A stretch of DNA of 64,000 nt from Zobellia barbeyronii (GTDB lineage: Bacteria > Bacteroidota > Bacteroidia > Flavobacteriales > Flavobacteriaceae), in contig NZ_JACATN010000002.1 in assembly GCF_018603515.1 (NCBI RefSeq), positions 868,001-932,000 of the forward strand, given 5' to 3'. Made by a program: the position numbers and the translations under genes. This document shows positions 1-64,000 of the stretch, one piece after another. The notes under the pieces were generated by a model. The model did no database searches. It was not told where the DNA came from and saw only the letters and a list, made by a program, of their open reading frames with translations. The first letter of the stretch is position 1. Every line of letters begins with the position of its first letter.

Positions 1-812
1 ACAATATGGTTTTTAAGCTCATATATAATCTCATCTAGTTGATGGCTTGCCGTAATGGTTTCAACCAGTACGGTAGTTTTGAAAGTACCTGTTGGTACAC
101 TAAGATACTCTTGGGCAAATTCAAAAACTTCGTTCCACCAACGAGCTTCTAAATAGTGCTCCAACTTTGGAAGATAAAAATATGGGGCAGTGTTATTTGC
201 CATCATAGTTTTAGTATTGTGAAATACATAAAGTCCAAAGTCAAACAAACTGGCAGACATTTCAACTTCTTTAATTTGAATATGGCGTTCGTTTAAATGA
301 AGGCCTCTTGGGCGTACCAACAAAACAGCTGTCTTGCCATTTAAAGTGTAAGACTTGTCTTTCTGGCGATTGTAATAATTAATTGTTTTTTTGTTGGCAT
401 CAATTAAGTTCTGTTGCCCCTCAACACAGTTAGACCAGGTAGGTGAATTACTATCTTCAAAATCTGCCATAAAGGTTTTAGCACCTGAGTTCAGGGCATT
501 GATTACCATTTTACGATCTACAGGTCCAGTAATCTCTACACGACGATCTTGCAAATCATGCGGGATGGATGAGGCTGTCCAATCAGATGCTCTAACACTT
601 TTGGTTTCAACAGGAAATTCAGGAAATTTTCCTTTATCAAAAAAAGCTTGTTCTGCCTTTCTTCTCTCCAAAAGTGATAATCTTTTATTATCAAAACGCT
701 CATGGAGGGCCGTTAAAAAAGCCATAGCTTCTTCTGTTAATACCTGTGGATAGTAATTTTTTACTTCCGTATTAAACTGCCATTTGGTAAATGTTGTTGT
801 TCTATTTTCCAT
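1..812 (-). CDS. aceB: Malate synthase A, 3' part cut by window start
   Basis: The 270 visible residues are the N-terminal half of a malate synthase (family length about 530). The enzyme condenses glyoxylate and acetyl-CoA to malate in the glyoxylate shunt. Reading from the ATG at 810-812, I see the family stretches GPVDRKMVINALNSG, FMADFEDSNSPTW, LLVRPRGLHLNERH and a later TVLVETI, which supplies a Mg-binding Glu. The start follows a divergent intergenic region with a palindromic operator, and the neighbouring regulator is probably its controller. The C-terminal half lies outside the window, so intactness cannot be judged. Confidence 0.92.
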   Translation of the reverse strand, partial: MENRTTTFTKWQFNTEVKNYYPQVLTEEAMAFLTALHERFDNKRLSLLERRKAEQAFFDKGKFPEFPVETKSVRASDWTASSIPHDLQDRRVEITGPVDRKMVINALNSGAKTFMADFEDSNSPTWSNCVEGQQNLIDANKKTINYYNRQKDKSYTLNGKTAVLLVRPRGLHLNERHIQIKEVEMSASLFDFGLYVFHNTKTMMANNTAPYFYLPKLEHYLEARWWNEVFEFAQEYLSVPTGTFKTTVLVETITASHQLDEIIYELKNHI

Positions 813-861
813 ATCTCGATTGTTTTATGAAACAATATTAAAATAAAGTTTTCACATATTC

Positions 862-877
862 TAGCGAACGTTCGCTA
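862..877. promoter_or_regulatory. Perfect 16-bp palindrome, probable operator between aceB and its regulator
   Basis: TAGCGAACGTTCGCTA is fully self-complementary. It lies in the 126-bp space between the divergent malate synthase gene and the XRE-type regulator gene. A related half-site, TGTTCGCA, occurs at 904-911, just upstream of the regulator's -7 box. Inference: the regulator binds here to control aceB and itself. Confidence 0.65.
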
Positions 878-920
878 AATATTAAACTTTAACATAATTT
901 ACAATGTTCGCATATTTGAT

Positions 921-928
921 TATCTTTG
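921..928 (+). promoter_or_regulatory. -7 box of the XRE regulator gene
   Basis: TATCTTTG matches the Bacteroidota -7 consensus TAnnTTTG. It ends only 10 nt before the ATG at 939, so the transcript would be almost leaderless. The half-operator at 904-911 lies immediately upstream, which fits autoregulation. Confidence 0.5.
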
Positions 929-938
929 CTCTTGAACT

Positions 939-2414
939 ATGGAAGAAGAATACGTTAAGCTCATTTTTGGACTGAAATTAAAGCAGATCCGCACCGAAAG
1001 AAATCTATCTCTATTCGGTTTATCTAAACTTGCCAAACTATCAAAATCGTATCTGAACGAAATTGAGAAGGGCAAAAAATATCCGAAGACGGATAAGATT
1101 ATTATACTATCCGAAAAATTAGATATTCCTTATGACGACCTCGTTTCTTTGAAGTTGGATAAGAATCTTGCCCCTATTGGTGAAATTTTGCAATCCAAGA
1201 TTCTAAAGGAAATTCCATTGGAACTTTTTGGGATAAAAGAGAGTAACCTAATTGATATTATAGCAAATGCCCCTGATAAGGTCAATGCCTTTATTACTAC
1301 TATAATTGAAGTTGCTAAACATTACAACTTCAATAGGGAGAGTTTTTACCTTTCCTCTTTACGCTCCTACCAACAGTCCAACTATAATTATTTTGATGAT
1401 TTAGAACAGAAAGTAGTTAAGTTTTGTAAAGCATATCAGATAGATTTGAAGTCTCCGGTATCTTCTAAAGAATTAGAAGAGGTTCTTGTTGAAGAATACG
1501 GGTACACTATAAATAATAACGATTTAAAAAAGCACAAAGAACTTTACGACCTGCGCTCTGTCTTTGTACCAAAAACTAAAACATTACTACTCGCTAGTGA
1601 TATAGATGAGGCGCAACGCACTTTTATATATGCCAAAGAAATAGGCTATAACTACTTGGATTTTGAGCAACGTCTTTACACCTTTCCATGGATTAAGTTT
1701 GAAAATTTTGACCAAGTTTTGAATAATTTTTACGCGTCCTATTTTGCCGGCGCACTGTTACTACCTAGAGCAGCACTGGTTAATGAATTTTCTAAGCTCA
1801 TTAAGAAAGACACCTTTGACAAGGTTGCCTTTATAAAGATTTTTTCCTTTTTTGCGGCATCACCAGAGACTTTCTACCAACGTTTAACAAACCTGTTGCC
1901 ACAAGATTTTAATATTCAAACACTGTTCTTTCTACGTTTCACCCATGACGTAGGTAGTAAAAATTATTACCTAACAAAAGAATTGCATTTACCTAATCAA
2001 CAATCTCCTCATAGTAATGAAACCAATGAGCATTATTGTAGAAGATGGGTGTCATTAAAGGTTTTAGAGGATATTGATAAAAGCAAAGAAGATCATGCTT
2101 TTGATATACAAATTTCTCAGTATCCTGATGATGACGTTTCTTATCTAGTTTTTTCCTCCGCTACCAAAGATCCATTTAAAAAGAATCAATATAGAAGTAT
2201 TAGTATTGGTCTGCTTATCAACAAGCAATTGAAAAAGAAAATGGCTTTTTTAGAAGACCCAAAAATAGACACACAAATTGTTGGCAACACTTGCGAACGT
2301 TGCTCTATTATGGATTGTAAAGAACGCGTGGTAGCTCCTAAAATATTAGAAAAAATCAAAAAGAATCAGGTAATAGAAGAAGTTGTTTCTGATCTGACGA
2401 ACAAATTTAGTTAG
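939..2414 (+). CDS. XRE-family transcriptional regulator (ScfR/RamB-like)
   Basis: A 491-residue regulator. Residues about 8-66 form an XRE helix-turn-helix. The middle resembles the IrrE/ImmA domain, but the metallopeptidase HExxH is not seen (AKEIGY stands near that place). The C-terminus carries the cysteine cluster CERCSIMDC, typical of the DUF2083/ScfR family. Relatives such as RamB control acetate, glyoxylate and short-chain acyl metabolism. Its divergent position to malate synthase with a palindrome between them supports the same role here. The effector, possibly an acyl-CoA, is inferred from the family only. Confidence 0.8.
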   Translation: MEEEYVKLIFGLKLKQIRTERNLSLFGLSKLAKLSKSYLNEIEKGKKYPKTDKIIILSEKLDIPYDDLVSLKLDKNLAPIGEILQSKILKEIPLELFGIKESNLIDIIANAPDKVNAFITTIIEVAKHYNFNRESFYLSSLRSYQQSNYNYFDDLEQKVVKFCKAYQIDLKSPVSSKELEEVLVEEYGYTINNNDLKKHKELYDLRSVFVPKTKTLLLASDIDEAQRTFIYAKEIGYNYLDFEQRLYTFPWIKFENFDQVLNNFYASYFAGALLLPRAALVNEFSKLIKKDTFDKVAFIKIFSFFAASPETFYQRLTNLLPQDFNIQTLFFLRFTHDVGSKNYYLTKELHLPNQQSPHSNETNEHYCRRWVSLKVLEDIDKSKEDHAFDIQISQYPDDDVSYLVFSSATKDPFKKNQYRSISIGLLINKQLKKKMAFLEDPKIDTQIVGNTCERCSIMDCKERVVAPKILEKIKKNQVIEEVVSDLTNKFS

Positions 2415-2509
2415 GCCTTTTTTTTTAGCGATATCCATTTTATGTATCTTGAATCTTACTGAATTGCCTCCAAAATAGATTCTATTTTTTTTCAGTGTAG
2501 ATAACCTTA

Positions 2510-3529
2510 CTATCTGTTACTTTCAAAACGAGCAAGATAAACGGAGCCTTTTCCTCCCTTTAATGAAATACCCCAACCAGGAATTTCGGTTTTAGGATTT
2601 CCGTTTTCTAAATGAGGACGATACAAACCTGGTGCTCTGGGAATATTTATAAGGCTGTCTTGTATAACGGAAAAACTCACGCCATCCGCAGCAAAATTTA
2701 TAGTCTTATTTATCGAAGCTAACGATGCAACGCCATCATCCTTTGCCCATATCAGTACCTCATGACTTTTGTCCAATAATGGCCCATCATGCTTTTCAAA
2801 AGGACCTTCTGGACTATCTGCATACGCTACGCTCATTTGCGTTTTACTTGGCCCTGATTTTCCATGTATTACGGATCTCCCTTTGTAAAACAGCCATACT
2901 TTATCATCCTTAACTAACATGCTAACGTCATCTATTCGGAAACTATCAAAGTCAGAAGCCACGTTGCTAACCTCTAAAACAGGGTTGTTTTCTACTCTAA
3001 CAAAAGGTCCGTCTGGACTATCTGCGACTGCAAGACCTATTGCAGTGATATCATTAGTTGAATTATTTTCAAACTCGTTGTTCGCATTCCCTGGGGTGGG
3101 TTTTACTCCTGTATAATACAAATAATATTTTCCCTCGTAAGCCAAAATGTTTGGTGTAAAAACCGAGTGATTATCAAACTTCCCTTCCTCTCCTAAGCCT
3201 AGCGCCATACCTTGCTCTTTCCAAGTATAGCCTTCATCTTTAGAAGTTGCATACCAGATAGTTCCCCAATAACCTGCAGTTTCCGGACTAATCATACGCG
3301 TATACCAGACGTAATGCGTATCACCTACTTTTATAATATCACTATTATCTCTCCTGTTGTATAAGGAGTCTTTTCCTATGCCAGTTATATCTTGGTAAGA
3401 AAACTTTATAGAATCGATTTTTGCTTCTACATCTTCCTTCTCATTTTTTTCCTTTTTTACAGAATTACAAGACGTTATGCAAAAAACTAATACCATTAGA
3501 ATTTCCAAACCAGACTTTACTTTCTTCAT
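2510..3529 (-). CDS. GH117/GH43-like five-bladed beta-propeller glycosidase, lipoprotein
   Basis: A 339-residue lipoprotein with lipobox FCITSC, so probably anchored to the outer or periplasmic face. The mature part shows beta-propeller repeats resembling GH117 and GH43: NRRDNSDIIKVGDTHYVWYTR with a candidate catalytic Asp, then FDSFRIDDVSML, then HEVLIWAKDDG with a candidate acidic partner. Repeated phrases such as VADSPDGPF and YADSPEGPF mark propeller blades. It is the last gene of the rhaM-sulfatase-GH97-sulfatase operon, 59 bp after the sulfatase. It probably trims a monosaccharide from sulfatase-treated oligosaccharides. The exact GH family and substrate are not certain. Confidence 0.6.
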   Translation of the reverse strand: MKKVKSGLEILMVLVFCITSCNSVKKEKNEKEDVEAKIDSIKFSYQDITGIGKDSLYNRRDNSDIIKVGDTHYVWYTRMISPETAGYWGTIWYATSKDEGYTWKEQGMALGLGEEGKFDNHSVFTPNILAYEGKYYLYYTGVKPTPGNANNEFENNSTNDITAIGLAVADSPDGPFVRVENNPVLEVSNVASDFDSFRIDDVSMLVKDDKVWLFYKGRSVIHGKSGPSKTQMSVAYADSPEGPFEKHDGPLLDKSHEVLIWAKDDGVASLASINKTINFAADGVSFSVIQDSLINIPRAPGLYRPHLENGNPKTEIPGWGISLKGGKGSVYLARFESNR

Positions 3530-3588
3530 TTTCAGATTATGCTTTATGATTATCTAGCCCTAGAAAAATTGATTCTTTTTGAATTGTT

Positions 3589-5196
3589 TTAGCGTGCACT
3601 ACCCCACCAATCTTTATTCGGTTGCCAGTCGGGTGACAGCATTTCTTGACGTTGTTTTTCCAATCGCGGCATCAATATATTTCTATTGTCTTCCAATTTT
3701 TGTTTCCATGCAGTTTCGTTCCATAAAGTGTCTTCTTCGGCATATTCGGTTTGCATAGATTCTAACCAAGCCAAGAGTTCTTTTTTCATTTCTAGCGACA
3801 GTGCTTTTTTTTCAATTGACAAATCATGGGTTTCACCCAAGTCCGTATCTAAATCATAAAGTTCCGTGTGACCGTCTTCCCAATACTGAATGATTTTCCA
3901 ATTTCCCTTTCGCATGATGGAAACAGGCTCTCCACCTTGGTTACCGTAATGTGGATAGTGCCAGTACAAAGGTCTTTCTGCAATTCGCTTCCCTTTCAGA
4001 AGTGGCTCAAGGCTTACTCCATCCGCATGATGTTCCGGCTGAAGCGGAATATCTGCTAAATCCAAAAGGGTAGGAAACAGATCAGCACCGGAAACGGGCA
4101 CTTCATTTTTAACACCTTCTTGAAGCATCCACGGGACATAGATAAAATAAGGCACGCGCAATCCACCTTCCCATTGATAACCTTTACCACCACGAAGGTT
4201 GAGTTGGTTGGTAGAAAAATTATCCCCCGAGGTAACTCCACCATTATCAGAAGTAAAGACCACTATTGTATTCTCATCTAGACTAAGTTCTTTTAGAGTA
4301 TACAAAACACTGCCAACCGCTTCATCTACTTGTTCTATTAGACCGGCATATATGGGATTGTCTTGGTTCGTTCTAGCAGGAAGCACTCGCTCCATTTCAA
4401 AACCTTTTTCGGCAATGCCCATACTATCCGCCTTATCTCTATATTTTTTCCATTTAGTTTGAGAAGTCTGTATGGGGGAATGTACAGCGTAAAAAGAGAG
4501 ATACGCTAGAAACGTTGAGTCTTTTTGTTCACGGATAAATGTAGAGGTTTCTTTGGCTAGCTTCATAGAAAGCGACATCCCTTTTTCCTCTGGGTAATCC
4601 TTCATTTGTGGATTGTTGAAAGGAGAAAAATAACCGCCACTATATGGGCCACCTTTCTCATATCCACCTTGGTTGATATCAAAACCATGGTCTGTTGGAA
4701 GTGAATGGTCCGCTTCGCTTCCTAAATGCCATTTTCCTGCAAAAAAAGTAGCATACCCATTATCCTTCAGCACCTCTGGCAAAGTGACATCCTTTTGATC
4801 TAAATGATGTTTATATTCCGGTGGTAATAATTTGGTATGCCGATTCAGCTCTTTCCAAGCCTGCCCAGATTTGGCTCCCTCATATTGGGTAATTCCATGT
4901 CTTGCGGTAAACTGTCCGTTCAATAAACTAGCCCGAGATGGGCTACAAACGGCACAAGTGGCATATCCATTGGTAAAAATAGTACCCGACTTCGCTAATC
5001 CATCAATGTTAGGAGTTTCGTAATACGAACTCCCCATAACACTTAAATCTGCATAGCCCAAATCATCCACTACTATAAAAAGGATGTTTGGTTTTTTAGT
5101 CCGCTCAGCTGTTTGTTTTTGGTCTCCACAGGAAGCCAAAAACATTGTACAAAGGCAACTTATAATAGTATTTATGGAATTCACTCTCATTATCAT
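3589..5196 (-). CDS. S1-family sulfatase, lipoprotein
   Basis: A 535-residue arylsulfatase-like enzyme with lipobox FLASC. The formylglycine motif CSPSR has its modified Cys at about residue 84. Other active-site parts are present: metal-binding VVDD, GKWHLG, AVHSP, FTSDNG and RGGKGYQWEGG. It should remove sulfate esters from the target glycan in the periplasm, after maturation by a sulfatase-modifying enzyme not seen in this window. It lies 3 bp downstream of the GH97 gene in the rhaM operon. The start could be two codons later (MRVN). The S1 subfamily, and so the sulfate position removed, cannot be assigned by eye. Confidence 0.88.
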   Translation of the reverse strand: MIMRVNSINTIISCLCTMFLASCGDQKQTAERTKKPNILFIVVDDLGYADLSVMGSSYYETPNIDGLAKSGTIFTNGYATCAVCSPSRASLLNGQFTARHGITQYEGAKSGQAWKELNRHTKLLPPEYKHHLDQKDVTLPEVLKDNGYATFFAGKWHLGSEADHSLPTDHGFDINQGGYEKGGPYSGGYFSPFNNPQMKDYPEEKGMSLSMKLAKETSTFIREQKDSTFLAYLSFYAVHSPIQTSQTKWKKYRDKADSMGIAEKGFEMERVLPARTNQDNPIYAGLIEQVDEAVGSVLYTLKELSLDENTIVVFTSDNGGVTSGDNFSTNQLNLRGGKGYQWEGGLRVPYFIYVPWMLQEGVKNEVPVSGADLFPTLLDLADIPLQPEHHADGVSLEPLLKGKRIAERPLYWHYPHYGNQGGEPVSIMRKGNWKIIQYWEDGHTELYDLDTDLGETHDLSIEKKALSLEMKKELLAWLESMQTEYAEEDTLWNETAWKQKLEDNRNILMPRLEKQRQEMLSPDWQPNKDWWGSAR

Positions 5197-5199
5197 TCT

Positions 5200-7128
5200 T
5201 TACTTTTTACTCGGTCTAATCCACATACAATGTCCTCCCCCAGGTGCTATTTTCGCATGAATGACATCTCCTTTTTTCACCGTTCCTTTTCGTACGCGAT
5301 AGGCTTCCGGATTAGTTTTAAAATGAGTTTTATCCGTATCCTCATAATACGTAATATCATACTCCTTTCCGGCCTCTAAAAAATCTAACGTAACAAGCAA
5401 AGTGCCTCCGGGCTCATTATGCACGGAACCGATAAACCAGGATTCATTATGCCTTCTTGCCGTAGAAATATAGGCATCCATTTTGGCATGGAGTATTTTT
5501 GTTTCATCCCATTGTCCTACGGGCATTTCCCTAATAAACTCAAATAGGTCACTTTTTTCGGAATAAGCTTCCGGCGCATCCGGAATACAAACTAGGCCGC
5601 TAAAAATGATTAAGGTTCGGGCTGCTTCCGCAGTGACCGTGGTATACAAGTTTTTGGCTTTCGGTCCTTTTTCTCTTTCCCCTGCATTAACTCCGGTGAT
5701 ATCAAAAACACCATTGTTCATATCTAACGGACCTTGCAAAGCATTAATCAATGCCATACGAATAAAGGCTTGTGGGGTGAAAGCTCGTCTGGAGTCTTGC
5801 TGGGCGTGGCAATATTCTCTTGTTATGGCATTAGGATACGTTCTTGTAACCCCCGTAAACGGTACCGGACTATCATGAAAGTCAATTAACAGTTCGCTTG
5901 CTGCGCTCCTCTGAATAGCATCCCTTGTAAAAGAAACATTACTACCCATGAAACCATATTTAATTCCTTTGGCACCCAATTCTTTATAATACTGGAAAAG
6001 CGCAGCATCTCCGTAATCCCCTTCTCGTCTATCATAATATAATAGTACGGACACGCCTTTCTCTTCTGCATAGTCCATTACCTTTTGCAAATCGAGTTTA
6101 TCGGACATTTCAATATGTCCTTCAGAAACATTGGTATACCAAGCATCATCGATCATAAAATATTCAATACCGTTTTCAGCTGCAAAATCTATAAATCGCA
6201 AATAGCTTTCCGTATCTATTCCGTAAGTAAATCCATCTGCTGCGGTATACCCATGTACACGCCAATCCCATACCGTTTTTCCGGGCTTAATCCATGAAGT
6301 ATCTTCAAGAGCTAATGGCGCAGCTACGTTTTGTGGTACGGTGTTGGTAAGTAAATCACCTATGTTTTCTTCCAAAAGTATCAAGCGCCAAGGTGTTACC
6401 ACCTTCTTTTCTTGGGAAGTAAATTCGTTATTGGAAATGAGTTTTCCTTTTTCCTTATCGTATTCAAAATCGATAACGGAAAAACCCGGAGCACTTACCA
6501 AATCAGATTCTAAAAGTGAGATATATTTGCTTTGCTCGGTCTCTACAACCAAAGGCACTTGCCAACGGTACGGAATTGAATCCATCTGCGCCAAATCATT
6601 TAAAACAATAGGACCTTTAGGCATACTTTCCCCTGCCGGCATATAAACTTCATCGCCTGCGGAGAGTCCATATTCAATATAAAAGGCAGGTTCTGCATCT
6701 ACTAGCAATTCATTAATTACGAAACGAAAAGCACTGCCACCATCATAGGCCCGAACATACAAAGTAGCAGGAACACCTTCATAATCTAAGAATATCTCTA
6801 GCTCATTATAGGTGTCTTGAATCTCACTGAATTGCCCCCAAACCGGGTTCCAAGTATTATCAACGGAGCTCACCTTGGTGTCCGTTATTTTCACTTTTGT
6901 ATTCGGAAAAATGGACAACTCGGAATTTTGAACTATCTGTTGTCCATTCCAATACATCTCATAGTTTAGTGCACCATCAGTATTGTTAATAGTCAATTCA
7001 ATGGATTGGTTTGGGGATTTTAAAACATACGTATTTGGCTTACTGCACGCTTCTGTTATAATCCCTAAAAGTAAAATCACACAAATTACCAACCATTTTC
7101 TACTATTCATATTTTGAAGTTGGAGCAT
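5200..7128 (-). CDS. GH97 glycoside hydrolase
   Basis: A 642-residue SusB-like GH97 enzyme with a lipoprotein-type signal (lipobox ITEAC). Its N-terminal beta-domain begins near YVLKSPNQSIELTI. The central barrel holds DWRVHG, YFMIDDAWY and FHDSPVPFTGVTRTYPN followed by TREYCHAQ, whose Glu is the expected general acid. Where retaining GH97 members have KVDF, with Asp as nucleophile, this protein has KYGFMG. That points to the inverting branch, which includes alpha-glucosidases (inference). The gene starts 2 bp after the upstream sulfatase stop. A start at the seventh codon (7110, MNSRKW) would give a cleaner signal peptide. Confidence 0.86.
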   Translation of the reverse strand: MLQLQNMNSRKWLVICVILLLGIITEACSKPNTYVLKSPNQSIELTINNTDGALNYEMYWNGQQIVQNSELSIFPNTKVKITDTKVSSVDNTWNPVWGQFSEIQDTYNELEIFLDYEGVPATLYVRAYDGGSAFRFVINELLVDAEPAFYIEYGLSAGDEVYMPAGESMPKGPIVLNDLAQMDSIPYRWQVPLVVETEQSKYISLLESDLVSAPGFSVIDFEYDKEKGKLISNNEFTSQEKKVVTPWRLILLEENIGDLLTNTVPQNVAAPLALEDTSWIKPGKTVWDWRVHGYTAADGFTYGIDTESYLRFIDFAAENGIEYFMIDDAWYTNVSEGHIEMSDKLDLQKVMDYAEEKGVSVLLYYDRREGDYGDAALFQYYKELGAKGIKYGFMGSNVSFTRDAIQRSAASELLIDFHDSPVPFTGVTRTYPNAITREYCHAQQDSRRAFTPQAFIRMALINALQGPLDMNNGVFDITGVNAGEREKGPKAKNLYTTVTAEAARTLIIFSGLVCIPDAPEAYSEKSDLFEFIREMPVGQWDETKILHAKMDAYISTARRHNESWFIGSVHNEPGGTLLVTLDFLEAGKEYDITYYEDTDKTHFKTNPEAYRVRKGTVKKGDVIHAKIAPGGGHCMWIRPSKK

Positions 7129-7130
7129 TC

Positions 7131-8693
7131 CTAATTTACAATCATTTCAATTTGTTTCCACCCTTCCATACCATCATTCTCTTGGTTCTTTCCAGAGGTA
7201 CTACGCCCATCCAGAATGATTTTTTTAAGGGCTTTTTTTAGTTCTTTGGCTTTTTTAGGATTGGCCGCAATTAAATTTTTGGTTTCACCTATATCGTCTT
7301 TTAAGTTGTATAACTGCATATCCGGCAAATCAAGTTTCTCTTTTTCTACATCTTGTGGTCGTGGATAACTCCAACCTCCAGAACCCGAACAAACACTTAG
7401 TTTCCAATCACCTTGTCTTATAGCAAAAGACCCATCAATAGAATGGTGGACTGTATATTCGCGAATATCTTCATCGTTATCTCCTTTAATCAAAGAAAGC
7501 ATACTGTAGCTATCTTCCGCTTCTGTATCTGGAATTTGGTATCCCGTCAATTCTGCACATGTTGCAAAGAAATCAGTTGTACAGATAACCTTATCGGTGC
7601 TTGAATTTTTCAATCCTTTACTTGGCCACTCCACTATAAAAGGAACGCGGTGTCCACCTTCAAATATATCTGCCTTTGTTCCTCTATAAACATAACTTGG
7701 ATCATGGTCTACTTTTTCAAGCTCTTTAAAATCGGCTTTTGGAGAACACCCATTGTCACTTGTAAAAACTAAAAGTGTATTTTCTGAAATACCTTGACTT
7801 TTGAGTGTCTCCCGTATTTGACGAACCACATCATCTACTTGCATCACAAAATCTCCATACATATTGGTGTTACTCTTGCCCAAAAATTCCGTAGTTGGTA
7901 AAATTGGGGTGTGCGGGGCAGGTAAAGGAAAATACAGGAAGAAAGGCGAAGTTTTCTTTGCATTCTTCTCTATATAATCAACAGCTTTATCCGTTAAATC
8001 CTGTAATACATTGGCATGCACAAAATCATCTGAAGTAAGTCCTTTTCTCCAAATGCCCTTTTCATCTACTGAAATCGTAGTTTTAGTCGGCACCATGGTT
8101 GGCATATCATTTTCTATATACACATAGGGAGCCATGTCTAGCGAACCACAAAAACCGAACGAATAATCAAACCCGTGTGTAGACGGGCCATTTTTGACCG
8201 GTACTGAAAAATCCACCTTTGGGTTAGCATTTAGTTTATTATGCTCCAAATTGGCGTCTTTATCTTCAATTGCCCAATCCCAACCAAGATGCCATTTTCC
8301 GATATAAGCCGTGGCATATCCTTGTGTTTTTAGCATTTCGGGAACGGTTGTGCGCTCTTGCTTTATCAATGACTTGGAATACCCGCTTAACACGAAACTT
8401 TTTAAGGAACTACGCCAATTGTAACGTCCCGTTAAAATACCGTACCGGGTTGGGGAACAGACCGCAGATGATGTATGAGCGTCTGTAAACTTAATACCAT
8501 TTGCTGCCATGGCATCCATATTTGGTGTCGGGATTTTCCCATTAGGATTAAATGCCTTTACATCACCATACCCTAAATCATCTGCTAGGATATAAATAAT
8601 ATTTGGACTTTTATCTTGACTAGCAATAGGACCAAAAGCCACGAGTACATTGAACCAAATGAATATAAAAATGGTTATTTTTTTCTTGTTCAT
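7131..8693 (-). CDS. S1-family sulfatase
   Basis: A 520-residue sulfatase with an N-terminal signal peptide of about 26 residues and no lipobox, so probably a soluble periplasmic enzyme. The formylglycine motif is CSPTR, Cys about residue 79. ILADDLGYGD, GKWHLG, PAPHTP, FTSDNG and RGTKADIFEGGHR complete the S1 active site. It follows rhaM by 88 bp and is tightly linked to GH97 downstream, so the two desulfate and cleave the same glycan. The closest look is to GalNAc-6-sulfatase-like S1 enzymes, but the substrate here is more likely a sulfated rhamnose-containing polysaccharide (context). Confidence 0.88.
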   Translation of the reverse strand: MNKKKITIFIFIWFNVLVAFGPIASQDKSPNIIYILADDLGYGDVKAFNPNGKIPTPNMDAMAANGIKFTDAHTSSAVCSPTRYGILTGRYNWRSSLKSFVLSGYSKSLIKQERTTVPEMLKTQGYATAYIGKWHLGWDWAIEDKDANLEHNKLNANPKVDFSVPVKNGPSTHGFDYSFGFCGSLDMAPYVYIENDMPTMVPTKTTISVDEKGIWRKGLTSDDFVHANVLQDLTDKAVDYIEKNAKKTSPFFLYFPLPAPHTPILPTTEFLGKSNTNMYGDFVMQVDDVVRQIRETLKSQGISENTLLVFTSDNGCSPKADFKELEKVDHDPSYVYRGTKADIFEGGHRVPFIVEWPSKGLKNSSTDKVICTTDFFATCAELTGYQIPDTEAEDSYSMLSLIKGDNDEDIREYTVHHSIDGSFAIRQGDWKLSVCSGSGGWSYPRPQDVEKEKLDLPDMQLYNLKDDIGETKNLIAANPKKAKELKKALKKIILDGRSTSGKNQENDGMEGWKQIEMIVN

Positions 8694-8781
8694 GTGTATT
8701 AGTTTAGAAAAGTAATGAGTGGTGTTTTACCAGCTCTTGTAATTTATTTTTTAATTATAAAACTGAAAAGCAATCAATCAT

Positions 8782-9096
8782 TTATGGTAAATGGAAAATG
8801 TGTTTTAAATCTGTAGAAACCGGACTATAATCTGCATTTGTTTCCATGAGGCCTGCCATATATTTCCACCATTTTTTACAAACTTCAGTATCACCTAGTG
8901 CATTCCATTTTTCTTCAGATTCTACCTCGGCATAGCCAAACAGAAAAGAAGTCTCTTCATCTAAAAAGATACTGTAGTTATGAACACCATGGTCTTTTAG
9001 GACTTTTTGAAGCTCAGGCCAAATAGGATTATGTCTTTTGGTATACTCCTCTATATTATCAGGATACACTTTCATTTTAAATGCCTTTCTAATCAT
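8782..9096 (-). CDS. rhaM: L-rhamnose mutarotase
   Basis: A 104-residue protein, the usual length of RhaM. The family residues FKMKVYPDN, the active-site region [18 protein letters not shown] and CKKWWKYM are all present. It interconverts alpha and beta anomers of L-rhamnose in the cytoplasm, feeding the isomerase encoded at 27934-29214. It is first in a five-gene operon of otherwise secreted enzymes, with a regulon promoter at 9246-9291. It directly ties this enzyme cluster to rhamnose. Confidence 0.92.
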
Positions 9097-9245
9097 TTTC
9101 TGTTGGATTACATTTAGTTTTTCGGGAGCTTCAGCTTACGTTTAAAATGGTTTAATAATCTACTTAATGATGCATTCATGAGTTACATCTGAATATTAAA
9201 ACTGCTCTGAGTAGACAACCCATTAAGAGATAAAAACTAGCTCCT

Positions 9246-9291
9246 CAAAAATAACTCCTCAAAAAAGGTTATGTATCCTGTACAGTGCTGT
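9246..9291 (-). promoter_or_regulatory. Operator and -7 box of the rhaM operon
   Basis: CCTGTACAGTGCTGT lies at 9277-9291. The -7 box TATTTTTG reads on the minus strand at 9253-9246. The gap is 23 nt, the same as at five other promoters in this window. The transcript would have a leader of roughly 145 nt before rhaM. The 351-bp space 9097-9447 holds only this promoter and the divergent one. Confidence 0.75.
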
Positions 9292-9340
9292 TAATCTCCA
9301 ATAATAAAAGACAGAGGCTGATAAAAGAAGTGGGGTATTG

Positions 9341-9386
9341 ACCACATAGTACAGGATACTTTTGAAATTTGAGCCCATTATCTTGC
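9341..9386 (+). promoter_or_regulatory. Operator and -7-like box of the sulfatase gene at 9448
   Basis: On the minus strand 9355-9341 reads CCTGTACTATGTGGT, a weaker second half than the other sites. Exactly 23 nt downstream lies TATCTTGC (9379-9386), a partial match to TAnnTTTG. Orientation relative to the gene is the same as at the other five promoters. Confidence 0.6.
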
Positions 9387-9447
9387 TGTAGAATGAAATT
9401 CTCTTGTTGTCAACAAGCTCTAGAGTATTAAAAACTAACGCCCTCCT

Positions 9448-10902
9448 ATGAAACATAAATTCTTTCACCAATATCTACCATTGATTTGCATATTATCCAT
9501 AGCAGTTTCTTGCAACGAAAAGAAAAAAGAAACGGTTGTAGAGTCTCAAGATAATAGTCGCCCTAATGTTCTTGTAATCCTTACGGATCAGTGGCGGGCT
9601 CAAGCTATGGGCTATGCAGGAGACCCTAATGTTAGTACTCCCAACCTAGATGAATTGGCAGCAGCGAGCGTAAATTTTAAAAATGCAGTTTCAGGTATGC
9701 CTGTGTGTTCACCTTTTAGAGCTTCACTCTTAACGGGACAACGCCCGTTGACACATGGAGTCTTCATGAACGATGTACAGCTAGACACCAATGCCGTGAC
9801 CATTGCCAAAGTATTCAATAAGGAAGGATATGATACTGGTTACATTGGTAAATGGCATTTAGATGGTCATGGGAGATTACAAAATGTTGCTCCCGGTGAA
9901 AGAAGGCAAGGATTTAAATTCTGGAAGGGCAATGAATGCACCCACGATTATAATGAATCCGTTTACTATGATAATGATGACCCGGACAGAAAAATATGGG
10001 ATGGCTATGATACTTTTAAACAGACCGATGCCGCCATTGATTATATTCAAAATAGAAACTCTTCTGAGAACCCCTATATGATGATTCTTTCCTATGGCAC
10101 TCCACATGCCCCATATCATACCGCTCCTGAGGAATACAGAAATAGGTTTGACCCAGCTAAGATTCAACTTCGCAGAAATGTACCTGATAACCTAAAGGAA
10201 CAGGCTAAGAAAGATTTAGCCGGGTATTACGCCCACATAGCCGCACTTGATGATATGATTGGTAAGCTTATTCAAAACTTGAGAGATTCCGGACAGTATG
10301 ACAACACCATTATTGTTTTTACTGCGGACCATGGCGATTTGTTAGGTTCTCACGGAGCCTATAAAAAGCAGCAGCCTTATGAAGAATCTGCACGTGTGCC
10401 CATGCTATATCATATTCCTGAAAAATTCAAAATCGATACTGGAGAAAGAAATGCGTTGATGAATTCCGAAGATATCATGCCTACTCTTTTGAGTCTGTGT
10501 GATATTTCTATACCAAATACGGTAGAGGGATTAGATTATAGACCTTATATGGAGGGAAAAGAACAAATAGGAGATGTAACTTTATTAACCTGTGTACAGC
10601 CCTTTGGCCAATGGAACAGGGTAAAATATGGTGGTAGAGAGTACAGAGCCATAATAACCCAACAGTACACTTATGCCAGAAGTTTGGAAGGCCCATGGTT
10701 ACTTTTTGATAATAAAAATGATCCATACCAGCTATATAATCTTGTAGGCAACGAAGGCGCCACTTCCTTGCAAGACAATATGGAAAAATTGTTATATGAA
10801 CGTTTGAAGGAAACCGGAGATGAATTTCTTCCCGGTTTGGAATACGTCAAAAAATGGGGTTATACATTGGATGAGACAGGCACTGTTCCTTATACCAATT
10901 AA
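9448..10902 (+). CDS. S1-family sulfatase, lipoprotein
   Basis: A 484-residue sulfatase with lipobox AVSC. The formylglycine motif is CSPFR, Cys about residue 87. The first metal-binding acidic pair is DQ instead of DD, and the later pair is ADHGD, which places it in a different S1 subgroup from the sulfatases at 3589 and 7131. GKWHLDGHG and PHAPYH complete the site. It is the only plus-strand enzyme gene of the degradative cluster and has its own operator/promoter, divergent from the rhaM operon. Substrate position is unknown. Confidence 0.87.
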   Translation: MKHKFFHQYLPLICILSIAVSCNEKKKETVVESQDNSRPNVLVILTDQWRAQAMGYAGDPNVSTPNLDELAAASVNFKNAVSGMPVCSPFRASLLTGQRPLTHGVFMNDVQLDTNAVTIAKVFNKEGYDTGYIGKWHLDGHGRLQNVAPGERRQGFKFWKGNECTHDYNESVYYDNDDPDRKIWDGYDTFKQTDAAIDYIQNRNSSENPYMMILSYGTPHAPYHTAPEEYRNRFDPAKIQLRRNVPDNLKEQAKKDLAGYYAHIAALDDMIGKLIQNLRDSGQYDNTIIVFTADHGDLLGSHGAYKKQQPYEESARVPMLYHIPEKFKIDTGERNALMNSEDIMPTLLSLCDISIPNTVEGLDYRPYMEGKEQIGDVTLLTCVQPFGQWNRVKYGGREYRAIITQQYTYARSLEGPWLLFDNKNDPYQLYNLVGNEGATSLQDNMEKLLYERLKETGDEFLPGLEYVKKWGYTLDETGTVPYTN

Positions 10903-10976
10903 CTATAAATCAATATCTTAAATAAAAAAAAGAAGATTTAAAAAGGTATGATGGTAGAAAAAAAATTATGCTTTTT

Positions 10977-11612
10977 TCATTCTTTCATGCCGTATTTGTA
11001 ACCAATTCGAAGATGAACATTGAAAACAAAGTCATTACCCATATGTCCAGCTTCCTTAACTGTTTTTCTTTTTTGAGTTTCTAAAATATCAAAACCTAAA
11101 CCAGCTCCTATTTCAAAATTCCAACGATAATTTATATTACGACGCATTCCCCATGTAGGTGTAATAAACAAACCTCCATTCGGTTCTTCCCCATCAAAAA
11201 CTAAAGGTTCCTCGCTATTTCCCGATGGTGAATATGCCAAAAATTTAGGATAATATTGAAAAGCAATCGTCACATAATTACCACTATTATGAAATGTATT
11301 GTTACTATTACCTATCCTTTTTCGAGAGTTATAATACCAGCGGGGTTCGAAAGTTAATACAGGTTGAAAAACTGGATAAAAATAATTATGACTCCGGGTT
11401 GCCTCCGCTCTATATACGTTTCTTTCGTAAGTGGGAGCTGCATAACCAACTTCAGTTCGAAGCGCCCAACGATGAACCAATTTTGATTCATTATGCCACC
11501 ATATACCTAATAATCCCGTTTGGATACCATTGATAGATCTATCAACAAGTTGTGCGTTGCTCGCAGAGCAAAACATAAGTAAAATCAGTACACTGATAAT
11601 GGAGTTTTTCAT
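10977..11612 (-). CDS. Predicted outer-membrane beta-barrel protein, unknown function
   Basis: A 211-residue protein with a signal peptide ending near SNA-QL. The mature part is rich in alternating aromatic and polar strands (NYVTIAFQYYPKF, YRWNFEIGAGLGF, DFVFNVHLRIGYKYG), as in small 8-stranded outer-membrane barrels. I do not recognise a specific family. It lies in the gap between two glycan-cluster transcription units, downstream of the Gfo/Idh terminator, so it has its own promoter or none of the shared operators. No regulon site is seen upstream. Confidence 0.55.
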   Translation of the reverse strand: MKNSIISVLILLMFCSASNAQLVDRSINGIQTGLLGIWWHNESKLVHRWALRTEVGYAAPTYERNVYRAEATRSHNYFYPVFQPVLTFEPRWYYNSRKRIGNSNNTFHNSGNYVTIAFQYYPKFLAYSPSGNSEEPLVFDGEEPNGGLFITPTWGMRRNINYRWNFEIGAGLGFDILETQKRKTVKEAGHMGNDFVFNVHLRIGYKYGMKE

Positions 11613-11766
11613 ATTTCAAATTGGTATTGGCTCTAACAGCAAAACGCAAAAAAAACCAACTTCGTATTCCAAAAAATTATAATAGAATTAACCATTCAGC
11701 AAATGAATTTCACTCATACGAAACTGTTATGTAAAGACTCTACTTAGATAAAAAAATGAAATTAAA

Positions 11767-11810
11767 AAATTCGGGGGTAAAATGACCAAAGCCACTTTAC
11801 CCCCGAATTT
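11767..11810 (-). terminator. Rho-independent terminator after the Gfo/Idh/MocA gene
   Basis: A perfect 15-bp stem (11767-11781 pairs with 11796-11810) contains a run of five G:C pairs. On the minus strand it is followed by a T-run. It lies 14 nt after the stop of the oxidoreductase gene. Confidence 0.85.
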
Positions 11811-11823
11811 AATATTTGAAAAA

Positions 11824-13161
11824 CTAAAGTTTTACATCCCAGCCTTTGGCGTATTCCCTACCCCATAAAGCCAATGCTTTACGATCTAGCATTCTTCCAG
11901 TTTTGGAGTCTATGTCAAAACCATTACCAATTCTATAGGCTACATTACCAAAGTGAACTAATGCCATACTTTTTGATGCATCATCTATTGGTGCTTGTAA
12001 AGTTTCTTTACCTCTAATGGTATTGAAAAAATTACCAACATGTATGGTAGTCATTCCGCCGCCGCCGCCAAGCTCAATTCCGCCTTCTTGCGTTTTTGCG
12101 TTAACAGTTTTTACCAAATTACCACCTCTGTCATAAAGCTTGTATAAGTTTCGGTTTACAAAGACACTACCTTCGCTACCATATATAATTGTACCACGAC
12201 CTCCACCATAGGTAGAATATCCATTTCTACTTTTACCATCCCATTTAATGGTCGTATTATTATCGAACTTAAAAGTAGCTTCCATAGTATCGTACATTTC
12301 CCAACCGTCATCTACAAAGGCTGATTTAATACCATCTGCCTCTACATGATTTGGAAAGTCTACTTGCAACGCCCAACGTGCTACATCTAATTCATGTGTA
12401 CCATTGTTACCTAATTCTGCCGTACCATAATTCCATCCGTACCAATGCCAATTGTAATTCCACGTTTCAGAAGTATAATCACGACGAACAGCGGGTCCCT
12501 GAAATAATTCCCAATCCAGACCTGCAGGAATGGGTGCTGCTTTTTGAAGTGGCACCTCTCCTCGTTTACTACTAAAAAAAGCAACCGCCTTATATGGCTT
12601 ACCGATTACACCATTATGAATTTGCCTTATAATATCAATGCTATGCTCCGCAGAACGTTGTTGGTTCCCCATTTGCACCACACGATCGTACTTTTTCTGG
12701 GCGGCAACAAGTAATTCATTTTCTGCCATGTTATGGCTACATGGCTTTTCTACGTAAACATGTTTTCCTTCCTTTAACGCCATTATAGAACCTGGAGCAT
12801 GCCAATGATCAGGAGTTAAGTTAAACAACGCATCTACTTTTTTATCTTCAAGAACTTTTCTAATATCGTTTTCAAGTTTTGGAGTATAACCCAATCTGGT
12901 AGACATTTCCGTAGCGGCTTTTACACGCTGACTCTCCATTACATCACAGAGGTATAACAGCTCTACATTATTACTCTTTAACTCTATTGGTGTATACATA
13001 GCACTAACACGGCGCCCCAGACCTGCAATGGCAACCTGAATCCTATCATTGGCGCCCATCACTTTTCTGTAACTCTTAGCCGATAAGCTAGAACTACCCA
13101 ATATAGCACCCGTAGTTCCCAATGCTGTTTTCTGAATAAAACTTCTTCTAGATGTTTTCAT
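11824..13161 (-). CDS. Gfo/Idh/MocA-family oxidoreductase, Tat-exported
   Basis: A 445-residue NAD(P)-dependent oxidoreductase with a twin-arginine signal (SRRSFIQK). It would therefore be folded with its cofactor and exported to the periplasm. The Rossmann motif is VAIAGLGRR, and the family Lys is in EKPCSHN. Relatives include GH109-type glycosidases, which use tightly bound NAD, and 3-keto-glycoside-forming dehydrogenases. It lies between the sulfatase-GH78 gene and an outer-membrane protein gene, within the rhamnose glycan cluster. Together with the DUF1080 gene at 17615 it suggests an oxidative glycoside-cleaving step (inference). Confidence 0.85.
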   Translation of the reverse strand: MKTSRRSFIQKTALGTTGAILGSSSLSAKSYRKVMGANDRIQVAIAGLGRRVSAMYTPIELKSNNVELLYLCDVMESQRVKAATEMSTRLGYTPKLENDIRKVLEDKKVDALFNLTPDHWHAPGSIMALKEGKHVYVEKPCSHNMAENELLVAAQKKYDRVVQMGNQQRSAEHSIDIIRQIHNGVIGKPYKAVAFFSSKRGEVPLQKAAPIPAGLDWELFQGPAVRRDYTSETWNYNWHWYGWNYGTAELGNNGTHELDVARWALQVDFPNHVEADGIKSAFVDDGWEMYDTMEATFKFDNNTTIKWDGKSRNGYSTYGGGRGTIIYGSEGSVFVNRNLYKLYDRGGNLVKTVNAKTQEGGIELGGGGGMTTIHVGNFFNTIRGKETLQAPIDDASKSMALVHFGNVAYRIGNGFDIDSKTGRMLDRKALALWGREYAKGWDVKL

Positions 13162-13317
13162 TATTGTTATTCTTTAATTTTAAAATCTTGTAATAAAAAG
13201 CGGTCTGAATGACCTTATAACAGGATATTGCCGGTTTTGGCTTCTCCAAAATTTGGCTAATCTTTATGCTTATGTTTTTATAAATGTACCTTTTACAATT
13301 AAAAAACTAAAGAAACT

Positions 13318-16300
13318 TTAAAAAGAATTAACTACTAATTTAATTTCATGCTTACCTGGTTCCAAACGTACAGAGCCAAAAGCAGCGTTTACTTTTTTAC
13401 CATTGTGCATGAGTTCTTTTCCTGGTGATGGAGCTATTTCAAATTCCGCAACCATATTAGCCGGTATTTGAATTTCGAAAATTTGAAGCCTAGGAGTTTC
13501 ATATTTGTAGCTTCCTTTTATCGTTCCTTTTATAGTCGGCACTTCAATACTACTATTTTTTAAATCGCTCATTTGAGGTTTGATAGTAGCAATTCCGAAT
13601 CCCGGTGTTTTAGGTTGAATTCCCCAAAGTCCACGTGGGATGGCATTAGCCGGCACAGCTCCCCAAGCATGGTTCCAATCTAGATTATTCTTATACTTCA
13701 AATCCCAAGCTTCCAAGGTCATAGTAGAACCAATACGGATCATATTGTACCAACTTCTATCACTTGTATCAGTTAACAGTTCCAAAGCATAATCTGCCGC
13801 CCCAGCATTATAAAGACCGTCCATTAAATATTGCGAACCGTAAACACTACACGCCATTCCACGTGACTTCACGTACTCCACAACAGAGGAAATATGTTCC
13901 TCAGGAACCATATTAAAAGCCAAGGGCAACATATTAGCATGTAAGGCAGCATGGTCAGTTCCTATACCGTCTACATAAATACCTCGTTCCGAATCAAACA
14001 TTTTTTCATTGACCGCTTTTTTAGCTTTTAAAGCACGAAGTTCAAAGTCTCTTGCTTCCTCTGTTTTACCTAAAACTTTTGCAAATTCGGACATGATATT
14101 CATATTCTGGTAATAGAATGCATTCACTACGGTATTATAATCTTTAAAAACATAGGCATCACGTTCTCCTTTATTTGATGGGTCTCCTCCCCAACCTGCA
14201 GATGGCCAATCTACAATATCCCTAAAGGTCTCCTTTAACTGTGGAGAAAAACCTAAATTCTTCATTAACTCAGGCGTCATTTTAGTAGAAGTAATCAACC
14301 CTTCTTCATTTGAAAGCTCATAAAGAGTTTTGTATTTTAACTGGTCATAATACTTCTCAATAAGCTCTGTATTTCCCGTATACATATAATCTGCATAAAA
14401 CATGAGCGCCACGTGCTGTTGCCATTCGGTAGGCCAGGTTGGGTGTTCCATAAAATATTCCATGGTCTGCCTTGCAATGGCATATTCTCGATCGGTGGTG
14501 TAATGGCTTAATTGATTCAAATACGCGTCTGCCTCATAAGGAATACGCTCACGATCACCATCTACATAAAGTCCATTAAAAGTAGTGGCCTTAATCGTGT
14601 ATTTACAGATTTCCCAAACTTGGTTCAAAATATCATCCGAGCTTTTGAAACTACTAGCGTCATCTTCCCAATAACTATGATGTGCTAATAATGTAAAATC
14701 TTCTGCTGTAACAGCTTCTTTTGCTCCATCTACCTCAACATATCTAAACGGCATTAAAACTGGAAAATCTTTTGGAAGCGGTAGCGCCTTGCCTGGTCTT
14801 GTATTCCTTTCATCTACTTGTACCTGAAGTTGGTATTCTGTTTGATCAGGGTTTACAGCCATTTTAATTTCTTGATATCTGATATGACTTCTGTGGAAAG
14901 GTGTTCTGTTGATGTTTTCACCTTCTAGCTGTTCTCCTATTCTAAAAATAAGCGTATCACTAACTTTAGCTTTATATGTAAAGTCTAAAGTTGCAAAAGC
15001 TGCTTTTCCAAAATCCATAAAATAGGTTTCACCTCTTTTTTCAAATTTGACTGGTTTTATTTTATCAATTTGAAAACTGTTGGGAGTGGTTATAGTAGCT
15101 TTAGGACTTCCCGTAGTAAAAAACTGACTTTGAGAATAGCGTGAAAGCCGATTGTCTTGATCCCAAATGCGTACTTTCCAGAAATAAGTCTCTCCGCTTT
15201 TCAACGCTGTACCTTCATGCTCTATTTCGGAAGAAGCGCTAGTTCTTATTTGCTTGCTATCCCAAACATCACCAATATTATTGGTAATGTTCTGTTTAGA
15301 TGAAGCAACCAATATTTGATAGGCCGATTGTGAAACCGCTCCGTCCGGCACAACCCATCCAAATTCTGGTTTAGTATCAATTACGGTAACCCCTTCTGTG
15401 TTTCGTATCCACTCCACAACCAAATCACTAGGACCTTTAGAATAGTCATCGGAAAGCTCAAGAATAAGGTCATTTGTTTTGTTGCGAAAAGCTGCTAACT
15501 TTTCGGCATATTTTGAATCTTTTGCCAAATTGTTAATCTCTTTAGGATCGTCTTCTAAATTGTAAAGTTCTTCAAAAGACTGGTCGTTGACATAACGGAA
15601 ATATTTCCAATTTTTGGTACGGATTCCTTCGCTTGGCGCAATATTATCAAACTCCCAAAGGTGCTCAATCAAGACGGTATCTCGCTCAAAGTCTTTCTTC
15701 GTTTTTTCTACTATAGGCATAAGACTTTTGCCTTGCCATGTTTTTGGTTGGGCAATTCCTGCTAAATCTAAAATAGTAGATGGTACATCTATATTCAACG
15801 CTAGAGCATCACTATCTTTTTGCCTTTTAACCCGTGGATCATATACAATTAAAGGCACCCGAACGGAATTATCATATAACAACCATTTCCCCGCAAGCTG
15901 GCGTTCACCTAAAAAGTAACCGTTATCTCCCATTAGAATAATAACCGTGTTTTCTGCAAGTCCCTTCTTCTCTAGCTCAGTCCTGATTTTGGCAATTTCC
16001 CGGTCTATTCCAGATATCATTCTATAATATCCTTTTACGCTATGCTGATATTTTTCCGGAGTATCATAACGCCACGTCCAACGTAAACGGTTAAAGCCGT
16101 CACGTACAAATTTAGGTTGAGCCTCAAAGTATTTGTCTTCTCCCAAATCTGCATCAGGCATATTTATATTCTGAAGCAAAGCATCTGACTCCGTTTGCCA
16201 GAAATATTGGTCTTCAGCCCCGTCATGGGCATGAGGAGCACTAAAACTCAAGGAAAGACAAAAAGGTTTGTCTGTTTTTACATCTGCAATAAAGTCAATA

Positions 16301-16839
16301 GCTTTTTGTCCTGTGTAGCGTGTTAAATGAACCGTGTCCTTACCTAAGGTTTTATAGTAATAACCACGCTTGTCTTTATATTCATTATTACGGTCATAAG
16401 ACTCATATTCATCAAACTGATTTTTTAGGTTATCATAACGGACTCCATATTTACCATAGAAACCAGTAAAATATCCATTCTCTTTTAAAATAGAAGGATA
16501 GGATTCAGCCATGTACGATTCTCTAATATTTCCTGTTTGAAAATTGAAATTGTGCGTACGTTCGTAAAGCCCTGTTAAAATGCTAGCTCTACTGGCGGCA
16601 CAGATTGGTGTGGTTACCATAGCATTCTCAAAATAGGTGCCTTTCTTAGCCAATTTATCCATTTCTGGAGTAGAAATAAGCTTGTTTCCCGCATAACCCA
16701 GTGCATCAAAACGCTGGTCATCCGTTAGAATAAAAATTATATTGGGCTTGTTTGCTTGTTGTTTCTGTACTGTTTTTTGTGCCTTTAGCGGTAGTATACA
16801 TCCGCAAAGAAAAATTAATGCCAAAACTGGTATTCTCAT
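13318..16839 (-). CDS. Bimodular S1 sulfatase - GH78 alpha-L-rhamnosidase
   Basis: A 1173-residue secreted fusion. A signal peptide is followed by an S1 sulfatase (residues about 30-465) with ILTDDQR, the formylglycine motif CAASR (Cys80), SAPHAHDG and LMGDNG. The second half (about 475-1173) is an alpha-L-rhamnosidase with an Fn3-like N-terminal domain ([12 protein letters not shown]) and the catalytic acidic motif [12 protein letters not shown] near residue 765, then a C-terminal beta-domain. One protein could desulfate and then release rhamnose. Similar fusions are known from ulvan loci of flavobacteria. It has its own operator promoter at 16914-16959. Confidence 0.9.
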
Positions 16840-16913
16840 AAATCAGGTATTTGTCAATTTCCCCTGAAATTAGGCGTTCAGGTTAAAACTAAGAAGTTAG
16901 AAAAAATCTTCTT

Positions 16914-16959
16914 CAAACTTATATGCTATAGAGACATTACCCATCCTGTGCTGTCCTGA
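16914..16959 (-). promoter_or_regulatory. Operator and -7 box of the sulfatase-GH78 gene
   Basis: CCTGTGCTGTCCTGA at 16945-16959 is a variant of the shared operator. TAAGTTTG on the minus strand (16921-16914) is a perfect -7 box. The gap is 23 nt, identical to the other regulon promoters. Confidence 0.75.
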
Positions 16960-17008
16960 GAACTGATATATTTAACCGTTTAATTGTTTTCTATACCTAG
17001 CTCACAAA

Positions 17009-17584
17009 TTAAGCTTTCTTTGTTATCACTTTAAGTATCCTGAGTATTTCGTCTACACCCATTCTTTCTGTATAGTTTGCTTCAACATGGGCTTCTTCAA
17101 TTGTTTGATTGGTGTTGATAATAAAAGTAGCCGGTATAGGAAGAGTTTTTGAACCGTCGCCATTTAGAAGTGTTAAATCACGTCGTGCATGATAATCCTC
17201 ACCCGGATCAAATTGAAGACCGTACGCTTTAATTACTTTCTGATCAGCATCACTAAGTACTTCAAAATCTAAATTATTCTTTTCTTTTGCCGTTAGTGCA
17301 CTATCCGGACTTTGCGGACTGATTGCTAAAAATGAAGCTCCAAAAGATTTAATTTCCGATAGTTTACTTTGTACTTCTTTAAGGTCTAAATTGCAAATAG
17401 GACACCATTCACCACGGTAAAATTTAATAACCACAATGCCTGATTTTAGCATTTCAGATAGCGTAATATCTGTACCTACAGCATTTGGCAAAGTAAAATC
17501 TGGAGCTTTATCACCAACAGATAATCCTTGGAGATGACTTGCATTTGAAATAACTAACTTTTGAAAATCTTGTAATTCACTCAT
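17009..17584 (-). CDS. Peroxiredoxin-like (AhpC/TSA) protein
   Basis: A 191-residue thioredoxin-fold protein of the AhpC/TSA type. It has GDKAPDFTLPNA at the start of the fold and a WCPICN active site after VIKFYRGE. There is no signal peptide, so it is cytoplasmic. It may reduce peroxides, but the CxxC rather than a classical peroxidatic TxxC context leaves a thiol-oxidoreductase role possible. It begins 30 bp after the DUF1080 gene and is probably co-transcribed with it. Why such a protein sits in a glycan locus is not clear. Confidence 0.75.
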   Translation of the reverse strand: MSELQDFQKLVISNASHLQGLSVGDKAPDFTLPNAVGTDITLSEMLKSGIVVIKFYRGEWCPICNLDLKEVQSKLSEIKSFGASFLAISPQSPDSALTAKEKNNLDFEVLSDADQKVIKAYGLQFDPGEDYHARRDLTLLNGDGSKTLPIPATFIINTNQTIEEAHVEANYTERMGVDEILRILKVITKKA

Positions 17585-17614
17585 ATAATTATCTTTCTTT
17601 ACGAATTTATACTA

Positions 17615-18436
17615 CTACAAATTCTTCAGCCTAATATTTCTATATTCAACCTTCATTGGCGGACCTACATGAACCTGTACTCCTAAATATCCTTTTAACT
17701 TTCTATTTATAGTGTCTTCATCATTTACATCACTCATTAAAACTCCATTTATATAATGTTGAAGTCTATTACCTTTAATAATAAGGTGTACCTCGTTCCA
17801 ATCCTCACTCTTTATTTTTGTCTTCAGGGAATCTGATTCGCCCAAAGAACCTACCACTTCCCTGCTCTGCCAACAGTTGCTTTTTACATTAGCTCTCAAA
17901 GAACCTTCAACGTCAGGAGTATCTTGACTATTAATAGTTACTTTTTCTCCTCTATAGGCCAAGGTAGCCCTTTTTTTCTCCTCGTAGTTTTGACCCGTAT
18001 ATCTTCTCTTACCGTCAATATCTGCTTGGTAGCCTTTCATAGCATTTGGAATTGTATCAATCAAATCACTTCTATAATTAATACCACTATTCCCTGATTC
18101 AGCGATTTTAAATTCCAACTTCAATTCAAAATCATCTGGTTGACCTCCCTGCCAGATAATAAAAGTATTACTTTTTAAAAGAGTTTCCGGGGTTACCTCA
18201 CCCACTAACGCACCATTTTCTACACGCCAATAATTAGGATCACCTTTCCAACCCGTTAAAGTTTCGCCATCAAAAATATTTACAAAGCCATCTCCTTCCT
18301 CTAGAATTTTAACTACAGTGTCCACCGTTGCTTCTTGCTTTTTTTCTTTGCATGATTGAACATATGCAAGCAGCAATAGGGCAATAAAGCTACCAGCCAA
18401 ATATTTAGATACTGTTCTACTATTTTTATACATCAT
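17615..18436 (-). CDS. DUF1080 (3-keto-glycoside hydrolase/lyase-like) lipoprotein
   Basis: A 273-residue lipoprotein (lipobox YVQSC) with a single DUF1080 jelly-roll domain: FVNIFDGETLTGWKG, FELKLEFKIAESGNSGINYRS and YINGVLMSDVND. Members of this family cleave 3-keto-glycosides made by Gfo/Idh/MocA dehydrogenases. Such a dehydrogenase lies nearby at 11824. The protein is probably surface or periplasmic. It follows SusD by 216 bp that contain two hairpins, and leads into the peroxiredoxin-like gene. Substrate is not known. Confidence 0.78.
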   Translation of the reverse strand: MMYKNSRTVSKYLAGSFIALLLLAYVQSCKEKKQEATVDTVVKILEEGDGFVNIFDGETLTGWKGDPNYWRVENGALVGEVTPETLLKSNTFIIWQGGQPDDFELKLEFKIAESGNSGINYRSDLIDTIPNAMKGYQADIDGKRRYTGQNYEEKKRATLAYRGEKVTINSQDTPDVEGSLRANVKSNCWQSREVVGSLGESDSLKTKIKSEDWNEVHLIIKGNRLQHYINGVLMSDVNDEDTINRKLKGYLGVQVHVGPPMKVEYRNIRLKNL

Positions 18437-18480
18437 ATTTTTTTTTCGATTATCACGGTTCTACTATTTGCAATCAAAGA

Positions 18481-18514
18481 AACCTAGGTAACCTTTTGAT
18501 AAGTTACCTAAGTT
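18481..18514 (-). terminator. Hairpin in the leader of the DUF1080 gene
   Basis: An imperfect stem of about 12 bp (18481-18492 with 18503-18514, built on TAGGTAAC/GTTACCTA). On the minus strand it is followed by a T-rich stretch. It may terminate or attenuate transcription coming from susCD. Confidence 0.45.
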
Positions 18515-18586
18515 TAAGACAAACTTAATCCACTCTATAGTTATCGGTAATTTCCAACAACAAATTTTCTACAGATTCTTTTTATG

Positions 18587-18618
18587 ATTAAAGGCCATGG
18601 ATATCCATGACCTTTAAT
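18587..18618. repeat. 32-nt inverted repeat downstream of susD
   Basis: ATTAAAGG and CCTTTAAT flank the 14-bp palindrome CATGGATATCCATG, giving an almost perfect hairpin 35 nt after the SusD stop. There is no T-run on the minus strand, so it is more likely a 3'-end-stabilising or processing hairpin than a terminator. Confidence 0.55.
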
Positions 18619-18652
18619 TGTTTGCATTCTAAATCGTTCCTGGTTAATTTAA

Positions 18653-20149
18653 TTAAAAATTAGGATTCAGAGAGGACTCCGAAGCAGGAAGAGCGTATCG
18701 TTCAGAAATATTGGTAAAAACATTACCTCTTGGTTCTACACCTGCAGGATAGTAATAGTCAACAGGATTAGCTTTTATTTTATTACCATGAGCAGTAATA
18801 ACATCTATTGCACGACCCGTTCTTACCAAATCAAACCATCTTTTGTTTTCAAAAGCGAGTTCCACCCTTCGTTCATTAAAAATTGCTTCACTTAAATCAC
18901 CTGTCGGTTCACCAAGACCAGCACGTGTACGAACTTCATTTAAATAAGGAAGAGCTTCGCCTGCTTTACCTTGTTCTTCCAAAGCTTCTGCTAAGAATAA
19001 CAACACTTCTGAATATCTATATACTGGCCAGTTCATACCATGATTACCATGTAATGCATGTGGCTCAACATATTTTTTAATAATAGGGTAAACACCATCT
19101 TCCCAAAAGCTCTCGCTAATGGTAACGTACATAATGGAAGCATCTTCTCTTAAATCTCCATCTTCATAAGCATCAATAATGTCCGGTGTTGGAATATTGT
19201 TTCCTTCACCGTTTACAGGCTGTGGATTTGACGTTCCCGTAATTGCACCAACTTCTTCTGCAGTAATTGGTCTTGGGAGGAAGTTATATAAAAAGTTGCC
19301 ATTTAAGCCTTCTGCTCCTTCTCTGTATTGAATTTCAAAAACAGACTCCATGTTGTTTTTGTTTTCACTATTTCCGGAGAAAGCATCTTCGTAATTAGGC
19401 ATTAGCATGTATTCATTACTGGCTACAACTGCTTTTAATAAAGTTTCTGCCTCGCTCCATTGCTCACGTACGATATAAACATTAGCCAATAGCGTTTGAG
19501 CAGCGCCCAGCGTTGCTCTACCCGCTTCTTGGTCAGATTTAAGCGGTAACAATCCTATTGCTGCTCTGGCATCTTCAATAATTTGCACATACAGTTCATC
19601 CTCGCTAGAAAGAGGTAAAGCTGCCCCATCACGATCTAATACAGGTTCTAGATGCATAGGCACACTACCGAACAACTGCGCGAGTTCAAAATATGAATAG
19701 GCTCTCAAAAACAATGCCTGTCCTTTTAGGTTTGCTTTGGCTGTTTCATCAAATTCCGCCTCATCAATAGTGGTCAAAATTTGATTGGTCCGAGCAACAA
19801 TCTGATAATACTCCTCATAAATTTGTTTCACCCATCTATTGGCGGTAATACCACCGTCACTAGGTATAGAATGATCTGCAATATCCTCTTGATTGTCCGT
19901 TGCCCCAAAAGCCGTGTTACGAGCAAAATATGTATTATCGGAATGCATTTCTGCTAAATACGGCTTCGCCTGGTCATTAATTAGGCGTAATGGAACATAA
20001 GCTCCGTTTACTGCTTGCGTAAAATCCGTTTCTGTTTTAAAGAACGTAGGAACACTCAAGGAGTCCTCGGGAAATATAGTTAATTCATCATCGCAACTGC
20101 TGACCAAAAAAGTCATCGAGGCTACGATACAATAGAATATCTTTTTCAT
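18653..20149 (-). CDS. SusD-like glycan-binding lipoprotein
   Basis: A 498-residue RagB/SusD family protein. The start chosen is the ATG at 20149 (MKKIFYC), 16 codons inside the longest frame, because it begins the lipoprotein signal with lipobox LVSSC. TPR-like helices follow, including LFLRAYSYFELAQLFG, and the family C-terminus VRTRAGL with NERRVELAFENKRWFDLVRTG. It binds oligosaccharide at the cell surface and forms the lid of the SusC transporter encoded 58 bp upstream. Confidence 0.93.
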   Translation of the reverse strand: MKKIFYCIVASMTFLVSSCDDELTIFPEDSLSVPTFFKTETDFTQAVNGAYVPLRLINDQAKPYLAEMHSDNTYFARNTAFGATDNQEDIADHSIPSDGGITANRWVKQIYEEYYQIVARTNQILTTIDEAEFDETAKANLKGQALFLRAYSYFELAQLFGSVPMHLEPVLDRDGAALPLSSEDELYVQIIEDARAAIGLLPLKSDQEAGRATLGAAQTLLANVYIVREQWSEAETLLKAVVASNEYMLMPNYEDAFSGNSENKNNMESVFEIQYREGAEGLNGNFLYNFLPRPITAEEVGAITGTSNPQPVNGEGNNIPTPDIIDAYEDGDLREDASIMYVTISESFWEDGVYPIIKKYVEPHALHGNHGMNWPVYRYSEVLLFLAEALEEQGKAGEALPYLNEVRTRAGLGEPTGDLSEAIFNERRVELAFENKRWFDLVRTGRAIDVITAHGNKIKANPVDYYYPAGVEPRGNVFTNISERYALPASESSLNPNF

Positions 20150-20207
20150 TTTTTCAGTTTTAAAATTTGTCGAAAGTGAAATATTTTTGGACATCATAGT
20201 TTTTGAT

Positions 20208-23200
20208 TTAAAAGTTTAAGTTTAAACCAAGACTAAATATCCTTGGAACAGGATATCCTGAGATATCAACACCAGAAGCAAGGTTACCACCATCGCCATC
20301 TCCATTGTTCTGCACACTAACTTCAGGGTTTGGACCACCCCAATATTTTGTAAAAATATGCACGTTTTGAATAGACCCATATATTCTAGCAGATTTAAAA
20401 TACTTCTCCAATCCTGGCAAAGTATAACCTAAAGTGATATTTCTAATATTAAAATAAGAAGCATCTGCTACAAAACGATCGTTTATCCAATCTCTTTCTA
20501 TACCGGTAACATTACCACCACCTACAGTAGTACCATAGAAACCATCACCAGGATTTTCAACAGATCTAAAACGATTTTCAACATCTGACAGAAGATTAAA
20601 AACACCATCTAAGTTTGTTGTACTGAACAAGTGCCGTACCAACAATTGATTTCCTTGTGAACCCGTACCCACAACTGAAAAATCAAAATTTCCATATTTA
20701 ATGGTGTTCGTAATCCCATAAGTAAAATCTGGAAAAGGGCTGCCTGTAATGGCGCGATCATCCTCATCACCTCCATTGGTTATAATACCATCTCCATTAA
20801 CATCTACTAATTTAATACTACCAACTGTAGAACGCCCTGGCACCTGTGGTGAACTATCCAAGTCTTGTTGGTTTAGATACACACCATCAGAAACATGACC
20901 ATAAAACTGACCAAAAGGCTCACCTACCTTTGTTATGTGCCATCCACCTGGACCATAAACTCTATCTATACCATCTGCCAAAGCTTCCACTCTATTTCTA
21001 TTAAATGAAATATTAGCGTTGGTTGTCCATTTAAATTTACCTGTAGTATTTACAGTGTTTAAAGCAAACTCATGACCCCAAAAACGAATCTCACCAATAT
21101 TATCACTGAAATTTGAAAACCCAGATTCTTGAGCCACTTGTACGTTATACAATAAGTTTGTGGTATTCTTAGTATAGTAATCATAAACAAAAGACACCCT
21201 ATCGTTAAACAGACTTAAATCTAGTCCAGCATCAAATTGTTTGGTAGTTTCCCAACCCAAGTTTGAATTTGAAAGTGAGTTCACCGCAGAGCCTGGAGCA
21301 AAAGTATCTCCAAAAACTGCATTTACCGTATTGTCTATTAAAGCATACTGTGTATAATTACCAATGTTATTGTTACCTGTTACCCCATAACTACCTCTTA
21401 GTTTAAGTAAAGATATGGTCTCTGAATTTTCTAAGAAAGATTCATCAGAAGCAATCCAACCTGCAGAAACAGATGGAAAAGTACCCCAACGGTTCTCTGA
21501 TCCAAATCTTGAAGAACCGTCGCTACGAATAGAACCTGTTAAAAGGTATTTTCCTTTGTAATTATACGTAAGTCTTGATAAAAAGGAAACTAAACTCCAT
21601 TCCCTTACTTCATCAAAAGTACCATTCCTGTTAATATTAGTCGCCCCTTGTATCGTTGGTAAACGATCATCTGCAAAATCAGACGCCTGTAATCTGTTAC
21701 GGTCTTGACGATATTTCTGATAGGTGAAACCACCTAAGACCGAGAAAGTATGATCACCAATACTTTTATCATATGTAACCGTATTTTCATTCAACCAAGA
21801 AAACGTATTTCGATCGTCCCAAATAGCCTCATTATTAGTAGGTACGGGTCTATTGATTGAATAAGTTGCATTAGTAGGGCTGAAGAATTCATATTGCTCA
21901 TTATATAATTCTGCATTTAAACTAGTTTTAATAGCAAGACCTTCAATAGGTTTATATTCAAGAAAAGCGTTAGATAAAATATTAACACTTGTGGTTTCAT
22001 CTTTAATCCGCTCAGCAGAATTTAACCAGTTAGCATAAGAAAATATATTTCCCGTATCTGCTGGAAATCTATTAAACTCCGTTCTTGTACCATCTGGATT
22101 ATTAATAGGCATAATGGGCCACGTATGCAATGCATTAAACAAAAGACCAGTACCTCTAGTACCATCTGTTCTTGGTACGTTATCAATAATATGGTTGGGT
22201 GCTATATTTAATCCAATACGAACCTTATCGTTTAACTTATATTCCAGGTTTGCCCGAAGTGAATACCGTTTGTAATCCGAACCTAAAACCACACCTTCTT
22301 GATCAAAGAACCCCAAAATAACCGATGTTTTTAGTTTGTCCTTATTAGAAGTGATGCTAAGATTGTAATTGGTCATAGGTGCTGTTCTTAAAAGTGCATC
22401 GTACCAATCATTGGTCTGGCCTTCATATTGAGAAGGATTTTGAAAAATATCTGGAACCGGACTCCCTTGATCTTCATAATACTCCTTTTTGAATTGAGCG
22501 AACTGAACAGCATCCATCATATCAATTCTTCCACGTTGCGGAACACTTTGCATACTGGTGGTCATATTTAGACTTACACTTGTTTCACCAGATTTTCCAC
22601 TTTTGGTAGTAATCAATACAACACCGTTCGCAGCCCTAGAACCATAAAGTGAGGTAGAAGCAGCATCTTTCAGCACCGTAATGTCTTGAATTTCATCTGG
22701 GTTTATAGAATTGATACCTCCAGAAATAGGAAAACCATCTACTACGTATAAAGGATCACTACCACCGGAAACCGATAATTGCCCTCTAATACGTACAGAC
22801 ATACCCTGACCCGGTTTACCCGTAGTCTGGTTAATTTGAACACCCGGAAGTCTACCTTGTATTTTTTGGGTGACCTGCGAAACTGGAATATCAGCAAGCT
22901 CATTGGCTTGGATAGTAGATACCGCACCTGTTACTTGTCGCTTAATTTGGGTGCCGTACCCCACTACAACCACTTCATCTAGAAGTGCTGCATCTTCAGT
23001 CATCGTTACATCTATCTGGCTTTTACCACCTACAGCAACTTCCTGAGCAGTAAAACCTATGTACGTAAATACCAAAATACTATTGGCATTTGGAGCTACA
23101 ATACTGTAGTTCCCGTCAAAATCTGTTACAGACCCAGTAGTTGTACCTTTAACAACTACGTTTACCCCGGGCAAGGCTTGTGAATCATCTGCCGAAATAA

Positions 23201-23303
23201 CTGTACCCGTAACGGTAACGCTTTGTGCCTGCATTGCAAAACCCCATAAGAGGGTAACAACAATTAGAAATCCTTGAGAATTTCTTCGAAATCTTTTTTT
23301 CAT
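20208..23303 (-). CDS. SusC-like TonB-dependent glycan transporter
   Basis: A 1031-residue outer-membrane receptor. A signal peptide (to about 26) is followed by a carboxypeptidase-regulatory-like domain (about 29-115) and the TonB-box region DEVVVVGYGT. A plug domain carries PGVQINQTTGKPGQG and LKDAASTSLYGSRAANGV, and a 22-strand-type barrel ends in LGLNLNF. It imports oligosaccharides bound by SusD. It is first in the susCD unit and has the most elaborate operator array of the locus (23371-23446). Confidence 0.95.
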   Translation of the reverse strand: MKKRFRRNSQGFLIVVTLLWGFAMQAQSVTVTGTVISADDSQALPGVNVVVKGTTTGSVTDFDGNYSIVAPNANSILVFTYIGFTAQEVAVGGKSQIDVTMTEDAALLDEVVVVGYGTQIKRQVTGAVSTIQANELADIPVSQVTQKIQGRLPGVQINQTTGKPGQGMSVRIRGQLSVSGGSDPLYVVDGFPISGGINSINPDEIQDITVLKDAASTSLYGSRAANGVVLITTKSGKSGETSVSLNMTTSMQSVPQRGRIDMMDAVQFAQFKKEYYEDQGSPVPDIFQNPSQYEGQTNDWYDALLRTAPMTNYNLSITSNKDKLKTSVILGFFDQEGVVLGSDYKRYSLRANLEYKLNDKVRIGLNIAPNHIIDNVPRTDGTRGTGLLFNALHTWPIMPINNPDGTRTEFNRFPADTGNIFSYANWLNSAERIKDETTSVNILSNAFLEYKPIEGLAIKTSLNAELYNEQYEFFSPTNATYSINRPVPTNNEAIWDDRNTFSWLNENTVTYDKSIGDHTFSVLGGFTYQKYRQDRNRLQASDFADDRLPTIQGATNINRNGTFDEVREWSLVSFLSRLTYNYKGKYLLTGSIRSDGSSRFGSENRWGTFPSVSAGWIASDESFLENSETISLLKLRGSYGVTGNNNIGNYTQYALIDNTVNAVFGDTFAPGSAVNSLSNSNLGWETTKQFDAGLDLSLFNDRVSFVYDYYTKNTTNLLYNVQVAQESGFSNFSDNIGEIRFWGHEFALNTVNTTGKFKWTTNANISFNRNRVEALADGIDRVYGPGGWHITKVGEPFGQFYGHVSDGVYLNQQDLDSSPQVPGRSTVGSIKLVDVNGDGIITNGGDEDDRAITGSPFPDFTYGITNTIKYGNFDFSVVGTGSQGNQLLVRHLFSTTNLDGVFNLLSDVENRFRSVENPGDGFYGTTVGGGNVTGIERDWINDRFVADASYFNIRNITLGYTLPGLEKYFKSARIYGSIQNVHIFTKYWGGPNPEVSVQNNGDGDGGNLASGVDISGYPVPRIFSLGLNLNF

Positions 23304-23370
23304 AATCTTGAGGTATTTAGTTGAGTTATATAAAATCCTTAAAATTTTGAGCGGAACTTTAAGGGATTAT

Positions 23371-23446
23371 CAAATATATATGGGTGATTCTAAGAACTCA
23401 TCCTGTACCATGCTGTAGTGTCCTGTACTATCCTGTACTACAGGAG
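23371..23446 (-). promoter_or_regulatory. susC promoter with tandem operator array
   Basis: CTGTA occurs at 23403, 23413, 23423 and 23433, a strict 10-bp period, and is followed by an inverted TACAGGA. TCCTGTA-C-TACAGGA at 23431-23445 is a perfect palindrome. The proximal site, CCTGTACCATGCTGT (23402-23416), is 23 nt upstream of a perfect -7 box, TATATTTG (minus strand 23378-23371). Confidence 0.8.
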
Positions 23447-23586
23447 TAACTGCAAAGGCAGAGGTTAATTTGCCGTGGATAATTTTGTTCTATGTTGTTT
23501 GAAATAGAACAACTATATGCTTTCATCAAAAATTTGAATTATCTTTTGGCTCTATAACAGATTCGCTAAAATTAATTTCACATTAA

Positions 23587-24498
23587 ATGAAACTAGCATC
23601 AATAGATATTGGATCTAATGCCATAAGGTTACAGGTTGTTAAGGTTTACGAAGAAGATGATTTAGTCAGCTTTAAGAACCTTCAATTATTACGATTCCCT
23701 TTGCGATTGGGCCACGATGTATTTTCTAAAGGTGAAATATCACAGCCTACAAAAGAGAAGTTTGTTAAGCTAATGAGCACTTTTAAACATTTAATAGACC
23801 TGTATGAAGTGGAAGATTACTACGCCGTTGCCACTTCCGCTATGCGAGAAGCCAGTAATGGGAATGAAGTTAGCAATCAAATCCTGAAAGATGTTGGTAT
23901 GAAAATCAATGTCATTAGCGGCAAGAAGGAGGCGAGCATTTTAAACAAAGCTATTAAGCCTACGTTACAGAATAGAAAGTATGTGCATATTGATGTGGGT
24001 GGCGGTAGTACAGAACTTAATTTACTAGAAGGCGGCAAACTTATACAAAGTAGATCTTTTAAAATAGGATCAGTACGGCAATTAACCGCAAAAGAACGCG
24101 CGGCTGTTTTTGCATCAATGAAAGAATGGCTTCATACCACAAGTTTTTATAAATCAAAAAATATAGTTGGTATTGGTACTGGCGGTAACATTAACAAGCT
24201 CTACGGACTAGCCAACAAGGCTTCAAACATGGCGATTTCTTTTGCCGAATTAAAAGCATTGCGAGCTTATGTAAGTGAGTTCACTTACGAACAACGCATG
24301 TCTATTTTAAAGATGAATCCGGACAGGGCAGATGTTATCATTCCTGCTTCTGAAATTTATTTAAGGGTACTAAAAGAAATGGGAAGTGACCAAATTCTTG
24401 TTCCTAAAGTGGGATTAAAAGATGGTCTTATTTATGAACTTTACGAACAAAGAACTCATAAAAATCTTGACAGAATAGAATACTTGGGTTACCTCTAA
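23587..24498 (+). CDS. Ppx/GppA-family exopolyphosphatase
   Basis: A 303-residue protein with the actin-like ATPase fold of Ppx/GppA. It has SIDIGSNAIRLQV at the N-terminus, AVATSAMREASNG, and the phosphate loop HIDVGGGSTEL. This is the short form (about 300 residues) without the HD-like C-terminal domains of Escherichia coli Ppx. It would hydrolyse polyphosphate or pppGpp in the cytoplasm. It is divergent from susC and convergent with the GntR gene, and I see no link to rhamnose. TAATTTTG at 23480-23487 is a possible -7 box. Confidence 0.88.
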   Translation: MKLASIDIGSNAIRLQVVKVYEEDDLVSFKNLQLLRFPLRLGHDVFSKGEISQPTKEKFVKLMSTFKHLIDLYEVEDYYAVATSAMREASNGNEVSNQILKDVGMKINVISGKKEASILNKAIKPTLQNRKYVHIDVGGGSTELNLLEGGKLIQSRSFKIGSVRQLTAKERAAVFASMKEWLHTTSFYKSKNIVGIGTGGNINKLYGLANKASNMAISFAELKALRAYVSEFTYEQRMSILKMNPDRADVIIPASEIYLRVLKEMGSDQILVPKVGLKDGLIYELYEQRTHKNLDRIEYLGYL

Positions 24499-24521
24499 AT
24501 AATTATTAATAGCGGATTTGA

Positions 24522-25568
24522 TTAAATTGAATTTCTGTCGATAAAATGAAATGGGTTTTTTACTTTCCCTTTTTTCTTGTCCATAATCATGCGGGCCGTT
24601 GTTTCTCCCATCGCTTTAAAATCTGTTGAGATACATGTAATTCCCAGTAACTGTTTTAGAGGCGTATCATTATAGGAAATTACACCTATATCATTTCCTA
24701 GCTCAAATTCCTGGTTCCGTATTTGGTTGACAAGATTCACCAAATCCGACTCGCTTATGGTTATGAATAAATCGCCTTTTTTTAGAATCATGTCATCATA
24801 AATCTCATCCAGCACTTCAAAATCTATGGAGTGCTCGCTACAAAATTTTCTGAATCCGTGTAAAATTCTTTTTGGATAAGGGTAAACCGATTCTTTGGGG
24901 TACGTTATGAACAGTTTTTCATATTTAGAAATCTTACCATAACCTTCTTTTAATGCATTATAAATATCGTTCTCAAAATCCTGATAAATTTCAATATAGT
25001 TCCCTTTAATTTCGGCAACAGGATTATCCATTATGATTAATTTCTCCTTTGGAATTTGATCAATGGCTTTAATTACTTCAGGGGTATAACTGGTATGTTT
25101 TAATTTTTCAGTTTTAAAATGAGGCATGATTACATAGTAATCGTATGCATTCCTATTTTTTTCCAAAAGATTTAGAAAAAGCTCTTCCTCGCAATGGTAA
25201 ATGAAAAGATTTGTGTGCGATTTACCACCAATACTATTTATAAAAGAATTATAAATCCGCATCTTGTACGAACTCAATTTATTGATTAAAAAAAGGATAT
25301 TGACTTTTGAAATTAATTTGGTTCGTGCTATATAATACCCCTTACCTCTTATAGAAATAATAACTTTTCGCTCCCTTAGAATACTATAGGCTTTTTCTAC
25401 CGTATCCCTAGAAAGAAGGTACTCTTCACTAAACATATTTATGGATGGTATTTTATCATCCATCTTTAGATTTCCAGCAGAGATATTATAGATAATCGAG
25501 TCCACAATCTGTCTATATTTGGGTACTCTTGAGTTCTCGTTAATTTTAATAAAATTAAATATATTCAT
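24522..25568 (-). CDS. GntR-family regulator with LacI-type sensor domain
   Basis: A 348-residue regulator. Residues about 10-80 are a GntR winged helix (VPKYRQIVDSIIYNISAG, LLSRDTVEKAYSILRERKVI, IRGKGYYIA). The rest is a periplasmic-binding-protein-like sensor domain (IGVISYNDTPLKQLLGITCISTD, MGETTARMI), as in FucR-type sugar regulators. It is divergent from the rhamnose catabolic operon, so L-rhamnose or a catabolic intermediate is the likely effector. A perfect palindrome covers its own predicted start site (25635-25645). Whether it also binds the shared CCTGTAC operator is open. Confidence 0.85.
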   Translation of the reverse strand: MNIFNFIKINENSRVPKYRQIVDSIIYNISAGNLKMDDKIPSINMFSEEYLLSRDTVEKAYSILRERKVIISIRGKGYYIARTKLISKVNILFLINKLSSYKMRIYNSFINSIGGKSHTNLFIYHCEEELFLNLLEKNRNAYDYYVIMPHFKTEKLKHTSYTPEVIKAIDQIPKEKLIIMDNPVAEIKGNYIEIYQDFENDIYNALKEGYGKISKYEKLFITYPKESVYPYPKRILHGFRKFCSEHSIDFEVLDEIYDDMILKKGDLFITISESDLVNLVNQIRNQEFELGNDIGVISYNDTPLKQLLGITCISTDFKAMGETTARMIMDKKKGKVKNPFHFIDRNSI

Positions 25569-25634
25569 TAGCTGAAGTCTTTATTTTTTCAATTTCAATG
25601 GCCATATAATACAACAATAGTAAAGATGTAATTT

Positions 25635-25645
25635 GGTAATTTACC
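25635..25645. promoter_or_regulatory. Palindrome at the start of the GntR gene transcript
   Basis: GGTAATTTACC is a perfect odd palindrome within the wider TTTGGTAATTTACCCAAA (25632-25649). A -7-like TATTTTG reads on the minus strand just upstream (25652-25646). A dimeric GntR repressor bound here would block its own gene. Confidence 0.45.
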
Positions 25646-25674
25646 CAAAATACACATATTTATTTTTTACCTAA

Positions 25675-25720
25675 GCGGTACAGTACAGGACACAAAGCTT
25701 TATTTCATAATCTACTTTTG
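25675..25720 (+). promoter_or_regulatory. Operator and -7 box of the rhamnose catabolic operon
   Basis: On the minus strand 25689-25675 reads CCTGTACTGTACCGC. TACTTTTG, a perfect -7 box, lies at 25713-25720. The gap is 23 nt as at the other promoters. The -7 box sets the transcript start near 25726 and excludes the upstream TTG at 25718 as the rhaEW start. Confidence 0.8.
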
Positions 25721-25744
25721 CTATCAAACATAATAACCCTTCAA

Positions 25745-27850
25745 ATGAAAAATAAAACACAACAATTCAAGTACGTCGATCATCTTTGGGATGAAAAGAA
25801 AGTAGCAGCACTAGGTGATGACCAAGTGGCTCTATTTCTTTATCGCTCAAATATTCTTGGTGCAGATTTAAGAATAACGAATTATGGTGGTGGAAATACG
25901 AGTTGTAAAACCATTGAAAAAGATCCATTGACCAATGAGGATGTGGAAGTAATGTGGATCAAAGGTTCTGGTGGAGATATTGGTACGTTGACCAAAGCTG
26001 GAATAGCAGGTCTTTATACCGAACGATTAAGAAATTTAAAGAATGTTTACGGTGGTTTAGAAGACGAAGACCGCATGGTGGGTCTTTTTAACCATTGTAT
26101 TTATGACCTGGACAGTAAAGCACCTTCTATTGATACTCCTTTACATGGTTTACTTCCGTTTAAACATATTGACCATTTACACCCAGATGCTTTAATAGCG
26201 GTTGCCGCAGCAAAGGATAGCGAGAAGGTTACCAAAGAGATTTGGGGAGATACAATGGGTTGGGTACCATGGCAACGACCAGGTTTTGATTTGGGTCTTC
26301 AATTAGAAAAATGCCTGAATGACAACCCTGGAATACGTGGGATAGTTTTAGGTAGCCACGGACTTTTTACTTGGGGAGATACTTCTCATGAATGTTACAT
26401 GAACAGTCTTGAAGTCATTGAAACTGCTTCTGAATACATAGAAAAAAAGATTGCCGCTAACGGAAGTGTATTTGGTGGTCAAAAAATAAAAAGTCTTGGT
26501 AAAGAAGAGCGTCTGGATAAAGCTGCTCAACTTATGCCAATGCTAAGAGGCCTCTGTTCTTCTGAAAACAGAATGATCGGACATTTTAATGATAGTGATG
26601 TTGTCCTTGAGTACATAAATAGTAATGACTTAGAGCGCTTAGCGCCTATGGGAACATCATGTCCTGATCACTTTTTGAGAACTAAAATTCAGCCTTTAGT
26701 ATTAAAACTAGATGCTAAAGAAGACCTTTCTGATACAGAAGCCGTTCTTGCCAAATTACGTCCAGCTTTTGAAGAGTACAGAAAAGAATATCAATCCTAT
26801 TATGACAACCATAAACGTGCTAATAGCCCTGCTGTTAGAGATGCTAGTCCGGTCATCATCATCTATCCAGGAGTAGGTATGTTCAGTTTTGCTAAAAACA
26901 AGCAAACTACTCGTGTTGCTAATGAATTTTACGTAAATGCCATTAACGTAATGCGTGGTGCAGAAGCTATTACGGAATACACATCATTGCCAAGACAAGA
27001 AGCTTTTGATATTGAATATTGGTTACTGGAAGAAGCAAAATTACAGCGAATGCCAAAAGAAAAACCTTTATCCCGTAAAGTAGCATTGGTTACCGGTGCA
27101 GGTGGTGGTATAGGCAAAGCTATTGCAGATAAATTGGCCGAAGAAGGTGCCAATGTTGTATTGACGGATATTGTTGAAGATAGATTAAAAGAAGGCGTCG
27201 CTACATATGCTAGAGATGTTGCTAGCTATGCCGTTTGTGATGTAACAAAAAGTGAATCTGTTGCAGCTGCTTATAAAAAGGCTTGTTTGGAATTTGGTGG
27301 TGTAGACATCGTTGTTCACAGTGCCGGTCTTGCCATTTCCAAACCTTTAGAGGATACTACGGAGAAAGATTGGGATATTCTTCAGAACGTCCTTGTAAAA
27401 GGACAATTTGAGCTAGCGAAACAAGCAGTAGCTGTCATGCGTAAACAAAGCTTGGGTGGTGATTTTATCAGCATTGCTAGTAAAAATGGTTTGGTTTCAG
27501 GTCCAAATAATGTAGCTTATGGAACAGCAAAAGCTGCCCAACAACACATGGCTCGTTTATTAGCTGCAGAATTAGGCGGTGATAAAATACGTGTGAATAC
27601 AGTTAATCCTGATGGGGTTATTGTAGGAAGCAAAATATGGGAAGGTGATTGGGCCGAAGGTCGTGCCAAAGCATACGGAATTACAGTAGAAGAGCTTCCT
27701 GCCCATTACGCAAAGCGTAACCTTTTAAATGAAATTATTTATCCTAAAGATATTGCCGATGGGGTCTTTGCCTGTGTTGGTGTATTGAATAAGACGACAG
27801 GAAATATTATTAATGTAGATGGCGGTATGGCCAATGCATTTGTACGATAG
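25745..27850 (+). CDS. rhaEW: Bifunctional rhamnulose-1-phosphate aldolase / lactaldehyde dehydrogenase
   Basis: A 701-residue two-domain enzyme. The N-terminal class II aldolase part (about 1-420) has GGGNTSCK, the zinc-binding HIDHLH and GSHGLFTWG. The C-terminal short-chain dehydrogenase has TGAGGGIG and the catalytic pair in SIASKNG and YGTAK. It splits rhamnulose-1-phosphate to DHAP and L-lactaldehyde and oxidises the latter to L-lactate, as established for RhaEW proteins. The ATG at 25745 was chosen over the TTG at 25718, which lies inside the -7 box. First gene of the rhamnose operon. Confidence 0.92.
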   Translation: MKNKTQQFKYVDHLWDEKKVAALGDDQVALFLYRSNILGADLRITNYGGGNTSCKTIEKDPLTNEDVEVMWIKGSGGDIGTLTKAGIAGLYTERLRNLKNVYGGLEDEDRMVGLFNHCIYDLDSKAPSIDTPLHGLLPFKHIDHLHPDALIAVAAAKDSEKVTKEIWGDTMGWVPWQRPGFDLGLQLEKCLNDNPGIRGIVLGSHGLFTWGDTSHECYMNSLEVIETASEYIEKKIAANGSVFGGQKIKSLGKEERLDKAAQLMPMLRGLCSSENRMIGHFNDSDVVLEYINSNDLERLAPMGTSCPDHFLRTKIQPLVLKLDAKEDLSDTEAVLAKLRPAFEEYRKEYQSYYDNHKRANSPAVRDASPVIIIYPGVGMFSFAKNKQTTRVANEFYVNAINVMRGAEAITEYTSLPRQEAFDIEYWLLEEAKLQRMPKEKPLSRKVALVTGAGGGIGKAIADKLAEEGANVVLTDIVEDRLKEGVATYARDVASYAVCDVTKSESVAAAYKKACLEFGGVDIVVHSAGLAISKPLEDTTEKDWDILQNVLVKGQFELAKQAVAVMRKQSLGGDFISIASKNGLVSGPNNVAYGTAKAAQQHMARLLAAELGGDKIRVNTVNPDGVIVGSKIWEGDWAEGRAKAYGITVEELPAHYAKRNLLNEIIYPKDIADGVFACVGVLNKTTGNIINVDGGMANAFVR

Positions 27851-27880
27851 TTAGTTCTGAGTTAGTTAGTTTGTTTTTTT

Positions 27881-27912
27881 TACTTCCATGGGTCGTTTAA
27901 CCCATGGAAGTA
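27881..27912 (+). repeat. 13-bp perfect hairpin between rhaEW and rhaI
   Basis: TACTTCCATGGGT (27881-27893) pairs perfectly with 27900-27912, leaving a 6-nt loop, and is followed by TTTTT. It looks like an attenuator or partial terminator inside the operon. It covers the first possible ATG of rhaI (27904), which argues for a start further downstream. Confidence 0.7.
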
Positions 27913-27933
27913 TTTTTCAAAATGAAATACTTT

Positions 27934-29214
27934 ATGAAAATAGATAAAGGTCAACTTGGTGACACCAACAAAACAGGAATCACCGAGCATAATGAGCGTT
28001 ACGATTTTTTAGCCTATACACTTTTAAAAAAGGGTAAAGATGTTAACGCCATAGTTAAAAAATTACAGGATTTTCAGGTAGCCATACCAAGTTGGGCATT
28101 GGGTGCAGGTGGTACGAGGTTCGGACGTTTTGGATTTCAGGGTGAGCCCTCAAGTCTAGAGCTAAAAATAGATGATGTTGGTTTAATTCATTCACTTACG
28201 CAAAGTGCAGGAGCCATATCATTACACATACCTTGGGATGTCCCTACAGATTACAATGCCATTAAAGATTTGGCAAATTCTCATGACATCCTATTTGATG
28301 CCGTGAATTCAAACACTTTTCAGGATCAAAAGAACAGTAAGGAGAGTTATAAGTTTGGCTCTTTAAGTAATACCAGCAAAGCTGCTCGTGAACAGGCTGT
28401 TGCACATAACATTGAAGTAGTTAAGATTGGAGAGAAATTAGGTTCAAAAAGCTTAACTGTTTGGTTGGCAGACGGTTCTAACTTCCCTGGGCAAACTAAT
28501 TTTCAATCGGCATTACAAAATACAGAAGATAGCTTAAAAGACATATACAAAACACTTCCTGAGGACTGGAAAATGTTTATTGAATATAAGCCTTACGAGC
28601 CCAATTTCTACAGTACGGTAATCCAGGATTGGGGAACTTCATTTATGCTAGCTAATGCTTGTGGAGAAAAAGCGTATACTTTAGTAGATTTAGGACACCA
28701 CCTTCCTAACACTAATATTGAACAAATAGTTTCAACTTTAATGTTAAAAGGAAAGCTAGGCGGATTCCATTTTAATGATAGTAAATATGGCGATGATGAC
28801 CTTACCGTTGGTAGTGTAAAGCCTTATGCGCTATTCCTAATTTTCAATGCCTTGGTTTATGGAATGGAAAACAATCCACAAAACCCTTATCCGGCTTGGA
28901 TGATAGATGCCAGTCATAATATAAAAGACCCATTAGAAGATTTAATTCAATCTTTAGAGGCTATACAAGAGGCACATGCAAAAGCATTACTTGTAGATCA
29001 AAAACTACTACTTGAAGCGCAACTGAATCATGATGTTGTAAAATGTCAAGAGATTCTCCAAGATGCTTATCGCACAGATGTTAGACCGTTGTTGCAAAAA
29101 GCAAGGTTGAACAGAGGTGGTGCTTTAAACCCAATTGATGCTTATAGATCTTTAAAAGTGAGAGAAAATTTAATTAAGGAAAGAGGTGCTAATTCAGTAG
29201 CTTCCGGACTATAA
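27934..29214 (+). CDS. rhaI: L-rhamnose isomerase (RhaI type)
   Basis: A 426-residue TIM-barrel sugar isomerase of the RhaI type, as in Pseudomonas, rather than the RhaA type. It has VPSWALGAGGTRFGRF, HIPWD, and metal ligands in IEYKPYEP, LVDLGHH and FHFNDSKYGDDDLTVGS. It converts L-rhamnose to L-rhamnulose. ATGs at 27904 and 27922 are in frame, but the first lies within a strong hairpin. MKIDKGQ at 27934 matches where relatives begin. It lies 10 bp before rhaB. Confidence 0.9.
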   Translation: MKIDKGQLGDTNKTGITEHNERYDFLAYTLLKKGKDVNAIVKKLQDFQVAIPSWALGAGGTRFGRFGFQGEPSSLELKIDDVGLIHSLTQSAGAISLHIPWDVPTDYNAIKDLANSHDILFDAVNSNTFQDQKNSKESYKFGSLSNTSKAAREQAVAHNIEVVKIGEKLGSKSLTVWLADGSNFPGQTNFQSALQNTEDSLKDIYKTLPEDWKMFIEYKPYEPNFYSTVIQDWGTSFMLANACGEKAYTLVDLGHHLPNTNIEQIVSTLMLKGKLGGFHFNDSKYGDDDLTVGSVKPYALFLIFNALVYGMENNPQNPYPAWMIDASHNIKDPLEDLIQSLEAIQEAHAKALLVDQKLLLEAQLNHDVVKCQEILQDAYRTDVRPLLQKARLNRGGALNPIDAYRSLKVRENLIKERGANSVASGL

Positions 29215-29224
29215 TTATACCATA

Positions 29225-30598
29225 ATGAAAGTTAACGTAACGGCCGTATTTGATATTGGAAGGACCAACAAAAAGTTCTTTCTTTTTGATGAGAATTTTC
29301 AAGAAGTTCATCGAGAATATAATCGTTTTGATGAAATTGAAGATGAGGACGGCTACCCTACTGAAAATCTTGCTGCTCTAGAAGTATGGGCAAAAGAGGT
29401 TTTTGATACCATGCTCAATTCTGAGAAATATGAAATTATAGCTTTAAATTTTTCATGTTACGGAGCAAGCTGGGTACATATTGATGAAAAAGGAAAACCA
29501 CTTACGCCGCTTTACAACTATATGAAGCCGTTAAAAGATGATGTTTTTACTTCTTTTAATAAAGCTTACGGACCGGAGAAAGAATTATCAAGAGTTACAG
29601 GCTCTCCAAAACTGGGTATGTTAAATACAGGTATGCACTTGTATTGGTTGAATAATACTCAGCCAGAAACTTTTAAAAAAATAAAATACTCCCTGCATCT
29701 ACCTCAATACCTCAGCTATTTATTTACAGGTGTTCCCGTAAGTGAATATACAAGTATTGGTTGTCATACAATGCTTTGGGACTTTGAGAAAAAAGACTAT
29801 CATGCATGGGTTTATCAAGAGGGGATTGATGAAAAATTACCCCCTATTGAATCTTCCAGAAAAACGACCCTCGTAAATTACAAGGGTAAAACAATTAAAA
29901 TGGGTGTTGGAATCCACGATAGTTCTTCTGCCCTAATTCCGTATATCAGAAGTGTAACCAAACCGTTTTTGCTAATTTCTACGGGAACATGGAGCATTTC
30001 AATTAACCCGTTTAACCAAGGGATGCTTACTCCAGATGATATTGAGAACGACTCGTTGTTCAATATGAGAATTGACGGTAGTCCGGTAAAAGTTTCTAGG
30101 TTATTCCTAGGTAACGAATACAAACTTCAGGTTAAAGCGCTGTCTGACCACTTTAATGTGTCACCAGATACTCATAAAAAAGTAAAATTTGACCAGGACA
30201 CCTTTTTTGAAATCAATAAAGATTTTGTCCACATGTTCAAATGGTCTACCATGTCTTCCGAAGATATGCCTAATGAGACCACCATACCTTATGACAAATT
30301 TGAGCATGCCTACCACCAACTAATGTTGGAATTGGTTTTGCTTCAAGAGAAAAGTATTAGAGCGGCAATAGGAAGTTCTGAAATAAACCAACTTTATGTT
30401 GACGGGGGTTTTAGTGACAATGAAGTCTATATTCAATTGCTTTCTCAATTTATGGGGAATATGAAGTTGAGTACCACAGATTCTTCTTTGGGATCTGCCT
30501 TAGGAGCCGCTATCGTTATTTCTGATGTTGTATTAGAATCTACTTTTTTAGACAAAAATTACGCTGTTAAAAACCATCGTCCATTTATCCTTAAATAA
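29225..30598 (+). CDS. rhaB: L-rhamnulokinase, FGGY family
   Basis: A 457-residue FGGY-family sugar kinase. The N-terminal phosphate loop is FDIGRTNKKFFLFD, the middle has LISTGTWSISINP and the C-terminal ATP-binding part is LYVDGGFSDNEVY. It phosphorylates L-rhamnulose at O1. Gaps of 10 bp on each side place it in the rhaEW-rhaI-rhaB operon. Kinases of this family can be fucose- or rhamnose-specific; the neighbours decide for rhamnulose. Confidence 0.88.
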   Translation: MKVNVTAVFDIGRTNKKFFLFDENFQEVHREYNRFDEIEDEDGYPTENLAALEVWAKEVFDTMLNSEKYEIIALNFSCYGASWVHIDEKGKPLTPLYNYMKPLKDDVFTSFNKAYGPEKELSRVTGSPKLGMLNTGMHLYWLNNTQPETFKKIKYSLHLPQYLSYLFTGVPVSEYTSIGCHTMLWDFEKKDYHAWVYQEGIDEKLPPIESSRKTTLVNYKGKTIKMGVGIHDSSSALIPYIRSVTKPFLLISTGTWSISINPFNQGMLTPDDIENDSLFNMRIDGSPVKVSRLFLGNEYKLQVKALSDHFNVSPDTHKKVKFDQDTFFEINKDFVHMFKWSTMSSEDMPNETTIPYDKFEHAYHQLMLELVLLQEKSIRAAIGSSEINQLYVDGGFSDNEVYIQLLSQFMGNMKLSTTDSSLGSALGAAIVISDVVLESTFLDKNYAVKNHRPFILK

Positions 30599-30607
30599 AC
30601 CAATCAT

Positions 30608-31756
30608 ATGACTAAGGAATTCAACCCGGCTTACCCTTCAATGGATGATTTGAGAAACAAAGCTATGAAGCGTATACCTAAATTCGCTTTTGAATATTTA
30701 GATGGAGGCTGTAATGAAGATGTAAGTATTACCAGAAACACTTCGGAAATACGTGAAGTGCAACTACAACCTAGATATTTAAGAAACCAAGGAATTAGCT
30801 CATCTAAGACAAAGGTGTTGGGTATGGAGTTTGATGCGCCTTTTGGGATTGCTCCCGTTGGTCTTCAAGGTTTAATGTGGCCTAATTCTCCTGAAATTTT
30901 AGCTAAATCGGCTTTCAAAAATAACATCCCTTTTATTCTTAGTACGGTGACCACAATGAGTATTGAACGGGCAAGTGAATTGACTGAAGGCAATGCATGG
31001 TTTCAGTTGTACAATCCTGCTGAGGATGCTTTAAGAGACGATATTATCAATAGAGCTGAAGCTGCTGGTTGTCCCGTATTAGTATTGCTTTGTGATGTAC
31101 CCACTTTTGGCTACAGACCAAGAGATATTCGTAATGGATTAGCCTTACCACCAAAAATGTCGTTGACCAATATTTTACAAATTTTAGGCAAACCCACCTG
31201 GGCACTGAATACTTTAAAATATGGCCAACCCACTTTTGAAACATTAAAACCCTATACACCAGAAGGACTCAACTTAAGACAGTTGGGACAGTTTATGGAC
31301 AAAACATTTTCAGGTCGATTAAACGAAGAACGAATAAAACCTATACGTGATAAATGGAAAGGGAAACTAGTCCTCAAAGGAGTTGCCTCTGAACAAGATA
31401 CCCAAGATGCCATTCGTATGGGATTTGATGGCATTATTGTTTCTAATCATGGCGGCAGACAATTAGATGCTGCTCAATCTACTATAAACTCACTTTCTGA
31501 AATAACAGAAAAGTATGGCGACCAGATAGAAATTATGATGGATAGTGGGTTACGTTCAGGACCGGACATTGCCAGAACTATGGCTAGCGGGGCTAAATTC
31601 ACCTTTATGGGGCGTTCTTTTCTTTATGGTTGTGGTGCTCTAGGAGATAATGGTGGCGACCATACGATATCCATGTTAAAAACGCAGTTCAAACAGGTTA
31701 TGGACCAGTTATGTTGTGAACGTGTCGAAGACTTACCAAATCACCTTATTAAATAA
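30608..31756 (+). CDS. FMN-dependent alpha-hydroxy-acid dehydrogenase (L-lactate dehydrogenase-like)
   Basis: A 382-residue TIM-barrel flavoenzyme. FAFEYLDGGCNEDV lies near the N-terminus. The catalytic His and Arg are in SNHGGRQLDAAQ, and the phosphate-binding part is MDSGLRSGPDIARTMASGA. It should oxidise L-lactate, released by RhaEW, to pyruvate and pass electrons to the respiratory chain. This completes rhamnose breakdown to DHAP and pyruvate within one operon. A different 2-hydroxy acid cannot be excluded. Confidence 0.85.
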   Translation: MTKEFNPAYPSMDDLRNKAMKRIPKFAFEYLDGGCNEDVSITRNTSEIREVQLQPRYLRNQGISSSKTKVLGMEFDAPFGIAPVGLQGLMWPNSPEILAKSAFKNNIPFILSTVTTMSIERASELTEGNAWFQLYNPAEDALRDDIINRAEAAGCPVLVLLCDVPTFGYRPRDIRNGLALPPKMSLTNILQILGKPTWALNTLKYGQPTFETLKPYTPEGLNLRQLGQFMDKTFSGRLNEERIKPIRDKWKGKLVLKGVASEQDTQDAIRMGFDGIIVSNHGGRQLDAAQSTINSLSEITEKYGDQIEIMMDSGLRSGPDIARTMASGAKFTFMGRSFLYGCGALGDNGGDHTISMLKTQFKQVMDQLCCERVEDLPNHLIK

Positions 31757-31769
31757 ACCAACCACCTCT

Positions 31770-33188
31770 ATGAGCCAAAATCATCACGAAGAAGAACTAA
31801 TAGAAGAATTGGTTGGTGGCGAATATGAAAGAGAGCCTGTACCCACATCAAAACTAAAAAGCTGGAAAAGCTTTCTAGGAATGTATGCCGGAGAGCATGC
31901 TGCAGGAACCGAATTTATGATTGGCCCATTATTTTTGACTGCTGGGGTTAGTGCTTTTGATTTGATTGTAGGCTTATTGATAGGAAATCTTCTTGCCGTA
32001 TTAAGCTGGAGGTTTCTAACCGCAAAAATAGCCGTTGAAAATAGATTGACACTCTACTATCAATTTGAAAAAATCTGTGGTAAGAAACTGGTCATTGGTT
32101 ATAATCTAGCCAACGGCATATTATTCTGTTTTCTTGCTGGCGCCATGATAACTGTATCAGCCACGGCTGTTGGTATTCCCTTTGATATGGAAATGCCAAA
32201 ACTAACCGACACCACACCTAATGGAGCAACCTGGGTGATTATTGTAGTACTTATAGGAGCCGTAATTTCACTGATTGCCTCAAAGGGATATGATACCGTA
32301 TCCAAGGCTGCAAATTGGATGTCTCCCATTATTGTACTTGCCTTTTTAGCCTGTGGAATTGTTGCTTTAAATCAGCTAGGAGTTAAGAGTTTTACGGATT
32401 TTTGGAATATATGGGGAGAAGGATCAGAACCCTTTCCCGGACAATTAAAATACACCTTTTGGCACGTAGTGATATGGTCATGGTTTGCTAATGCCGCTAT
32501 GCACGTAGGTATGTCTGATTTATCAGTTTTTAGATTCGCGAAAACAGCAAATGCCGGATGGACCACCACTGCAGGAATGTACGTGGGGCATTATATGGCT
32601 TGGATTGCCGCTGCACTACTTTATGCCGTCTATTTAAAGTCGCCCGAGGCGCAAGCTTTTCTTTCTAATGGAGAAGCACCACCGGTAGCGCCAGGACCTT
32701 TGGCAAACAATGCTATTGGAATATTTGGAATTATTGCAGTAGTCTTAGCAGGCTGGACAACGGCAAACCCTACGATTTACAGAGCTGGATTAGCCTTTCA
32801 GGCCATTATGCCTAAACTGTCTACATTTTGGGTAACCATTATAGCGGGAACAGTAGCTACAATTGCCGGATTGTTTCCCGCTTTTGCCATGAAATTATTA
32901 GGCTTTGTTGCGCTATACGGATTTATTCTAGCTCCTTTTGGTGCCGTAATCGTATTTGAGCACTTTTTCCATAAACAAGCGGGAATCGTTAAAAACTATG
33001 CCGAAGTAGCAAATATTAAATTCAATAAGTCGGTGTTCTTGGCGTGGGCCATCAGTTTTGGATTGTTTTACTTTATTTCAATTCAATTTGATGTATTCCT
33101 ATCCTTTGTAACACTACCTGCATGGTTGCTCTGCGGAGCTTTGTTTTTAGTATTTAGCAAATCATTTCAGAAAAAAACTGCTAATTAA
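31770..33188 (+). CDS. NCS1-family (cytosine/purine permease-like) transporter, probable rhamnose importer
   Basis: A 472-residue inner-membrane protein with about 12 hydrophobic helices and an NCS1-like start (SWKSFLGMYAGEHAAGTEFMIGPLFLTAG). The start was set at 31770 (MSQNHHEEE), 13 bp after the dehydrogenase stop. The longest frame would overlap that gene and starts with a non-typical leader. Known NCS1 members carry nucleobases, vitamins or hydantoins. As the last gene of the rhamnose operon, and with no other importer in the window, it is the best candidate for L-rhamnose uptake (inference). Confidence 0.8.
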   Translation: MSQNHHEEELIEELVGGEYEREPVPTSKLKSWKSFLGMYAGEHAAGTEFMIGPLFLTAGVSAFDLIVGLLIGNLLAVLSWRFLTAKIAVENRLTLYYQFEKICGKKLVIGYNLANGILFCFLAGAMITVSATAVGIPFDMEMPKLTDTTPNGATWVIIVVLIGAVISLIASKGYDTVSKAANWMSPIIVLAFLACGIVALNQLGVKSFTDFWNIWGEGSEPFPGQLKYTFWHVVIWSWFANAAMHVGMSDLSVFRFAKTANAGWTTTAGMYVGHYMAWIAAALLYAVYLKSPEAQAFLSNGEAPPVAPGPLANNAIGIFGIIAVVLAGWTTANPTIYRAGLAFQAIMPKLSTFWVTIIAGTVATIAGLFPAFAMKLLGFVALYGFILAPFGAVIVFEHFFHKQAGIVKNYAEVANIKFNKSVFLAWAISFGLFYFISIQFDVFLSFVTLPAWLLCGALFLVFSKSFQKKTAN

Positions 33189-33205
33189 AAATGTAAATCT
33201 TGTCC

Positions 33206-34192
33206 TTAGTAATTCGCATAAACTATAGAAAAAGTACCGTCAGTAACTTCTGTGGTTGTGCTGTCGGTATTATCTATTCCTGTTAGACTAAATTTTCCTT
33301 TTAACAGGGTTAGTTGCGGCCCTACCTCTTTTGCAGTAATAATCAAAGTACCAGAGCATTCATACGATACAAATTCATGAGTAATTACATCATAACGCGA
33401 AAGGGCAACTGAATTAACACTACTGTCTGCATTAAAAATGAAAGTACCTTCTTCCGTTTCCTCATGGTTAATCATGATAGATATTAGGTGTTCATTATCA
33501 CTTAATTGGTGAAGTGTTATGTCAGAACCACTAACAAATCCTCCTGTCTGAAAGCTACCTGTTTCATACCAAGATTCTCCATCTATTTGGGCATAAGCTC
33601 CCAAATTTGCAATACTAGGTTCCGTTTCAACGTAACTTGCTATAAAACTCCCTTCCACTTCATGAGAGGCAGATTCTATATCATACTCATCCTCGTATAA
33701 TTTTCCTGAGAATTGAACCTCAACCTTTTTATTAACTTCATCGATATTAACCAACTCAAACGTGAAAAAGTTAGACGTGAAGTAGGCAAAATTTCCTGAT
33801 GAAGGAAAATCAAAATCAGTTGTTGAATATGAAGATATTTTTCCTTGGTCTCCAAATGTATTGAACAGCAAATTAATACTGTTCCCATCTGAACCCGAAG
33901 CGGTGATGCTTAATGTATTTTCTACTTTTTGTCCAGTCCAGTTGTCTATGCTTACTGTTTCTCCCTTATAGACATAATTAAAAAAATCTTCCTCGGTAAT
34001 CGCAACATTATCTTCAGAATCTTCTTCTTCAATTTCTTCCTCATCAATAACTTCATCATCTACAGATTCTTCATCTTCAATAATTTCTTGATTTTCCACT
34101 GTATTTTCATCAAGGACAGAATCTATGTCATTAGAACAAGAGACAATAAAAAGAATCAAAAAAAAATGGAAAACTAGCTTTGTATTTTTCAT
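33206..34192 (-). CDS. Lipoprotein with acidic linker, unknown function
   Basis: A 328-residue lipoprotein (lipobox LFIVSC). The start is placed at 34192 (MKNTKLVFHFF), 19 codons into the longest frame, because the signal peptide begins there. Residues about 25-65 are a Glu/Asp-rich tether. The rest is predicted beta-rich, with repeated aromatic and Gly/Ser-rich strands, and ends in a DGTFSIVYANY strand. I recognise no family. It is convergent with the transporter gene and 166 bp downstream of the sulfatase gene, so it may be co-transcribed with it. It could be a surface glycan-binding protein (weak inference). Confidence 0.55.
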   Translation of the reverse strand: MKNTKLVFHFFLILFIVSCSNDIDSVLDENTVENQEIIEDEESVDDEVIDEEEIEEEDSEDNVAITEEDFFNYVYKGETVSIDNWTGQKVENTLSITASGSDGNSINLLFNTFGDQGKISSYSTTDFDFPSSGNFAYFTSNFFTFELVNIDEVNKKVEVQFSGKLYEDEYDIESASHEVEGSFIASYVETEPSIANLGAYAQIDGESWYETGSFQTGGFVSGSDITLHQLSDNEHLISIMINHEETEEGTFIFNADSSVNSVALSRYDVITHEFVSYECSGTLIITAKEVGPQLTLLKGKFSLTGIDNTDSTTTEVTDGTFSIVYANY

Positions 34193-34358
34193 AGGGACAG
34201 GTAAAGTTATTTTTAAATCTGGGTCTTTATCTGAACTATAACGCACCAAGGATTTTGGTATTGCTTTATCTGTTAATTTTCAATCGAGTGTTTTAACTAA
34301 GTTCTTTATTGACATCTAACTTTACTACTTCCGATTGTGAGCTCCCCTTTTGAGGGAA

Positions 34359-36113
34359 TTACAATTCTTTCTCTATTACTTTACTTGGCACATAACCAAT
34401 TCTATATGCTTGCGCCATAACCTTACTTCCTGACGGAATTTGAAATGGCTTTTGATAAATGCTCCATGCTTTTGGAATAACTCCTTTGCTATCAATAATT
34501 TTATATCCCAACGATGCGCCTTCAGTAGAACATCTCATTGTAATTACATTATCATTAGATTCCATTTTGGGGTCTGAAGTTATAGGCTGGCTGGCTGCTC
34601 CGTTCCATAACTTAGTAATCAAGTCTCTTTCTGGAAGACTGGGGTCATCCCCTATCTCACTAAGCCACTCATCCATTTCCGTTCGTAACTCTTTTAGTTT
34701 TTTATCATAAGTAGGATCTTGGGCCAAATTGTTTACTTCGTACGGATCTGTCCTACAATCATATAATTCCTCGGGCTGCTTACTTTCCCTAAACCAAAGA
34801 GATTGTATGCTATCTAAACTACCCTCATCACGTAAGCGCAACAGCTCTTGCATAGTCGGTATTCTTTCTCTGTATTCAACAGGCAAATAATATCCTTGGT
34901 TAGGTCTATAGTTTCGGATATATTTAAACCGGTCATCACGTACAGCACGAATTGCATCTGTAAACCCATCAAAACGGTCTGCTGCACCATGAATATATTC
35001 TCGTTCATTTTTAGATTTATACTTCCCTAAAAAAGCTTGTCCCTGCATATATGACGGTGGTTCAATCCCTACCAAAGAAAGAAGTGTAGGAGCAAAATCT
35101 ACAAAACTGAGTAGTTCATCATCTTTGGTCTCAGAATGTTGCTTATTTGGAAATCTAATAATCATAGGAGTATTTAACCCCGAATCATAAACCAAACGCT
35201 TCTCCCTAGGTAACGGTCCTCCATGATCTCCGTAGAAAAAAATAATCGTATTTTCCAAAAGTCCATCTTCCTCCAACTGTTTCAATACTGCCCCAACTTG
35301 CTTATCCATTTCAGCAATATTGTTGTATAACTTCCACATATCACGACGCACTGTAGGAGTATCTGGCAGATAAGGAGGAATAGAAAATTCTGTGTCTTTG
35401 GATAGGTGGATAGGTGTTTCCTCTTCTGACATGCGACCCCCTGCCCAAGTATAGGTTGTATCCCCTGCTTGATAATGTCTCGTTTCTATATTTCTAAAAC
35501 CATAAGGTTCAAATAATCCAGACTCATGTGTTTCGGTAAAATTGAAAACCGAGAAAAAAGGTTGATTATCGGCTTTATTTCTCCAATGTGCATATGGGCT
35601 ACTTTCATCCCAAGCAGTTTTAGGAGCTTTAAATTGATAGTCTTCTTTATCGTTATTGGAACAGTAATATCCATTCATCCGAAGTAATTCACTTACCATA
35701 CGAGTTTCTGACGGTGGAACGGCCCCATAAGAAGGTAACCCTGTAACCTCTGTATACGAAGTAGTTCGCATACCATTGGCACCAATACTCGTTGGGTACA
35801 TTCCAGTGGTAATGGCTGCCCTACTAGGGGCACAAACTCCCGAAGTTGAATACAAATTAGGGTATACTACACCCTCTTTAGCCAAACGACTCAAATTAGG
35901 AGTTACTATAGTAGAGTCTCCAAAGGATGGAATGTAAGGACCCATATCTTCTGTAACCAACCACAAAATATTAGGCCGTTTGGGCAATTCTATTTCTGAA
36001 GAAACGGCAACTTCTTTTCCCCCTTTTTTAGTTTTTGTTTGACATCCATTTAAAAATATAAAAACAACACTAAAGGACAGTAAAGTCCGCAAGAATGAGA
36101 TATACTTGTTCAT
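34359..36113 (-). CDS. S1-family sulfatase with C-terminal beta-domain, lipoprotein
   Basis: A 584-residue sulfatase with lipobox FLNGC. The formylglycine motif is CAPSR, Cys about residue 94. The metal pair is ED (VTEDMG) and the second is GDHGG; THESG and PREKRLVYDSG lie at the active site. The last 75 or so residues (from about SQPITSDPKM) look like a chitobiase-C/Fn3-type domain, as found at the end of some sulfatases and hexosaminidases. The gene is separated from the others by the rhamnose operon, but its promoter (36235-36280) carries the shared operator. Confidence 0.87.
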   Translation of the reverse strand: MNKYISFLRTLLSFSVVFIFLNGCQTKTKKGGKEVAVSSEIELPKRPNILWLVTEDMGPYIPSFGDSTIVTPNLSRLAKEGVVYPNLYSTSGVCAPSRAAITTGMYPTSIGANGMRTTSYTEVTGLPSYGAVPPSETRMVSELLRMNGYYCSNNDKEDYQFKAPKTAWDESSPYAHWRNKADNQPFFSVFNFTETHESGLFEPYGFRNIETRHYQAGDTTYTWAGGRMSEEETPIHLSKDTEFSIPPYLPDTPTVRRDMWKLYNNIAEMDKQVGAVLKQLEEDGLLENTIIFFYGDHGGPLPREKRLVYDSGLNTPMIIRFPNKQHSETKDDELLSFVDFAPTLLSLVGIEPPSYMQGQAFLGKYKSKNEREYIHGAADRFDGFTDAIRAVRDDRFKYIRNYRPNQGYYLPVEYRERIPTMQELLRLRDEGSLDSIQSLWFRESKQPEELYDCRTDPYEVNNLAQDPTYDKKLKELRTEMDEWLSEIGDDPSLPERDLITKLWNGAASQPITSDPKMESNDNVITMRCSTEGASLGYKIIDSKGVIPKAWSIYQKPFQIPSGSKVMAQAYRIGYVPSKVIEKEL

Positions 36114-36234
36114 TTTTTAGATTTTATTTTAATGCTTGGCTGTTTAAGACTAAAAAGTGGTATTTGCTTCCTCCATTTTAATTGTTCACTGAATATAACA
36201 ATTAAACTATTTAATCATTATAACCCACCACAAC

Positions 36235-36280
36235 CAAATATAATTTCTCTATCTGTTTTACCTGTCCTGTACTGTGCCGT
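36235..36280 (-). promoter_or_regulatory. Operator and -7 box of the sulfatase gene at 34359
   Basis: CCTGTACTGTGCCGT at 36266-36280 and TATATTTG on the minus strand (36242-36235), 23 nt apart. This brings the distant sulfatase gene into the regulon. The rest of the 378-bp space 36114-36491 shows nothing else I can name. Confidence 0.78.
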
Positions 36281-36491
36281 AATAGTTTCTTTTTAATTGT
36301 AAAGTGTATTAAATTCCGTAGATTAAAAGAACTCGTTATAAATTCTTCATAGGCTGTTTATTATTGAATATAGTAAAATAAAACAAGTGGGAAAAAGTAC
36401 TTATAAGCAATTAAAAAAGAGACATTTATCATATAATTTCTCTTAATAAAAATCTATTTTTAAACTTACATCAACCAATACCACACTACAA

Positions 36492-38189
36492 ATGATCATA
36501 TTGGGCCTCAACTATTATTTTCATGATTCAACGGCTTGTATCGTAAAAGACGGAAAACTAATAGCAGCAATTGAAGAAGAACGATTAAATAGAGATAAGC
36601 ATACACAGGCTTTTCCTATAATGGCTATTGAACGTTGTTTAAAATTGGCCAATATATCTTATGAAGATATTGACCATATTGCAGTTTCTATAAAACCGAC
36701 TACCAATTGGAAACAGAAATTAGTTTATCTATTTAAACATCTTGGTAGTTTTATGCCTTTTATTGGCCATTACTTAGTTAATGCCTATGCTAAACAGCGC
36801 CGTTTTTGGATTTGGTACGGGCAGCAATTCAAATCAAAAGAAAAAGGTCCGAAAGTACATTTTATAGAACACCATCTTACTCACGTAGCAGGTTCATTTT
36901 TTGTATCGCCTTATGAAGAGGCCGCTCTTTTGGGAATTGATGGTTCAGGTGAATGGGCCACTTCTTGGTTAGGTTATGGAAAAAACAATACGGTAACCCG
37001 TTTTGAACAGAGCTACTTTCCGCATTCTTTGGGTTCTTTTTACGAAGCGGTAACCGAATTTTGTGGCTTTAGACCTAACTACGATGAAGGTAAAACAATG
37101 GGACTAGCCCCCATGGGAAACCCCAATACGTTTATTGATGAAGTAAGAAAACTTGTTACAGTAGATAAAAGCGGAAAAATAAAAATTGACCTAAGCTATT
37201 TTAACTATCAGCATATTGTTGGTAAAAGGTGTTCGGATAAATTCTATAAAACTTTTGGTAAGCCACGTGTACACGGCGAAGAATTTGAACAACATCATAT
37301 GGATGTAGCGGCTGCCTTTCAAAAAGTATTGGAAGAACGTCTATTGGAAATATGCGAGATTCTATATCAGAAAACGAAAGCGAAATTTTTAGTACTCTCT
37401 GGTGGTGTTTCATTAAACAGCGTTGTAAACGGAAGGATTGTTAAGGAAAGTCCGTTTGAAGGTATATACGTAATGCCCGCTGCTGGAGATAATGGTACAG
37501 CCATTGGAGCAGCCTACTATTTATACAATGGCATTCTGGGCAATCCGCGAAACTTTGTGCACGATGACCCCTACGTAGGAACAAGTTATACCAATGAAGA
37601 AATAAAAAAAGTTATTGACGGAGCCAAACTAGAAGCTGAATACATAGACGATATCTGTCAAAAAACAGCCGATTTATTGGCAGAAGGAAATATAATAGGT
37701 TGGTTTCAAGGTCCTATGGAGATTGGCCCAAGGGCATTAGGCAGCCGAAGTATTTTGGCAAACCCTGCCTTTCCTCAAATGAAAGATAAAATAAATGCCG
37801 AAGTGAAGTTCAGAGAAGCCTATAGACCCTTTGCTCCCTCCGCTCTTGTAGAATCATATAAAGATTTTTTTGATTTAAAAGTAGAAGCTCCCTTTATGCT
37901 AAAAGTTTGTAATGTTTTAAAAGACAAACAACATCTAATTCCCGCCATTACACATGTTGATGGCAGTGCAAGATTACAAACGGTAAAAAAAGAATTGCAT
38001 CCAAGATATCATGAAGTAATCCAAAAACTGGGAGAAAGAACCGGAATTCCCGTTGTGCTAAACACAAGCTTCAATATTCAGGGTGAACCTGTTGTAGAAT
38101 CTCCAAAAGATGCGTTACGGTGTTTTTATTCTACAGGATTAGACTACTTGGCTATAGGTAATTATCTATTGCGCAAGCGAAATAGTTGA
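36492..38189 (+). CDS. NodU/CmcH-type carbamoyltransferase
   Basis: A 565-residue carbamoyltransferase. The N-terminal actin-like domain has LGLNYYFHDSTACIV, EEERLNRDKH, HHLTHVAGSFF and LSGGVSLNSVVNGRI. The C-terminal YrdC-like part has GPMEIGPRALGSRSILANP. Family members use carbamoyl phosphate and ATP to carbamoylate sugars or antibiotics. No biosynthetic partners are adjacent, so the acceptor is unknown. A strong hairpin ends the gene at 38214-38247. Confidence 0.88.
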   Translation: MIILGLNYYFHDSTACIVKDGKLIAAIEEERLNRDKHTQAFPIMAIERCLKLANISYEDIDHIAVSIKPTTNWKQKLVYLFKHLGSFMPFIGHYLVNAYAKQRRFWIWYGQQFKSKEKGPKVHFIEHHLTHVAGSFFVSPYEEAALLGIDGSGEWATSWLGYGKNNTVTRFEQSYFPHSLGSFYEAVTEFCGFRPNYDEGKTMGLAPMGNPNTFIDEVRKLVTVDKSGKIKIDLSYFNYQHIVGKRCSDKFYKTFGKPRVHGEEFEQHHMDVAAAFQKVLEERLLEICEILYQKTKAKFLVLSGGVSLNSVVNGRIVKESPFEGIYVMPAAGDNGTAIGAAYYLYNGILGNPRNFVHDDPYVGTSYTNEEIKKVIDGAKLEAEYIDDICQKTADLLAEGNIIGWFQGPMEIGPRALGSRSILANPAFPQMKDKINAEVKFREAYRPFAPSALVESYKDFFDLKVEAPFMLKVCNVLKDKQHLIPAITHVDGSARLQTVKKELHPRYHEVIQKLGERTGIPVVLNTSFNIQGEPVVESPKDALRCFYSTGLDYLAIGNYLLRKRNS

Positions 38190-38213
38190 TATCAAACAAA
38201 CACAGTAAAATAA

Positions 38214-38247
38214 AAAGCACTGTGAACTAAATAGTTAACAGTGCTTT
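38214..38247 (+). terminator. Terminator after the carbamoyltransferase gene
   Basis: AAAGCACTGT (38214-38223) pairs with ACAGTGCTTT (38238-38247). An inner AACTA/TAGTT extends the stem to about 15 bp with a single mismatch. It lies 24 nt after the stop codon. Confidence 0.75.
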
Positions 38248-38270
38248 GAAACCACATTAATAGTGATTAG

Positions 38271-38292
38271 TCGGGATGACAGGATTTGAACC
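38271..38292 (-). other. 3' end of a tRNA-Pro gene, probable att site
   Basis: On the minus strand this reads as the T-arm and 3' acceptor strand of a tRNA (GGTTCAAATCCTGTC then ATCCCGA), as in flavobacterial tRNA-Pro. The rest of a tRNA is absent on either side. It lies about 150 bp before an integrase gene, as expected for an attachment site left by integration into the 3' end of a tRNA gene. Confidence 0.65.
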
Positions 38293-38444
38293 TTCTTATT
38301 CCAATTTACTTCATTTAACCTAAATCATCCATGCTATTTACTGTATTTTAGTATTTTATAATTATATTTACTCAACTTAACAAGGGTAATATCTGTTAAT
38401 ATTAAGGTATTTTGTCCGCAATATGTCCGCAAACTACTATAATT

Positions 38445-39773
38445 ATGAGATGTAACTTTTACCTTGACAGACCTTACCATCCTGAATTTGATAATAAAAC
38501 TATTACCAAAGAGAAAAAACGTGCTAGTGAAAAGAAAAAGAGATTAGCAACTAAATTTTACAATCCAAAACCAACCTCCGTTTATATATTTTTTTCACCT
38601 GACAAGAATACTAGGTTAAAATATAGAACTTCTATTAAGATATTACCTAAAGATTGGGATTTCAATAAAGGTAGAATCAGGTCTGCCACACCCGGAGCTT
38701 TTGAGCTTAATGTTGAATTAGACCAACTATCCTCACAAATTATTAAAGAAGCCTACTTAGCCTTTGAAAAGAATAAGTTTCTTTCTAAAAATGATTATAA
38801 GAATATCCTAGTGAAAACGGTAGATGAAGATTTATTAGTTGTCGGTGGTTCAAAAGTCAAATCCTTAATTACCGAATTTAAAAATCATAAAAGGCGTTAT
38901 GTAACTGATGGGACAATGCAGGAATATAAAACGGTTTTTAAAGCTCTTGACGAATTTCAAAAATTAGAACGAAAAGAACTATCCTTATTGGATTTTAATA
39001 AAGATTTCTACATCCAATTTGAAAACTTTTTAAGCCAAAAAAATAATCCTTCTAATAAACAACGTGGTTTGTTGAATGACACCATTTACAAATACATCTC
39101 CACCCTACGTGTCTTTTTAAAATGGTGTAATGAAAATGGTAATAATGTTCACCCATATAGTTTTGAACAGCATAAGTCCTCCTTTAAAAAGAAAGCATAT
39201 AATGAAATAGTAGTGCTCAATGAAGATGAACTTAACAAATTAGAAGAATTAGATTTAAGTAATCGTTCTTCATATGAGCGAGTGAGAGATTTATTTCTCT
39301 TTATGATTTATACTGGCCAGCGTTTTTCCGACGTCGAACGTTTTTCTAAATCAGATTTTCAGAATAATAAATGGACATTTATATCTGTTAAAACCAAGAA
39401 ACAAACAATCGTTCCTTTTAATGGCTATATAGCTAACGGTTTAAAGATTTTAGAAAAGTACGACTTCAATCTCCCAAAAATATCCAATCAAAAATTTAAT
39501 ACCTACTTAAAGCAGGTAGGTGCCTTAGCCAAAATTGACACTACAGTTAAAATAGTTCGGTTCAGAGGCAAGGAAGAGGTAGTAATTGAAAAAGCTAAAT
39601 GTGAATTTATGAGTAGCCATATGGGTCGAAGAACAGCAGTAACAATTTTATTAGCGAAAGGCATACCACTACCACTTGTTCAAATGTTGACACAACATTC
39701 TGACATACGAACATTAATGAAATATAATTCAGCAAGTATGGATTCACTAATCAATGCTTTAAATAAATTTTAG
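38445..39773 (+). CDS. Tyrosine recombinase (integrase)
   Basis: A 442-residue Bacteroidota-type phage integrase family protein: an N-terminal arm-binding region, a SAM-like core-binding domain and a C-terminal catalytic domain. Catalytic residues are visible: Arg in YTGQRFSDVE, HxxR in SHMGRRTA, His in TQHSDIRT and Tyr in MKYNSA, so it appears intact. The ATG at 38445 was chosen over a TTG at 38412. A tRNA 3' end lies just upstream, and a coiled-coil gene begins 3 bp downstream. Confidence 0.88.
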   Translation: MRCNFYLDRPYHPEFDNKTITKEKKRASEKKKRLATKFYNPKPTSVYIFFSPDKNTRLKYRTSIKILPKDWDFNKGRIRSATPGAFELNVELDQLSSQIIKEAYLAFEKNKFLSKNDYKNILVKTVDEDLLVVGGSKVKSLITEFKNHKRRYVTDGTMQEYKTVFKALDEFQKLERKELSLLDFNKDFYIQFENFLSQKNNPSNKQRGLLNDTIYKYISTLRVFLKWCNENGNNVHPYSFEQHKSSFKKKAYNEIVVLNEDELNKLEELDLSNRSSYERVRDLFLFMIYTGQRFSDVERFSKSDFQNNKWTFISVKTKKQTIVPFNGYIANGLKILEKYDFNLPKISNQKFNTYLKQVGALAKIDTTVKIVRFRGKEEVVIEKAKCEFMSSHMGRRTAVTILLAKGIPLPLVQMLTQHSDIRTLMKYNSASMDSLINALNKF

Positions 39774-39776
39774 ATA

Positions 39777-40610
39777 ATGGAAGGATACTTTTTTAAGCCG
39801 CGTAAGAACTTTGATTTCAATCCTAATAAATATGATTTAGGATTATCAATTTGGAAAACAATATCTCATTTGGACATGCATTTTTTAAATAAAATAATTG
39901 ATATTGATATTAATGAATATCCACTATTATACGATTATCATCTAACTTACTATTTAGAAACTTATAAAGAAGCTGAGGAAAAACATTTTTTTTCAAAGCT
40001 GTATGATTTGATACTAAAATACAAAACAAGAGAGTTTCAAAAGGATTCTTTAAAAATGAGTCCAAAAGAAAAGACTAAATCAGAAAAGACTATCAAAGAC
40101 TATGAGGATTTTATAGAAATGATGAAATTTAAAGATCAGTGGGGGGTCACGTTCAGTGAAAAAGAGGACATTAACAATATCAGGAAGAATTTAGAGAGTA
40201 ACCAAGATAACATCGTTTCAATGAAAATGAAAATCAAGAATTTAAATAATGAATTAACTAAATTAAGAAATGACTACAACTACCTTGAAAAAACAAATCA
40301 AATAGTAACCGTTTCTTCTAAAAAGAAAATTGACATTAAAAAAGAATACTTCGGAACTGTAATGAATTTAATGTCTAAATTAAAAGATATTGAAATACCA
40401 ATAGAATCTGACACTGAAAAAAAAATATCCGAGAACCTTTTTGTTACAAATTCTAAAAGTACGTGGGTCAAAATAATAACCAATAACTTTTCTCAGGATG
40501 GGGAAGAAATTAAGTACTCAAGAGTTGAGAATTATCTTGATAGAGAGCGAAATGTACCTAGAGGCAGCCATCAGTGTATTATAAGCGTTTTAGAAAAAAA
40601 GGTCCTGTAA
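39777..40610 (+). CDS. Unknown coiled-coil protein linked to the integrase
   Basis: A 277-residue Lys/Glu/Asn-rich protein that begins 3 bp after the integrase stop, so it is translated from the same mRNA. Residues about 145-185 form a coiled coil (MKMKIKNLNNELTKLRNDY). The C-terminal part (TWVKIITNNFS, HQCIISVLEKKVL) looks globular. I do not recognise it. The position suggests a helper of recombination or of element regulation (inference). Confidence 0.6.
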   Translation: MEGYFFKPRKNFDFNPNKYDLGLSIWKTISHLDMHFLNKIIDIDINEYPLLYDYHLTYYLETYKEAEEKHFFSKLYDLILKYKTREFQKDSLKMSPKEKTKSEKTIKDYEDFIEMMKFKDQWGVTFSEKEDINNIRKNLESNQDNIVSMKMKIKNLNNELTKLRNDYNYLEKTNQIVTVSSKKKIDIKKEYFGTVMNLMSKLKDIEIPIESDTEKKISENLFVTNSKSTWVKIITNNFSQDGEEIKYSRVENYLDRERNVPRGSHQCIISVLEKKVL

Positions 40611-40788
40611 GTTCATTTCTGGATAATTTGCTAAGTCTGCTAAATCTTTGGAATTTTACTTTTACACTAAAAAATAAACCAAAATGAAATTGTTATGTGG
40701 CTGGGGGAATGCAAACGCAATTTTACTCCCGCACTCTTCATAACTCAACCGTTAACTGCAAGCAAAAAAACACTCGAATACCAATTGA

Positions 40789-41332
40789 ATGATAAGGAAG
40801 AAAAAAAACACTGGAATTTGTGGAAGTCCCAGTCGGAATTCTGCAAATCTGTCAAATATTAAATGGTTAGCGGAATCAGACAAAGTTGATTTTGATTTGG
40901 AAATTATAGATGGATTGACCGAATTACCGCATTTAAAAACGGAACTGACTGAAAAAAATATACCTAAAAAAATTTTAGGATTTAGGACTAAAATTGAAAA
41001 TGCTGATTGAATTATAATTTGTATACCTGAATCTATTTTCAGTATTCCCAGTCGTTTAAAAAACATGATTGAATGGTGCGTATCGACAACTATGTTCTCT
41101 GACAAACCAATTGGACTGATAACTGCTTCAGCGAGTGGAGAAAAAGCACACCAAGAAATAAAATTGATTTTGGAAATTCTCCAAATTAAATTTACGGACA
41201 AGACAATTCTTTTGGTACAGGGAATAAAAGGAAAATGGTAAAATATCGGACAAGAAAACAGAAACTGAATTGAAAAAATTCGTTGAATCGTTTGATGAAG
41301 GGACAGAAAAGCCAGCAGGTAACAGCTTATAA
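40789..41332 (+). pseudogene. Broken NADPH-dependent FMN reductase gene
   Basis: The frame from 40789 encodes ICGSPSRNSANL, typical of flavodoxin-fold FMN reductases. It meets an in-frame TGA at 41008-41010 just after KIENAD. Beyond it the same frame continues with FSIPSRLKNMIEWC and LITASASGEKAHQEIKLIL to a TAA at 41239-41241. A further KISDKKTETELKKFVESF follows in another frame. So one nonsense mutation and one frameshift inactivate it. It lies in the integrase island with its own flanking inverted repeat. Segments 40611-40788 and 41333-41517 show no gene. Confidence 0.75.
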
Positions 41333-41517
41333 AAATAAGGCGAGCTTAGTGCTTAATCAAAGTGTCGTGTATTTTTGGCTTTAAAATTTTCCACATAGAC
41401 ATAATTCATGGGAAGTATGAGGAACCGAGCGTTTAAAAATCTTCGCAAGCTATTCTCCGGTACACATTCGCTCAGCCTGCAATCATTAAAATCTAAATTA
41501 ATGGATTAATCTCTTTT

Positions 41518-42492
41518 TCAAAAAGTAAAAGAAACCCCAAAAGTCTGATAGGAACCTAATTGACCCAAATTAAAATCTGTTTTTATTTTATTAGAAACCC
41601 TCTTACCTGTTTCATTTATATCAATTTTTTTGATACGGCGATCAGCTGCCGCTTTGCCAACCACATATCCAATCAATAAAGCCAGTGGATAATCTGATGC
41701 CCAATGTACCCTACTACTCATCATTTCAAAAGCCATTACACCCATAAGGGTATAGCCTACAGGTTTTATCCACTTAATTTCTGGATAGTTAGTAGCTATT
41801 ACAGTAATTGTGGCCATAAAAGTAGCTACATGACCAGAGGGCATGGCATCGTAATTTCCGGTTCTTGTTTGGTATTCTTTTAGGCTAGGTAAAAATGTCC
41901 AATGCCCGCCGGGGTTACCACTAGCTATGGCCGGGCCTGGACTCTGCCTTCCGGTAATTCTCTTAATAGTCTGTGTTATGATCCCCATTGACAGTAAAAC
42001 TTCTACTAATTCACTAGAGGTATTCAATGCCCGATAATCCTCGCCAATAGCACCTATTGCGTAGAACATACCACTTAACAATATGGTGGTCCCTCCATTG
42101 CCAATATAATAAACGGCGGAGTTGATATTGTTCGGTATTACCCGAAACGGACCAATACTGCTATAAGAATGGCCTTTATCAAATGCAAAATTACTACCAA
42201 ATTTAATAGATTCATCTGTCAATTGCTGATCAAAAGGCATGATTGCCGCCGTGGTACCAATAGCCGAACCTGTCCAAATAAGATTCTCTTTTTGAACGGC
42301 AAACTTTCCAAAGTCGGCAATATCTTTTGGAATATATTTGAGCATATCAAAGAATTTGGGTTTTGCGTAACCATAGCTCAATCCTTTTGAAATATCAAAA
42401 TATTGCTCGTCTTGAAGACTATCTTGTATAGTTTGGGAGAATCCCAAACTATACAAGATAAGAAAGATTGGAACAAGAAGTGATTTTGACAT
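41518..42492 (-). CDS. PAP2-family membrane-associated phosphatase
   Basis: A 324-residue protein with a signal peptide (to about 20) and several hydrophobic segments. PAP2 motifs are all seen: KRITGRQSP, MPSGH and SSRVHWASDYP. Such enzymes remove phosphate from membrane lipids such as undecaprenyl pyrophosphate, phosphatidic acid or lipid A. It ends a six-gene operon with three other PAP2 genes and, being longest and most divergent, probably has a different substrate. The C-terminus (LGSYQTFGVSFTF) ends with an aromatic strand, like outer-membrane-associated proteins. Confidence 0.82.
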   Translation of the reverse strand: MSKSLLVPIFLILYSLGFSQTIQDSLQDEQYFDISKGLSYGYAKPKFFDMLKYIPKDIADFGKFAVQKENLIWTGSAIGTTAAIMPFDQQLTDESIKFGSNFAFDKGHSYSSIGPFRVIPNNINSAVYYIGNGGTTILLSGMFYAIGAIGEDYRALNTSSELVEVLLSMGIITQTIKRITGRQSPGPAIASGNPGGHWTFLPSLKEYQTRTGNYDAMPSGHVATFMATITVIATNYPEIKWIKPVGYTLMGVMAFEMMSSRVHWASDYPLALLIGYVVGKAAADRRIKKIDINETGKRVSNKIKTDFNLGQLGSYQTFGVSFTF

Positions 42493-42513
42493 GCCTATAA
42501 AATATTTTCTTGT

Positions 42514-45333
42514 TTAATACCACCTACGAGTAAAAAGGCCCAAGAGGGTCTTTGGACTTAAAGTTACCTTAAAACGAATCTTCTCGCCATAATTATTCTG
42601 TCCCATTTCAAAACCATTAGTGGAAGCCACAGGAAAATAGAGTTCAAAATAATCGGTTACCAAGCTCAGTTTTATTCCTGAATCCCAAACGAATTGAGGA
42701 CTACTTCCTTTATTTTTGATATAACCTGCATCGCTATAGGCAAAAACCCAATTCCAGATACTTGCTTCTGCATTTATGGTGGTTATCCATTGATTTGCAA
42801 ATCGTGTACCAAGTATGGATTTAAAGCCGCCTTCCGCAGTTAGATATTGTTGTGAAACCAACCCTTCGCTTTCCGACCGTCCCAAGTAGCCATAGTTAAA
42901 GAGATAATCCGTAGGTCTATCCAAACCAAAATCGAAAAAACCGTTATCTGCCTGAGTATTATTTTTCAAAAATGTACCTGCAAATAAACGAAGGTCTATC
43001 TGACGATTATTTACGAACAGTTTACGATACTTGACTGTGGTAGAAACCTTACTAAAGTTGTTAGCAAGCTCTCCATCCACATAGAAACGGAAAATATTTT
43101 CAAAATTAGAGTTCGAATAGGTGTAACGAGCGTTCAATATACTATAATTGGGCGTTTCTAATGGTATATCGGGGCTTTTATCCCTAGAAATGTTGACGCT
43201 GCGCAAACTGATATATTGATGTTCATTGCTTCTTAAATCTTTGTTCCTGAAATTTAGACGGACATTCGGCGTAACACTTCTATAAAATAACTTATCCGCA
43301 TAACTAGATTTATTCATATTAAAGCTGGCAGATAAAGAATATAGCCCGGAATCTTTAAACTGGTAGGTACCTCCAAAACCTAAAGAACCAATTAAAGTTT
43401 TAGACTTAAATCCATAGGTTGGAGTAATTTTATAAATGAATGGTCTTCTAAGTACGGTCTTATTGTAGAACTTCCCTCCCAAGGTAACACCATCATAAAT
43501 ATTATTAAATTCTAGAACGGGCATAAAGAACACCTGGCTACGACTAGGATCTTCAATATCCTTTATAAAACGAAACTGGACAGGTTTGTTCAGTATTCCG
43601 TTCAGATTCCTGTAATTATTGTTCCTTTTAACTTCAGGAATCTGTTTCTCATAATCAACAACTAATCTTTCCTCTCCTTTATTGGGTATGCTAACGGTCT
43701 TTTTTACATTAAAACCATCTACCCAATATTTAGAAATTATGGAATCTCCTTTTAGCCCATGAATCGAAACTGGCATAAGATTTTTTCCTTTATTTTTTAA
43801 GGTTATTTGAAGTGAATCTCCATCTTCTTTAACCCTCATGATTTTAAAATCTATTTTGTCATTTTCGCCTACAAAATCAGTAAAAAACCATGTAATATCT
43901 TTTTTTGAATTGGATTCCAAAACAGTTCTAAAGTCTTCCGAAGTGCATGGTTGCAGAACATAATCATCATAAAATTGTCTAATTGATTTTTGGACCGTTG
44001 TATCTTCAAGGTAACCCTCCAAGTATTTAAGACCCAATCCCGATTTATAAGGGTTGGCAATATTGTAGTTAAATTTCAATAAAGAATCTCTTTGAGTATT
44101 AAGCGATTGATCGATAAGGTTTCTGGCCATGTTCTTATAGCCCAAATAATATTGCTCATTAAAATAGAGGTCGGCCCCATGAAACCATCTCAACCCAAAG
44201 AAGTTGGCCAAGTTACCTCCCAATTTCATATCAGGGTAATTCGTGTTCATATATTCCATCATCAAATAAACTAGAATACCGTCAGAAACCCATTTTTCGT
44301 TTCTAGGATTTAATGCGAGCGTATTTTCCAAATAGGCATCCGTAATACTTTTAAGCATTTGTATTTCGTATTGAAAATCATTGGGAAAGGGTCGCAAGAA
44401 GTTAGGGAGCTGATTAAGCCCGTACAAAGGATTTTTATTACTTTCTATATTTGATATCAATAGTGTGTTCAAAGGATATTTACCTAAACGATATTCCAGG
44501 AAGTTTAAAATGCTGTCTACTTTTGAGCGTAAAACCAAGTCATCCAATTTTCCTACCCTAACGTCTGACCTAACTTTTATGGAATCAACTTCTATTGTAT
44601 AAAAATTATTTATTTTATCTAGATAGAGTTTTACCTCTTTTTGATTCTTACCCCATAAATGGAGCTTTTGTAATTGTGAATCTTTTTCGACAATTCGTTG
44701 CTCAAGTATAGAAGTGACCGAATATTCAACAGGCAATGTTAGATTAATGGAATAGTTTGAGGGCGATAAAAAGATATCTTGTAAATCTCTATTACTGTAA
44801 GATTCCCAATGGTCAACATATACTGCTGGAGCGATATACCAATATTCTAAATTGAATGCACCATCCTTAGTATATCCATATTTGGTAAACTTGCTACTAG
44901 GAATTTGAACGGTATACTTCAGTTTTAATGTTAATGACTCTCCTGAAATAAGAGGTTTTTCTGGTATAATTTTTAGAATATCAGGGGCTCCCGGAGGTCT
45001 TGTCCAATTCAAATTTTCTCCCGATTCGGCTACAATACTCTTTACATGAGTAGCGCCGCGCTCTGCATTTTTTGCATAGTGAAAATCACGTCTATAATCT
45101 TCGTTAAAACGAAGGCCTAAGGGTGTGGTGTTTGAAGAAAAACTATTAGCCCAATCTAGAAAATGAAGGGTGTCCAAGGTTTGACCAGTCGTGTTCTTAT
45201 AGCGAATACTTTGAGTTATTTTTAAACTATTTTTATTCACATCTAGAATGGCATCAATACTGATTTCATGTTGAGTAAATCCAGATTGACAAATTAAAAA
45301 TAACAAGAGCGAATAATAGTTTAGCTTATACAT
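42514..45333 (-). CDS. M1-aminopeptidase-like protein fused to an outer-membrane barrel
   Basis: A 939-residue secreted protein. The N-terminal 530 or so residues follow the M1 peptidase layout (beta-domain, then helical domain), but the zinc motif HExxH is missing. The expected place has MLKSITDAYLENTLAL followed by NEKWVSDGILVYLMMEYM, so it is probably not a zinc peptidase. The C-terminal 330 or so residues look like a beta-barrel (repeated aromatic strands, ending in LFTRRWY). It is fifth in the PAP2/HD operon, 18 bp after a PAP2 gene. A scaffold or binding role is more likely than proteolysis (inference). Confidence 0.65.
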   Translation of the reverse strand: MYKLNYYSLLLFLICQSGFTQHEISIDAILDVNKNSLKITQSIRYKNTTGQTLDTLHFLDWANSFSSNTTPLGLRFNEDYRRDFHYAKNAERGATHVKSIVAESGENLNWTRPPGAPDILKIIPEKPLISGESLTLKLKYTVQIPSSKFTKYGYTKDGAFNLEYWYIAPAVYVDHWESYSNRDLQDIFLSPSNYSINLTLPVEYSVTSILEQRIVEKDSQLQKLHLWGKNQKEVKLYLDKINNFYTIEVDSIKVRSDVRVGKLDDLVLRSKVDSILNFLEYRLGKYPLNTLLISNIESNKNPLYGLNQLPNFLRPFPNDFQYEIQMLKSITDAYLENTLALNPRNEKWVSDGILVYLMMEYMNTNYPDMKLGGNLANFFGLRWFHGADLYFNEQYYLGYKNMARNLIDQSLNTQRDSLLKFNYNIANPYKSGLGLKYLEGYLEDTTVQKSIRQFYDDYVLQPCTSEDFRTVLESNSKKDITWFFTDFVGENDKIDFKIMRVKEDGDSLQITLKNKGKNLMPVSIHGLKGDSIISKYWVDGFNVKKTVSIPNKGEERLVVDYEKQIPEVKRNNNYRNLNGILNKPVQFRFIKDIEDPSRSQVFFMPVLEFNNIYDGVTLGGKFYNKTVLRRPFIYKITPTYGFKSKTLIGSLGFGGTYQFKDSGLYSLSASFNMNKSSYADKLFYRSVTPNVRLNFRNKDLRSNEHQYISLRSVNISRDKSPDIPLETPNYSILNARYTYSNSNFENIFRFYVDGELANNFSKVSTTVKYRKLFVNNRQIDLRLFAGTFLKNNTQADNGFFDFGLDRPTDYLFNYGYLGRSESEGLVSQQYLTAEGGFKSILGTRFANQWITTINAEASIWNWVFAYSDAGYIKNKGSSPQFVWDSGIKLSLVTDYFELYFPVASTNGFEMGQNNYGEKIRFKVTLSPKTLLGLFTRRWY

Positions 45334-45351
45334 TTACATATTGTTATCCTC

Positions 45352-45921
45352 TTAAAATTTATAGTTTACTCCAATCAGATAATCACCGGATCCACTCTTA
45401 AATGAAATATCAAAATGATCACGGGCATAAGGCGTTGTAAATAGATAAGTGCTCCCAATACCGACCAATGCTCCACCAAGAACATCCCAGCCGTCATGCC
45501 GCTCGCCTATACCTTCCATACGGCTCCATCCGACATAAGCAGCCAGCGCATAGGCAGGAACTCCATATTTCCATCCGTATCGCCTTTGAAGAAAGGAAGC
45601 TCCTTGAAAAGCAAAAGAGGTGTGCCCCGAGGGGAAAGCTTTACCATCTGTACGGCCTTCTGGCCTATGCTTATTTATGCCATACTTCAGAACATAGGTT
45701 AGCGCAATGTTCGTTCCTGCAGATTTACTCAATTGCCAAAAACCCTTCTTATCTTTTTTAGCGATTACCGTTATCAATGATACCGCTGTTGGAGCAAATT
45801 GCGCATAGTCTCCAAAAGTTTGTATGTTGGTCTCCCTTCTAATTTCTTTTGGGGAGTCAATTTCTTGGGCATTTGCCGAATAAAAAATTATTACAATTAA
45901 GATTACGATGATTTGTCTCAT
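45352..45921 (-). CDS. PAP2-family phosphatase
   Basis: A 189-residue protein with a signal peptide and complete PAP2 motifs: KYGINKHRPEG, FPSGHTSFAF and SRMEGIGERHDGWD. It is close in sequence to the one at 47279 and probably arose by duplication. It should act on phosphate groups of membrane lipids at the periplasmic face. It lies 3 bp from the HD gene in the same operon. Confidence 0.85.
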   Translation of the reverse strand: MRQIIVILIVIIFYSANAQEIDSPKEIRRETNIQTFGDYAQFAPTAVSLITVIAKKDKKGFWQLSKSAGTNIALTYVLKYGINKHRPEGRTDGKAFPSGHTSFAFQGASFLQRRYGWKYGVPAYALAAYVGWSRMEGIGERHDGWDVLGGALVGIGSTYLFTTPYARDHFDISFKSGSGDYLIGVNYKF

Positions 45922-45924
45922 AGT

Positions 45925-46545
45925 CTAAAAAGGATTGGTTGATCGCTTTAAATATACTTGTGTATACTTCTGCTTTAGTTGGTTTAAATTTTTTTGTTTT
46001 ATAGGTTCAAGTAAATCCTTACCATATTTGGTATGGTATCGATGTTGTTCTAAAAAAGTTATGTTTAAGGCATACCAAGCCTCATCAGTATATCTCACTT
46101 CTAAGAATTTCTCCCATTCTTGTCTAATTAATTTATTCTTCGCCGTAAAGAATTTTGTTCCCAAATGAAAGAGGTCTGCATCACAAATAATTTCCTCTAA
46201 ATAGTTCTTAGGTTCTTGGGGCATTCGCGTAGCCTTGATACAATCGGTAACCATCTTTAGTTTTTCAACTGGGTAGTTTTGTCCATTTAAAAAATCAGTT
46301 GCCTTAATTACACTAAAATTCTCGTGCCCCTTAAAAACTGTGGCATTGCCTGTGTCATGAAATAAAGCAGCCAATAAAACAGGTTTAAGCTCATCATTGT
46401 TCAGATATCCATAGCTTCCTATTTTCTTTACATTCGAAAAAACTTCCATTGTATGTTCTACATTGTGGAATGGCAATGATTTACAGCGACTTCCCATCAA
46501 AACCCTAGTGCAATATTTTTGTGCATTCTTTAGAATTTCTTCCAT
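45925..46545 (-). CDS. HD-domain metal-dependent phosphohydrolase
   Basis: A 206-residue protein without signal peptide, so cytoplasmic. HD-superfamily metal ligands are visible in FHNVEHTMEVF and ALFHDTG with a later ICDADLFHLG. It resembles small HD proteins that hydrolyse nucleotides or cyclic nucleotides. Substrate unknown. It is third in the operon of PAP2 genes, 3-5 bp from its neighbours, so translation is likely coupled. Confidence 0.75.
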   Translation of the reverse strand: MEEILKNAQKYCTRVLMGSRCKSLPFHNVEHTMEVFSNVKKIGSYGYLNNDELKPVLLAALFHDTGNATVFKGHENFSVIKATDFLNGQNYPVEKLKMVTDCIKATRMPQEPKNYLEEIICDADLFHLGTKFFTAKNKLIRQEWEKFLEVRYTDEAWYALNITFLEQHRYHTKYGKDLLEPIKQKNLNQLKQKYTQVYLKRSTNPF

Positions 46546-46550
46546 GGTAG

Positions 46551-47276
46551 TTAGAGTTTTTTAGAGAAATAAAATCCAACCGTGTTATCATCATATCTTG
46601 GGATAAACGTAATATCCTTAGATTTTACGAACGGATTCCATTTGAATAAATAGTCAAAATGATACACCAGTTTAGTTACCAATACTCCTAGCCCTGCCCC
46701 TACCATTACGTCAGACACCCAATGTTTGTTGTTTAAAAGGCGGAACGCCCCTGTGGTTGCAGCAAGCCCATAGCCGCTATAGGCAAGAATGGGGCTTGTA
46801 TCCTTAAATTCCTCGTATAATACTGAACCGGTAGAAAAAGAGATTGATGTATGTCCTGATGGGAACGATTTATCATTAAAACCATTGGGTCGGACTTTAT
46901 AAATACTATTTTTTAGAAACTTTGTCAGTACATCAGTTAACACCATTGAAATGGCCAAATTCTTCGTCTGATCAAACCAATGACTTTTAGCATCTACTCC
47001 TACAATATCTGCGGTATACATTAAGGCTATGGGAATGTATCTGGTATAATCATCTACAGGAACATCAAAATCGTTGCCAACCCAATTCCGGGTTGTTGTG
47101 TTTAGCGACTTTTCCAATCCACTATCGGATAACAAGATTCCCGAAGCAATTAAAGATAAAGGAATTACACTTTTTGGCAGCATCCCTTTTCTTTTTTGAA
47201 TCATTGAATCTTTTTGGCAAAATCCACAGGATAAACCAACTAAAAAGAAACATATAGTGACTACAATGGTTTTCAT
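46551..47276 (-). CDS. PAP2-family phosphatase
   Basis: A 241-residue protein with a signal peptide (ending near GFCQ). PAP2 motifs: KNSIYKVRPNG, FPSGHTSISF and FRLLNNKHWVSDV. The first Ser of the third motif is replaced by Phe, with the catalytic Arg and His kept. Probable lipid phosphatase acting in the periplasm. Second gene of the operon, 2 bp after the first PAP2 gene. Confidence 0.82.
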   Translation of the reverse strand: MKTIVVTICFFLVGLSCGFCQKDSMIQKRKGMLPKSVIPLSLIASGILLSDSGLEKSLNTTTRNWVGNDFDVPVDDYTRYIPIALMYTADIVGVDAKSHWFDQTKNLAISMVLTDVLTKFLKNSIYKVRPNGFNDKSFPSGHTSISFSTGSVLYEEFKDTSPILAYSGYGLAATTGAFRLLNNKHWVSDVMVGAGLGVLVTKLVYHFDYLFKWNPFVKSKDITFIPRYDDNTVGFYFSKKL

Positions 47277-47278
47277 CC

Positions 47279-47851
47279 TTAGAATTTAAATTTAAAGCCT
47301 AGTGCAACACTTTCTGCATCACTTGCGAACGTAATTTGCATGTGTTCTTTTTGATAAGGTGTTGTAAAAAGATAGGCACTTCCGATTCCGACTACCGCAC
47401 CGGCAAGAACATCCCAGCCATCGTGTTTCTGCGCGTTAATGCGGCTGTAACCTGTAAGACCGGCTAAGGCATAGGCGGGGATACCTAATTTCCAGCCATA
47501 CCTTTTTTGAATAAAAGCAGCACTTTGAAACGTGGTAGAGGTATGTCCTGAAGGGAAGGCGCGATTTCCATTACCATATGGTCTATTTTTGTTTAGCGCA
47601 TATTTTAAACCAACCGTTAGAGCCTGATTGAGCAAAGCCCCTTTTGTAAATTGCCAAGTGCCCTTATAGTCTCCGATAACCAATGAACCTGTCAACGCTG
47701 CTGCCGGTAGCGAGAACAGCAGTATATCACCTGTGGTTTGAATGGCCTTGTCTTGTGCAATTGACCTTCCCACCACAATAAACAGGCAAGTAAAAAGGAA
47801 AAACGAAAATAATGGTCTGGCACTATTTCTGGTAAGAATGGGGAAATTCAT
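47279..47851 (-). CDS. PAP2-family phosphatase, first gene of the operon
   Basis: A 190-residue protein with a signal sequence (to about RSIAQ) and PAP2 motifs KNRPYG, FPSGHTSTTF and SRINAQKHDGWD. It is a paralogue of the gene at 45352. Its promoter at 47895-47929 carries the response-regulator direct repeat, so the whole six-gene operon down to 41518 is likely under that control. Confidence 0.85.
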   Translation of the reverse strand: MNFPILTRNSARPLFSFFLFTCLFIVVGRSIAQDKAIQTTGDILLFSLPAAALTGSLVIGDYKGTWQFTKGALLNQALTVGLKYALNKNRPYGNGNRAFPSGHTSTTFQSAAFIQKRYGWKLGIPAYALAGLTGYSRINAQKHDGWDVLAGAVVGIGSAYLFTTPYQKEHMQITFASDAESVALGFKFKF

Positions 47852-47894
47852 TGCAATGTTTTTTTTTATGGAATTTTAAAACCTAAATTCTAAT

Positions 47895-47929
47895 CAAAAG
47901 TAACACCCAATTCTAAAGAGAATTTAAAG
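47895..47929 (-). promoter_or_regulatory. Response-regulator direct repeat and -7 box, PAP2 operon
   Basis: On the minus strand CTTTAAA-n4-CTTTAGA (47929-47912) is followed after 9 nt by TACTTTTG (47902-47895), a perfect -7 box. Half-sites are 11 bp apart. It sits within the space between the operon and the lipid kinase gene. Confidence 0.75.
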
Positions 47930-47963
47930 TATGGGCTTTGGAGAAAAAGAAATGTGAAAGCTT

Positions 47964-48848
47964 CTATGGAACTAGTATGCACAAGGATTTTTCTTTTATA
48001 GATATCTCTAAAACCCCTTTTTCGATTTGGTGTAGCTCCCCATCCAACTGAGATTCAAAATGAGCAGTGTCGTTTCTGGCCAATCTTAATTCTTTGGTTT
48101 GAAAACTTTTAGCTTCCTTTAACCAATACACCCGCCTAAAAAGTATTAGAACGGCAAGCCACAGCATTTTGAGCCTACTGATTTTAGATATTATCAAAAC
48201 GTCCAGCAGCCCGTCCTGTAAAGAAGCTTTTGGTGTAAGACTTAGATTATATCCCATTTCGTTGGAATTAGAAACCATAATGATAAAAGGATTATCCACT
48301 CGGCCTATTTTATTGATATTTACCGAAAGTCCATTGTTTTTTCCCATGGCCCGAAACGAAGTCAAACAAGCATTAACGTAACCCAATAACGTACGCTTAT
48401 GAGATGACTCATAATGTTTAATAACAGTGGCATCAAAGCCGATGCCCATATTGCTAAAAAAATGGCGGTCATTAATCTTTCCCACATCAATTTTCGTCAC
48501 ATTCCGTTCTTTAATAATGGCTAATGCTTTGCGAAGATTCTTAGGAATACGAAGATTTGAAGCAAGACCATTGCCTGAACCCATAGGAATGATACCCAAA
48601 GGTATAGAGGTACCAACCAAACAGGAGGCCACTTCGTTAATTGTACCGTCACCCCCACAGGCTACAATAATATCTGCTTTCTGGGTAATGGATTCACGTG
48701 TAAGAACAATGGCATGGTTCTTATATTCAGAATGTTTTACAACTAAATGATGATGACTTCTTATGAAATAAGGCAGGAGAAATTCTTTGGTCAATAACGA
48801 CCTTCCGTGTCCTGCAACGGGGTTGACAATAAAGTGGATAGCTATCAT
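47964..48848 (-). CDS. YegS/DgkB-type lipid kinase
   Basis: A 294-residue cytoplasmic kinase with the diacylglycerol-kinase catalytic domain. The nucleotide-binding part is VNPVAGHGRS and ACGGDGTINEVASCL, then PMGSGNGLASNL. It phosphorylates a lipid such as diacylglycerol. The product of the gene upstream, an LtaS-like transferase, would release diacylglycerol, and the ATG of this gene overlaps that gene's stop (4 bp). So a recycling role is likely (inference). Confidence 0.88.
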   Translation of the reverse strand: MIAIHFIVNPVAGHGRSLLTKEFLLPYFIRSHHHLVVKHSEYKNHAIVLTRESITQKADIIVACGGDGTINEVASCLVGTSIPLGIIPMGSGNGLASNLRIPKNLRKALAIIKERNVTKIDVGKINDRHFFSNMGIGFDATVIKHYESSHKRTLLGYVNACLTSFRAMGKNNGLSVNINKIGRVDNPFIIMVSNSNEMGYNLSLTPKASLQDGLLDVLIISKISRLKMLWLAVLILFRRVYWLKEAKSFQTKELRLARNDTAHFESQLDGELHQIEKGVLEISIKEKSLCILVP

Positions 48849-50830
48849 TTTTTAAGATTATCCAATTTTAGCCCATTGTTTTGGTATAAATAGTCGGCCA
48901 CTTGATAGTTTGCTATGGTGGTTTCCAACAAACTCTTGTCCATAGATAAAGGGGATAGACTATTGTCTTCGGAGTTCCATTGATAAAAATGGGAAATTTT
49001 TCCGTCTCCTAAGACTATAACTTTATTATCTTTTAAGTATCCTAGCTTTCTATAGTTCCCTATAAAAGCACGCTCATCCTGTGGCTCCATTTTTAGGATA
49101 TTTAGACCAAAAAGATTGGTTTCGTAATCCCATCCCAGAGCTGCAAAAAGCGTCGGGAACATATCAATCTGCGAACTCAATTTATCTATTTTCTGCGGTT
49201 GAACAGTTGGTAGGTTATAAATCAATGCAGGAATATGATAGTTCCGAACATCCAGTTCCCAGCGTCCTGCACTGCTCGCACAATGGTCACTCATGATAAC
49301 AAACACTGTATTCTTGAACCAAGCCTTTGTTTGAGCTGTTTTAAGAAATTCTCCAATGGCGTAATCAGTGTATTTTATTGCTCCATTTCTTCCCGTACCA
49401 GAAGGTATGTCCACCTTACCTTCTGGATAGGTGTAGGGTTTGTGATTGGAAGTCGTCATAACAAAATTAAAAAACGGCTTTTCCGTTAGGTATGCCTTAT
49501 CTGCTTCCTTTATAACTTTAGCGTAAATGTCTTCATCACAAACGCCCCAGGCATTTTCAAAAGTTACTTCATCATCTTCAATATTGGTACGACTAGTAGT
49601 TATATTTTTATCCAATAAAAAACCGCGGCCCCTATCTACAATATTAAAACCGTTACCTCCAAAATAGGTGTTCATATTATCAAAATATCCATCTCCACCA
49701 TAGAAGAAATTACGTTCGTATCCTTTTTGCTTAAAAACTTCGCCAATAGTAAAGAGTCCTGAGTTATCCTTCCTTTTTACTATGCTACGACCAGGTGTAG
49801 GTGGAATAGAAAGTGTAATTGCCTCCATGCCACGAACAGTGCGAGTACCAGTTGCAAAAAGGTTTGTGAAAAATAAACTTTTATCGGCTAAAGAATCTAA
49901 CGTAGGGGTAATATTGTAATCTCCACCCAATGAATTCAAGTATTTACCGCTAAGACTTTCTATACATATGAAAATTACGTTTGGTTTTTTTGGCACTTGA
50001 GCGCTATCCCTATTTTTAATCAATCTGAAAATTTCGTTTTGTGAGGGATTTAAAATAATTTCACCTTTATCAACAAACTCATTCTTTACTTTTTTAAATG
50101 CCGTTTCTTGGGAAATAGTATTGTAGAATTCTGAATATGCAAGCTCGTTGTTTCTGAAAGCTGCAAAAAAGGAATAAATGCCCGCTTTCGAAAGTTCGTT
50201 ATTATAACGGTTCTTTGACCATTCAGCTTGATCGTTCGATACTGACACTCCACATACCAATGCAACCGTGAACCAAGGTAAAGAAGCAATTAATTTTTGT
50301 TTGAACCCTACCTCATTATGAAATGTTTGCTGAAAATAACCGTACTTAAATACCAAGAAGATAGTTGCAGCAACCAAAACCAATAAAGAACCTATTAATA
50401 TTGGTAAAGGGTATGATTCATTAATATTCTGTACTACCTCATAGGTATAGATTAGATAGTCAACAGCTATAAAGTTATACCTTCTTTGAAATTCGTCCCA
50501 GAAGGTAAACTCGCCGAAAAAGGAAAAGTAGATAATCAAAACTCCTAAGAAGAAACCAATAAACGTTATCACTCTATCTAGTATAGAACCGTACCATTTT
50601 ATAGGAACCAGCAACAGATATATTAAATAGGGAATTGTGAAAAAGGAAACCGTTGCAATATCGAAGAGAAATCCTATTATAATGGTTTTGAATAAATTAT
50701 AAATTCCCGTATCAACCTCACCAAAATCTCGAACAACAAAACTTAATCTAACTAAAAAGGAAATTGATATAAAAACTATTACAAATGCTTTTAGCAAAGT
50801 AAAACGTTTTGGAAATAATTTAAACTTCAT
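48845..50830 (-). CDS. LtaS-like phosphoglycerol transferase
   Basis: A 661-residue inner-membrane protein with five N-terminal helices (residues about 10-175) and a C-terminal sulfatase-fold domain. This is the layout of lipoteichoic acid synthase and related phosphoglycerol/phosphoethanolamine transferases. The metal-binding start is FICIESLSGKYLNSLGG. The nucleophile is probably Thr in GTRTVRGMEAI, and MSDHC is the late metal motif. It has no formylglycine Cys, so it is not a sulfatase. Its promoter (50847-50881) bears the response-regulator repeat. Confidence 0.85.
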   Translation of the reverse strand: MKFKLFPKRFTLLKAFVIVFISISFLVRLSFVVRDFGEVDTGIYNLFKTIIIGFLFDIATVSFFTIPYLIYLLLVPIKWYGSILDRVITFIGFFLGVLIIYFSFFGEFTFWDEFQRRYNFIAVDYLIYTYEVVQNINESYPLPILIGSLLVLVAATIFLVFKYGYFQQTFHNEVGFKQKLIASLPWFTVALVCGVSVSNDQAEWSKNRYNNELSKAGIYSFFAAFRNNELAYSEFYNTISQETAFKKVKNEFVDKGEIILNPSQNEIFRLIKNRDSAQVPKKPNVIFICIESLSGKYLNSLGGDYNITPTLDSLADKSLFFTNLFATGTRTVRGMEAITLSIPPTPGRSIVKRKDNSGLFTIGEVFKQKGYERNFFYGGDGYFDNMNTYFGGNGFNIVDRGRGFLLDKNITTSRTNIEDDEVTFENAWGVCDEDIYAKVIKEADKAYLTEKPFFNFVMTTSNHKPYTYPEGKVDIPSGTGRNGAIKYTDYAIGEFLKTAQTKAWFKNTVFVIMSDHCASSAGRWELDVRNYHIPALIYNLPTVQPQKIDKLSSQIDMFPTLFAALGWDYETNLFGLNILKMEPQDERAFIGNYRKLGYLKDNKVIVLGDGKISHFYQWNSEDNSLSPLSMDKSLLETTIANYQVADYLYQNNGLKLDNLKK

Positions 50831-50846
50831 TGTAGCTGTTTGAAGT

Positions 50847-50881
50847 CAAAAGTAGATTTGAAATCTAAAGAAAAGTTAAAG
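50847..50881 (-). promoter_or_regulatory. Response-regulator direct repeat and -7 box, LtaS-like operon
   Basis: CTTTAAC-n4-CTTTAGA on the minus strand (50881-50864), then 9 nt, then TACTTTTG (50854-50847). A third, degenerate unit continues the 11-bp phase at 50886-50892. Confidence 0.72.
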
Positions 50882-50915
50882 TTAGCTTAAGGTAATGGTT
50901 GTTATCGTAATAGAG

Positions 50916-51386
50916 TCAGTCGTTTTCGATAATGATTCGAGAAGTAAATCTAATATTATCGGCAGGGATAATATTTGTAGTTCCATTACCGCTATAATAC
51001 AGTCCAAATAGTTGACCGTTATTTACGATTTCAAAAATATAATCTGTATTTACTTTTGTGTTTCTTCTAAAGACACTAAAAACCAATGAGTTAGGGTATT
51101 TTAGATAGACATTATCTACTAAATCATCAGGGATTTCTTCTTCATAAATTTCTGTCTCTAAAGCTTCTAATTTTCCTTCTTTTGAATAGTAGGCAGTCAT
51201 GTAATCGAACTTTTTACTGTAAAAAATGGCTATCCATTTTTGTTCAGAATTTCTTTGCCACATAATATCTTTAGCACCAACAAACCTACGTAAAAACGCT
51301 TCTTCAATTACTTTTGGTACCGATGGGGAACATGATATTAATATAAATGTCGCCACAAGAAGCAGGAAAGCGATTTTAGTTTTCAT
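50916..51386 (-). CDS. PepSY-like (DUF2874) lipoprotein
   Basis: A 156-residue lipoprotein (lipobox LISC) with a DUF2874/PepSY-like fold: VIEEAFLRRFVGAKDIMWQRN, then YYSKEGKLEALETEIYEEEIP. Such domains often sit beside two-component systems and may sense or bind envelope components. A terminator at 51486-51520 lies upstream. No copy of the response-regulator repeat is seen in front of this gene, unlike its relative at 51604. Confidence 0.72.
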   Translation of the reverse strand: MKTKIAFLLLVATFILISCSPSVPKVIEEAFLRRFVGAKDIMWQRNSEQKWIAIFYSKKFDYMTAYYSKEGKLEALETEIYEEEIPDDLVDNVYLKYPNSLVFSVFRRNTKVNTDYIFEIVNNGQLFGLYYSGNGTTNIIPADNIRFTSRIIIEND

Positions 51387-51485
51387 ACCGTTAAATTATA
51401 ATGGTTGATTATCCCGGTGATAGTGAAGGTTCTAATTGGATTTTTTTGCGTAAACCTTTAGATCTACTACTTGTTATAGGTAATA

Positions 51486-51520
51486 AAAATGGCCGTAACA
51501 CTTAAAATCACGACCATTTT
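51486..51520 (-). terminator. Terminator after the PepSY-like gene at 51604
   Basis: AAAATGGCCGT (51486-51496) pairs with ACGACCATTTT (51510-51520), with one G:U-type mismatch. On the minus strand it ends in ATTTTTATTA. It separates the two PepSY-like genes. Confidence 0.75.
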
Positions 51521-51603
51521 AGCTAACCACAAAAAAAGATTTCCTGAAATAAAGAGCATGCTAAATTTTCATCCGAACCAATGGTTAACTTCTCAAGAAA
51601 TAG

Positions 51604-52065
51604 TTAATCTTTATCTTTCAATTTTATCTTCTTATTGACCACTTTACCGTTAGTATCAATAACAATCTCCAATTCTTCTTCTCCCATCTCCAACTCAAAT
51701 TCATATACGGAACCTTCTTGGGTTTCTGATATTTCGACTTCTTCGATTTTATATCCTAAAAATTCAGTATCTAAAGTCGTTTTTACATTTGCAGGAATGG
51801 CTTTCTTTTTAATCTCATGCTCGGTTTCTTGCCAAGTGCCATCCTCCAAAAAGTTAGCAGAAAAATCGGTGCCTTTCATTTTGAATTCACCTTCCCATTC
51901 TGTATCCGATTCCTTTTCCCATTTCACCTTTTTTACGGCAGGAAATTTTTTAGCGAATGCATCTTTCACTTTTTGGGGCACATCTTCTGTAGTACTAAAA
52001 GAATAAAGACCCGATCCAATTACTGCGGCAATGAGTACCGCTCCTAAAACTTTGATTTTCTTCAT
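51604..52065 (-). CDS. PepSY-like (DUF2874) periplasmic protein
   Basis: A 153-residue protein with an N-terminal signal segment (to about residue 25) and no clear lipobox. The mature part shows two PepSY-like units: VKDAFAKKFPAVKKVKWEKE and LDTEFLGYKIEEVEI, ending in a strongly charged tail. Family proteins are secreted and may inhibit proteases or sense envelope state. The gene has a triple response-regulator repeat at 52088-52133. Confidence 0.78.
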   Translation of the reverse strand: MKKIKVLGAVLIAAVIGSGLYSFSTTEDVPQKVKDAFAKKFPAVKKVKWEKESDTEWEGEFKMKGTDFSANFLEDGTWQETEHEIKKKAIPANVKTTLDTEFLGYKIEEVEISETQEGSVYEFELEMGEEELEIVIDTNGKVVNKKIKLKDKD

Positions 52066-52087
52066 GATATGTATTTAAATTAGAGTC

Positions 52088-52133
52088 TAAAAATACTATC
52101 GAATTCTAAAGATTATTTAAAGGAAATCTAAAG
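52088..52133 (-). promoter_or_regulatory. Triple response-regulator repeat and -7-like box, PepSY gene
   Basis: On the minus strand, three units CTTTAGA-n4-CTTTAAA-n4-CTTTAGA (52133-52105) at exact 11-bp spacing, then 9 nt, then TATTTTTA (52095-52088), one base from the -7 consensus. This is the most extended of the seven sites. Confidence 0.75.
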
Positions 52134-52296
52134 AAATTTTTGGTTTTAAATACTTTATTGAATCTGTTAAAGCTCTTGACCTGACTCCGTCAAACCAAAT
52201 CTATAACTAAGGGTAGGAGAATTATTTATTCTTATACAAACCTAAATTTAATTACTTCAAATTGATTTTCACCCCTGCTTTTAGGGTGAATCTATA

Positions 52297-52422
52297 CTAT
52301 AAATCATTCTGCTTGGAAATCCAATATATTGCAATCATAAAAGGAATAATGAAAAAGACTCCCATTAGTATATGAAAAATAGCTTTGGCCCACCAAATTA
52401 TTTGATTTTTCGAATTCCACAT
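52297..52422 (-). CDS. Small 41-residue membrane protein
   Basis: An ORF starting ATG at 52420-52422 encodes a 41-residue protein. It has a short polar start (MWNSKNQIIWW), one hydrophobic helix (IFHILMGVFFIIPFMIAIYW) and a polar tail (SKQNDL). I know no family for it. Support comes from its promoter: the response-regulator repeat and a -7-like box lie at the fixed distance, placing the transcript start about 19 nt before the ATG. A small hairpin (52268-52290) follows the stop. Confidence 0.6.
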   Translation of the reverse strand: MWNSKNQIIWWAKAIFHILMGVFFIIPFMIAIYWISKQNDL

Positions 52423-52447
52423 AACTACCTTTATTTAAAATATTGGA

Positions 52448-52482
52448 GAAAGGTATAACCCAATTTTAAAGAAATTCTAAAG
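52448..52482 (-). promoter_or_regulatory. Response-regulator direct repeat and -7-like box, small membrane protein gene
   Basis: CTTTAGA-n4-CTTTAAA on the minus strand (52482-52465), then 9 nt, then TACCTTTC (52455-52448), one base from consensus. The only open frame downstream is the 41-residue protein. Confidence 0.65.
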
Positions 52483-52501
52483 AGTTTTTAGCTAAAAAAC
52501 C

Positions 52502-54919
52502 TTAAAAGCGATATTTTATTCCTAAACGAACAATTTGGGTCTCGTAATAGTTCTCATATCGTGCAGAAAAACCTTCACCATCCAATTCTTGACGAATTCC
52601 AAAAGTGTTGAAGATATCTGTGGCCGCCAAAGTCAGTTCACCTTTATTCTCCCAAATATTCTTCTTAAGACCTACATCTATTGAGGAGCGACTTAATTGT
52701 TCTCCTTGAGGAATATTTTTTGCAGAATAATAAACACCAGTTAGTTGTGCCGATATTTCCAGGGGTAATTTAAATTCGCTGGTTAGTTTTGCATCCCAAG
52801 CCTCATCGGTTGATTCATTTATAATAAATGGCCGCTCAAATGGAAATAGCAATGTACCCTGATATGTATCTATAGTATTAATATACCCATTAAAACTAGC
52901 AGACATTTTAAACGAATTCGTAATGTCTTGACTAAACAGTAATTCAATACCTGTGTTAGTAGCACTTCCTGTATTTTGATAAATTCTGTTTACTATATTG
53001 TAATCAGGATTGGAATCGTCTATACTAAATATACGCATGTATTGATCTTGTATCATTCTATGGTATAGCGCAGAAAAAAGTGACCCTGTCCCCCATGAAT
53101 ATTTGTGCGCTAGCTCAATTGCATCGGTAAACTGTGGCCTTAAATAGGGATTACCCACTTTTAACAATTCAGGGTCATCGTATTTTGGGAATATACGCAG
53201 TTCAGGTTCGCCTGGGCGATCTATCCTCCTATTATAAAAGGCCGAAAGTTTATTGTTGTCGTTCAGCTTGTATGTAAACCGTATGCTCGGAAATAGCTCA
53301 AAATAATCATATTTATCATTGTTTGGGTAATATGTGTTGGCTGGGTCTACATCATAGAACACTTCCGTTTGTTCAGCTCGCAGTCCAGCTTCTATGTCAT
53401 ATTTTTCTTTTTCCAAAAGGTAATTGACATAGCCTGCATAAAGATTTTCTCCCCAGTCCGAATATGTACCCAAGTCGGGATAAATAATAGAGTTGTTACC
53501 TGGTGTAATCGTATAGTCTACGGGTAATCGCCTAACACGAAGTTTAGCCCCGAGTTCTATACGTCCGTTTTTTAGCGGACGTATATAATCCGTAGATAAG
53601 CTCGTTGTATTCTCGATAGCACGTATATTCGTCTTGTCCCTTCCGATTCTTACTGCAGAACTATCGTTCAAAGAATAGGTTTCATCTTCCAACCCCTGGG
53701 TATATTGCGCATTGGCGCTCAACGTATGTCCTGCCTGTTCAAACTTATGCCGATAGCTTATAGCTGCATTAATGTAGCGCGTAACTTCTTCCTCCTGCCA
53801 ATTATAGAAACGGTTTCGAATGTTGTTATCCAAATTGATAAATGCTACTTGAGAAGTATCAATATGCTTTTCGCGGTCATACAATCCGGACAAGGTAAAG
53901 CTGTTGTTTTCGTCTAGATCATAATCAATACCTCCATTAATAATTGAACGGAACTGCTTTCTGTTTTCAGGCACTTGGGAAATGATATTGCGACCGTCAT
54001 CATAATTTCTTGTTGTAAACTCGTTATTAGGCAGAGCCTCTTGTAAGATAAATTCCGATTGTAGAAAATAATTAAGTTTTCCCTTTCTATAGTTTAAATT
54101 GATACTAGGAATCAATTTCTGATTGTTGGAAAAACTACCCAGATCGGTCTTGGTATCAAGTTTTCGTTTTCCTAAAGCACCCAAACCATAAGAGAGCCCT
54201 ACATCACCGTTCAATCCGGTTTGTTTTTCCTTTTTATAAACGATATTCACTATGCCAGCAAAACCATTGGCATCATACTTTGCCGACGGATTATTAATAA
54301 TCTCGATTTTTTCAATATTGGACGCAGGAATATTCCCTAAACCTTTTTGGTTTCCAAAACCGGTAAGACTACTTTGTTTACCGTCAATAAGTACCACTAC
54401 CTTATCGCTACCCCGCAATACCACTTTACCTTCTTGATCAAAGGCAACTCCTGGCATCGTTTTCATTGCATCTAATACCGAACCTCCTGACTGGGCAATA
54501 TTATCTGCTAAACTAAAAGACTTTTTATTCAGGTCTGAATTGGTAGTGGCTTGTTTTCCGGTTACCTGAACTTCCTTTAAAGCTTCTGCCGAGGGACTAA
54601 GCTTAATTTTTCCTAAATCAAAAACGGAATTTAGACCACCGGCCAATAACGTTTGGTCCGAACCTGCATATCCAATGAAGGAGAAATAAATTTCATATTT
54701 GCCAAATGGTATTTCCTGCATTTCAAACCTACCATTATCATCAGTCATAGAACCTGTCACCAGCGTATTACTCCCAAAGGAATGTACGGCTACATTAGCA
54801 AATGGCAAGGGTTCTTCTGTTTCTGCATCTAATAGTTGTCCACTTACAGTTATAGTTTCCTGAGAAAATAGACCAAGGGTAGATAAAATAAAAATAATAG
54901 AGATAAAGATTCTTAACAT
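52502..54919 (-). CDS. TonB-dependent-receptor-like outer-membrane protein
   Basis: An 805-residue outer-membrane protein. A signal peptide (to about 19) is followed by a carboxypeptidase-regulatory domain (ETITVSGQLLDAETEEPLPFANVAV), a plug (SVLDAMKTMPGVAFDQEGKVVLRGSDKVVVLIDGK) and a large barrel ending in VRLGIKYRF. This is the OMP_b-brl_3 type of receptor, unlike the SusC family. No SusD partner is near. Its ligand is unknown. Its promoter carries the response-regulator repeat, and it lies next to the genes of the two-component system. Confidence 0.88.
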   Translation of the reverse strand: MLRIFISIIFILSTLGLFSQETITVSGQLLDAETEEPLPFANVAVHSFGSNTLVTGSMTDDNGRFEMQEIPFGKYEIYFSFIGYAGSDQTLLAGGLNSVFDLGKIKLSPSAEALKEVQVTGKQATTNSDLNKKSFSLADNIAQSGGSVLDAMKTMPGVAFDQEGKVVLRGSDKVVVLIDGKQSSLTGFGNQKGLGNIPASNIEKIEIINNPSAKYDANGFAGIVNIVYKKEKQTGLNGDVGLSYGLGALGKRKLDTKTDLGSFSNNQKLIPSINLNYRKGKLNYFLQSEFILQEALPNNEFTTRNYDDGRNIISQVPENRKQFRSIINGGIDYDLDENNSFTLSGLYDREKHIDTSQVAFINLDNNIRNRFYNWQEEEVTRYINAAISYRHKFEQAGHTLSANAQYTQGLEDETYSLNDSSAVRIGRDKTNIRAIENTTSLSTDYIRPLKNGRIELGAKLRVRRLPVDYTITPGNNSIIYPDLGTYSDWGENLYAGYVNYLLEKEKYDIEAGLRAEQTEVFYDVDPANTYYPNNDKYDYFELFPSIRFTYKLNDNNKLSAFYNRRIDRPGEPELRIFPKYDDPELLKVGNPYLRPQFTDAIELAHKYSWGTGSLFSALYHRMIQDQYMRIFSIDDSNPDYNIVNRIYQNTGSATNTGIELLFSQDITNSFKMSASFNGYINTIDTYQGTLLFPFERPFIINESTDEAWDAKLTSEFKLPLEISAQLTGVYYSAKNIPQGEQLSRSSIDVGLKKNIWENKGELTLAATDIFNTFGIRQELDGEGFSARYENYYETQIVRLGIKYRF

Positions 54920-54944
54920 ATAATATTAAATTTTATTAAATGCG

Positions 54945-54978
54945 CAAAGTACATCTGAAACCTAAAGGGAATTTAAAG
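54945..54978 (-). promoter_or_regulatory. Response-regulator direct repeat and -7-like box, outer-membrane receptor
   Basis: CTTTAAA-n4-CTTTAGG on the minus strand (54978-54961), then 9 nt, then TACTTTG (54951-54945), one base shorter than the -7 consensus. Spacing of the TA to the repeat is the same as at the other sites. Confidence 0.65.
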
Positions 54979-55027
54979 TTGTTCTTAGTTTAATATATTA
55001 TGTAAAAAATCAGAAGAAATATTCAAG

Positions 55028-56281
55028 TTAGAATTTAACTGTGAAGATATGCCTGCCACTCTTAAAAGTATAGTTGATGTCAAATTTATAGATGTCGCAA
55101 ATTCTCTTAACAATTGCCAACCCCAGACCAGTAGATTTAATAGCTTCAGACTCTCTATAGAATCTTGAGTACAAATTTTCGGGGTGTTCTAAGGGCTTAC
55201 TACCGGAATTAGATATGGAATACATATTTTCCATAAAATTGATATCAATAGTTCCGTCCGGGTCACTATGCTTTAGTGCATTTGATATTAAGTTGTTACA
55301 TAGCACTTCTGCTAAATAAGGATCCATGGCTGCCAGAATATTGGCATCACCTGAAATTTTAATTTGAACATTAGATAGTTCCTGGAAATTTTTAACCGTT
55401 TTTTCAACAAGTAGATTCATATCTACACTTTCCATATTGACAAATTGATTATTCTCAATTTTTGTCAAAAGCGTAAGACGTTTGTTCATTTGGGTTAACC
55501 GCTGGATATCTCTTTGAATAGATGTTAAATGCTCGAACTGAATATCATTCAAACCATCTCCATTAATAATATTCTCAATTTTAGCTTGGATGATGGCCAG
55601 GGGGGTTTGTAGTTCGTGCGAAACGTCTTCCGTATATTGTTTCAGGTTTTTATAATCTGAACGTACCTTGTTCGTTAAAACCTCAATCTCATCTTTAAAT
55701 TCTGAAAATTCTATAATTTCACTATCTATCAGATATAAAGCCTTATCCGATGTAACGGAGAAATTTTTCATAGCTTCAAGGTTTGTGAAAAAAGGAAGCC
55801 ACATTTTTTTATTTCGCGCTTTGTTGAGGTAGAATAAAAATATAAAAATTAAAAGGATAATGGTCACATAAGAAAGTATAATGGCAATCAATATATTCTC
55901 AGACTCAACAATAAGGTTACGGACAGTAATCTTATACTTTGTGCCATTAATTTCCTTAAATGTAGATAGCTCTCGAAACTCCTCCATTTCTTTCTGTGAA
56001 GGATCATAAATAACGGTGTCTTTTAATATTTTTTCAGTAATGAAATTAACACTGGCGACCTCGACTACAGGAGGCAAGGAAAATGGCGTACCATTTTCAC
56101 CAAGGATCGTTTCAACTCTAGCTGTGGTAGAATAAAGTTCTTCTTCCACTTCTGCTCTCATTAAGTTTTTGACATAAAAATAAAGAGTTATTGTGCTAAC
56201 AATCATTAAAACAAAACTTACCCAGAGAAAAGTTCTCGAAGTTTTTCTAATCAGTCCTATTTTATTATTCCCTTTTGCCAA
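55028..56281 (-). CDS. Sensor histidine kinase
   Basis: A 417-residue membrane kinase. Two membrane helices (about 17-37 and 130-151) enclose a periplasmic sensor of about 90 residues. The phosphorylated His is in YTEDVSHELQTPLAII. The ATPase part has NNLISNALKHS and STGLGLAIVKRI. It starts 1 bp after the response regulator gene, so the two are translationally coupled. The signal sensed is unknown. Confidence 0.92.
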   Translation of the reverse strand: MAKGNNKIGLIRKTSRTFLWVSFVLMIVSTITLYFYVKNLMRAEVEEELYSTTARVETILGENGTPFSLPPVVEVASVNFITEKILKDTVIYDPSQKEMEEFRELSTFKEINGTKYKITVRNLIVESENILIAIILSYVTIILLIFIFLFYLNKARNKKMWLPFFTNLEAMKNFSVTSDKALYLIDSEIIEFSEFKDEIEVLTNKVRSDYKNLKQYTEDVSHELQTPLAIIQAKIENIINGDGLNDIQFEHLTSIQRDIQRLTQMNKRLTLLTKIENNQFVNMESVDMNLLVEKTVKNFQELSNVQIKISGDANILAAMDPYLAEVLCNNLISNALKHSDPDGTIDINFMENMYSISNSGSKPLEHPENLYSRFYRESEAIKSTGLGLAIVKRICDIYKFDINYTFKSGRHIFTVKF

Positions 56282-56282
56282 T

Positions 56283-56957
56283 TTAATCTTCTATAAATTT
56301 ATAGCCGCTGCCATATGCTGTTTTTATATATTTTGCTCCTTCACTGGTCATTTTTTTACGCAAATTATTTATGTGTACGTAAATAAAGTCAAAATTATCG
56401 GCAAGATCACTGTTATCTCCCCATAAATGCTCTGCTATAATTTCTTTAGAAAGTACCCGCCCCATGTTGGTCATAAAAAAGACCAATAAATCATATTCCT
56501 TGCGGGTTAACGATAGTGCTTTACCGTTTACATAGGCTGTCCTAGATTTGGTGTCCACGTTTATCTCATTAAAAGTAATAGTGTCGTCGCCTCCATACTT
56601 ACCTCTTCTTAACACTGCTTTAATTCTAGAATTAAGTTCAGCCAAATGAAAAGGTTTTGTAATATAGTCGTCCGCGCCAAGATCTAGTCCATCTAGTTTA
56701 TCATCTAATGAATTGTTGGCCGATATGATGATAACCCCGGATTCTGTTTTGTTTTTTTTCAAAGTTTTGAGAACATCTAAGCCACTTCCAGTGGTTAAAT
56801 TGATATCTAACAAAATTATGTCATATTCGTAAAGATCTACTTTGTAGATTGTCTCGGTAAAATCAGATGCTACTTCACATGTATTACCATCCTTTTCCAA
56901 ATAGGTGGCAATAGATTGCTGTAAAGCGATTTCGTCTTCGGCGATTAATATTTTCAT
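56283..56957 (-). CDS. OmpR/PhoB-family response regulator
   Basis: A 224-residue regulator. The receiver has AEDE at the N-terminus and the phosphorylated Asp51 in ILLDIN. The C-terminal winged helix ends in VHINNLRKKM and IKTAYGSGYKF. OmpR-type regulators bind direct repeats of about 11 bp. Such repeats lie in front of seven genes nearby, including this one (56976-57010), so it is the likely activator of that set. Confidence 0.93.
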   Translation of the reverse strand: MKILIAEDEIALQQSIATYLEKDGNTCEVASDFTETIYKVDLYEYDIILLDINLTTGSGLDVLKTLKKNKTESGVIIISANNSLDDKLDGLDLGADDYITKPFHLAELNSRIKAVLRRGKYGGDDTITFNEINVDTKSRTAYVNGKALSLTRKEYDLLVFFMTNMGRVLSKEIIAEHLWGDNSDLADNFDFIYVHINNLRKKMTSEGAKYIKTAYGSGYKFIED

Positions 56958-56975
56958 CTATAGTAAATTTAAGCA

Positions 56976-57010
56976 TAAAGCTAGTACTTGAATCTAATGG
57001 AATTCTAAAG
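56976..57010 (-). promoter_or_regulatory. Response-regulator direct repeat and -7-like box, its own gene
   Basis: CTTTAGA-n4-CATTAGA on the minus strand (57010-56993), then 9 nt, then TAGCTTTA (56983-56976), one base from consensus. It indicates autoregulation of the two-component operon. Confidence 0.7.
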
Positions 57011-57017
57011 TTTGATT

Positions 57018-58169
57018 TTATAGCTGATCAATCAATTGTAAAAAAACCTCTTTCCAGTAATTCGGGTGGTATGCCGTGTCCGTATTACCAAATCTAACAA
57101 TCATTATATTCTTTTCAGGGTACATATATAAAAATTGCCCGTATAGACCAATGGCAAAATAGCTACCATATTTCAAAGGACCTAAACCCCAATTGTTATT
57201 GTAATAGCGCTTATTGTTTCCAGAGGGATCCGGGCAAGTAGAATAATCGACCCATTCCTTCGGTACTATTTGTTTGCCTTCCCAGTTGCCGTTGTTCAAA
57301 TATAAGCGACCGAATTTTGCGAAGTCAATTGTTCGAGCCTGAAGACAGCAGAAGGCCTTTTCAATGGCATTTTTATCTGTACCATCCAAACTCCATGATG
57401 CGGATGCCTCCATACCGAGTGGCTTCCAAAGTTTTTCGGAGAGATAATTAGATAAGGTTCCTTCCGTTACCCGCTCTAGAATCATTCCCAATAATTGGGT
57501 ATTGATACTGCTGTACTTGAATTGCGTGTCGGGCGGAAATTCCAATTCTGCCTCTAATACTTCTTCACGTAAGTCATGACCCCAATAGTACTTAGCGTTA
57601 TCGGAAGTTAAACTAAATTTGCCATCGCTGAATTTAATTCCTGAAGTATGATGTAATAAATTTCGGACCTTAATCTTTCCCCAACCCACCCTTTCCTTGT
57701 ACTCGGGCAAGTAATCGACTATTTTATCTTCAACACTCCCTATTCTTCCTTCATTAATTGCAATTCCTACCAAAGTTGAAATCATGGGTTTGACCATGGA
57801 AAAACTGGAAACCAAGGTAGTATCCGAATAGGGTTCACTATAATGCTCATACAATAAAGTATCGTTACGGATAACCAAAAATGAAATGGTATTGTGCATA
57901 CGGACAAAAGTTTCCAAACTGACACTGGTAGAATTAAAAGCCTTATTGGACAAAGCAATAGTAGTACCCAACTTAACATCTTTCTTTGTTTTGATAAAAT
58001 TAAAATTCGGCACTTGATTGGCAACCTTACGTTGCGGAAAGTGCCTATAATCATTTTGACTTGGCAGCCCTCCATATCGCAACGACCTGTAAACGGTGCA
58101 CGAATTCACCAGAAGGCAAGTCAGAAATACAAAGATTAAAAATCGGTTTTTATACAGAAGAGGTAACAT
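57018..58169 (-). CDS. Beta-lactamase-family serine hydrolase, lipoprotein
   Basis: A 383-residue lipoprotein (lipobox LVNSC) of the class C beta-lactamase/serine hydrolase family (PF00144). The nucleophile motif SMVK is in SSFSMVKPMIS, followed by LLHHTSGIKFSDG and the YSSIN region. It is probably a carboxypeptidase- or esterase-like enzyme, not a resistance enzyme. Its promoter carries the response-regulator repeat. It lies just upstream of the two-component genes. Confidence 0.85.
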   Translation of the reverse strand: MLPLLYKNRFLIFVFLTCLLVNSCTVYRSLRYGGLPSQNDYRHFPQRKVANQVPNFNFIKTKKDVKLGTTIALSNKAFNSTSVSLETFVRMHNTISFLVIRNDTLLYEHYSEPYSDTTLVSSFSMVKPMISTLVGIAINEGRIGSVEDKIVDYLPEYKERVGWGKIKVRNLLHHTSGIKFSDGKFSLTSDNAKYYWGHDLREEVLEAELEFPPDTQFKYSSINTQLLGMILERVTEGTLSNYLSEKLWKPLGMEASASWSLDGTDKNAIEKAFCCLQARTIDFAKFGRLYLNNGNWEGKQIVPKEWVDYSTCPDPSGNNKRYYNNNWGLGPLKYGSYFAIGLYGQFLYMYPEKNIMIVRFGNTDTAYHPNYWKEVFLQLIDQL

Positions 58170-58187
58170 ACGGTTGGTTTATTACCA

Positions 58188-58222
58188 TAAATGTATTAGA
58201 AGAATCTAAGGGAATTCTAAAG
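58188..58222 (-). promoter_or_regulatory. Response-regulator direct repeat and -7-like box, serine hydrolase
   Basis: CTTTAGA-n4-CCTTAGA on the minus strand (58222-58205), then 9 nt, then TACATTTA (58195-58188), one base from consensus. Confidence 0.7.
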
Positions 58223-58260
58223 TAAGTGAAGGCTTTTCTATTTGAAAGTATTGTAGAAAA

Positions 58261-59784
58261 TTATTTTTTCAAAATGCTCATGTCTTTGTCATATATGGGG
58301 CTCTCAACCTCTAAAAAGTCTAAAATACTATGGAACACGTTATATTGAGACAATGTTTTCTTGTTTTTAAATTGTAATGATTTATCAGTTGTCCATACTA
58401 TAAATGGGATTTCAAATTGCTCTTTGGGTGCAATACTTAAAGGTATTCCATGCATATATAAGTTTTTTTCACCTAAAGATTCGCCATGGTCTGAAACATA
58501 AATCATTCCAGAATTATATTCATTTAGCTGTTTAAGGTTTTCAATCACTTTGGCTAAGAGATAATCTGTATATAGAATGGTATTATCATACGCGTTCACT
58601 AATTCTTGATTTGTACAGTTGGATAATTCAACACTCTTACATACGGGAGTAAATTGTTCAAATTCTGGTGGATATTTTTTGTAATAGGTAGGACCATGAC
58701 TGGTGCTCGTATGAAGAACTATTAAAATCTTGTTCTTTTTACTTTTTACTATTAAATCTTTTAATTGATAAAGTAAAACATCGTCGTAATCACACTCGGT
58801 ACCTTCGCATAATTCTCGAAGATAATTCTGATCCTGGTAGTTTTTGATATTCACCTTAGGTTCTCCCCAGTTGGTAGTTCTCCAAATAACTTCAACATCA
58901 TTTCTATTTAAGTAGTTAGGTAAAATTTCATTTAAATCATTACTTTCTTTATAATCTAAAATAGCCTTAACCCCCGCTGTTGTATAGGTAGCAGATGATT
59001 GTGCTTCGTATACATGAAGATCTTTTATTTTGGCTAGTAATGGGTTTGTATTTCTATCATAACCATACAGAGAATAGTTTGCACTTCTAGCAGACTCTCC
59101 AATTACGAGAACAACTATAGATTTTCTATCATTTGTTATTTTGGCATCTGGTAGTAGTGTCTGTTTTTGATTCTGCTTATTTTCTTTGTGGTAGAATCTT
59201 ATCGTATTTGCTACATATGACCATGGCATAACTAAAGAGCCTAATGTTTTTGAATTTTTATCGACCCATAACCAATTTGGAGCGTTGACATAAGTTATGG
59301 ATAACAAAAAAATTAAAGCCAACGAACAATGTAATAGAAAGGGTTTCAATTTAACTCTTTCATATTTAAGGCGATATATAAATAGACTTGGAAGTACTCC
59401 AAGGAATATAAGATAACTGAGAAGCGTAAATGATATAAAGCTACTTGCTTCATCATAATTGGTATTAAGAATATTACCAATCATTGAACGGTCTATTAAT
59501 ACACCATAATTAACGATAAAATAAACACATAAAGAATTGATGATGAAGAATAAAATCAAAAGCCATTTACCAACATGTCTGAGCAAGTAAACGGCTATAT
59601 AAAATATAAAGAAATTTGATACTATTGCTGTAATAACCAAGCTGGTGATTAATAACACTCCATTGAATGTGCTAAGTTCAATATTGTTGTACCCCAATTT
59701 AAAAAGAGGTATATTATATAACACCACATTAATAAAACTAGCGATTAAAGCATAAAAAGGTGTTTCTATTTTCTTTTTGAACAT
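58261..59784 (-). CDS. EptA-like phosphoethanolamine transferase
   Basis: A 507-residue inner-membrane protein. Five helices (residues to about 165) precede a sulfatase-fold domain of the EptA/CptA type. VLVIGESARSANYSLYGY is the metal-binding start, SSATYTTAG holds the likely nucleophile Thr, and VSDHGESLGE is the late metal motif. It would add phosphoethanolamine to lipid A or another surface glycolipid, which lowers affinity for cationic peptides. No copy of the response-regulator repeat is seen in the 62 bp upstream, so it may be controlled otherwise. Confidence 0.87.
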   Translation of the reverse strand: MFKKKIETPFYALIASFINVVLYNIPLFKLGYNNIELSTFNGVLLITSLVITAIVSNFFIFYIAVYLLRHVGKWLLILFFIINSLCVYFIVNYGVLIDRSMIGNILNTNYDEASSFISFTLLSYLIFLGVLPSLFIYRLKYERVKLKPFLLHCSLALIFLLSITYVNAPNWLWVDKNSKTLGSLVMPWSYVANTIRFYHKENKQNQKQTLLPDAKITNDRKSIVVLVIGESARSANYSLYGYDRNTNPLLAKIKDLHVYEAQSSATYTTAGVKAILDYKESNDLNEILPNYLNRNDVEVIWRTTNWGEPKVNIKNYQDQNYLRELCEGTECDYDDVLLYQLKDLIVKSKKNKILIVLHTSTSHGPTYYKKYPPEFEQFTPVCKSVELSNCTNQELVNAYDNTILYTDYLLAKVIENLKQLNEYNSGMIYVSDHGESLGEKNLYMHGIPLSIAPKEQFEIPFIVWTTDKSLQFKNKKTLSQYNVFHSILDFLEVESPIYDKDMSILKK

Positions 59785-59846
59785 CTCTTTATAATTTTGA
59801 TAGGTATAGGATAACCAATAAAATTTTAAAAAAGGATATCATTTAA

Positions 59847-62846
59847 TTACTCTTTAATAATTTTTAAAATAGTTGGAAGTACAATCAACAACAAGGGTAA
59901 AGCAAATCCCAACCCACCAATAACGGCAATAGCCAAGGGTTGATGTAGCTGCGCCCCAGCCCCTATTCCTAAAGCGAGAGGAATCAAAGCCATTACAGCA
60001 GCAAAAGCCGTCATTAATTTAGGTCTTAACCGTGCCGCAATGGAATATTCGATTTTCTCGACATGGCTTAAAGACCCATCGCTTTCTTGGTATTGACGAT
60101 ACGTAAAAATGGAATTTTCTCCAATGATGCCTACAATCATAATAATACCCGTGTAGCTACCAACATTTAGTGGTGTTCCTGTAAGATATAAACTCAAAAG
60201 TGAACCAGCCACACCCAATACAGCAATTACGATAATCGCCAATGCAATCTTTATTTTTCGAAATAGAAACAGAATGACAATAAATACCAATAAAATAGCA
60301 GATACCAAAATCATCAAAAGTTCTTTAAATGCTTTTTGCTGATCTTTGTATGCTCCTCCATATTCAATACTATAACCTGATGGAAGGCTGATATTCTTAG
60401 TCAATTGAGCTTGTATATCCTTCAAGGTAGAACCTAAATCCCGATTGTTCAGTCTCGCAGTAATCACGCCCATCGATTTTTGGTTCTCTCTATTGATTTC
60501 GGCTACACCCTTACCTATTTCAATGGTAGCAACCTTTTCTATTGGCACGCTCGACCCGTTTGGTAGTAGAATGGAGGTCTTTTTTATATCTGAAACCGAA
60601 GTCTTATAGGCATCAGGATAAATCAGACGGATATCAATAATCTGCTCTTTGTCAATCATATTGCTGACCACCGTTCCTTCTATTTGAGTCTGTAGCTGTA
60701 ATTGAAAATCGGCAGGAGTCATACCGAATTGTGCCAAAATAGGCACATTGGGAATCAGGGACAGCGTTGGTCCCGCAACGATCAAGCCATCATTAACATC
60801 AGCAGTACCGTTCACCTTTTCTATCTCTGAGGCAATTTCTTTTGATAATGTTTCCAGACGGTTTATGTCATCGCCGAACACTTTGACCTCTATGGGTTGA
60901 ACCGATGACATCAAGTCTCCCAACATATCCCCTATTACCTGCCCAAAATCGATGGTTAACTGCGGAACCAAGGCTTCTATACGACGACGTATTTCATCCG
61001 AAACCTCCGTAGTGGTCGTGCTGCGCTTGTCCTTCAACTTGATTAAATAATCGCCTCGGTTCGGTTCGGTAATAAAAAAGCCCATTTGTGTACCCAGTCT
61101 GGCGGAATAGGCCTCAACTTCGGGTTGAGTATCTAAAATACCGTTTACTATCTGTAGCATGCGGTCAGTTTCTTCCAAAGTTGTCCCTGCAGGACTATTG
61201 TAATCCAATACTATACTGCCTTCATCCATTTCAGGTAAAAAGCCTGAAGGAAGTTTTGAAGGAATGATTATGATAATAGCAATACAAAGCACCATAAAGG
61301 CAATTCCAATAATTGGCTTCTCTAGAACACTATGAATCCACTTGGTTTTTGGTTCGTGTTTTTGTTTCAGAGATTTTTTTCGTGTAAATAGTATGGATAA
61401 CACGGGAACAAGTAACCAAGTAACTAGAAAGGATGCCGCTAGAGCAATCATCATACTAAAGGCCATAACCTGAAAATAGGCTCCAGCCACGCCCGTCATC
61501 AAAATAAAAGGAATGAAAATAACCAGCGTACTCAAAGATGACCCAATCATCGCCGGAAATAAGTGCCCGATTGCCTCTCCTGCAATCCAGCCCATTGGTT
61601 TGTCATCATTTTCTTCTCGAATCTTATGAATTTGTTCGATTATGATAACCACATCATCAATCATTAAACCTATTGCGGCTGCTACAGCGCCCAAAGTCAT
61701 AATATTGAAGGTGTACCCAATAGCATCCAACACAATCAAGGTAAGGGATAATGAAACAGGAATGGTAAACAACACGACCATACTTGCCGAAAAGGAACGC
61801 AAAAAGAAAATCACTACCAATAAAGCTAAGGCCAGTCCAATCCACAAAACATCCTTTATACTTGCAATGCTTGTCGTAACAAAATCCGCTTGTTTATAAT
61901 AAGGTTTTAAACTAACTCCTTTTGGTAAAATGTTTTCTAGTTCAGCTACTTTTTGTTCAATGGTATTGTTGACATCGATAAGGTTGGCATTGGGCTGTTT
62001 TACAACTGCGATTATAGGTACGTTCTTTCCGTTCGCTAAAATCTTCACATACTCCTTGACCTCGTTGACTTTTACATCAGCAACATCTTTCAATCGAATC
62101 AGGCGATTGGAGTTATTTATAATAACCAACTCTTCCAAGTCGTTCAGGTCGTCGACTGCATTGTCAGTCAGCGTCAGGTACATTCGGTTGTAATCGGTAA
62201 TGTATCCGTTGGACTGTAATAAATTAGAATTAACCACTGCATTTTGGATAGCCGTAATCGAAATGCCCAAAGATTTAATAATATCGGGGCGTAACTCTAC
62301 TTGATATTCCTTGTCCTTACCTCCGATTACAGCAATATCGGAAACACCTGGAGTAGCAGCTAAATATGGTTTTACGGTATATTTAGCGATTTTTTTCAAA
62401 TCTACTTGCGAATAACCTTCACCTTCTAAAGAATAGCCCATTACAGGAAGTATGGATGGATTCATTTTCTCTACGGAAAAGACCGTATTGGGCAAAATAC
62501 TTCCTTGTGATTGATTGATAAATGATTCGATTTGTGATTTGGCAGTATTTATGTCAGTGCTCCAATCCACAAAAACTGAAATCTCACAACTTCCCCTTGA
62601 AGTGGTACTACGTATATATTGCAACCCTTCGGTACGGCGAATTATATTTTCTAACGGAATAGTTACTGTGGTCATCATCTTATCTACAGGTTGTTGCCCA
62701 GCATCTGCGATAACCTTAATTTTTGGGAAGGTAATATCTGGAAAGAGACCTGTTTTGAGATTTTTATAGGTAAAAACACCACCAATTAAAATCAGAATAC
62801 CAATGGCTAAAAGCGGAAACTTATATTTGGAGTGTATGTTGTTCAT
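59847..62846 (-). CDS. RND efflux permease
   Basis: A 999-residue inner-membrane pump of the AcrB/CusA superfamily: FPDITFPKIKV near the first helix, GLMIDDVVIIIEQI in helix 4, and a second repeat in the C-terminal half. The periplasmic porter and docking loops are in the expected two places. It exports drugs, fatty acids or other small molecules with the adaptor encoded 4 bp overlapping upstream and the TolC-type protein before that. The substrate is not evident. Confidence 0.92.
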   Translation of the reverse strand: MNNIHSKYKFPLLAIGILILIGGVFTYKNLKTGLFPDITFPKIKVIADAGQQPVDKMMTTVTIPLENIIRRTEGLQYIRSTTSRGSCEISVFVDWSTDINTAKSQIESFINQSQGSILPNTVFSVEKMNPSILPVMGYSLEGEGYSQVDLKKIAKYTVKPYLAATPGVSDIAVIGGKDKEYQVELRPDIIKSLGISITAIQNAVVNSNLLQSNGYITDYNRMYLTLTDNAVDDLNDLEELVIINNSNRLIRLKDVADVKVNEVKEYVKILANGKNVPIIAVVKQPNANLIDVNNTIEQKVAELENILPKGVSLKPYYKQADFVTTSIASIKDVLWIGLALALLVVIFFLRSFSASMVVLFTIPVSLSLTLIVLDAIGYTFNIMTLGAVAAAIGLMIDDVVIIIEQIHKIREENDDKPMGWIAGEAIGHLFPAMIGSSLSTLVIFIPFILMTGVAGAYFQVMAFSMMIALAASFLVTWLLVPVLSILFTRKKSLKQKHEPKTKWIHSVLEKPIIGIAFMVLCIAIIIIIPSKLPSGFLPEMDEGSIVLDYNSPAGTTLEETDRMLQIVNGILDTQPEVEAYSARLGTQMGFFITEPNRGDYLIKLKDKRSTTTTEVSDEIRRRIEALVPQLTIDFGQVIGDMLGDLMSSVQPIEVKVFGDDINRLETLSKEIASEIEKVNGTADVNDGLIVAGPTLSLIPNVPILAQFGMTPADFQLQLQTQIEGTVVSNMIDKEQIIDIRLIYPDAYKTSVSDIKKTSILLPNGSSVPIEKVATIEIGKGVAEINRENQKSMGVITARLNNRDLGSTLKDIQAQLTKNISLPSGYSIEYGGAYKDQQKAFKELLMILVSAILLVFIVILFLFRKIKIALAIIVIAVLGVAGSLLSLYLTGTPLNVGSYTGIIMIVGIIGENSIFTYRQYQESDGSLSHVEKIEYSIAARLRPKLMTAFAAVMALIPLALGIGAGAQLHQPLAIAVIGGLGFALPLLLIVLPTILKIIKE

Positions 62847-63763
62847 TGCTTCTGTATGCTTACGATAGTAGAATCCTGCATTTGGTATCCACCTTTGGTA
62901 ACAACCTTATCGCCGAGTTTCATCCCCTTCGATTCAATTTGTACCAGCGAATCATTCTTTAATTTTAGGGTTACGGAATGTTTTAAAGCCATTGAATCGT
63001 TAGTCAACTTTAGAACCCAATATTCGGTCAACAATTCATTGGTCTGCACGGCTTCTTTGGGTACCGCCATTGCCTTTGCATCTTCTCTATATATCATACG
63101 CACCTGTACATTCAGGTTTTCCGGTAAATCCTCGTTCGGAAGCGCAATCAAAAAAATCTGGGATTGGGCTATTGGGTCTATTGTAGGAAGTATGCCCGTA
63201 ATCTTCGCAGAAATCGCTTTTTCGTTCTGCAAAACGATTTCACAACTGGAGCCAATGGAAACATAATCCTCGTATTCATAGGGTACATTTACCTGTACGA
63301 CCAATGATTTCGGTTGTACGACAGTCGCCAGAATATCGCCTTCGGCCAAATAGTCGTTTGTGGTTACGTTGAGAGCTGTAATCACTCCCGTTGCATTGCT
63401 TTGAATACGCTGCGGCTGTATGAATTTTGACAAGGTGCTGTCAATCTTTAAAGCTTCTTTGAGGGCATCCTGTTCCTTTGTACGGACAGTTGCAAAAGTC
63501 TGTCCGGTTCGAATGGGGTCTCCTATTTTGTATTTCATCCAAGAGACATAACCTGTGACATTGGAGCGGATGTTCTCCTTTTGCTGAAATTGAGTAATAC
63601 CATTGAACGTCAGGTATTCCTTAATATCATGTTGCTGCACTTCGGCCACATCAACGCTGATGGGTGCTTTTTTTCCTTTTGGGTTATCCGTTTTACTTTT
63701 ACAGGACAACGCTAGTATAAAGACCAGGAAAATTGAAAGTTTTTTTATGTATTGATGTTCCAT
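62843..63763 (-). CDS. RND efflux adaptor (membrane fusion) lipoprotein
   Basis: A 306-residue periplasmic adaptor with lipobox LALSC. The lipoyl-like half-motifs are visible in NIRSNVTGYVSWMKYKIGDPIRTGQ and QSNATGVITALNVTTNDYLAEGD. It bridges the inner-membrane permease and the outer-membrane channel. Its stop overlaps the permease start by 4 bp. It lacks a long alpha-hairpin, so it is a short variant. Confidence 0.88.
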   Translation of the reverse strand: MEHQYIKKLSIFLVFILALSCKSKTDNPKGKKAPISVDVAEVQQHDIKEYLTFNGITQFQQKENIRSNVTGYVSWMKYKIGDPIRTGQTFATVRTKEQDALKEALKIDSTLSKFIQPQRIQSNATGVITALNVTTNDYLAEGDILATVVQPKSLVVQVNVPYEYEDYVSIGSSCEIVLQNEKAISAKITGILPTIDPIAQSQIFLIALPNEDLPENLNVQVRMIYREDAKAMAVPKEAVQTNELLTEYWVLKLTNDSMALKHSVTLKLKNDSLVQIESKGMKLGDKVVTKGGYQMQDSTIVSIQKQ

Positions 63764-63766
63764 ATG

Positions 63767-64000
63767 TTACCAGTTTATAAAGTTGTATTGGCTCTGCAAC
63801 AGCAGGCGGTTGGTCTGCATTTGCAATTTGGTCTGAACATTCAACTTGTAGGTCTGGATGACGTTCAGGTAATCAACGATGGATACTTGCCCTTGTACCA
63901 ATTTACCTTTGTAAATCTCCAGTACATTTTGTTGTTTCTGTAGTTGTTCTTCGATGGCCTGCATATTTTCTTCCAAAGCGCTCAGTTGGGCTTCAATGCT
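63767..64000 (-). CDS. TolC-family outer-membrane channel, C-terminal part, cut by window end
   Basis: The last 77 codons of a protein that continues past the window end. The heptad-like stretch and the end (VDYLNVIQTYKLNVQTK, LLLQSQYNFINW) fit the C-terminal helices of a TolC-type efflux channel. The Met at 63976 is internal, not the start, because the frame stays open to 64000. It lies 3 bp upstream of the adaptor gene. Confidence 0.75.
   Translation of the reverse strand, partial: SIEAQLSALEENMQAIEEQLQKQQNVLEIYKGKLVQGQVSIVDYLNVIQTYKLNVQTKLQMQTNRLLLQSQYNFINW

Follow-up and report, generated by a model that had tools for sequence, protein, structure and literature searches.

A single type of operator precedes six promoters within a 64,000-nucleotide stretch of the Zobellia barbeyronii genome (the window), and at each promoter it points the same way and stands at the same distance from the -7 box. 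Comparative sequence evidence makes it probable that a GntR-LacI chimeric protein encoded at 24522-25568 binds these six operators and activates a rhamnose and rhamno-glycan regulon from a position before promoters without a -33 TTG. The gene for the candidate regulator and the six putative operons, to which 20 of the 22 genes between 2.5 and 36.1 kb belong, are as follows.

2510..9096, minus strand: rhaM, sulfatase, GH97, sulfatase and GH43 genes, one putative operon
9448..10902, plus strand: sulfatase
10977..16839, minus strand: sulfatase-GH78 fusion, GFO/IDH oxidoreductase and a 211-aa protein without a Pfam match, putative operon
17009..23303, minus strand: SusC, SusD, a 3-keto-disaccharide hydrolase domain protein and an AhpC/TSA protein, putative operon
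24522..25568, minus strand: candidate regulator of 348 aa with a GntR winged helix and a LacI-type sugar-binding domain, divergent
25718..33188, plus strand: rhaEW, rhamnose isomerase, a rhamnulokinase-like kinase, an FMN-dependent (lactate) dehydrogenase and an unnamed transporter-like protein, putative operon
33206..36113, minus strand: sulfatase and a 347-aa protein without a Pfam match, putative operon

The first-pass annotation had reported six CCTGTAC-like 15-mers at 9277, 9341, 16945, 23402, 25675 and 36266, and all six are present. They share one orientation relative to their own genes, the two half-sites are offset by 10 bp as claimed, and exactly 23 nt separate the 15-mer from the -7 box at 6 of 6 promoters. 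Operators and boxes, given in site order, were located by sequence and, for the operators, by weight-matrix rank.

9273..9292, minus strand: rhaM operon operator, AACAGCACTG TACAGGATAC
9246..9253, minus strand: rhaM operon -7 box, TATTTTTG
9340..9359, plus strand: operator of sulfatase 9448, GACCACATAG TACAGGATAC
9379..9386, plus strand: box of sulfatase 9448, TATCTTGC
16941..16960, minus strand: sulfatase-GH78 operon operator, CTCAGGACAG CACAGGATGG, the weakest of the six
16914..16921, minus strand: sulfatase-GH78 operon -7 box, TAAGTTTG
23398..23437, minus strand: susC operators, four consecutive 10-bp units, TACAGGATAG TACAGGACAC TACAGCATGG TACAGGATGA
23371..23378, minus strand: susC operon -7 box, TATATTTG, also in the genome pattern search
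25674..25693, plus strand: rhaEW operon operator, AGCGGTACAG TACAGGACAC, kept across the family
25713..25720, plus strand: rhaEW operon -7 box, TACTTTTG, also in the genome pattern search
36262..36281, minus strand: operator of sulfatase 34359, TACGGCACAG TACAGGACAG
36235..36242, minus strand: -7 box of sulfatase 34359, TATATTTG, also in the genome pattern search

Among the 44 occurrences of TACAGG on both strands of the window, 4 are followed by TAnnTTTG at a distance of exactly 23 nt (binomial P ~3e-8), a count that leaves out two of the six sites, which have CACAGG or a box other than TAnnTTTG. With a weight matrix derived from 66 sites in other genomes, the eight highest-ranking places in the window are the six sites and the two upstream tandem copies of the susC site. 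The box TATCTTGC need not be a degenerate TAnnTTTG, as it fits TAnnTTGY, the SM5 box, which in Flavobacterium psychrophilum has been attributed to an alternative sigma factor (PMC9723704, in part). Boxes of this type are rare in the regulon, since only 1 is found at 23 nt after GTACAGGA, where TAnnTTAG (16), TAnnTTCG (9), TAnnTTTA (6) and TAnnATTG (2) also occur.

A genome-wide search, proposed in the first-pass annotation as a check, was conducted with GTACAGG-N10..40-TAnnTTTG. The 5-Mb genome yields 12 matches, with spacings of 15, 35, 15, 23, 23, 23, 23, 37, 36, 30, 36 and 13, and all four N23 matches fall in this rhamnose/glycan locus. A looser pattern (at most 3 mismatches) gives 21 matches versus 6 in a backward control. 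The 21 comprise the six known sites and 15 others, of which 11 fall within ORFs (one of these, L026, in the transporter gene 31716-33188) and 4 in intergenic DNA. One intergenic match, L036, is a convincing candidate for a further site, as it recurs in Zobellia uliginosa upstream of the orthologous gene (L124; 83% identity over 460 residues), whereas the remaining three (L038, L034 and L032) are doubtful.

The arrangement is conserved in Flavobacteriaceae. From 63 rhaEW copies, 61 promoters were taken (G002 is at a contig start and G207 is a fragment), and the operator was placed first, ahead of any search for the box. Of these 61, 57 have a box (at most one mismatch) 23 nt downstream of their best operator match. 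In the four others (G247, G037, G127 and G024) rhaEW is not directly beside a GntR gene, but at least eight promoters with the box at 23 share that feature. Across 80 named loci, 70 of 152 GTACAGGA have a box (at most one mismatch) at 23 and none has one at 22 or 24. Perfect boxes number 33 at 23, 3 at 43 and 1 at 33. A second, smaller excess of boxes at a spacing of 40 (7/152, at most one mismatch) is unexplained. Of the 35 exact matches at 23, 33 lie in intergenic DNA no more than 300 nt from an ORF start and the other 2 are inside ORFs; at other spacings, 10 of 26 matches are placed in this way.

The claim that these sites define a rhamnose/glycan regulon is thus upheld by the confinement of the pattern to this locus in its own genome at the stringency of the first-pass annotation, by its retention at the family rhaEW promoters and by the genes behind sites elsewhere, which encode RhaT, GH78, sulfatase, GH43, GH88 and similar proteins. 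For this last survey, 44 sites of other genomes were taken up, one of which has no ORF within 600 nt; 20 of them were hand-picked rather than random, from genomes with many sites, among the matches listed. Twenty downstream proteins were scanned with Pfam, with a match in 18, and SusC proteins beyond those 20 were judged by their start only. Two of the genes found in this way encode ECF sigma factors (L277 and L278).

The operator consensus, TACRGTAYAG-TACAGGATAS, is best described as a 10-bp direct repeat. Every inverted-repeat centre and direct periods up to 15 were scored on 67 sites, which remained from 77 after near-identical copies were removed and of which a few are probably chance matches. 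Period 5 gives a total of 12.5 (mean 0.62), period 10 gives 9.0 over 15 column pairs (mean 0.60), and the best inverted repeat (CRGTAY-A-GTACAG, centre -2.0) gives 5.0 over 10 column pairs (mean 0.50). A palindromic reading is somewhat disfavored: the totals favor direct repeats, but the column means are close. The tandem 10-bp units at susC likewise favor a direct repeat over a palindrome, and extra 10-bp copies lengthen the operator at 4 of 66 sites.

The protein encoded at 24522-25568 is the likely regulator of these sites. It matches Pfam GntR (2.2e-9, residues 17-80) and Peripla_BP_3 (1.4e-7), its DNA-binding domain is related to that of AraR (4egy, E 5.9e-6), and a Foldseek search with a predicted model returns RbsR (9e-14), SghR and LacI. 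Close orthologs are found in 54 of 249 family genomes. The promoter pattern is present in 50 of these 54 versus 16 of the 195 genomes without a close ortholog, and the latter (20 sites) is about the chance rate, as a backward control gives 18 matches in the 249 genomes. In the remaining four ortholog genomes, the rhaEW promoter has an operator at 23 that carries more mismatches. Co-occurrence alone cannot single out the chimera, because all 54 genomes also have rhaEW. In eight genomes (G061, G071, G110, G115, G134, G152, G159 and G164) the rhaEW operator keeps its spacing of 23 although no close ortholog lies within 10 kb on the same contig, as expected for a protein acting in trans.

Genomes with a diverged GntR (39-43% identity) have TACAGA in place of TACAGG at 5 of 6 sites, a change based on six sites from four of seven loci. 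A third chimera branch (at least 50% identical to that of L189) carries a different 10-bp direct repeat upstream of its own gene in 11 of 11 regions. Upstream of 43 diverged GntR genes, a blind search for periods found period 10 strictly best in 17, including 11 of clade B, and mostly nothing clear in the rest. A repeat-plus-box scan of 34 loci around diverged homologs showed no peak at 23, and among class-wide homologs the site was not found and a clear 10-bp repeat was mostly not found.

We infer binding by the 24522-25568 protein, its head-to-tail arrangement, activation and the ligand from these patterns. The boundary of the two 10-bp units lies 29-30 nt before the start of the box. With the box placed at -12 to -5 as in F. 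psychrophilum (PMC9723704, in part), the operator centre would fall at -41.5, which is the position of a class II activator. A TTG at N17-21 (-33) is found at 0 of 66 sites (from 75, without near-identical copies) versus 10 of 109 generic boxes, a difference too small to count as evidence. The constant distance, the centre at -41.5 and the missing -33 TTG agree with an activator. In this model, the six sites would be the operators of one rhamnose/rhamno-glycan regulon in Zobellia. The protein would cover about -51 to -32, each 10-bp unit binding one subunit, and from there would aid RNA polymerase at promoters with a -7 box and no -33 element. All six operons would rise together once the LacI-type domain binds rhamnose or a close product.

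The same protein might instead be a repressor that obstructs the -33 zone in the absence of sugar and dissociates once rhamnose appears. This is a rather unlikely reading. In its favor, repression is the mode of action of AraR and of most GntR regulators, the sites extend into the -33 zone, and the clade B operators before their own gene, read by eye at ~16-20 nt from the box, resemble autorepression. A repressor has no need of an invariant distance, yet 23 nt is kept at 57 of the 61 promoters and 0 of 152 GTACAGGA have a box at 22 or 24. The promoters also lack a -33 TTG, although most generic boxes lack it too.

We regard it as improbable that an AraC- or DeoR-type regulator encoded elsewhere in the genome binds the sites while the GntR gene merely travels with the rhamnose genes. 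The Bacteroides RhaR is of the AraC type, DeoR-type rhamnose regulators use 10-11 bp direct repeats (PMC3870299, in part), and gntR and rhaEW are inseparable by co-occurrence. However, the 30 window proteins scanned with Pfam, the candidate included, show no AraC or DeoR domain, and AraC sites have a 21-bp periodicity (PMC3870299, in part) rather than 10. In addition, the operator letters vary with the GntR branch, and 10-bp repeats also lie upstream of the chimera's own gene in other branches. The first-pass annotation had not settled on a regulator; the comparative evidence points to the GntR/LacI chimera over an AraC-type protein. A very remote alternative is that the repeat is no operator and instead belongs to a promoter recognized by a special sigma factor. 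The strict distance and orientation relative to the -7 box, the ECF sigma genes behind two sites elsewhere and the one TAnnTTGY box in the window would agree with this. Against it, most boxes match the primary-sigma TAnnTTTG fully or with one letter changed, the conserved stretch spans 20 bp and is sometimes lengthened by further 10-bp copies, and its occurrence tracks the GntR gene.

The analysis supplies a named candidate regulator, its operator and a rule (repeat, 23 nt, TAnnTTTG) sharp enough for pattern searches to predict regulon members across dozens of genomes. Zobellia is seaweed-associated, and one DNA switch appears to be common to its genes for rhamnose and for rhamnose-rich sulfated glycans, as in many relatives. 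A possible implication is that an entire sulfated-glycan locus is licensed by rhamnose or a close product; control of a polysaccharide pathway by a monosaccharide has been called uncommon (PMC12125979, in part). Another is that AraR-like proteins switched to activation in this phylum. As a tentative generalization, Bacteroidota GntR-LacI chimeras might be sugar-responsive activators that sit head-to-tail on 10-bp direct repeats in fixed register to a -33-less promoter, with each helical-turn unit serving as both operator and -33 substitute. The rhamnose branch might then govern whole sulfated-glycan loci across Flavobacteriaceae, with the extra susC units tuning output.

AraR repressors are released by L-arabinose and have palindromic operators. 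The AraR subfamily joins a GntR winged helix to a GalR/LacI-type sugar domain and controls sugar and polysaccharide genes (PMC4494728, in part). Like AraR of Bacillus subtilis, the 24522-25568 protein has an N-terminal GntR winged helix and a C-terminal LacI-type sugar domain, but a direct repeat is the best description of its operator, which keeps a fixed register to the promoter; its predicted action is activation and its context is rhamnose. The MocR proteins GabR, PdxR and TauR are GntR activators with divergent targets and with direct repeats spaced by one or several turns of the helix (PMC5320631, in part). These features resemble the system proposed here, including the winged helix, but MocR proteins carry an aminotransferase-like domain, which Pfam and NCBIfam scans did not find in the 24522-25568 protein, where the domain is LacI-type. 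FarR, NagQ and NanR are GntR-family repressors with direct-repeat sites (PMC4494728, in part), and differ by their FadR/HutC-type effector domains.

Known rhamnose regulators include RhaR/RhaS (AraC), RhaR (DeoR) and the Bacteroides RhaR BT3768 (AraC) (PMC3870299 and PMC3878776, each in part), and the DeoR group recognizes two direct repeats with a 10-11 bp period (PMC3870299, in part). They share the control of L-rhamnose catabolism and, for the DeoR group, the repeat period, but belong to other protein families, and the 21-bp periodicity of AraC sites contrasts with 10 (and 5) here. The part of the PMC3870299 text considered names no GntR rhamnose regulator. FucR BT1272 and ManR BT2103 of Bacteroides are further GntR-family monosaccharide regulators in Bacteroidota (PMC3878776, in part). 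In the open-licence literature searched, we found neither a GntR-type rhamnose regulator nor this operator in Flavobacteriia. Z. galactanivorans reportedly has an alginate GntR repressor, said to have been described by Dudek in 2020. We infer from these comparisons that an AraR-like GntR regulator with direct-repeat operators at a fixed distance would be a new version of a known regulator type.

The regulon signal in this DNA is real, precise and widely conserved. The first-pass annotation had described six CCTGTAC-like 15-mers, oriented alike relative to their genes, and all are present, each ending exactly 23 nucleotides before a -7 box (TAnnTTTG in five cases). It had also called for a genome search, and GTACAGG-N10..40-TAnnTTTG gave 12 matches; all four at N23 lie in this locus, and the remaining eight have scattered spacings. 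Within the window, a box is located at 23 nucleotides from TACAGG in 4 of 44 cases (P ~3e-8). With a matrix derived from sites of other genomes, the top eight places in the window are the six sites and two tandem copies at the susC promoter. The box of sulfatase 9448, TATCTTGC (9379-9386), fits TAnnTTGY, a form rare at operator sites elsewhere (1/152). A Flavobacterium psychrophilum study names TAnnTTGY the SM5 box and ascribes it to an alternative sigma factor (PMC9723704).

Domain scans of the window proteins identify a locus that handles rhamnose and a sulfated glycan containing this sugar. The features discussed here are:

2.5-36.1 kb: the locus, with genes for L-rhamnose mutarotase, five sulfatases (one fused to a GH78 rhamnosidase), GH97, GH43 and a SusC/SusD pair
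24522-25568, minus strand: GntR-LacI chimera, divergent from rhaEW
rhaEW operon: rhaEW, isomerase, kinase and lactate dehydrogenase-like genes
31716-33188: transporter-like protein of 490 residues without a Pfam match, last gene of the rhaEW operon
C22:1000001-1000043 of the same genome, minus strand: additional operator-box site (L036), ~68 kb past the window

Judged by ORF order, 20 of 22 genes would fall in six operons (two short ORFs nested in others are left out), and only gntR itself and one Ppx/GppA-like gene lie outside them. Mechanical ORF calling starts rhaEW at a TTG (25718) that overlaps the gene's own -7 box; translation more likely begins at the in-frame ATG at 25745. The final gene of this operon belongs to a Pfam-less family, as read from the common peptide HAAGTEFMIGPLFL. 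This family recurs downstream of operator sites at five other loci (L270, L125, L134, L171 and L175), the first three of which are in other genera, and the protein is possibly a rhamnose importer. Just outside the locus, a tyrosine recombinase/integrase gene (38412-39773) is perhaps a trace of mobility.

Among the best 80 of 582 loci with GntR relatives, taken with flanks of up to 10 kb per side, 152 copies of GTACAGGA were found. A perfect box is located at 23 nucleotides in 33 of these, followed by spacings of 43 (3) and 33 (1). When one mismatch is allowed, 70 boxes occur at 23 and none at 22 or 24, the runners-up being 43 (8), 40 (7), 21 (5) and 5 (5). The minor peaks at 43 and 33 are offset by two helical turns and one turn, respectively, as extra tandem units would give; this does not account for the boxes at 40 (7/152). 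Exact TACAGG matches at 23 are intergenic and within 300 nucleotides of an ORF start in 33 of 35 cases, versus 10 of 26 at other spacings.

A box-independent analysis used the upstream DNA of 61 of the 63 rhaEW copies in 249 Flavobacteriaceae genomes, wherein the operator was located before the box was sought. In 55 of 61 promoters the best box falls at precisely 23, and two more carry a one-mismatch box there (57/61); the exceptions are genomes G247, G037, G127 and G024. In eight conforming genomes (G061, G071, G110, G115, G134, G152, G159 and G164), even the nearest close GntR ortholog lies on a different contig or at a distance of over 10 kb, and thus the arrangement has not merely been passed down as a single small DNA segment.

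Aligned sites read TACRGTAYAG followed directly by TACAGGATAS. Column similarity for direct repeats is clearly positive at periods 5 and 10, near zero at 15 and negative at other periods from 4 to 14. For the best inverted repeat the total is lower, with a per-column mean that is similar. The susC promoter, with its four tandem units, favors a direct repeat. A class II activator classically sits at -41.5. If the box position is carried over from F. psychrophilum, where the same study places it at -12 to -5 relative to mapped starts (PMC9723704), the operator units would span -51 to -32 with their junction at -41.5. A -33 TTG is absent at N17-21 in all 66 sites, and generic boxes mostly lack it as well. 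The best reading is that the GntR-LacI chimera, bound to both operator units, would activate the promoter in a ligand-dependent manner. The main rival holds that the same protein acts at these sites as a repressor, and the unvarying distance to the box speaks against it.

The chimera is a strong candidate for the regulator of this regulon. The protein has 348 residues, adjoins rhaEW and combines a GntR winged helix with a LacI-type sugar-binding domain (Pfam). Its structure model (mean pLDDT 86.5) matches the folds of RbsR, SghR and LacI best, and its closest named matches are from Z. amurskyensis (97%) and Z. uliginosa (95%). Close orthologs (E<=1e-100) occur in 54 of the 249 genomes. Of these 54, 50 carry the promoter pattern when up to one mismatch is tolerated (181 sites), versus 16 of the 195 others (20 sites), and the backward control gives 18 matches in all 249 genomes, close to the latter number. 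In the four ortholog genomes without the pattern (G049, G154, G173 and G217), an operator still occurs at 23 upstream of rhaEW, where it carries more mismatches. Because rhaEW is present in all 54 ortholog genomes, co-occurrence alone cannot single out GntR. Genomes with diverged GntR proteins (39-43% identity) carry sites at 23 in 4 of 7 loci, and 5 of 6 sites have TACAGA rather than TACAGG. Clade B chimeras, which are at least 50% identical to the L189 protein (L189-L191, L193, L194, L196, L198-L200, L308 and L309), have a different operator, a 10-bp direct repeat such as CCTACTAGTA followed by CCTACYAGTT, upstream of their own gene in each of the 11 regions. The base switch and the clade B repeats point, more weakly, to GntR as the binder. 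Counting against this, the site at 23 is found in 0 of 25 class-level loci outside this genome, and a clear 10-bp repeat is missing in most class-level loci. Five genomes (G163, G132, G044, G153 and G070) each have two adjoining close GntR paralogs, ~0.1-1.4 kb apart, that could possibly form heteromers.

Sites chosen, not drawn at random, from other genomes precede genes for RhaT, three GH78-type rhamnosidases, sulfatases, GH5, GH39, GH43, GH88, a carbohydrate esterase, a GDSL lipase and SusC-like proteins. At L277, L278 and L272, operator sites lie ahead of two ECF sigma factor genes and a second GntR regulator gene, hinting at a regulatory cascade. The gene behind L036 is orthologous to a Z. 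uliginosa gene (L124) that encodes a cytochrome c domain and is preceded by the same site.

AraR has palindromic operators and a repressor role, neither of which is evident for the window GntR. The domain composition that this protein shares with the AraR subfamily places it there (PMC4494728). MocR-type activators likewise use direct repeats (PMC5320631), but their aminotransferase domain is missing from the window protein. The regulator is also distinct from Bacteroides RhaR, which is of the AraC type (PMC3878776, PMC3870299). No description of a GntR-type rhamnose regulator or its operator in Flavobacteriia was found in the open-licence literature, and judged against that literature, the system would represent a known type of regulator in an undescribed arrangement.
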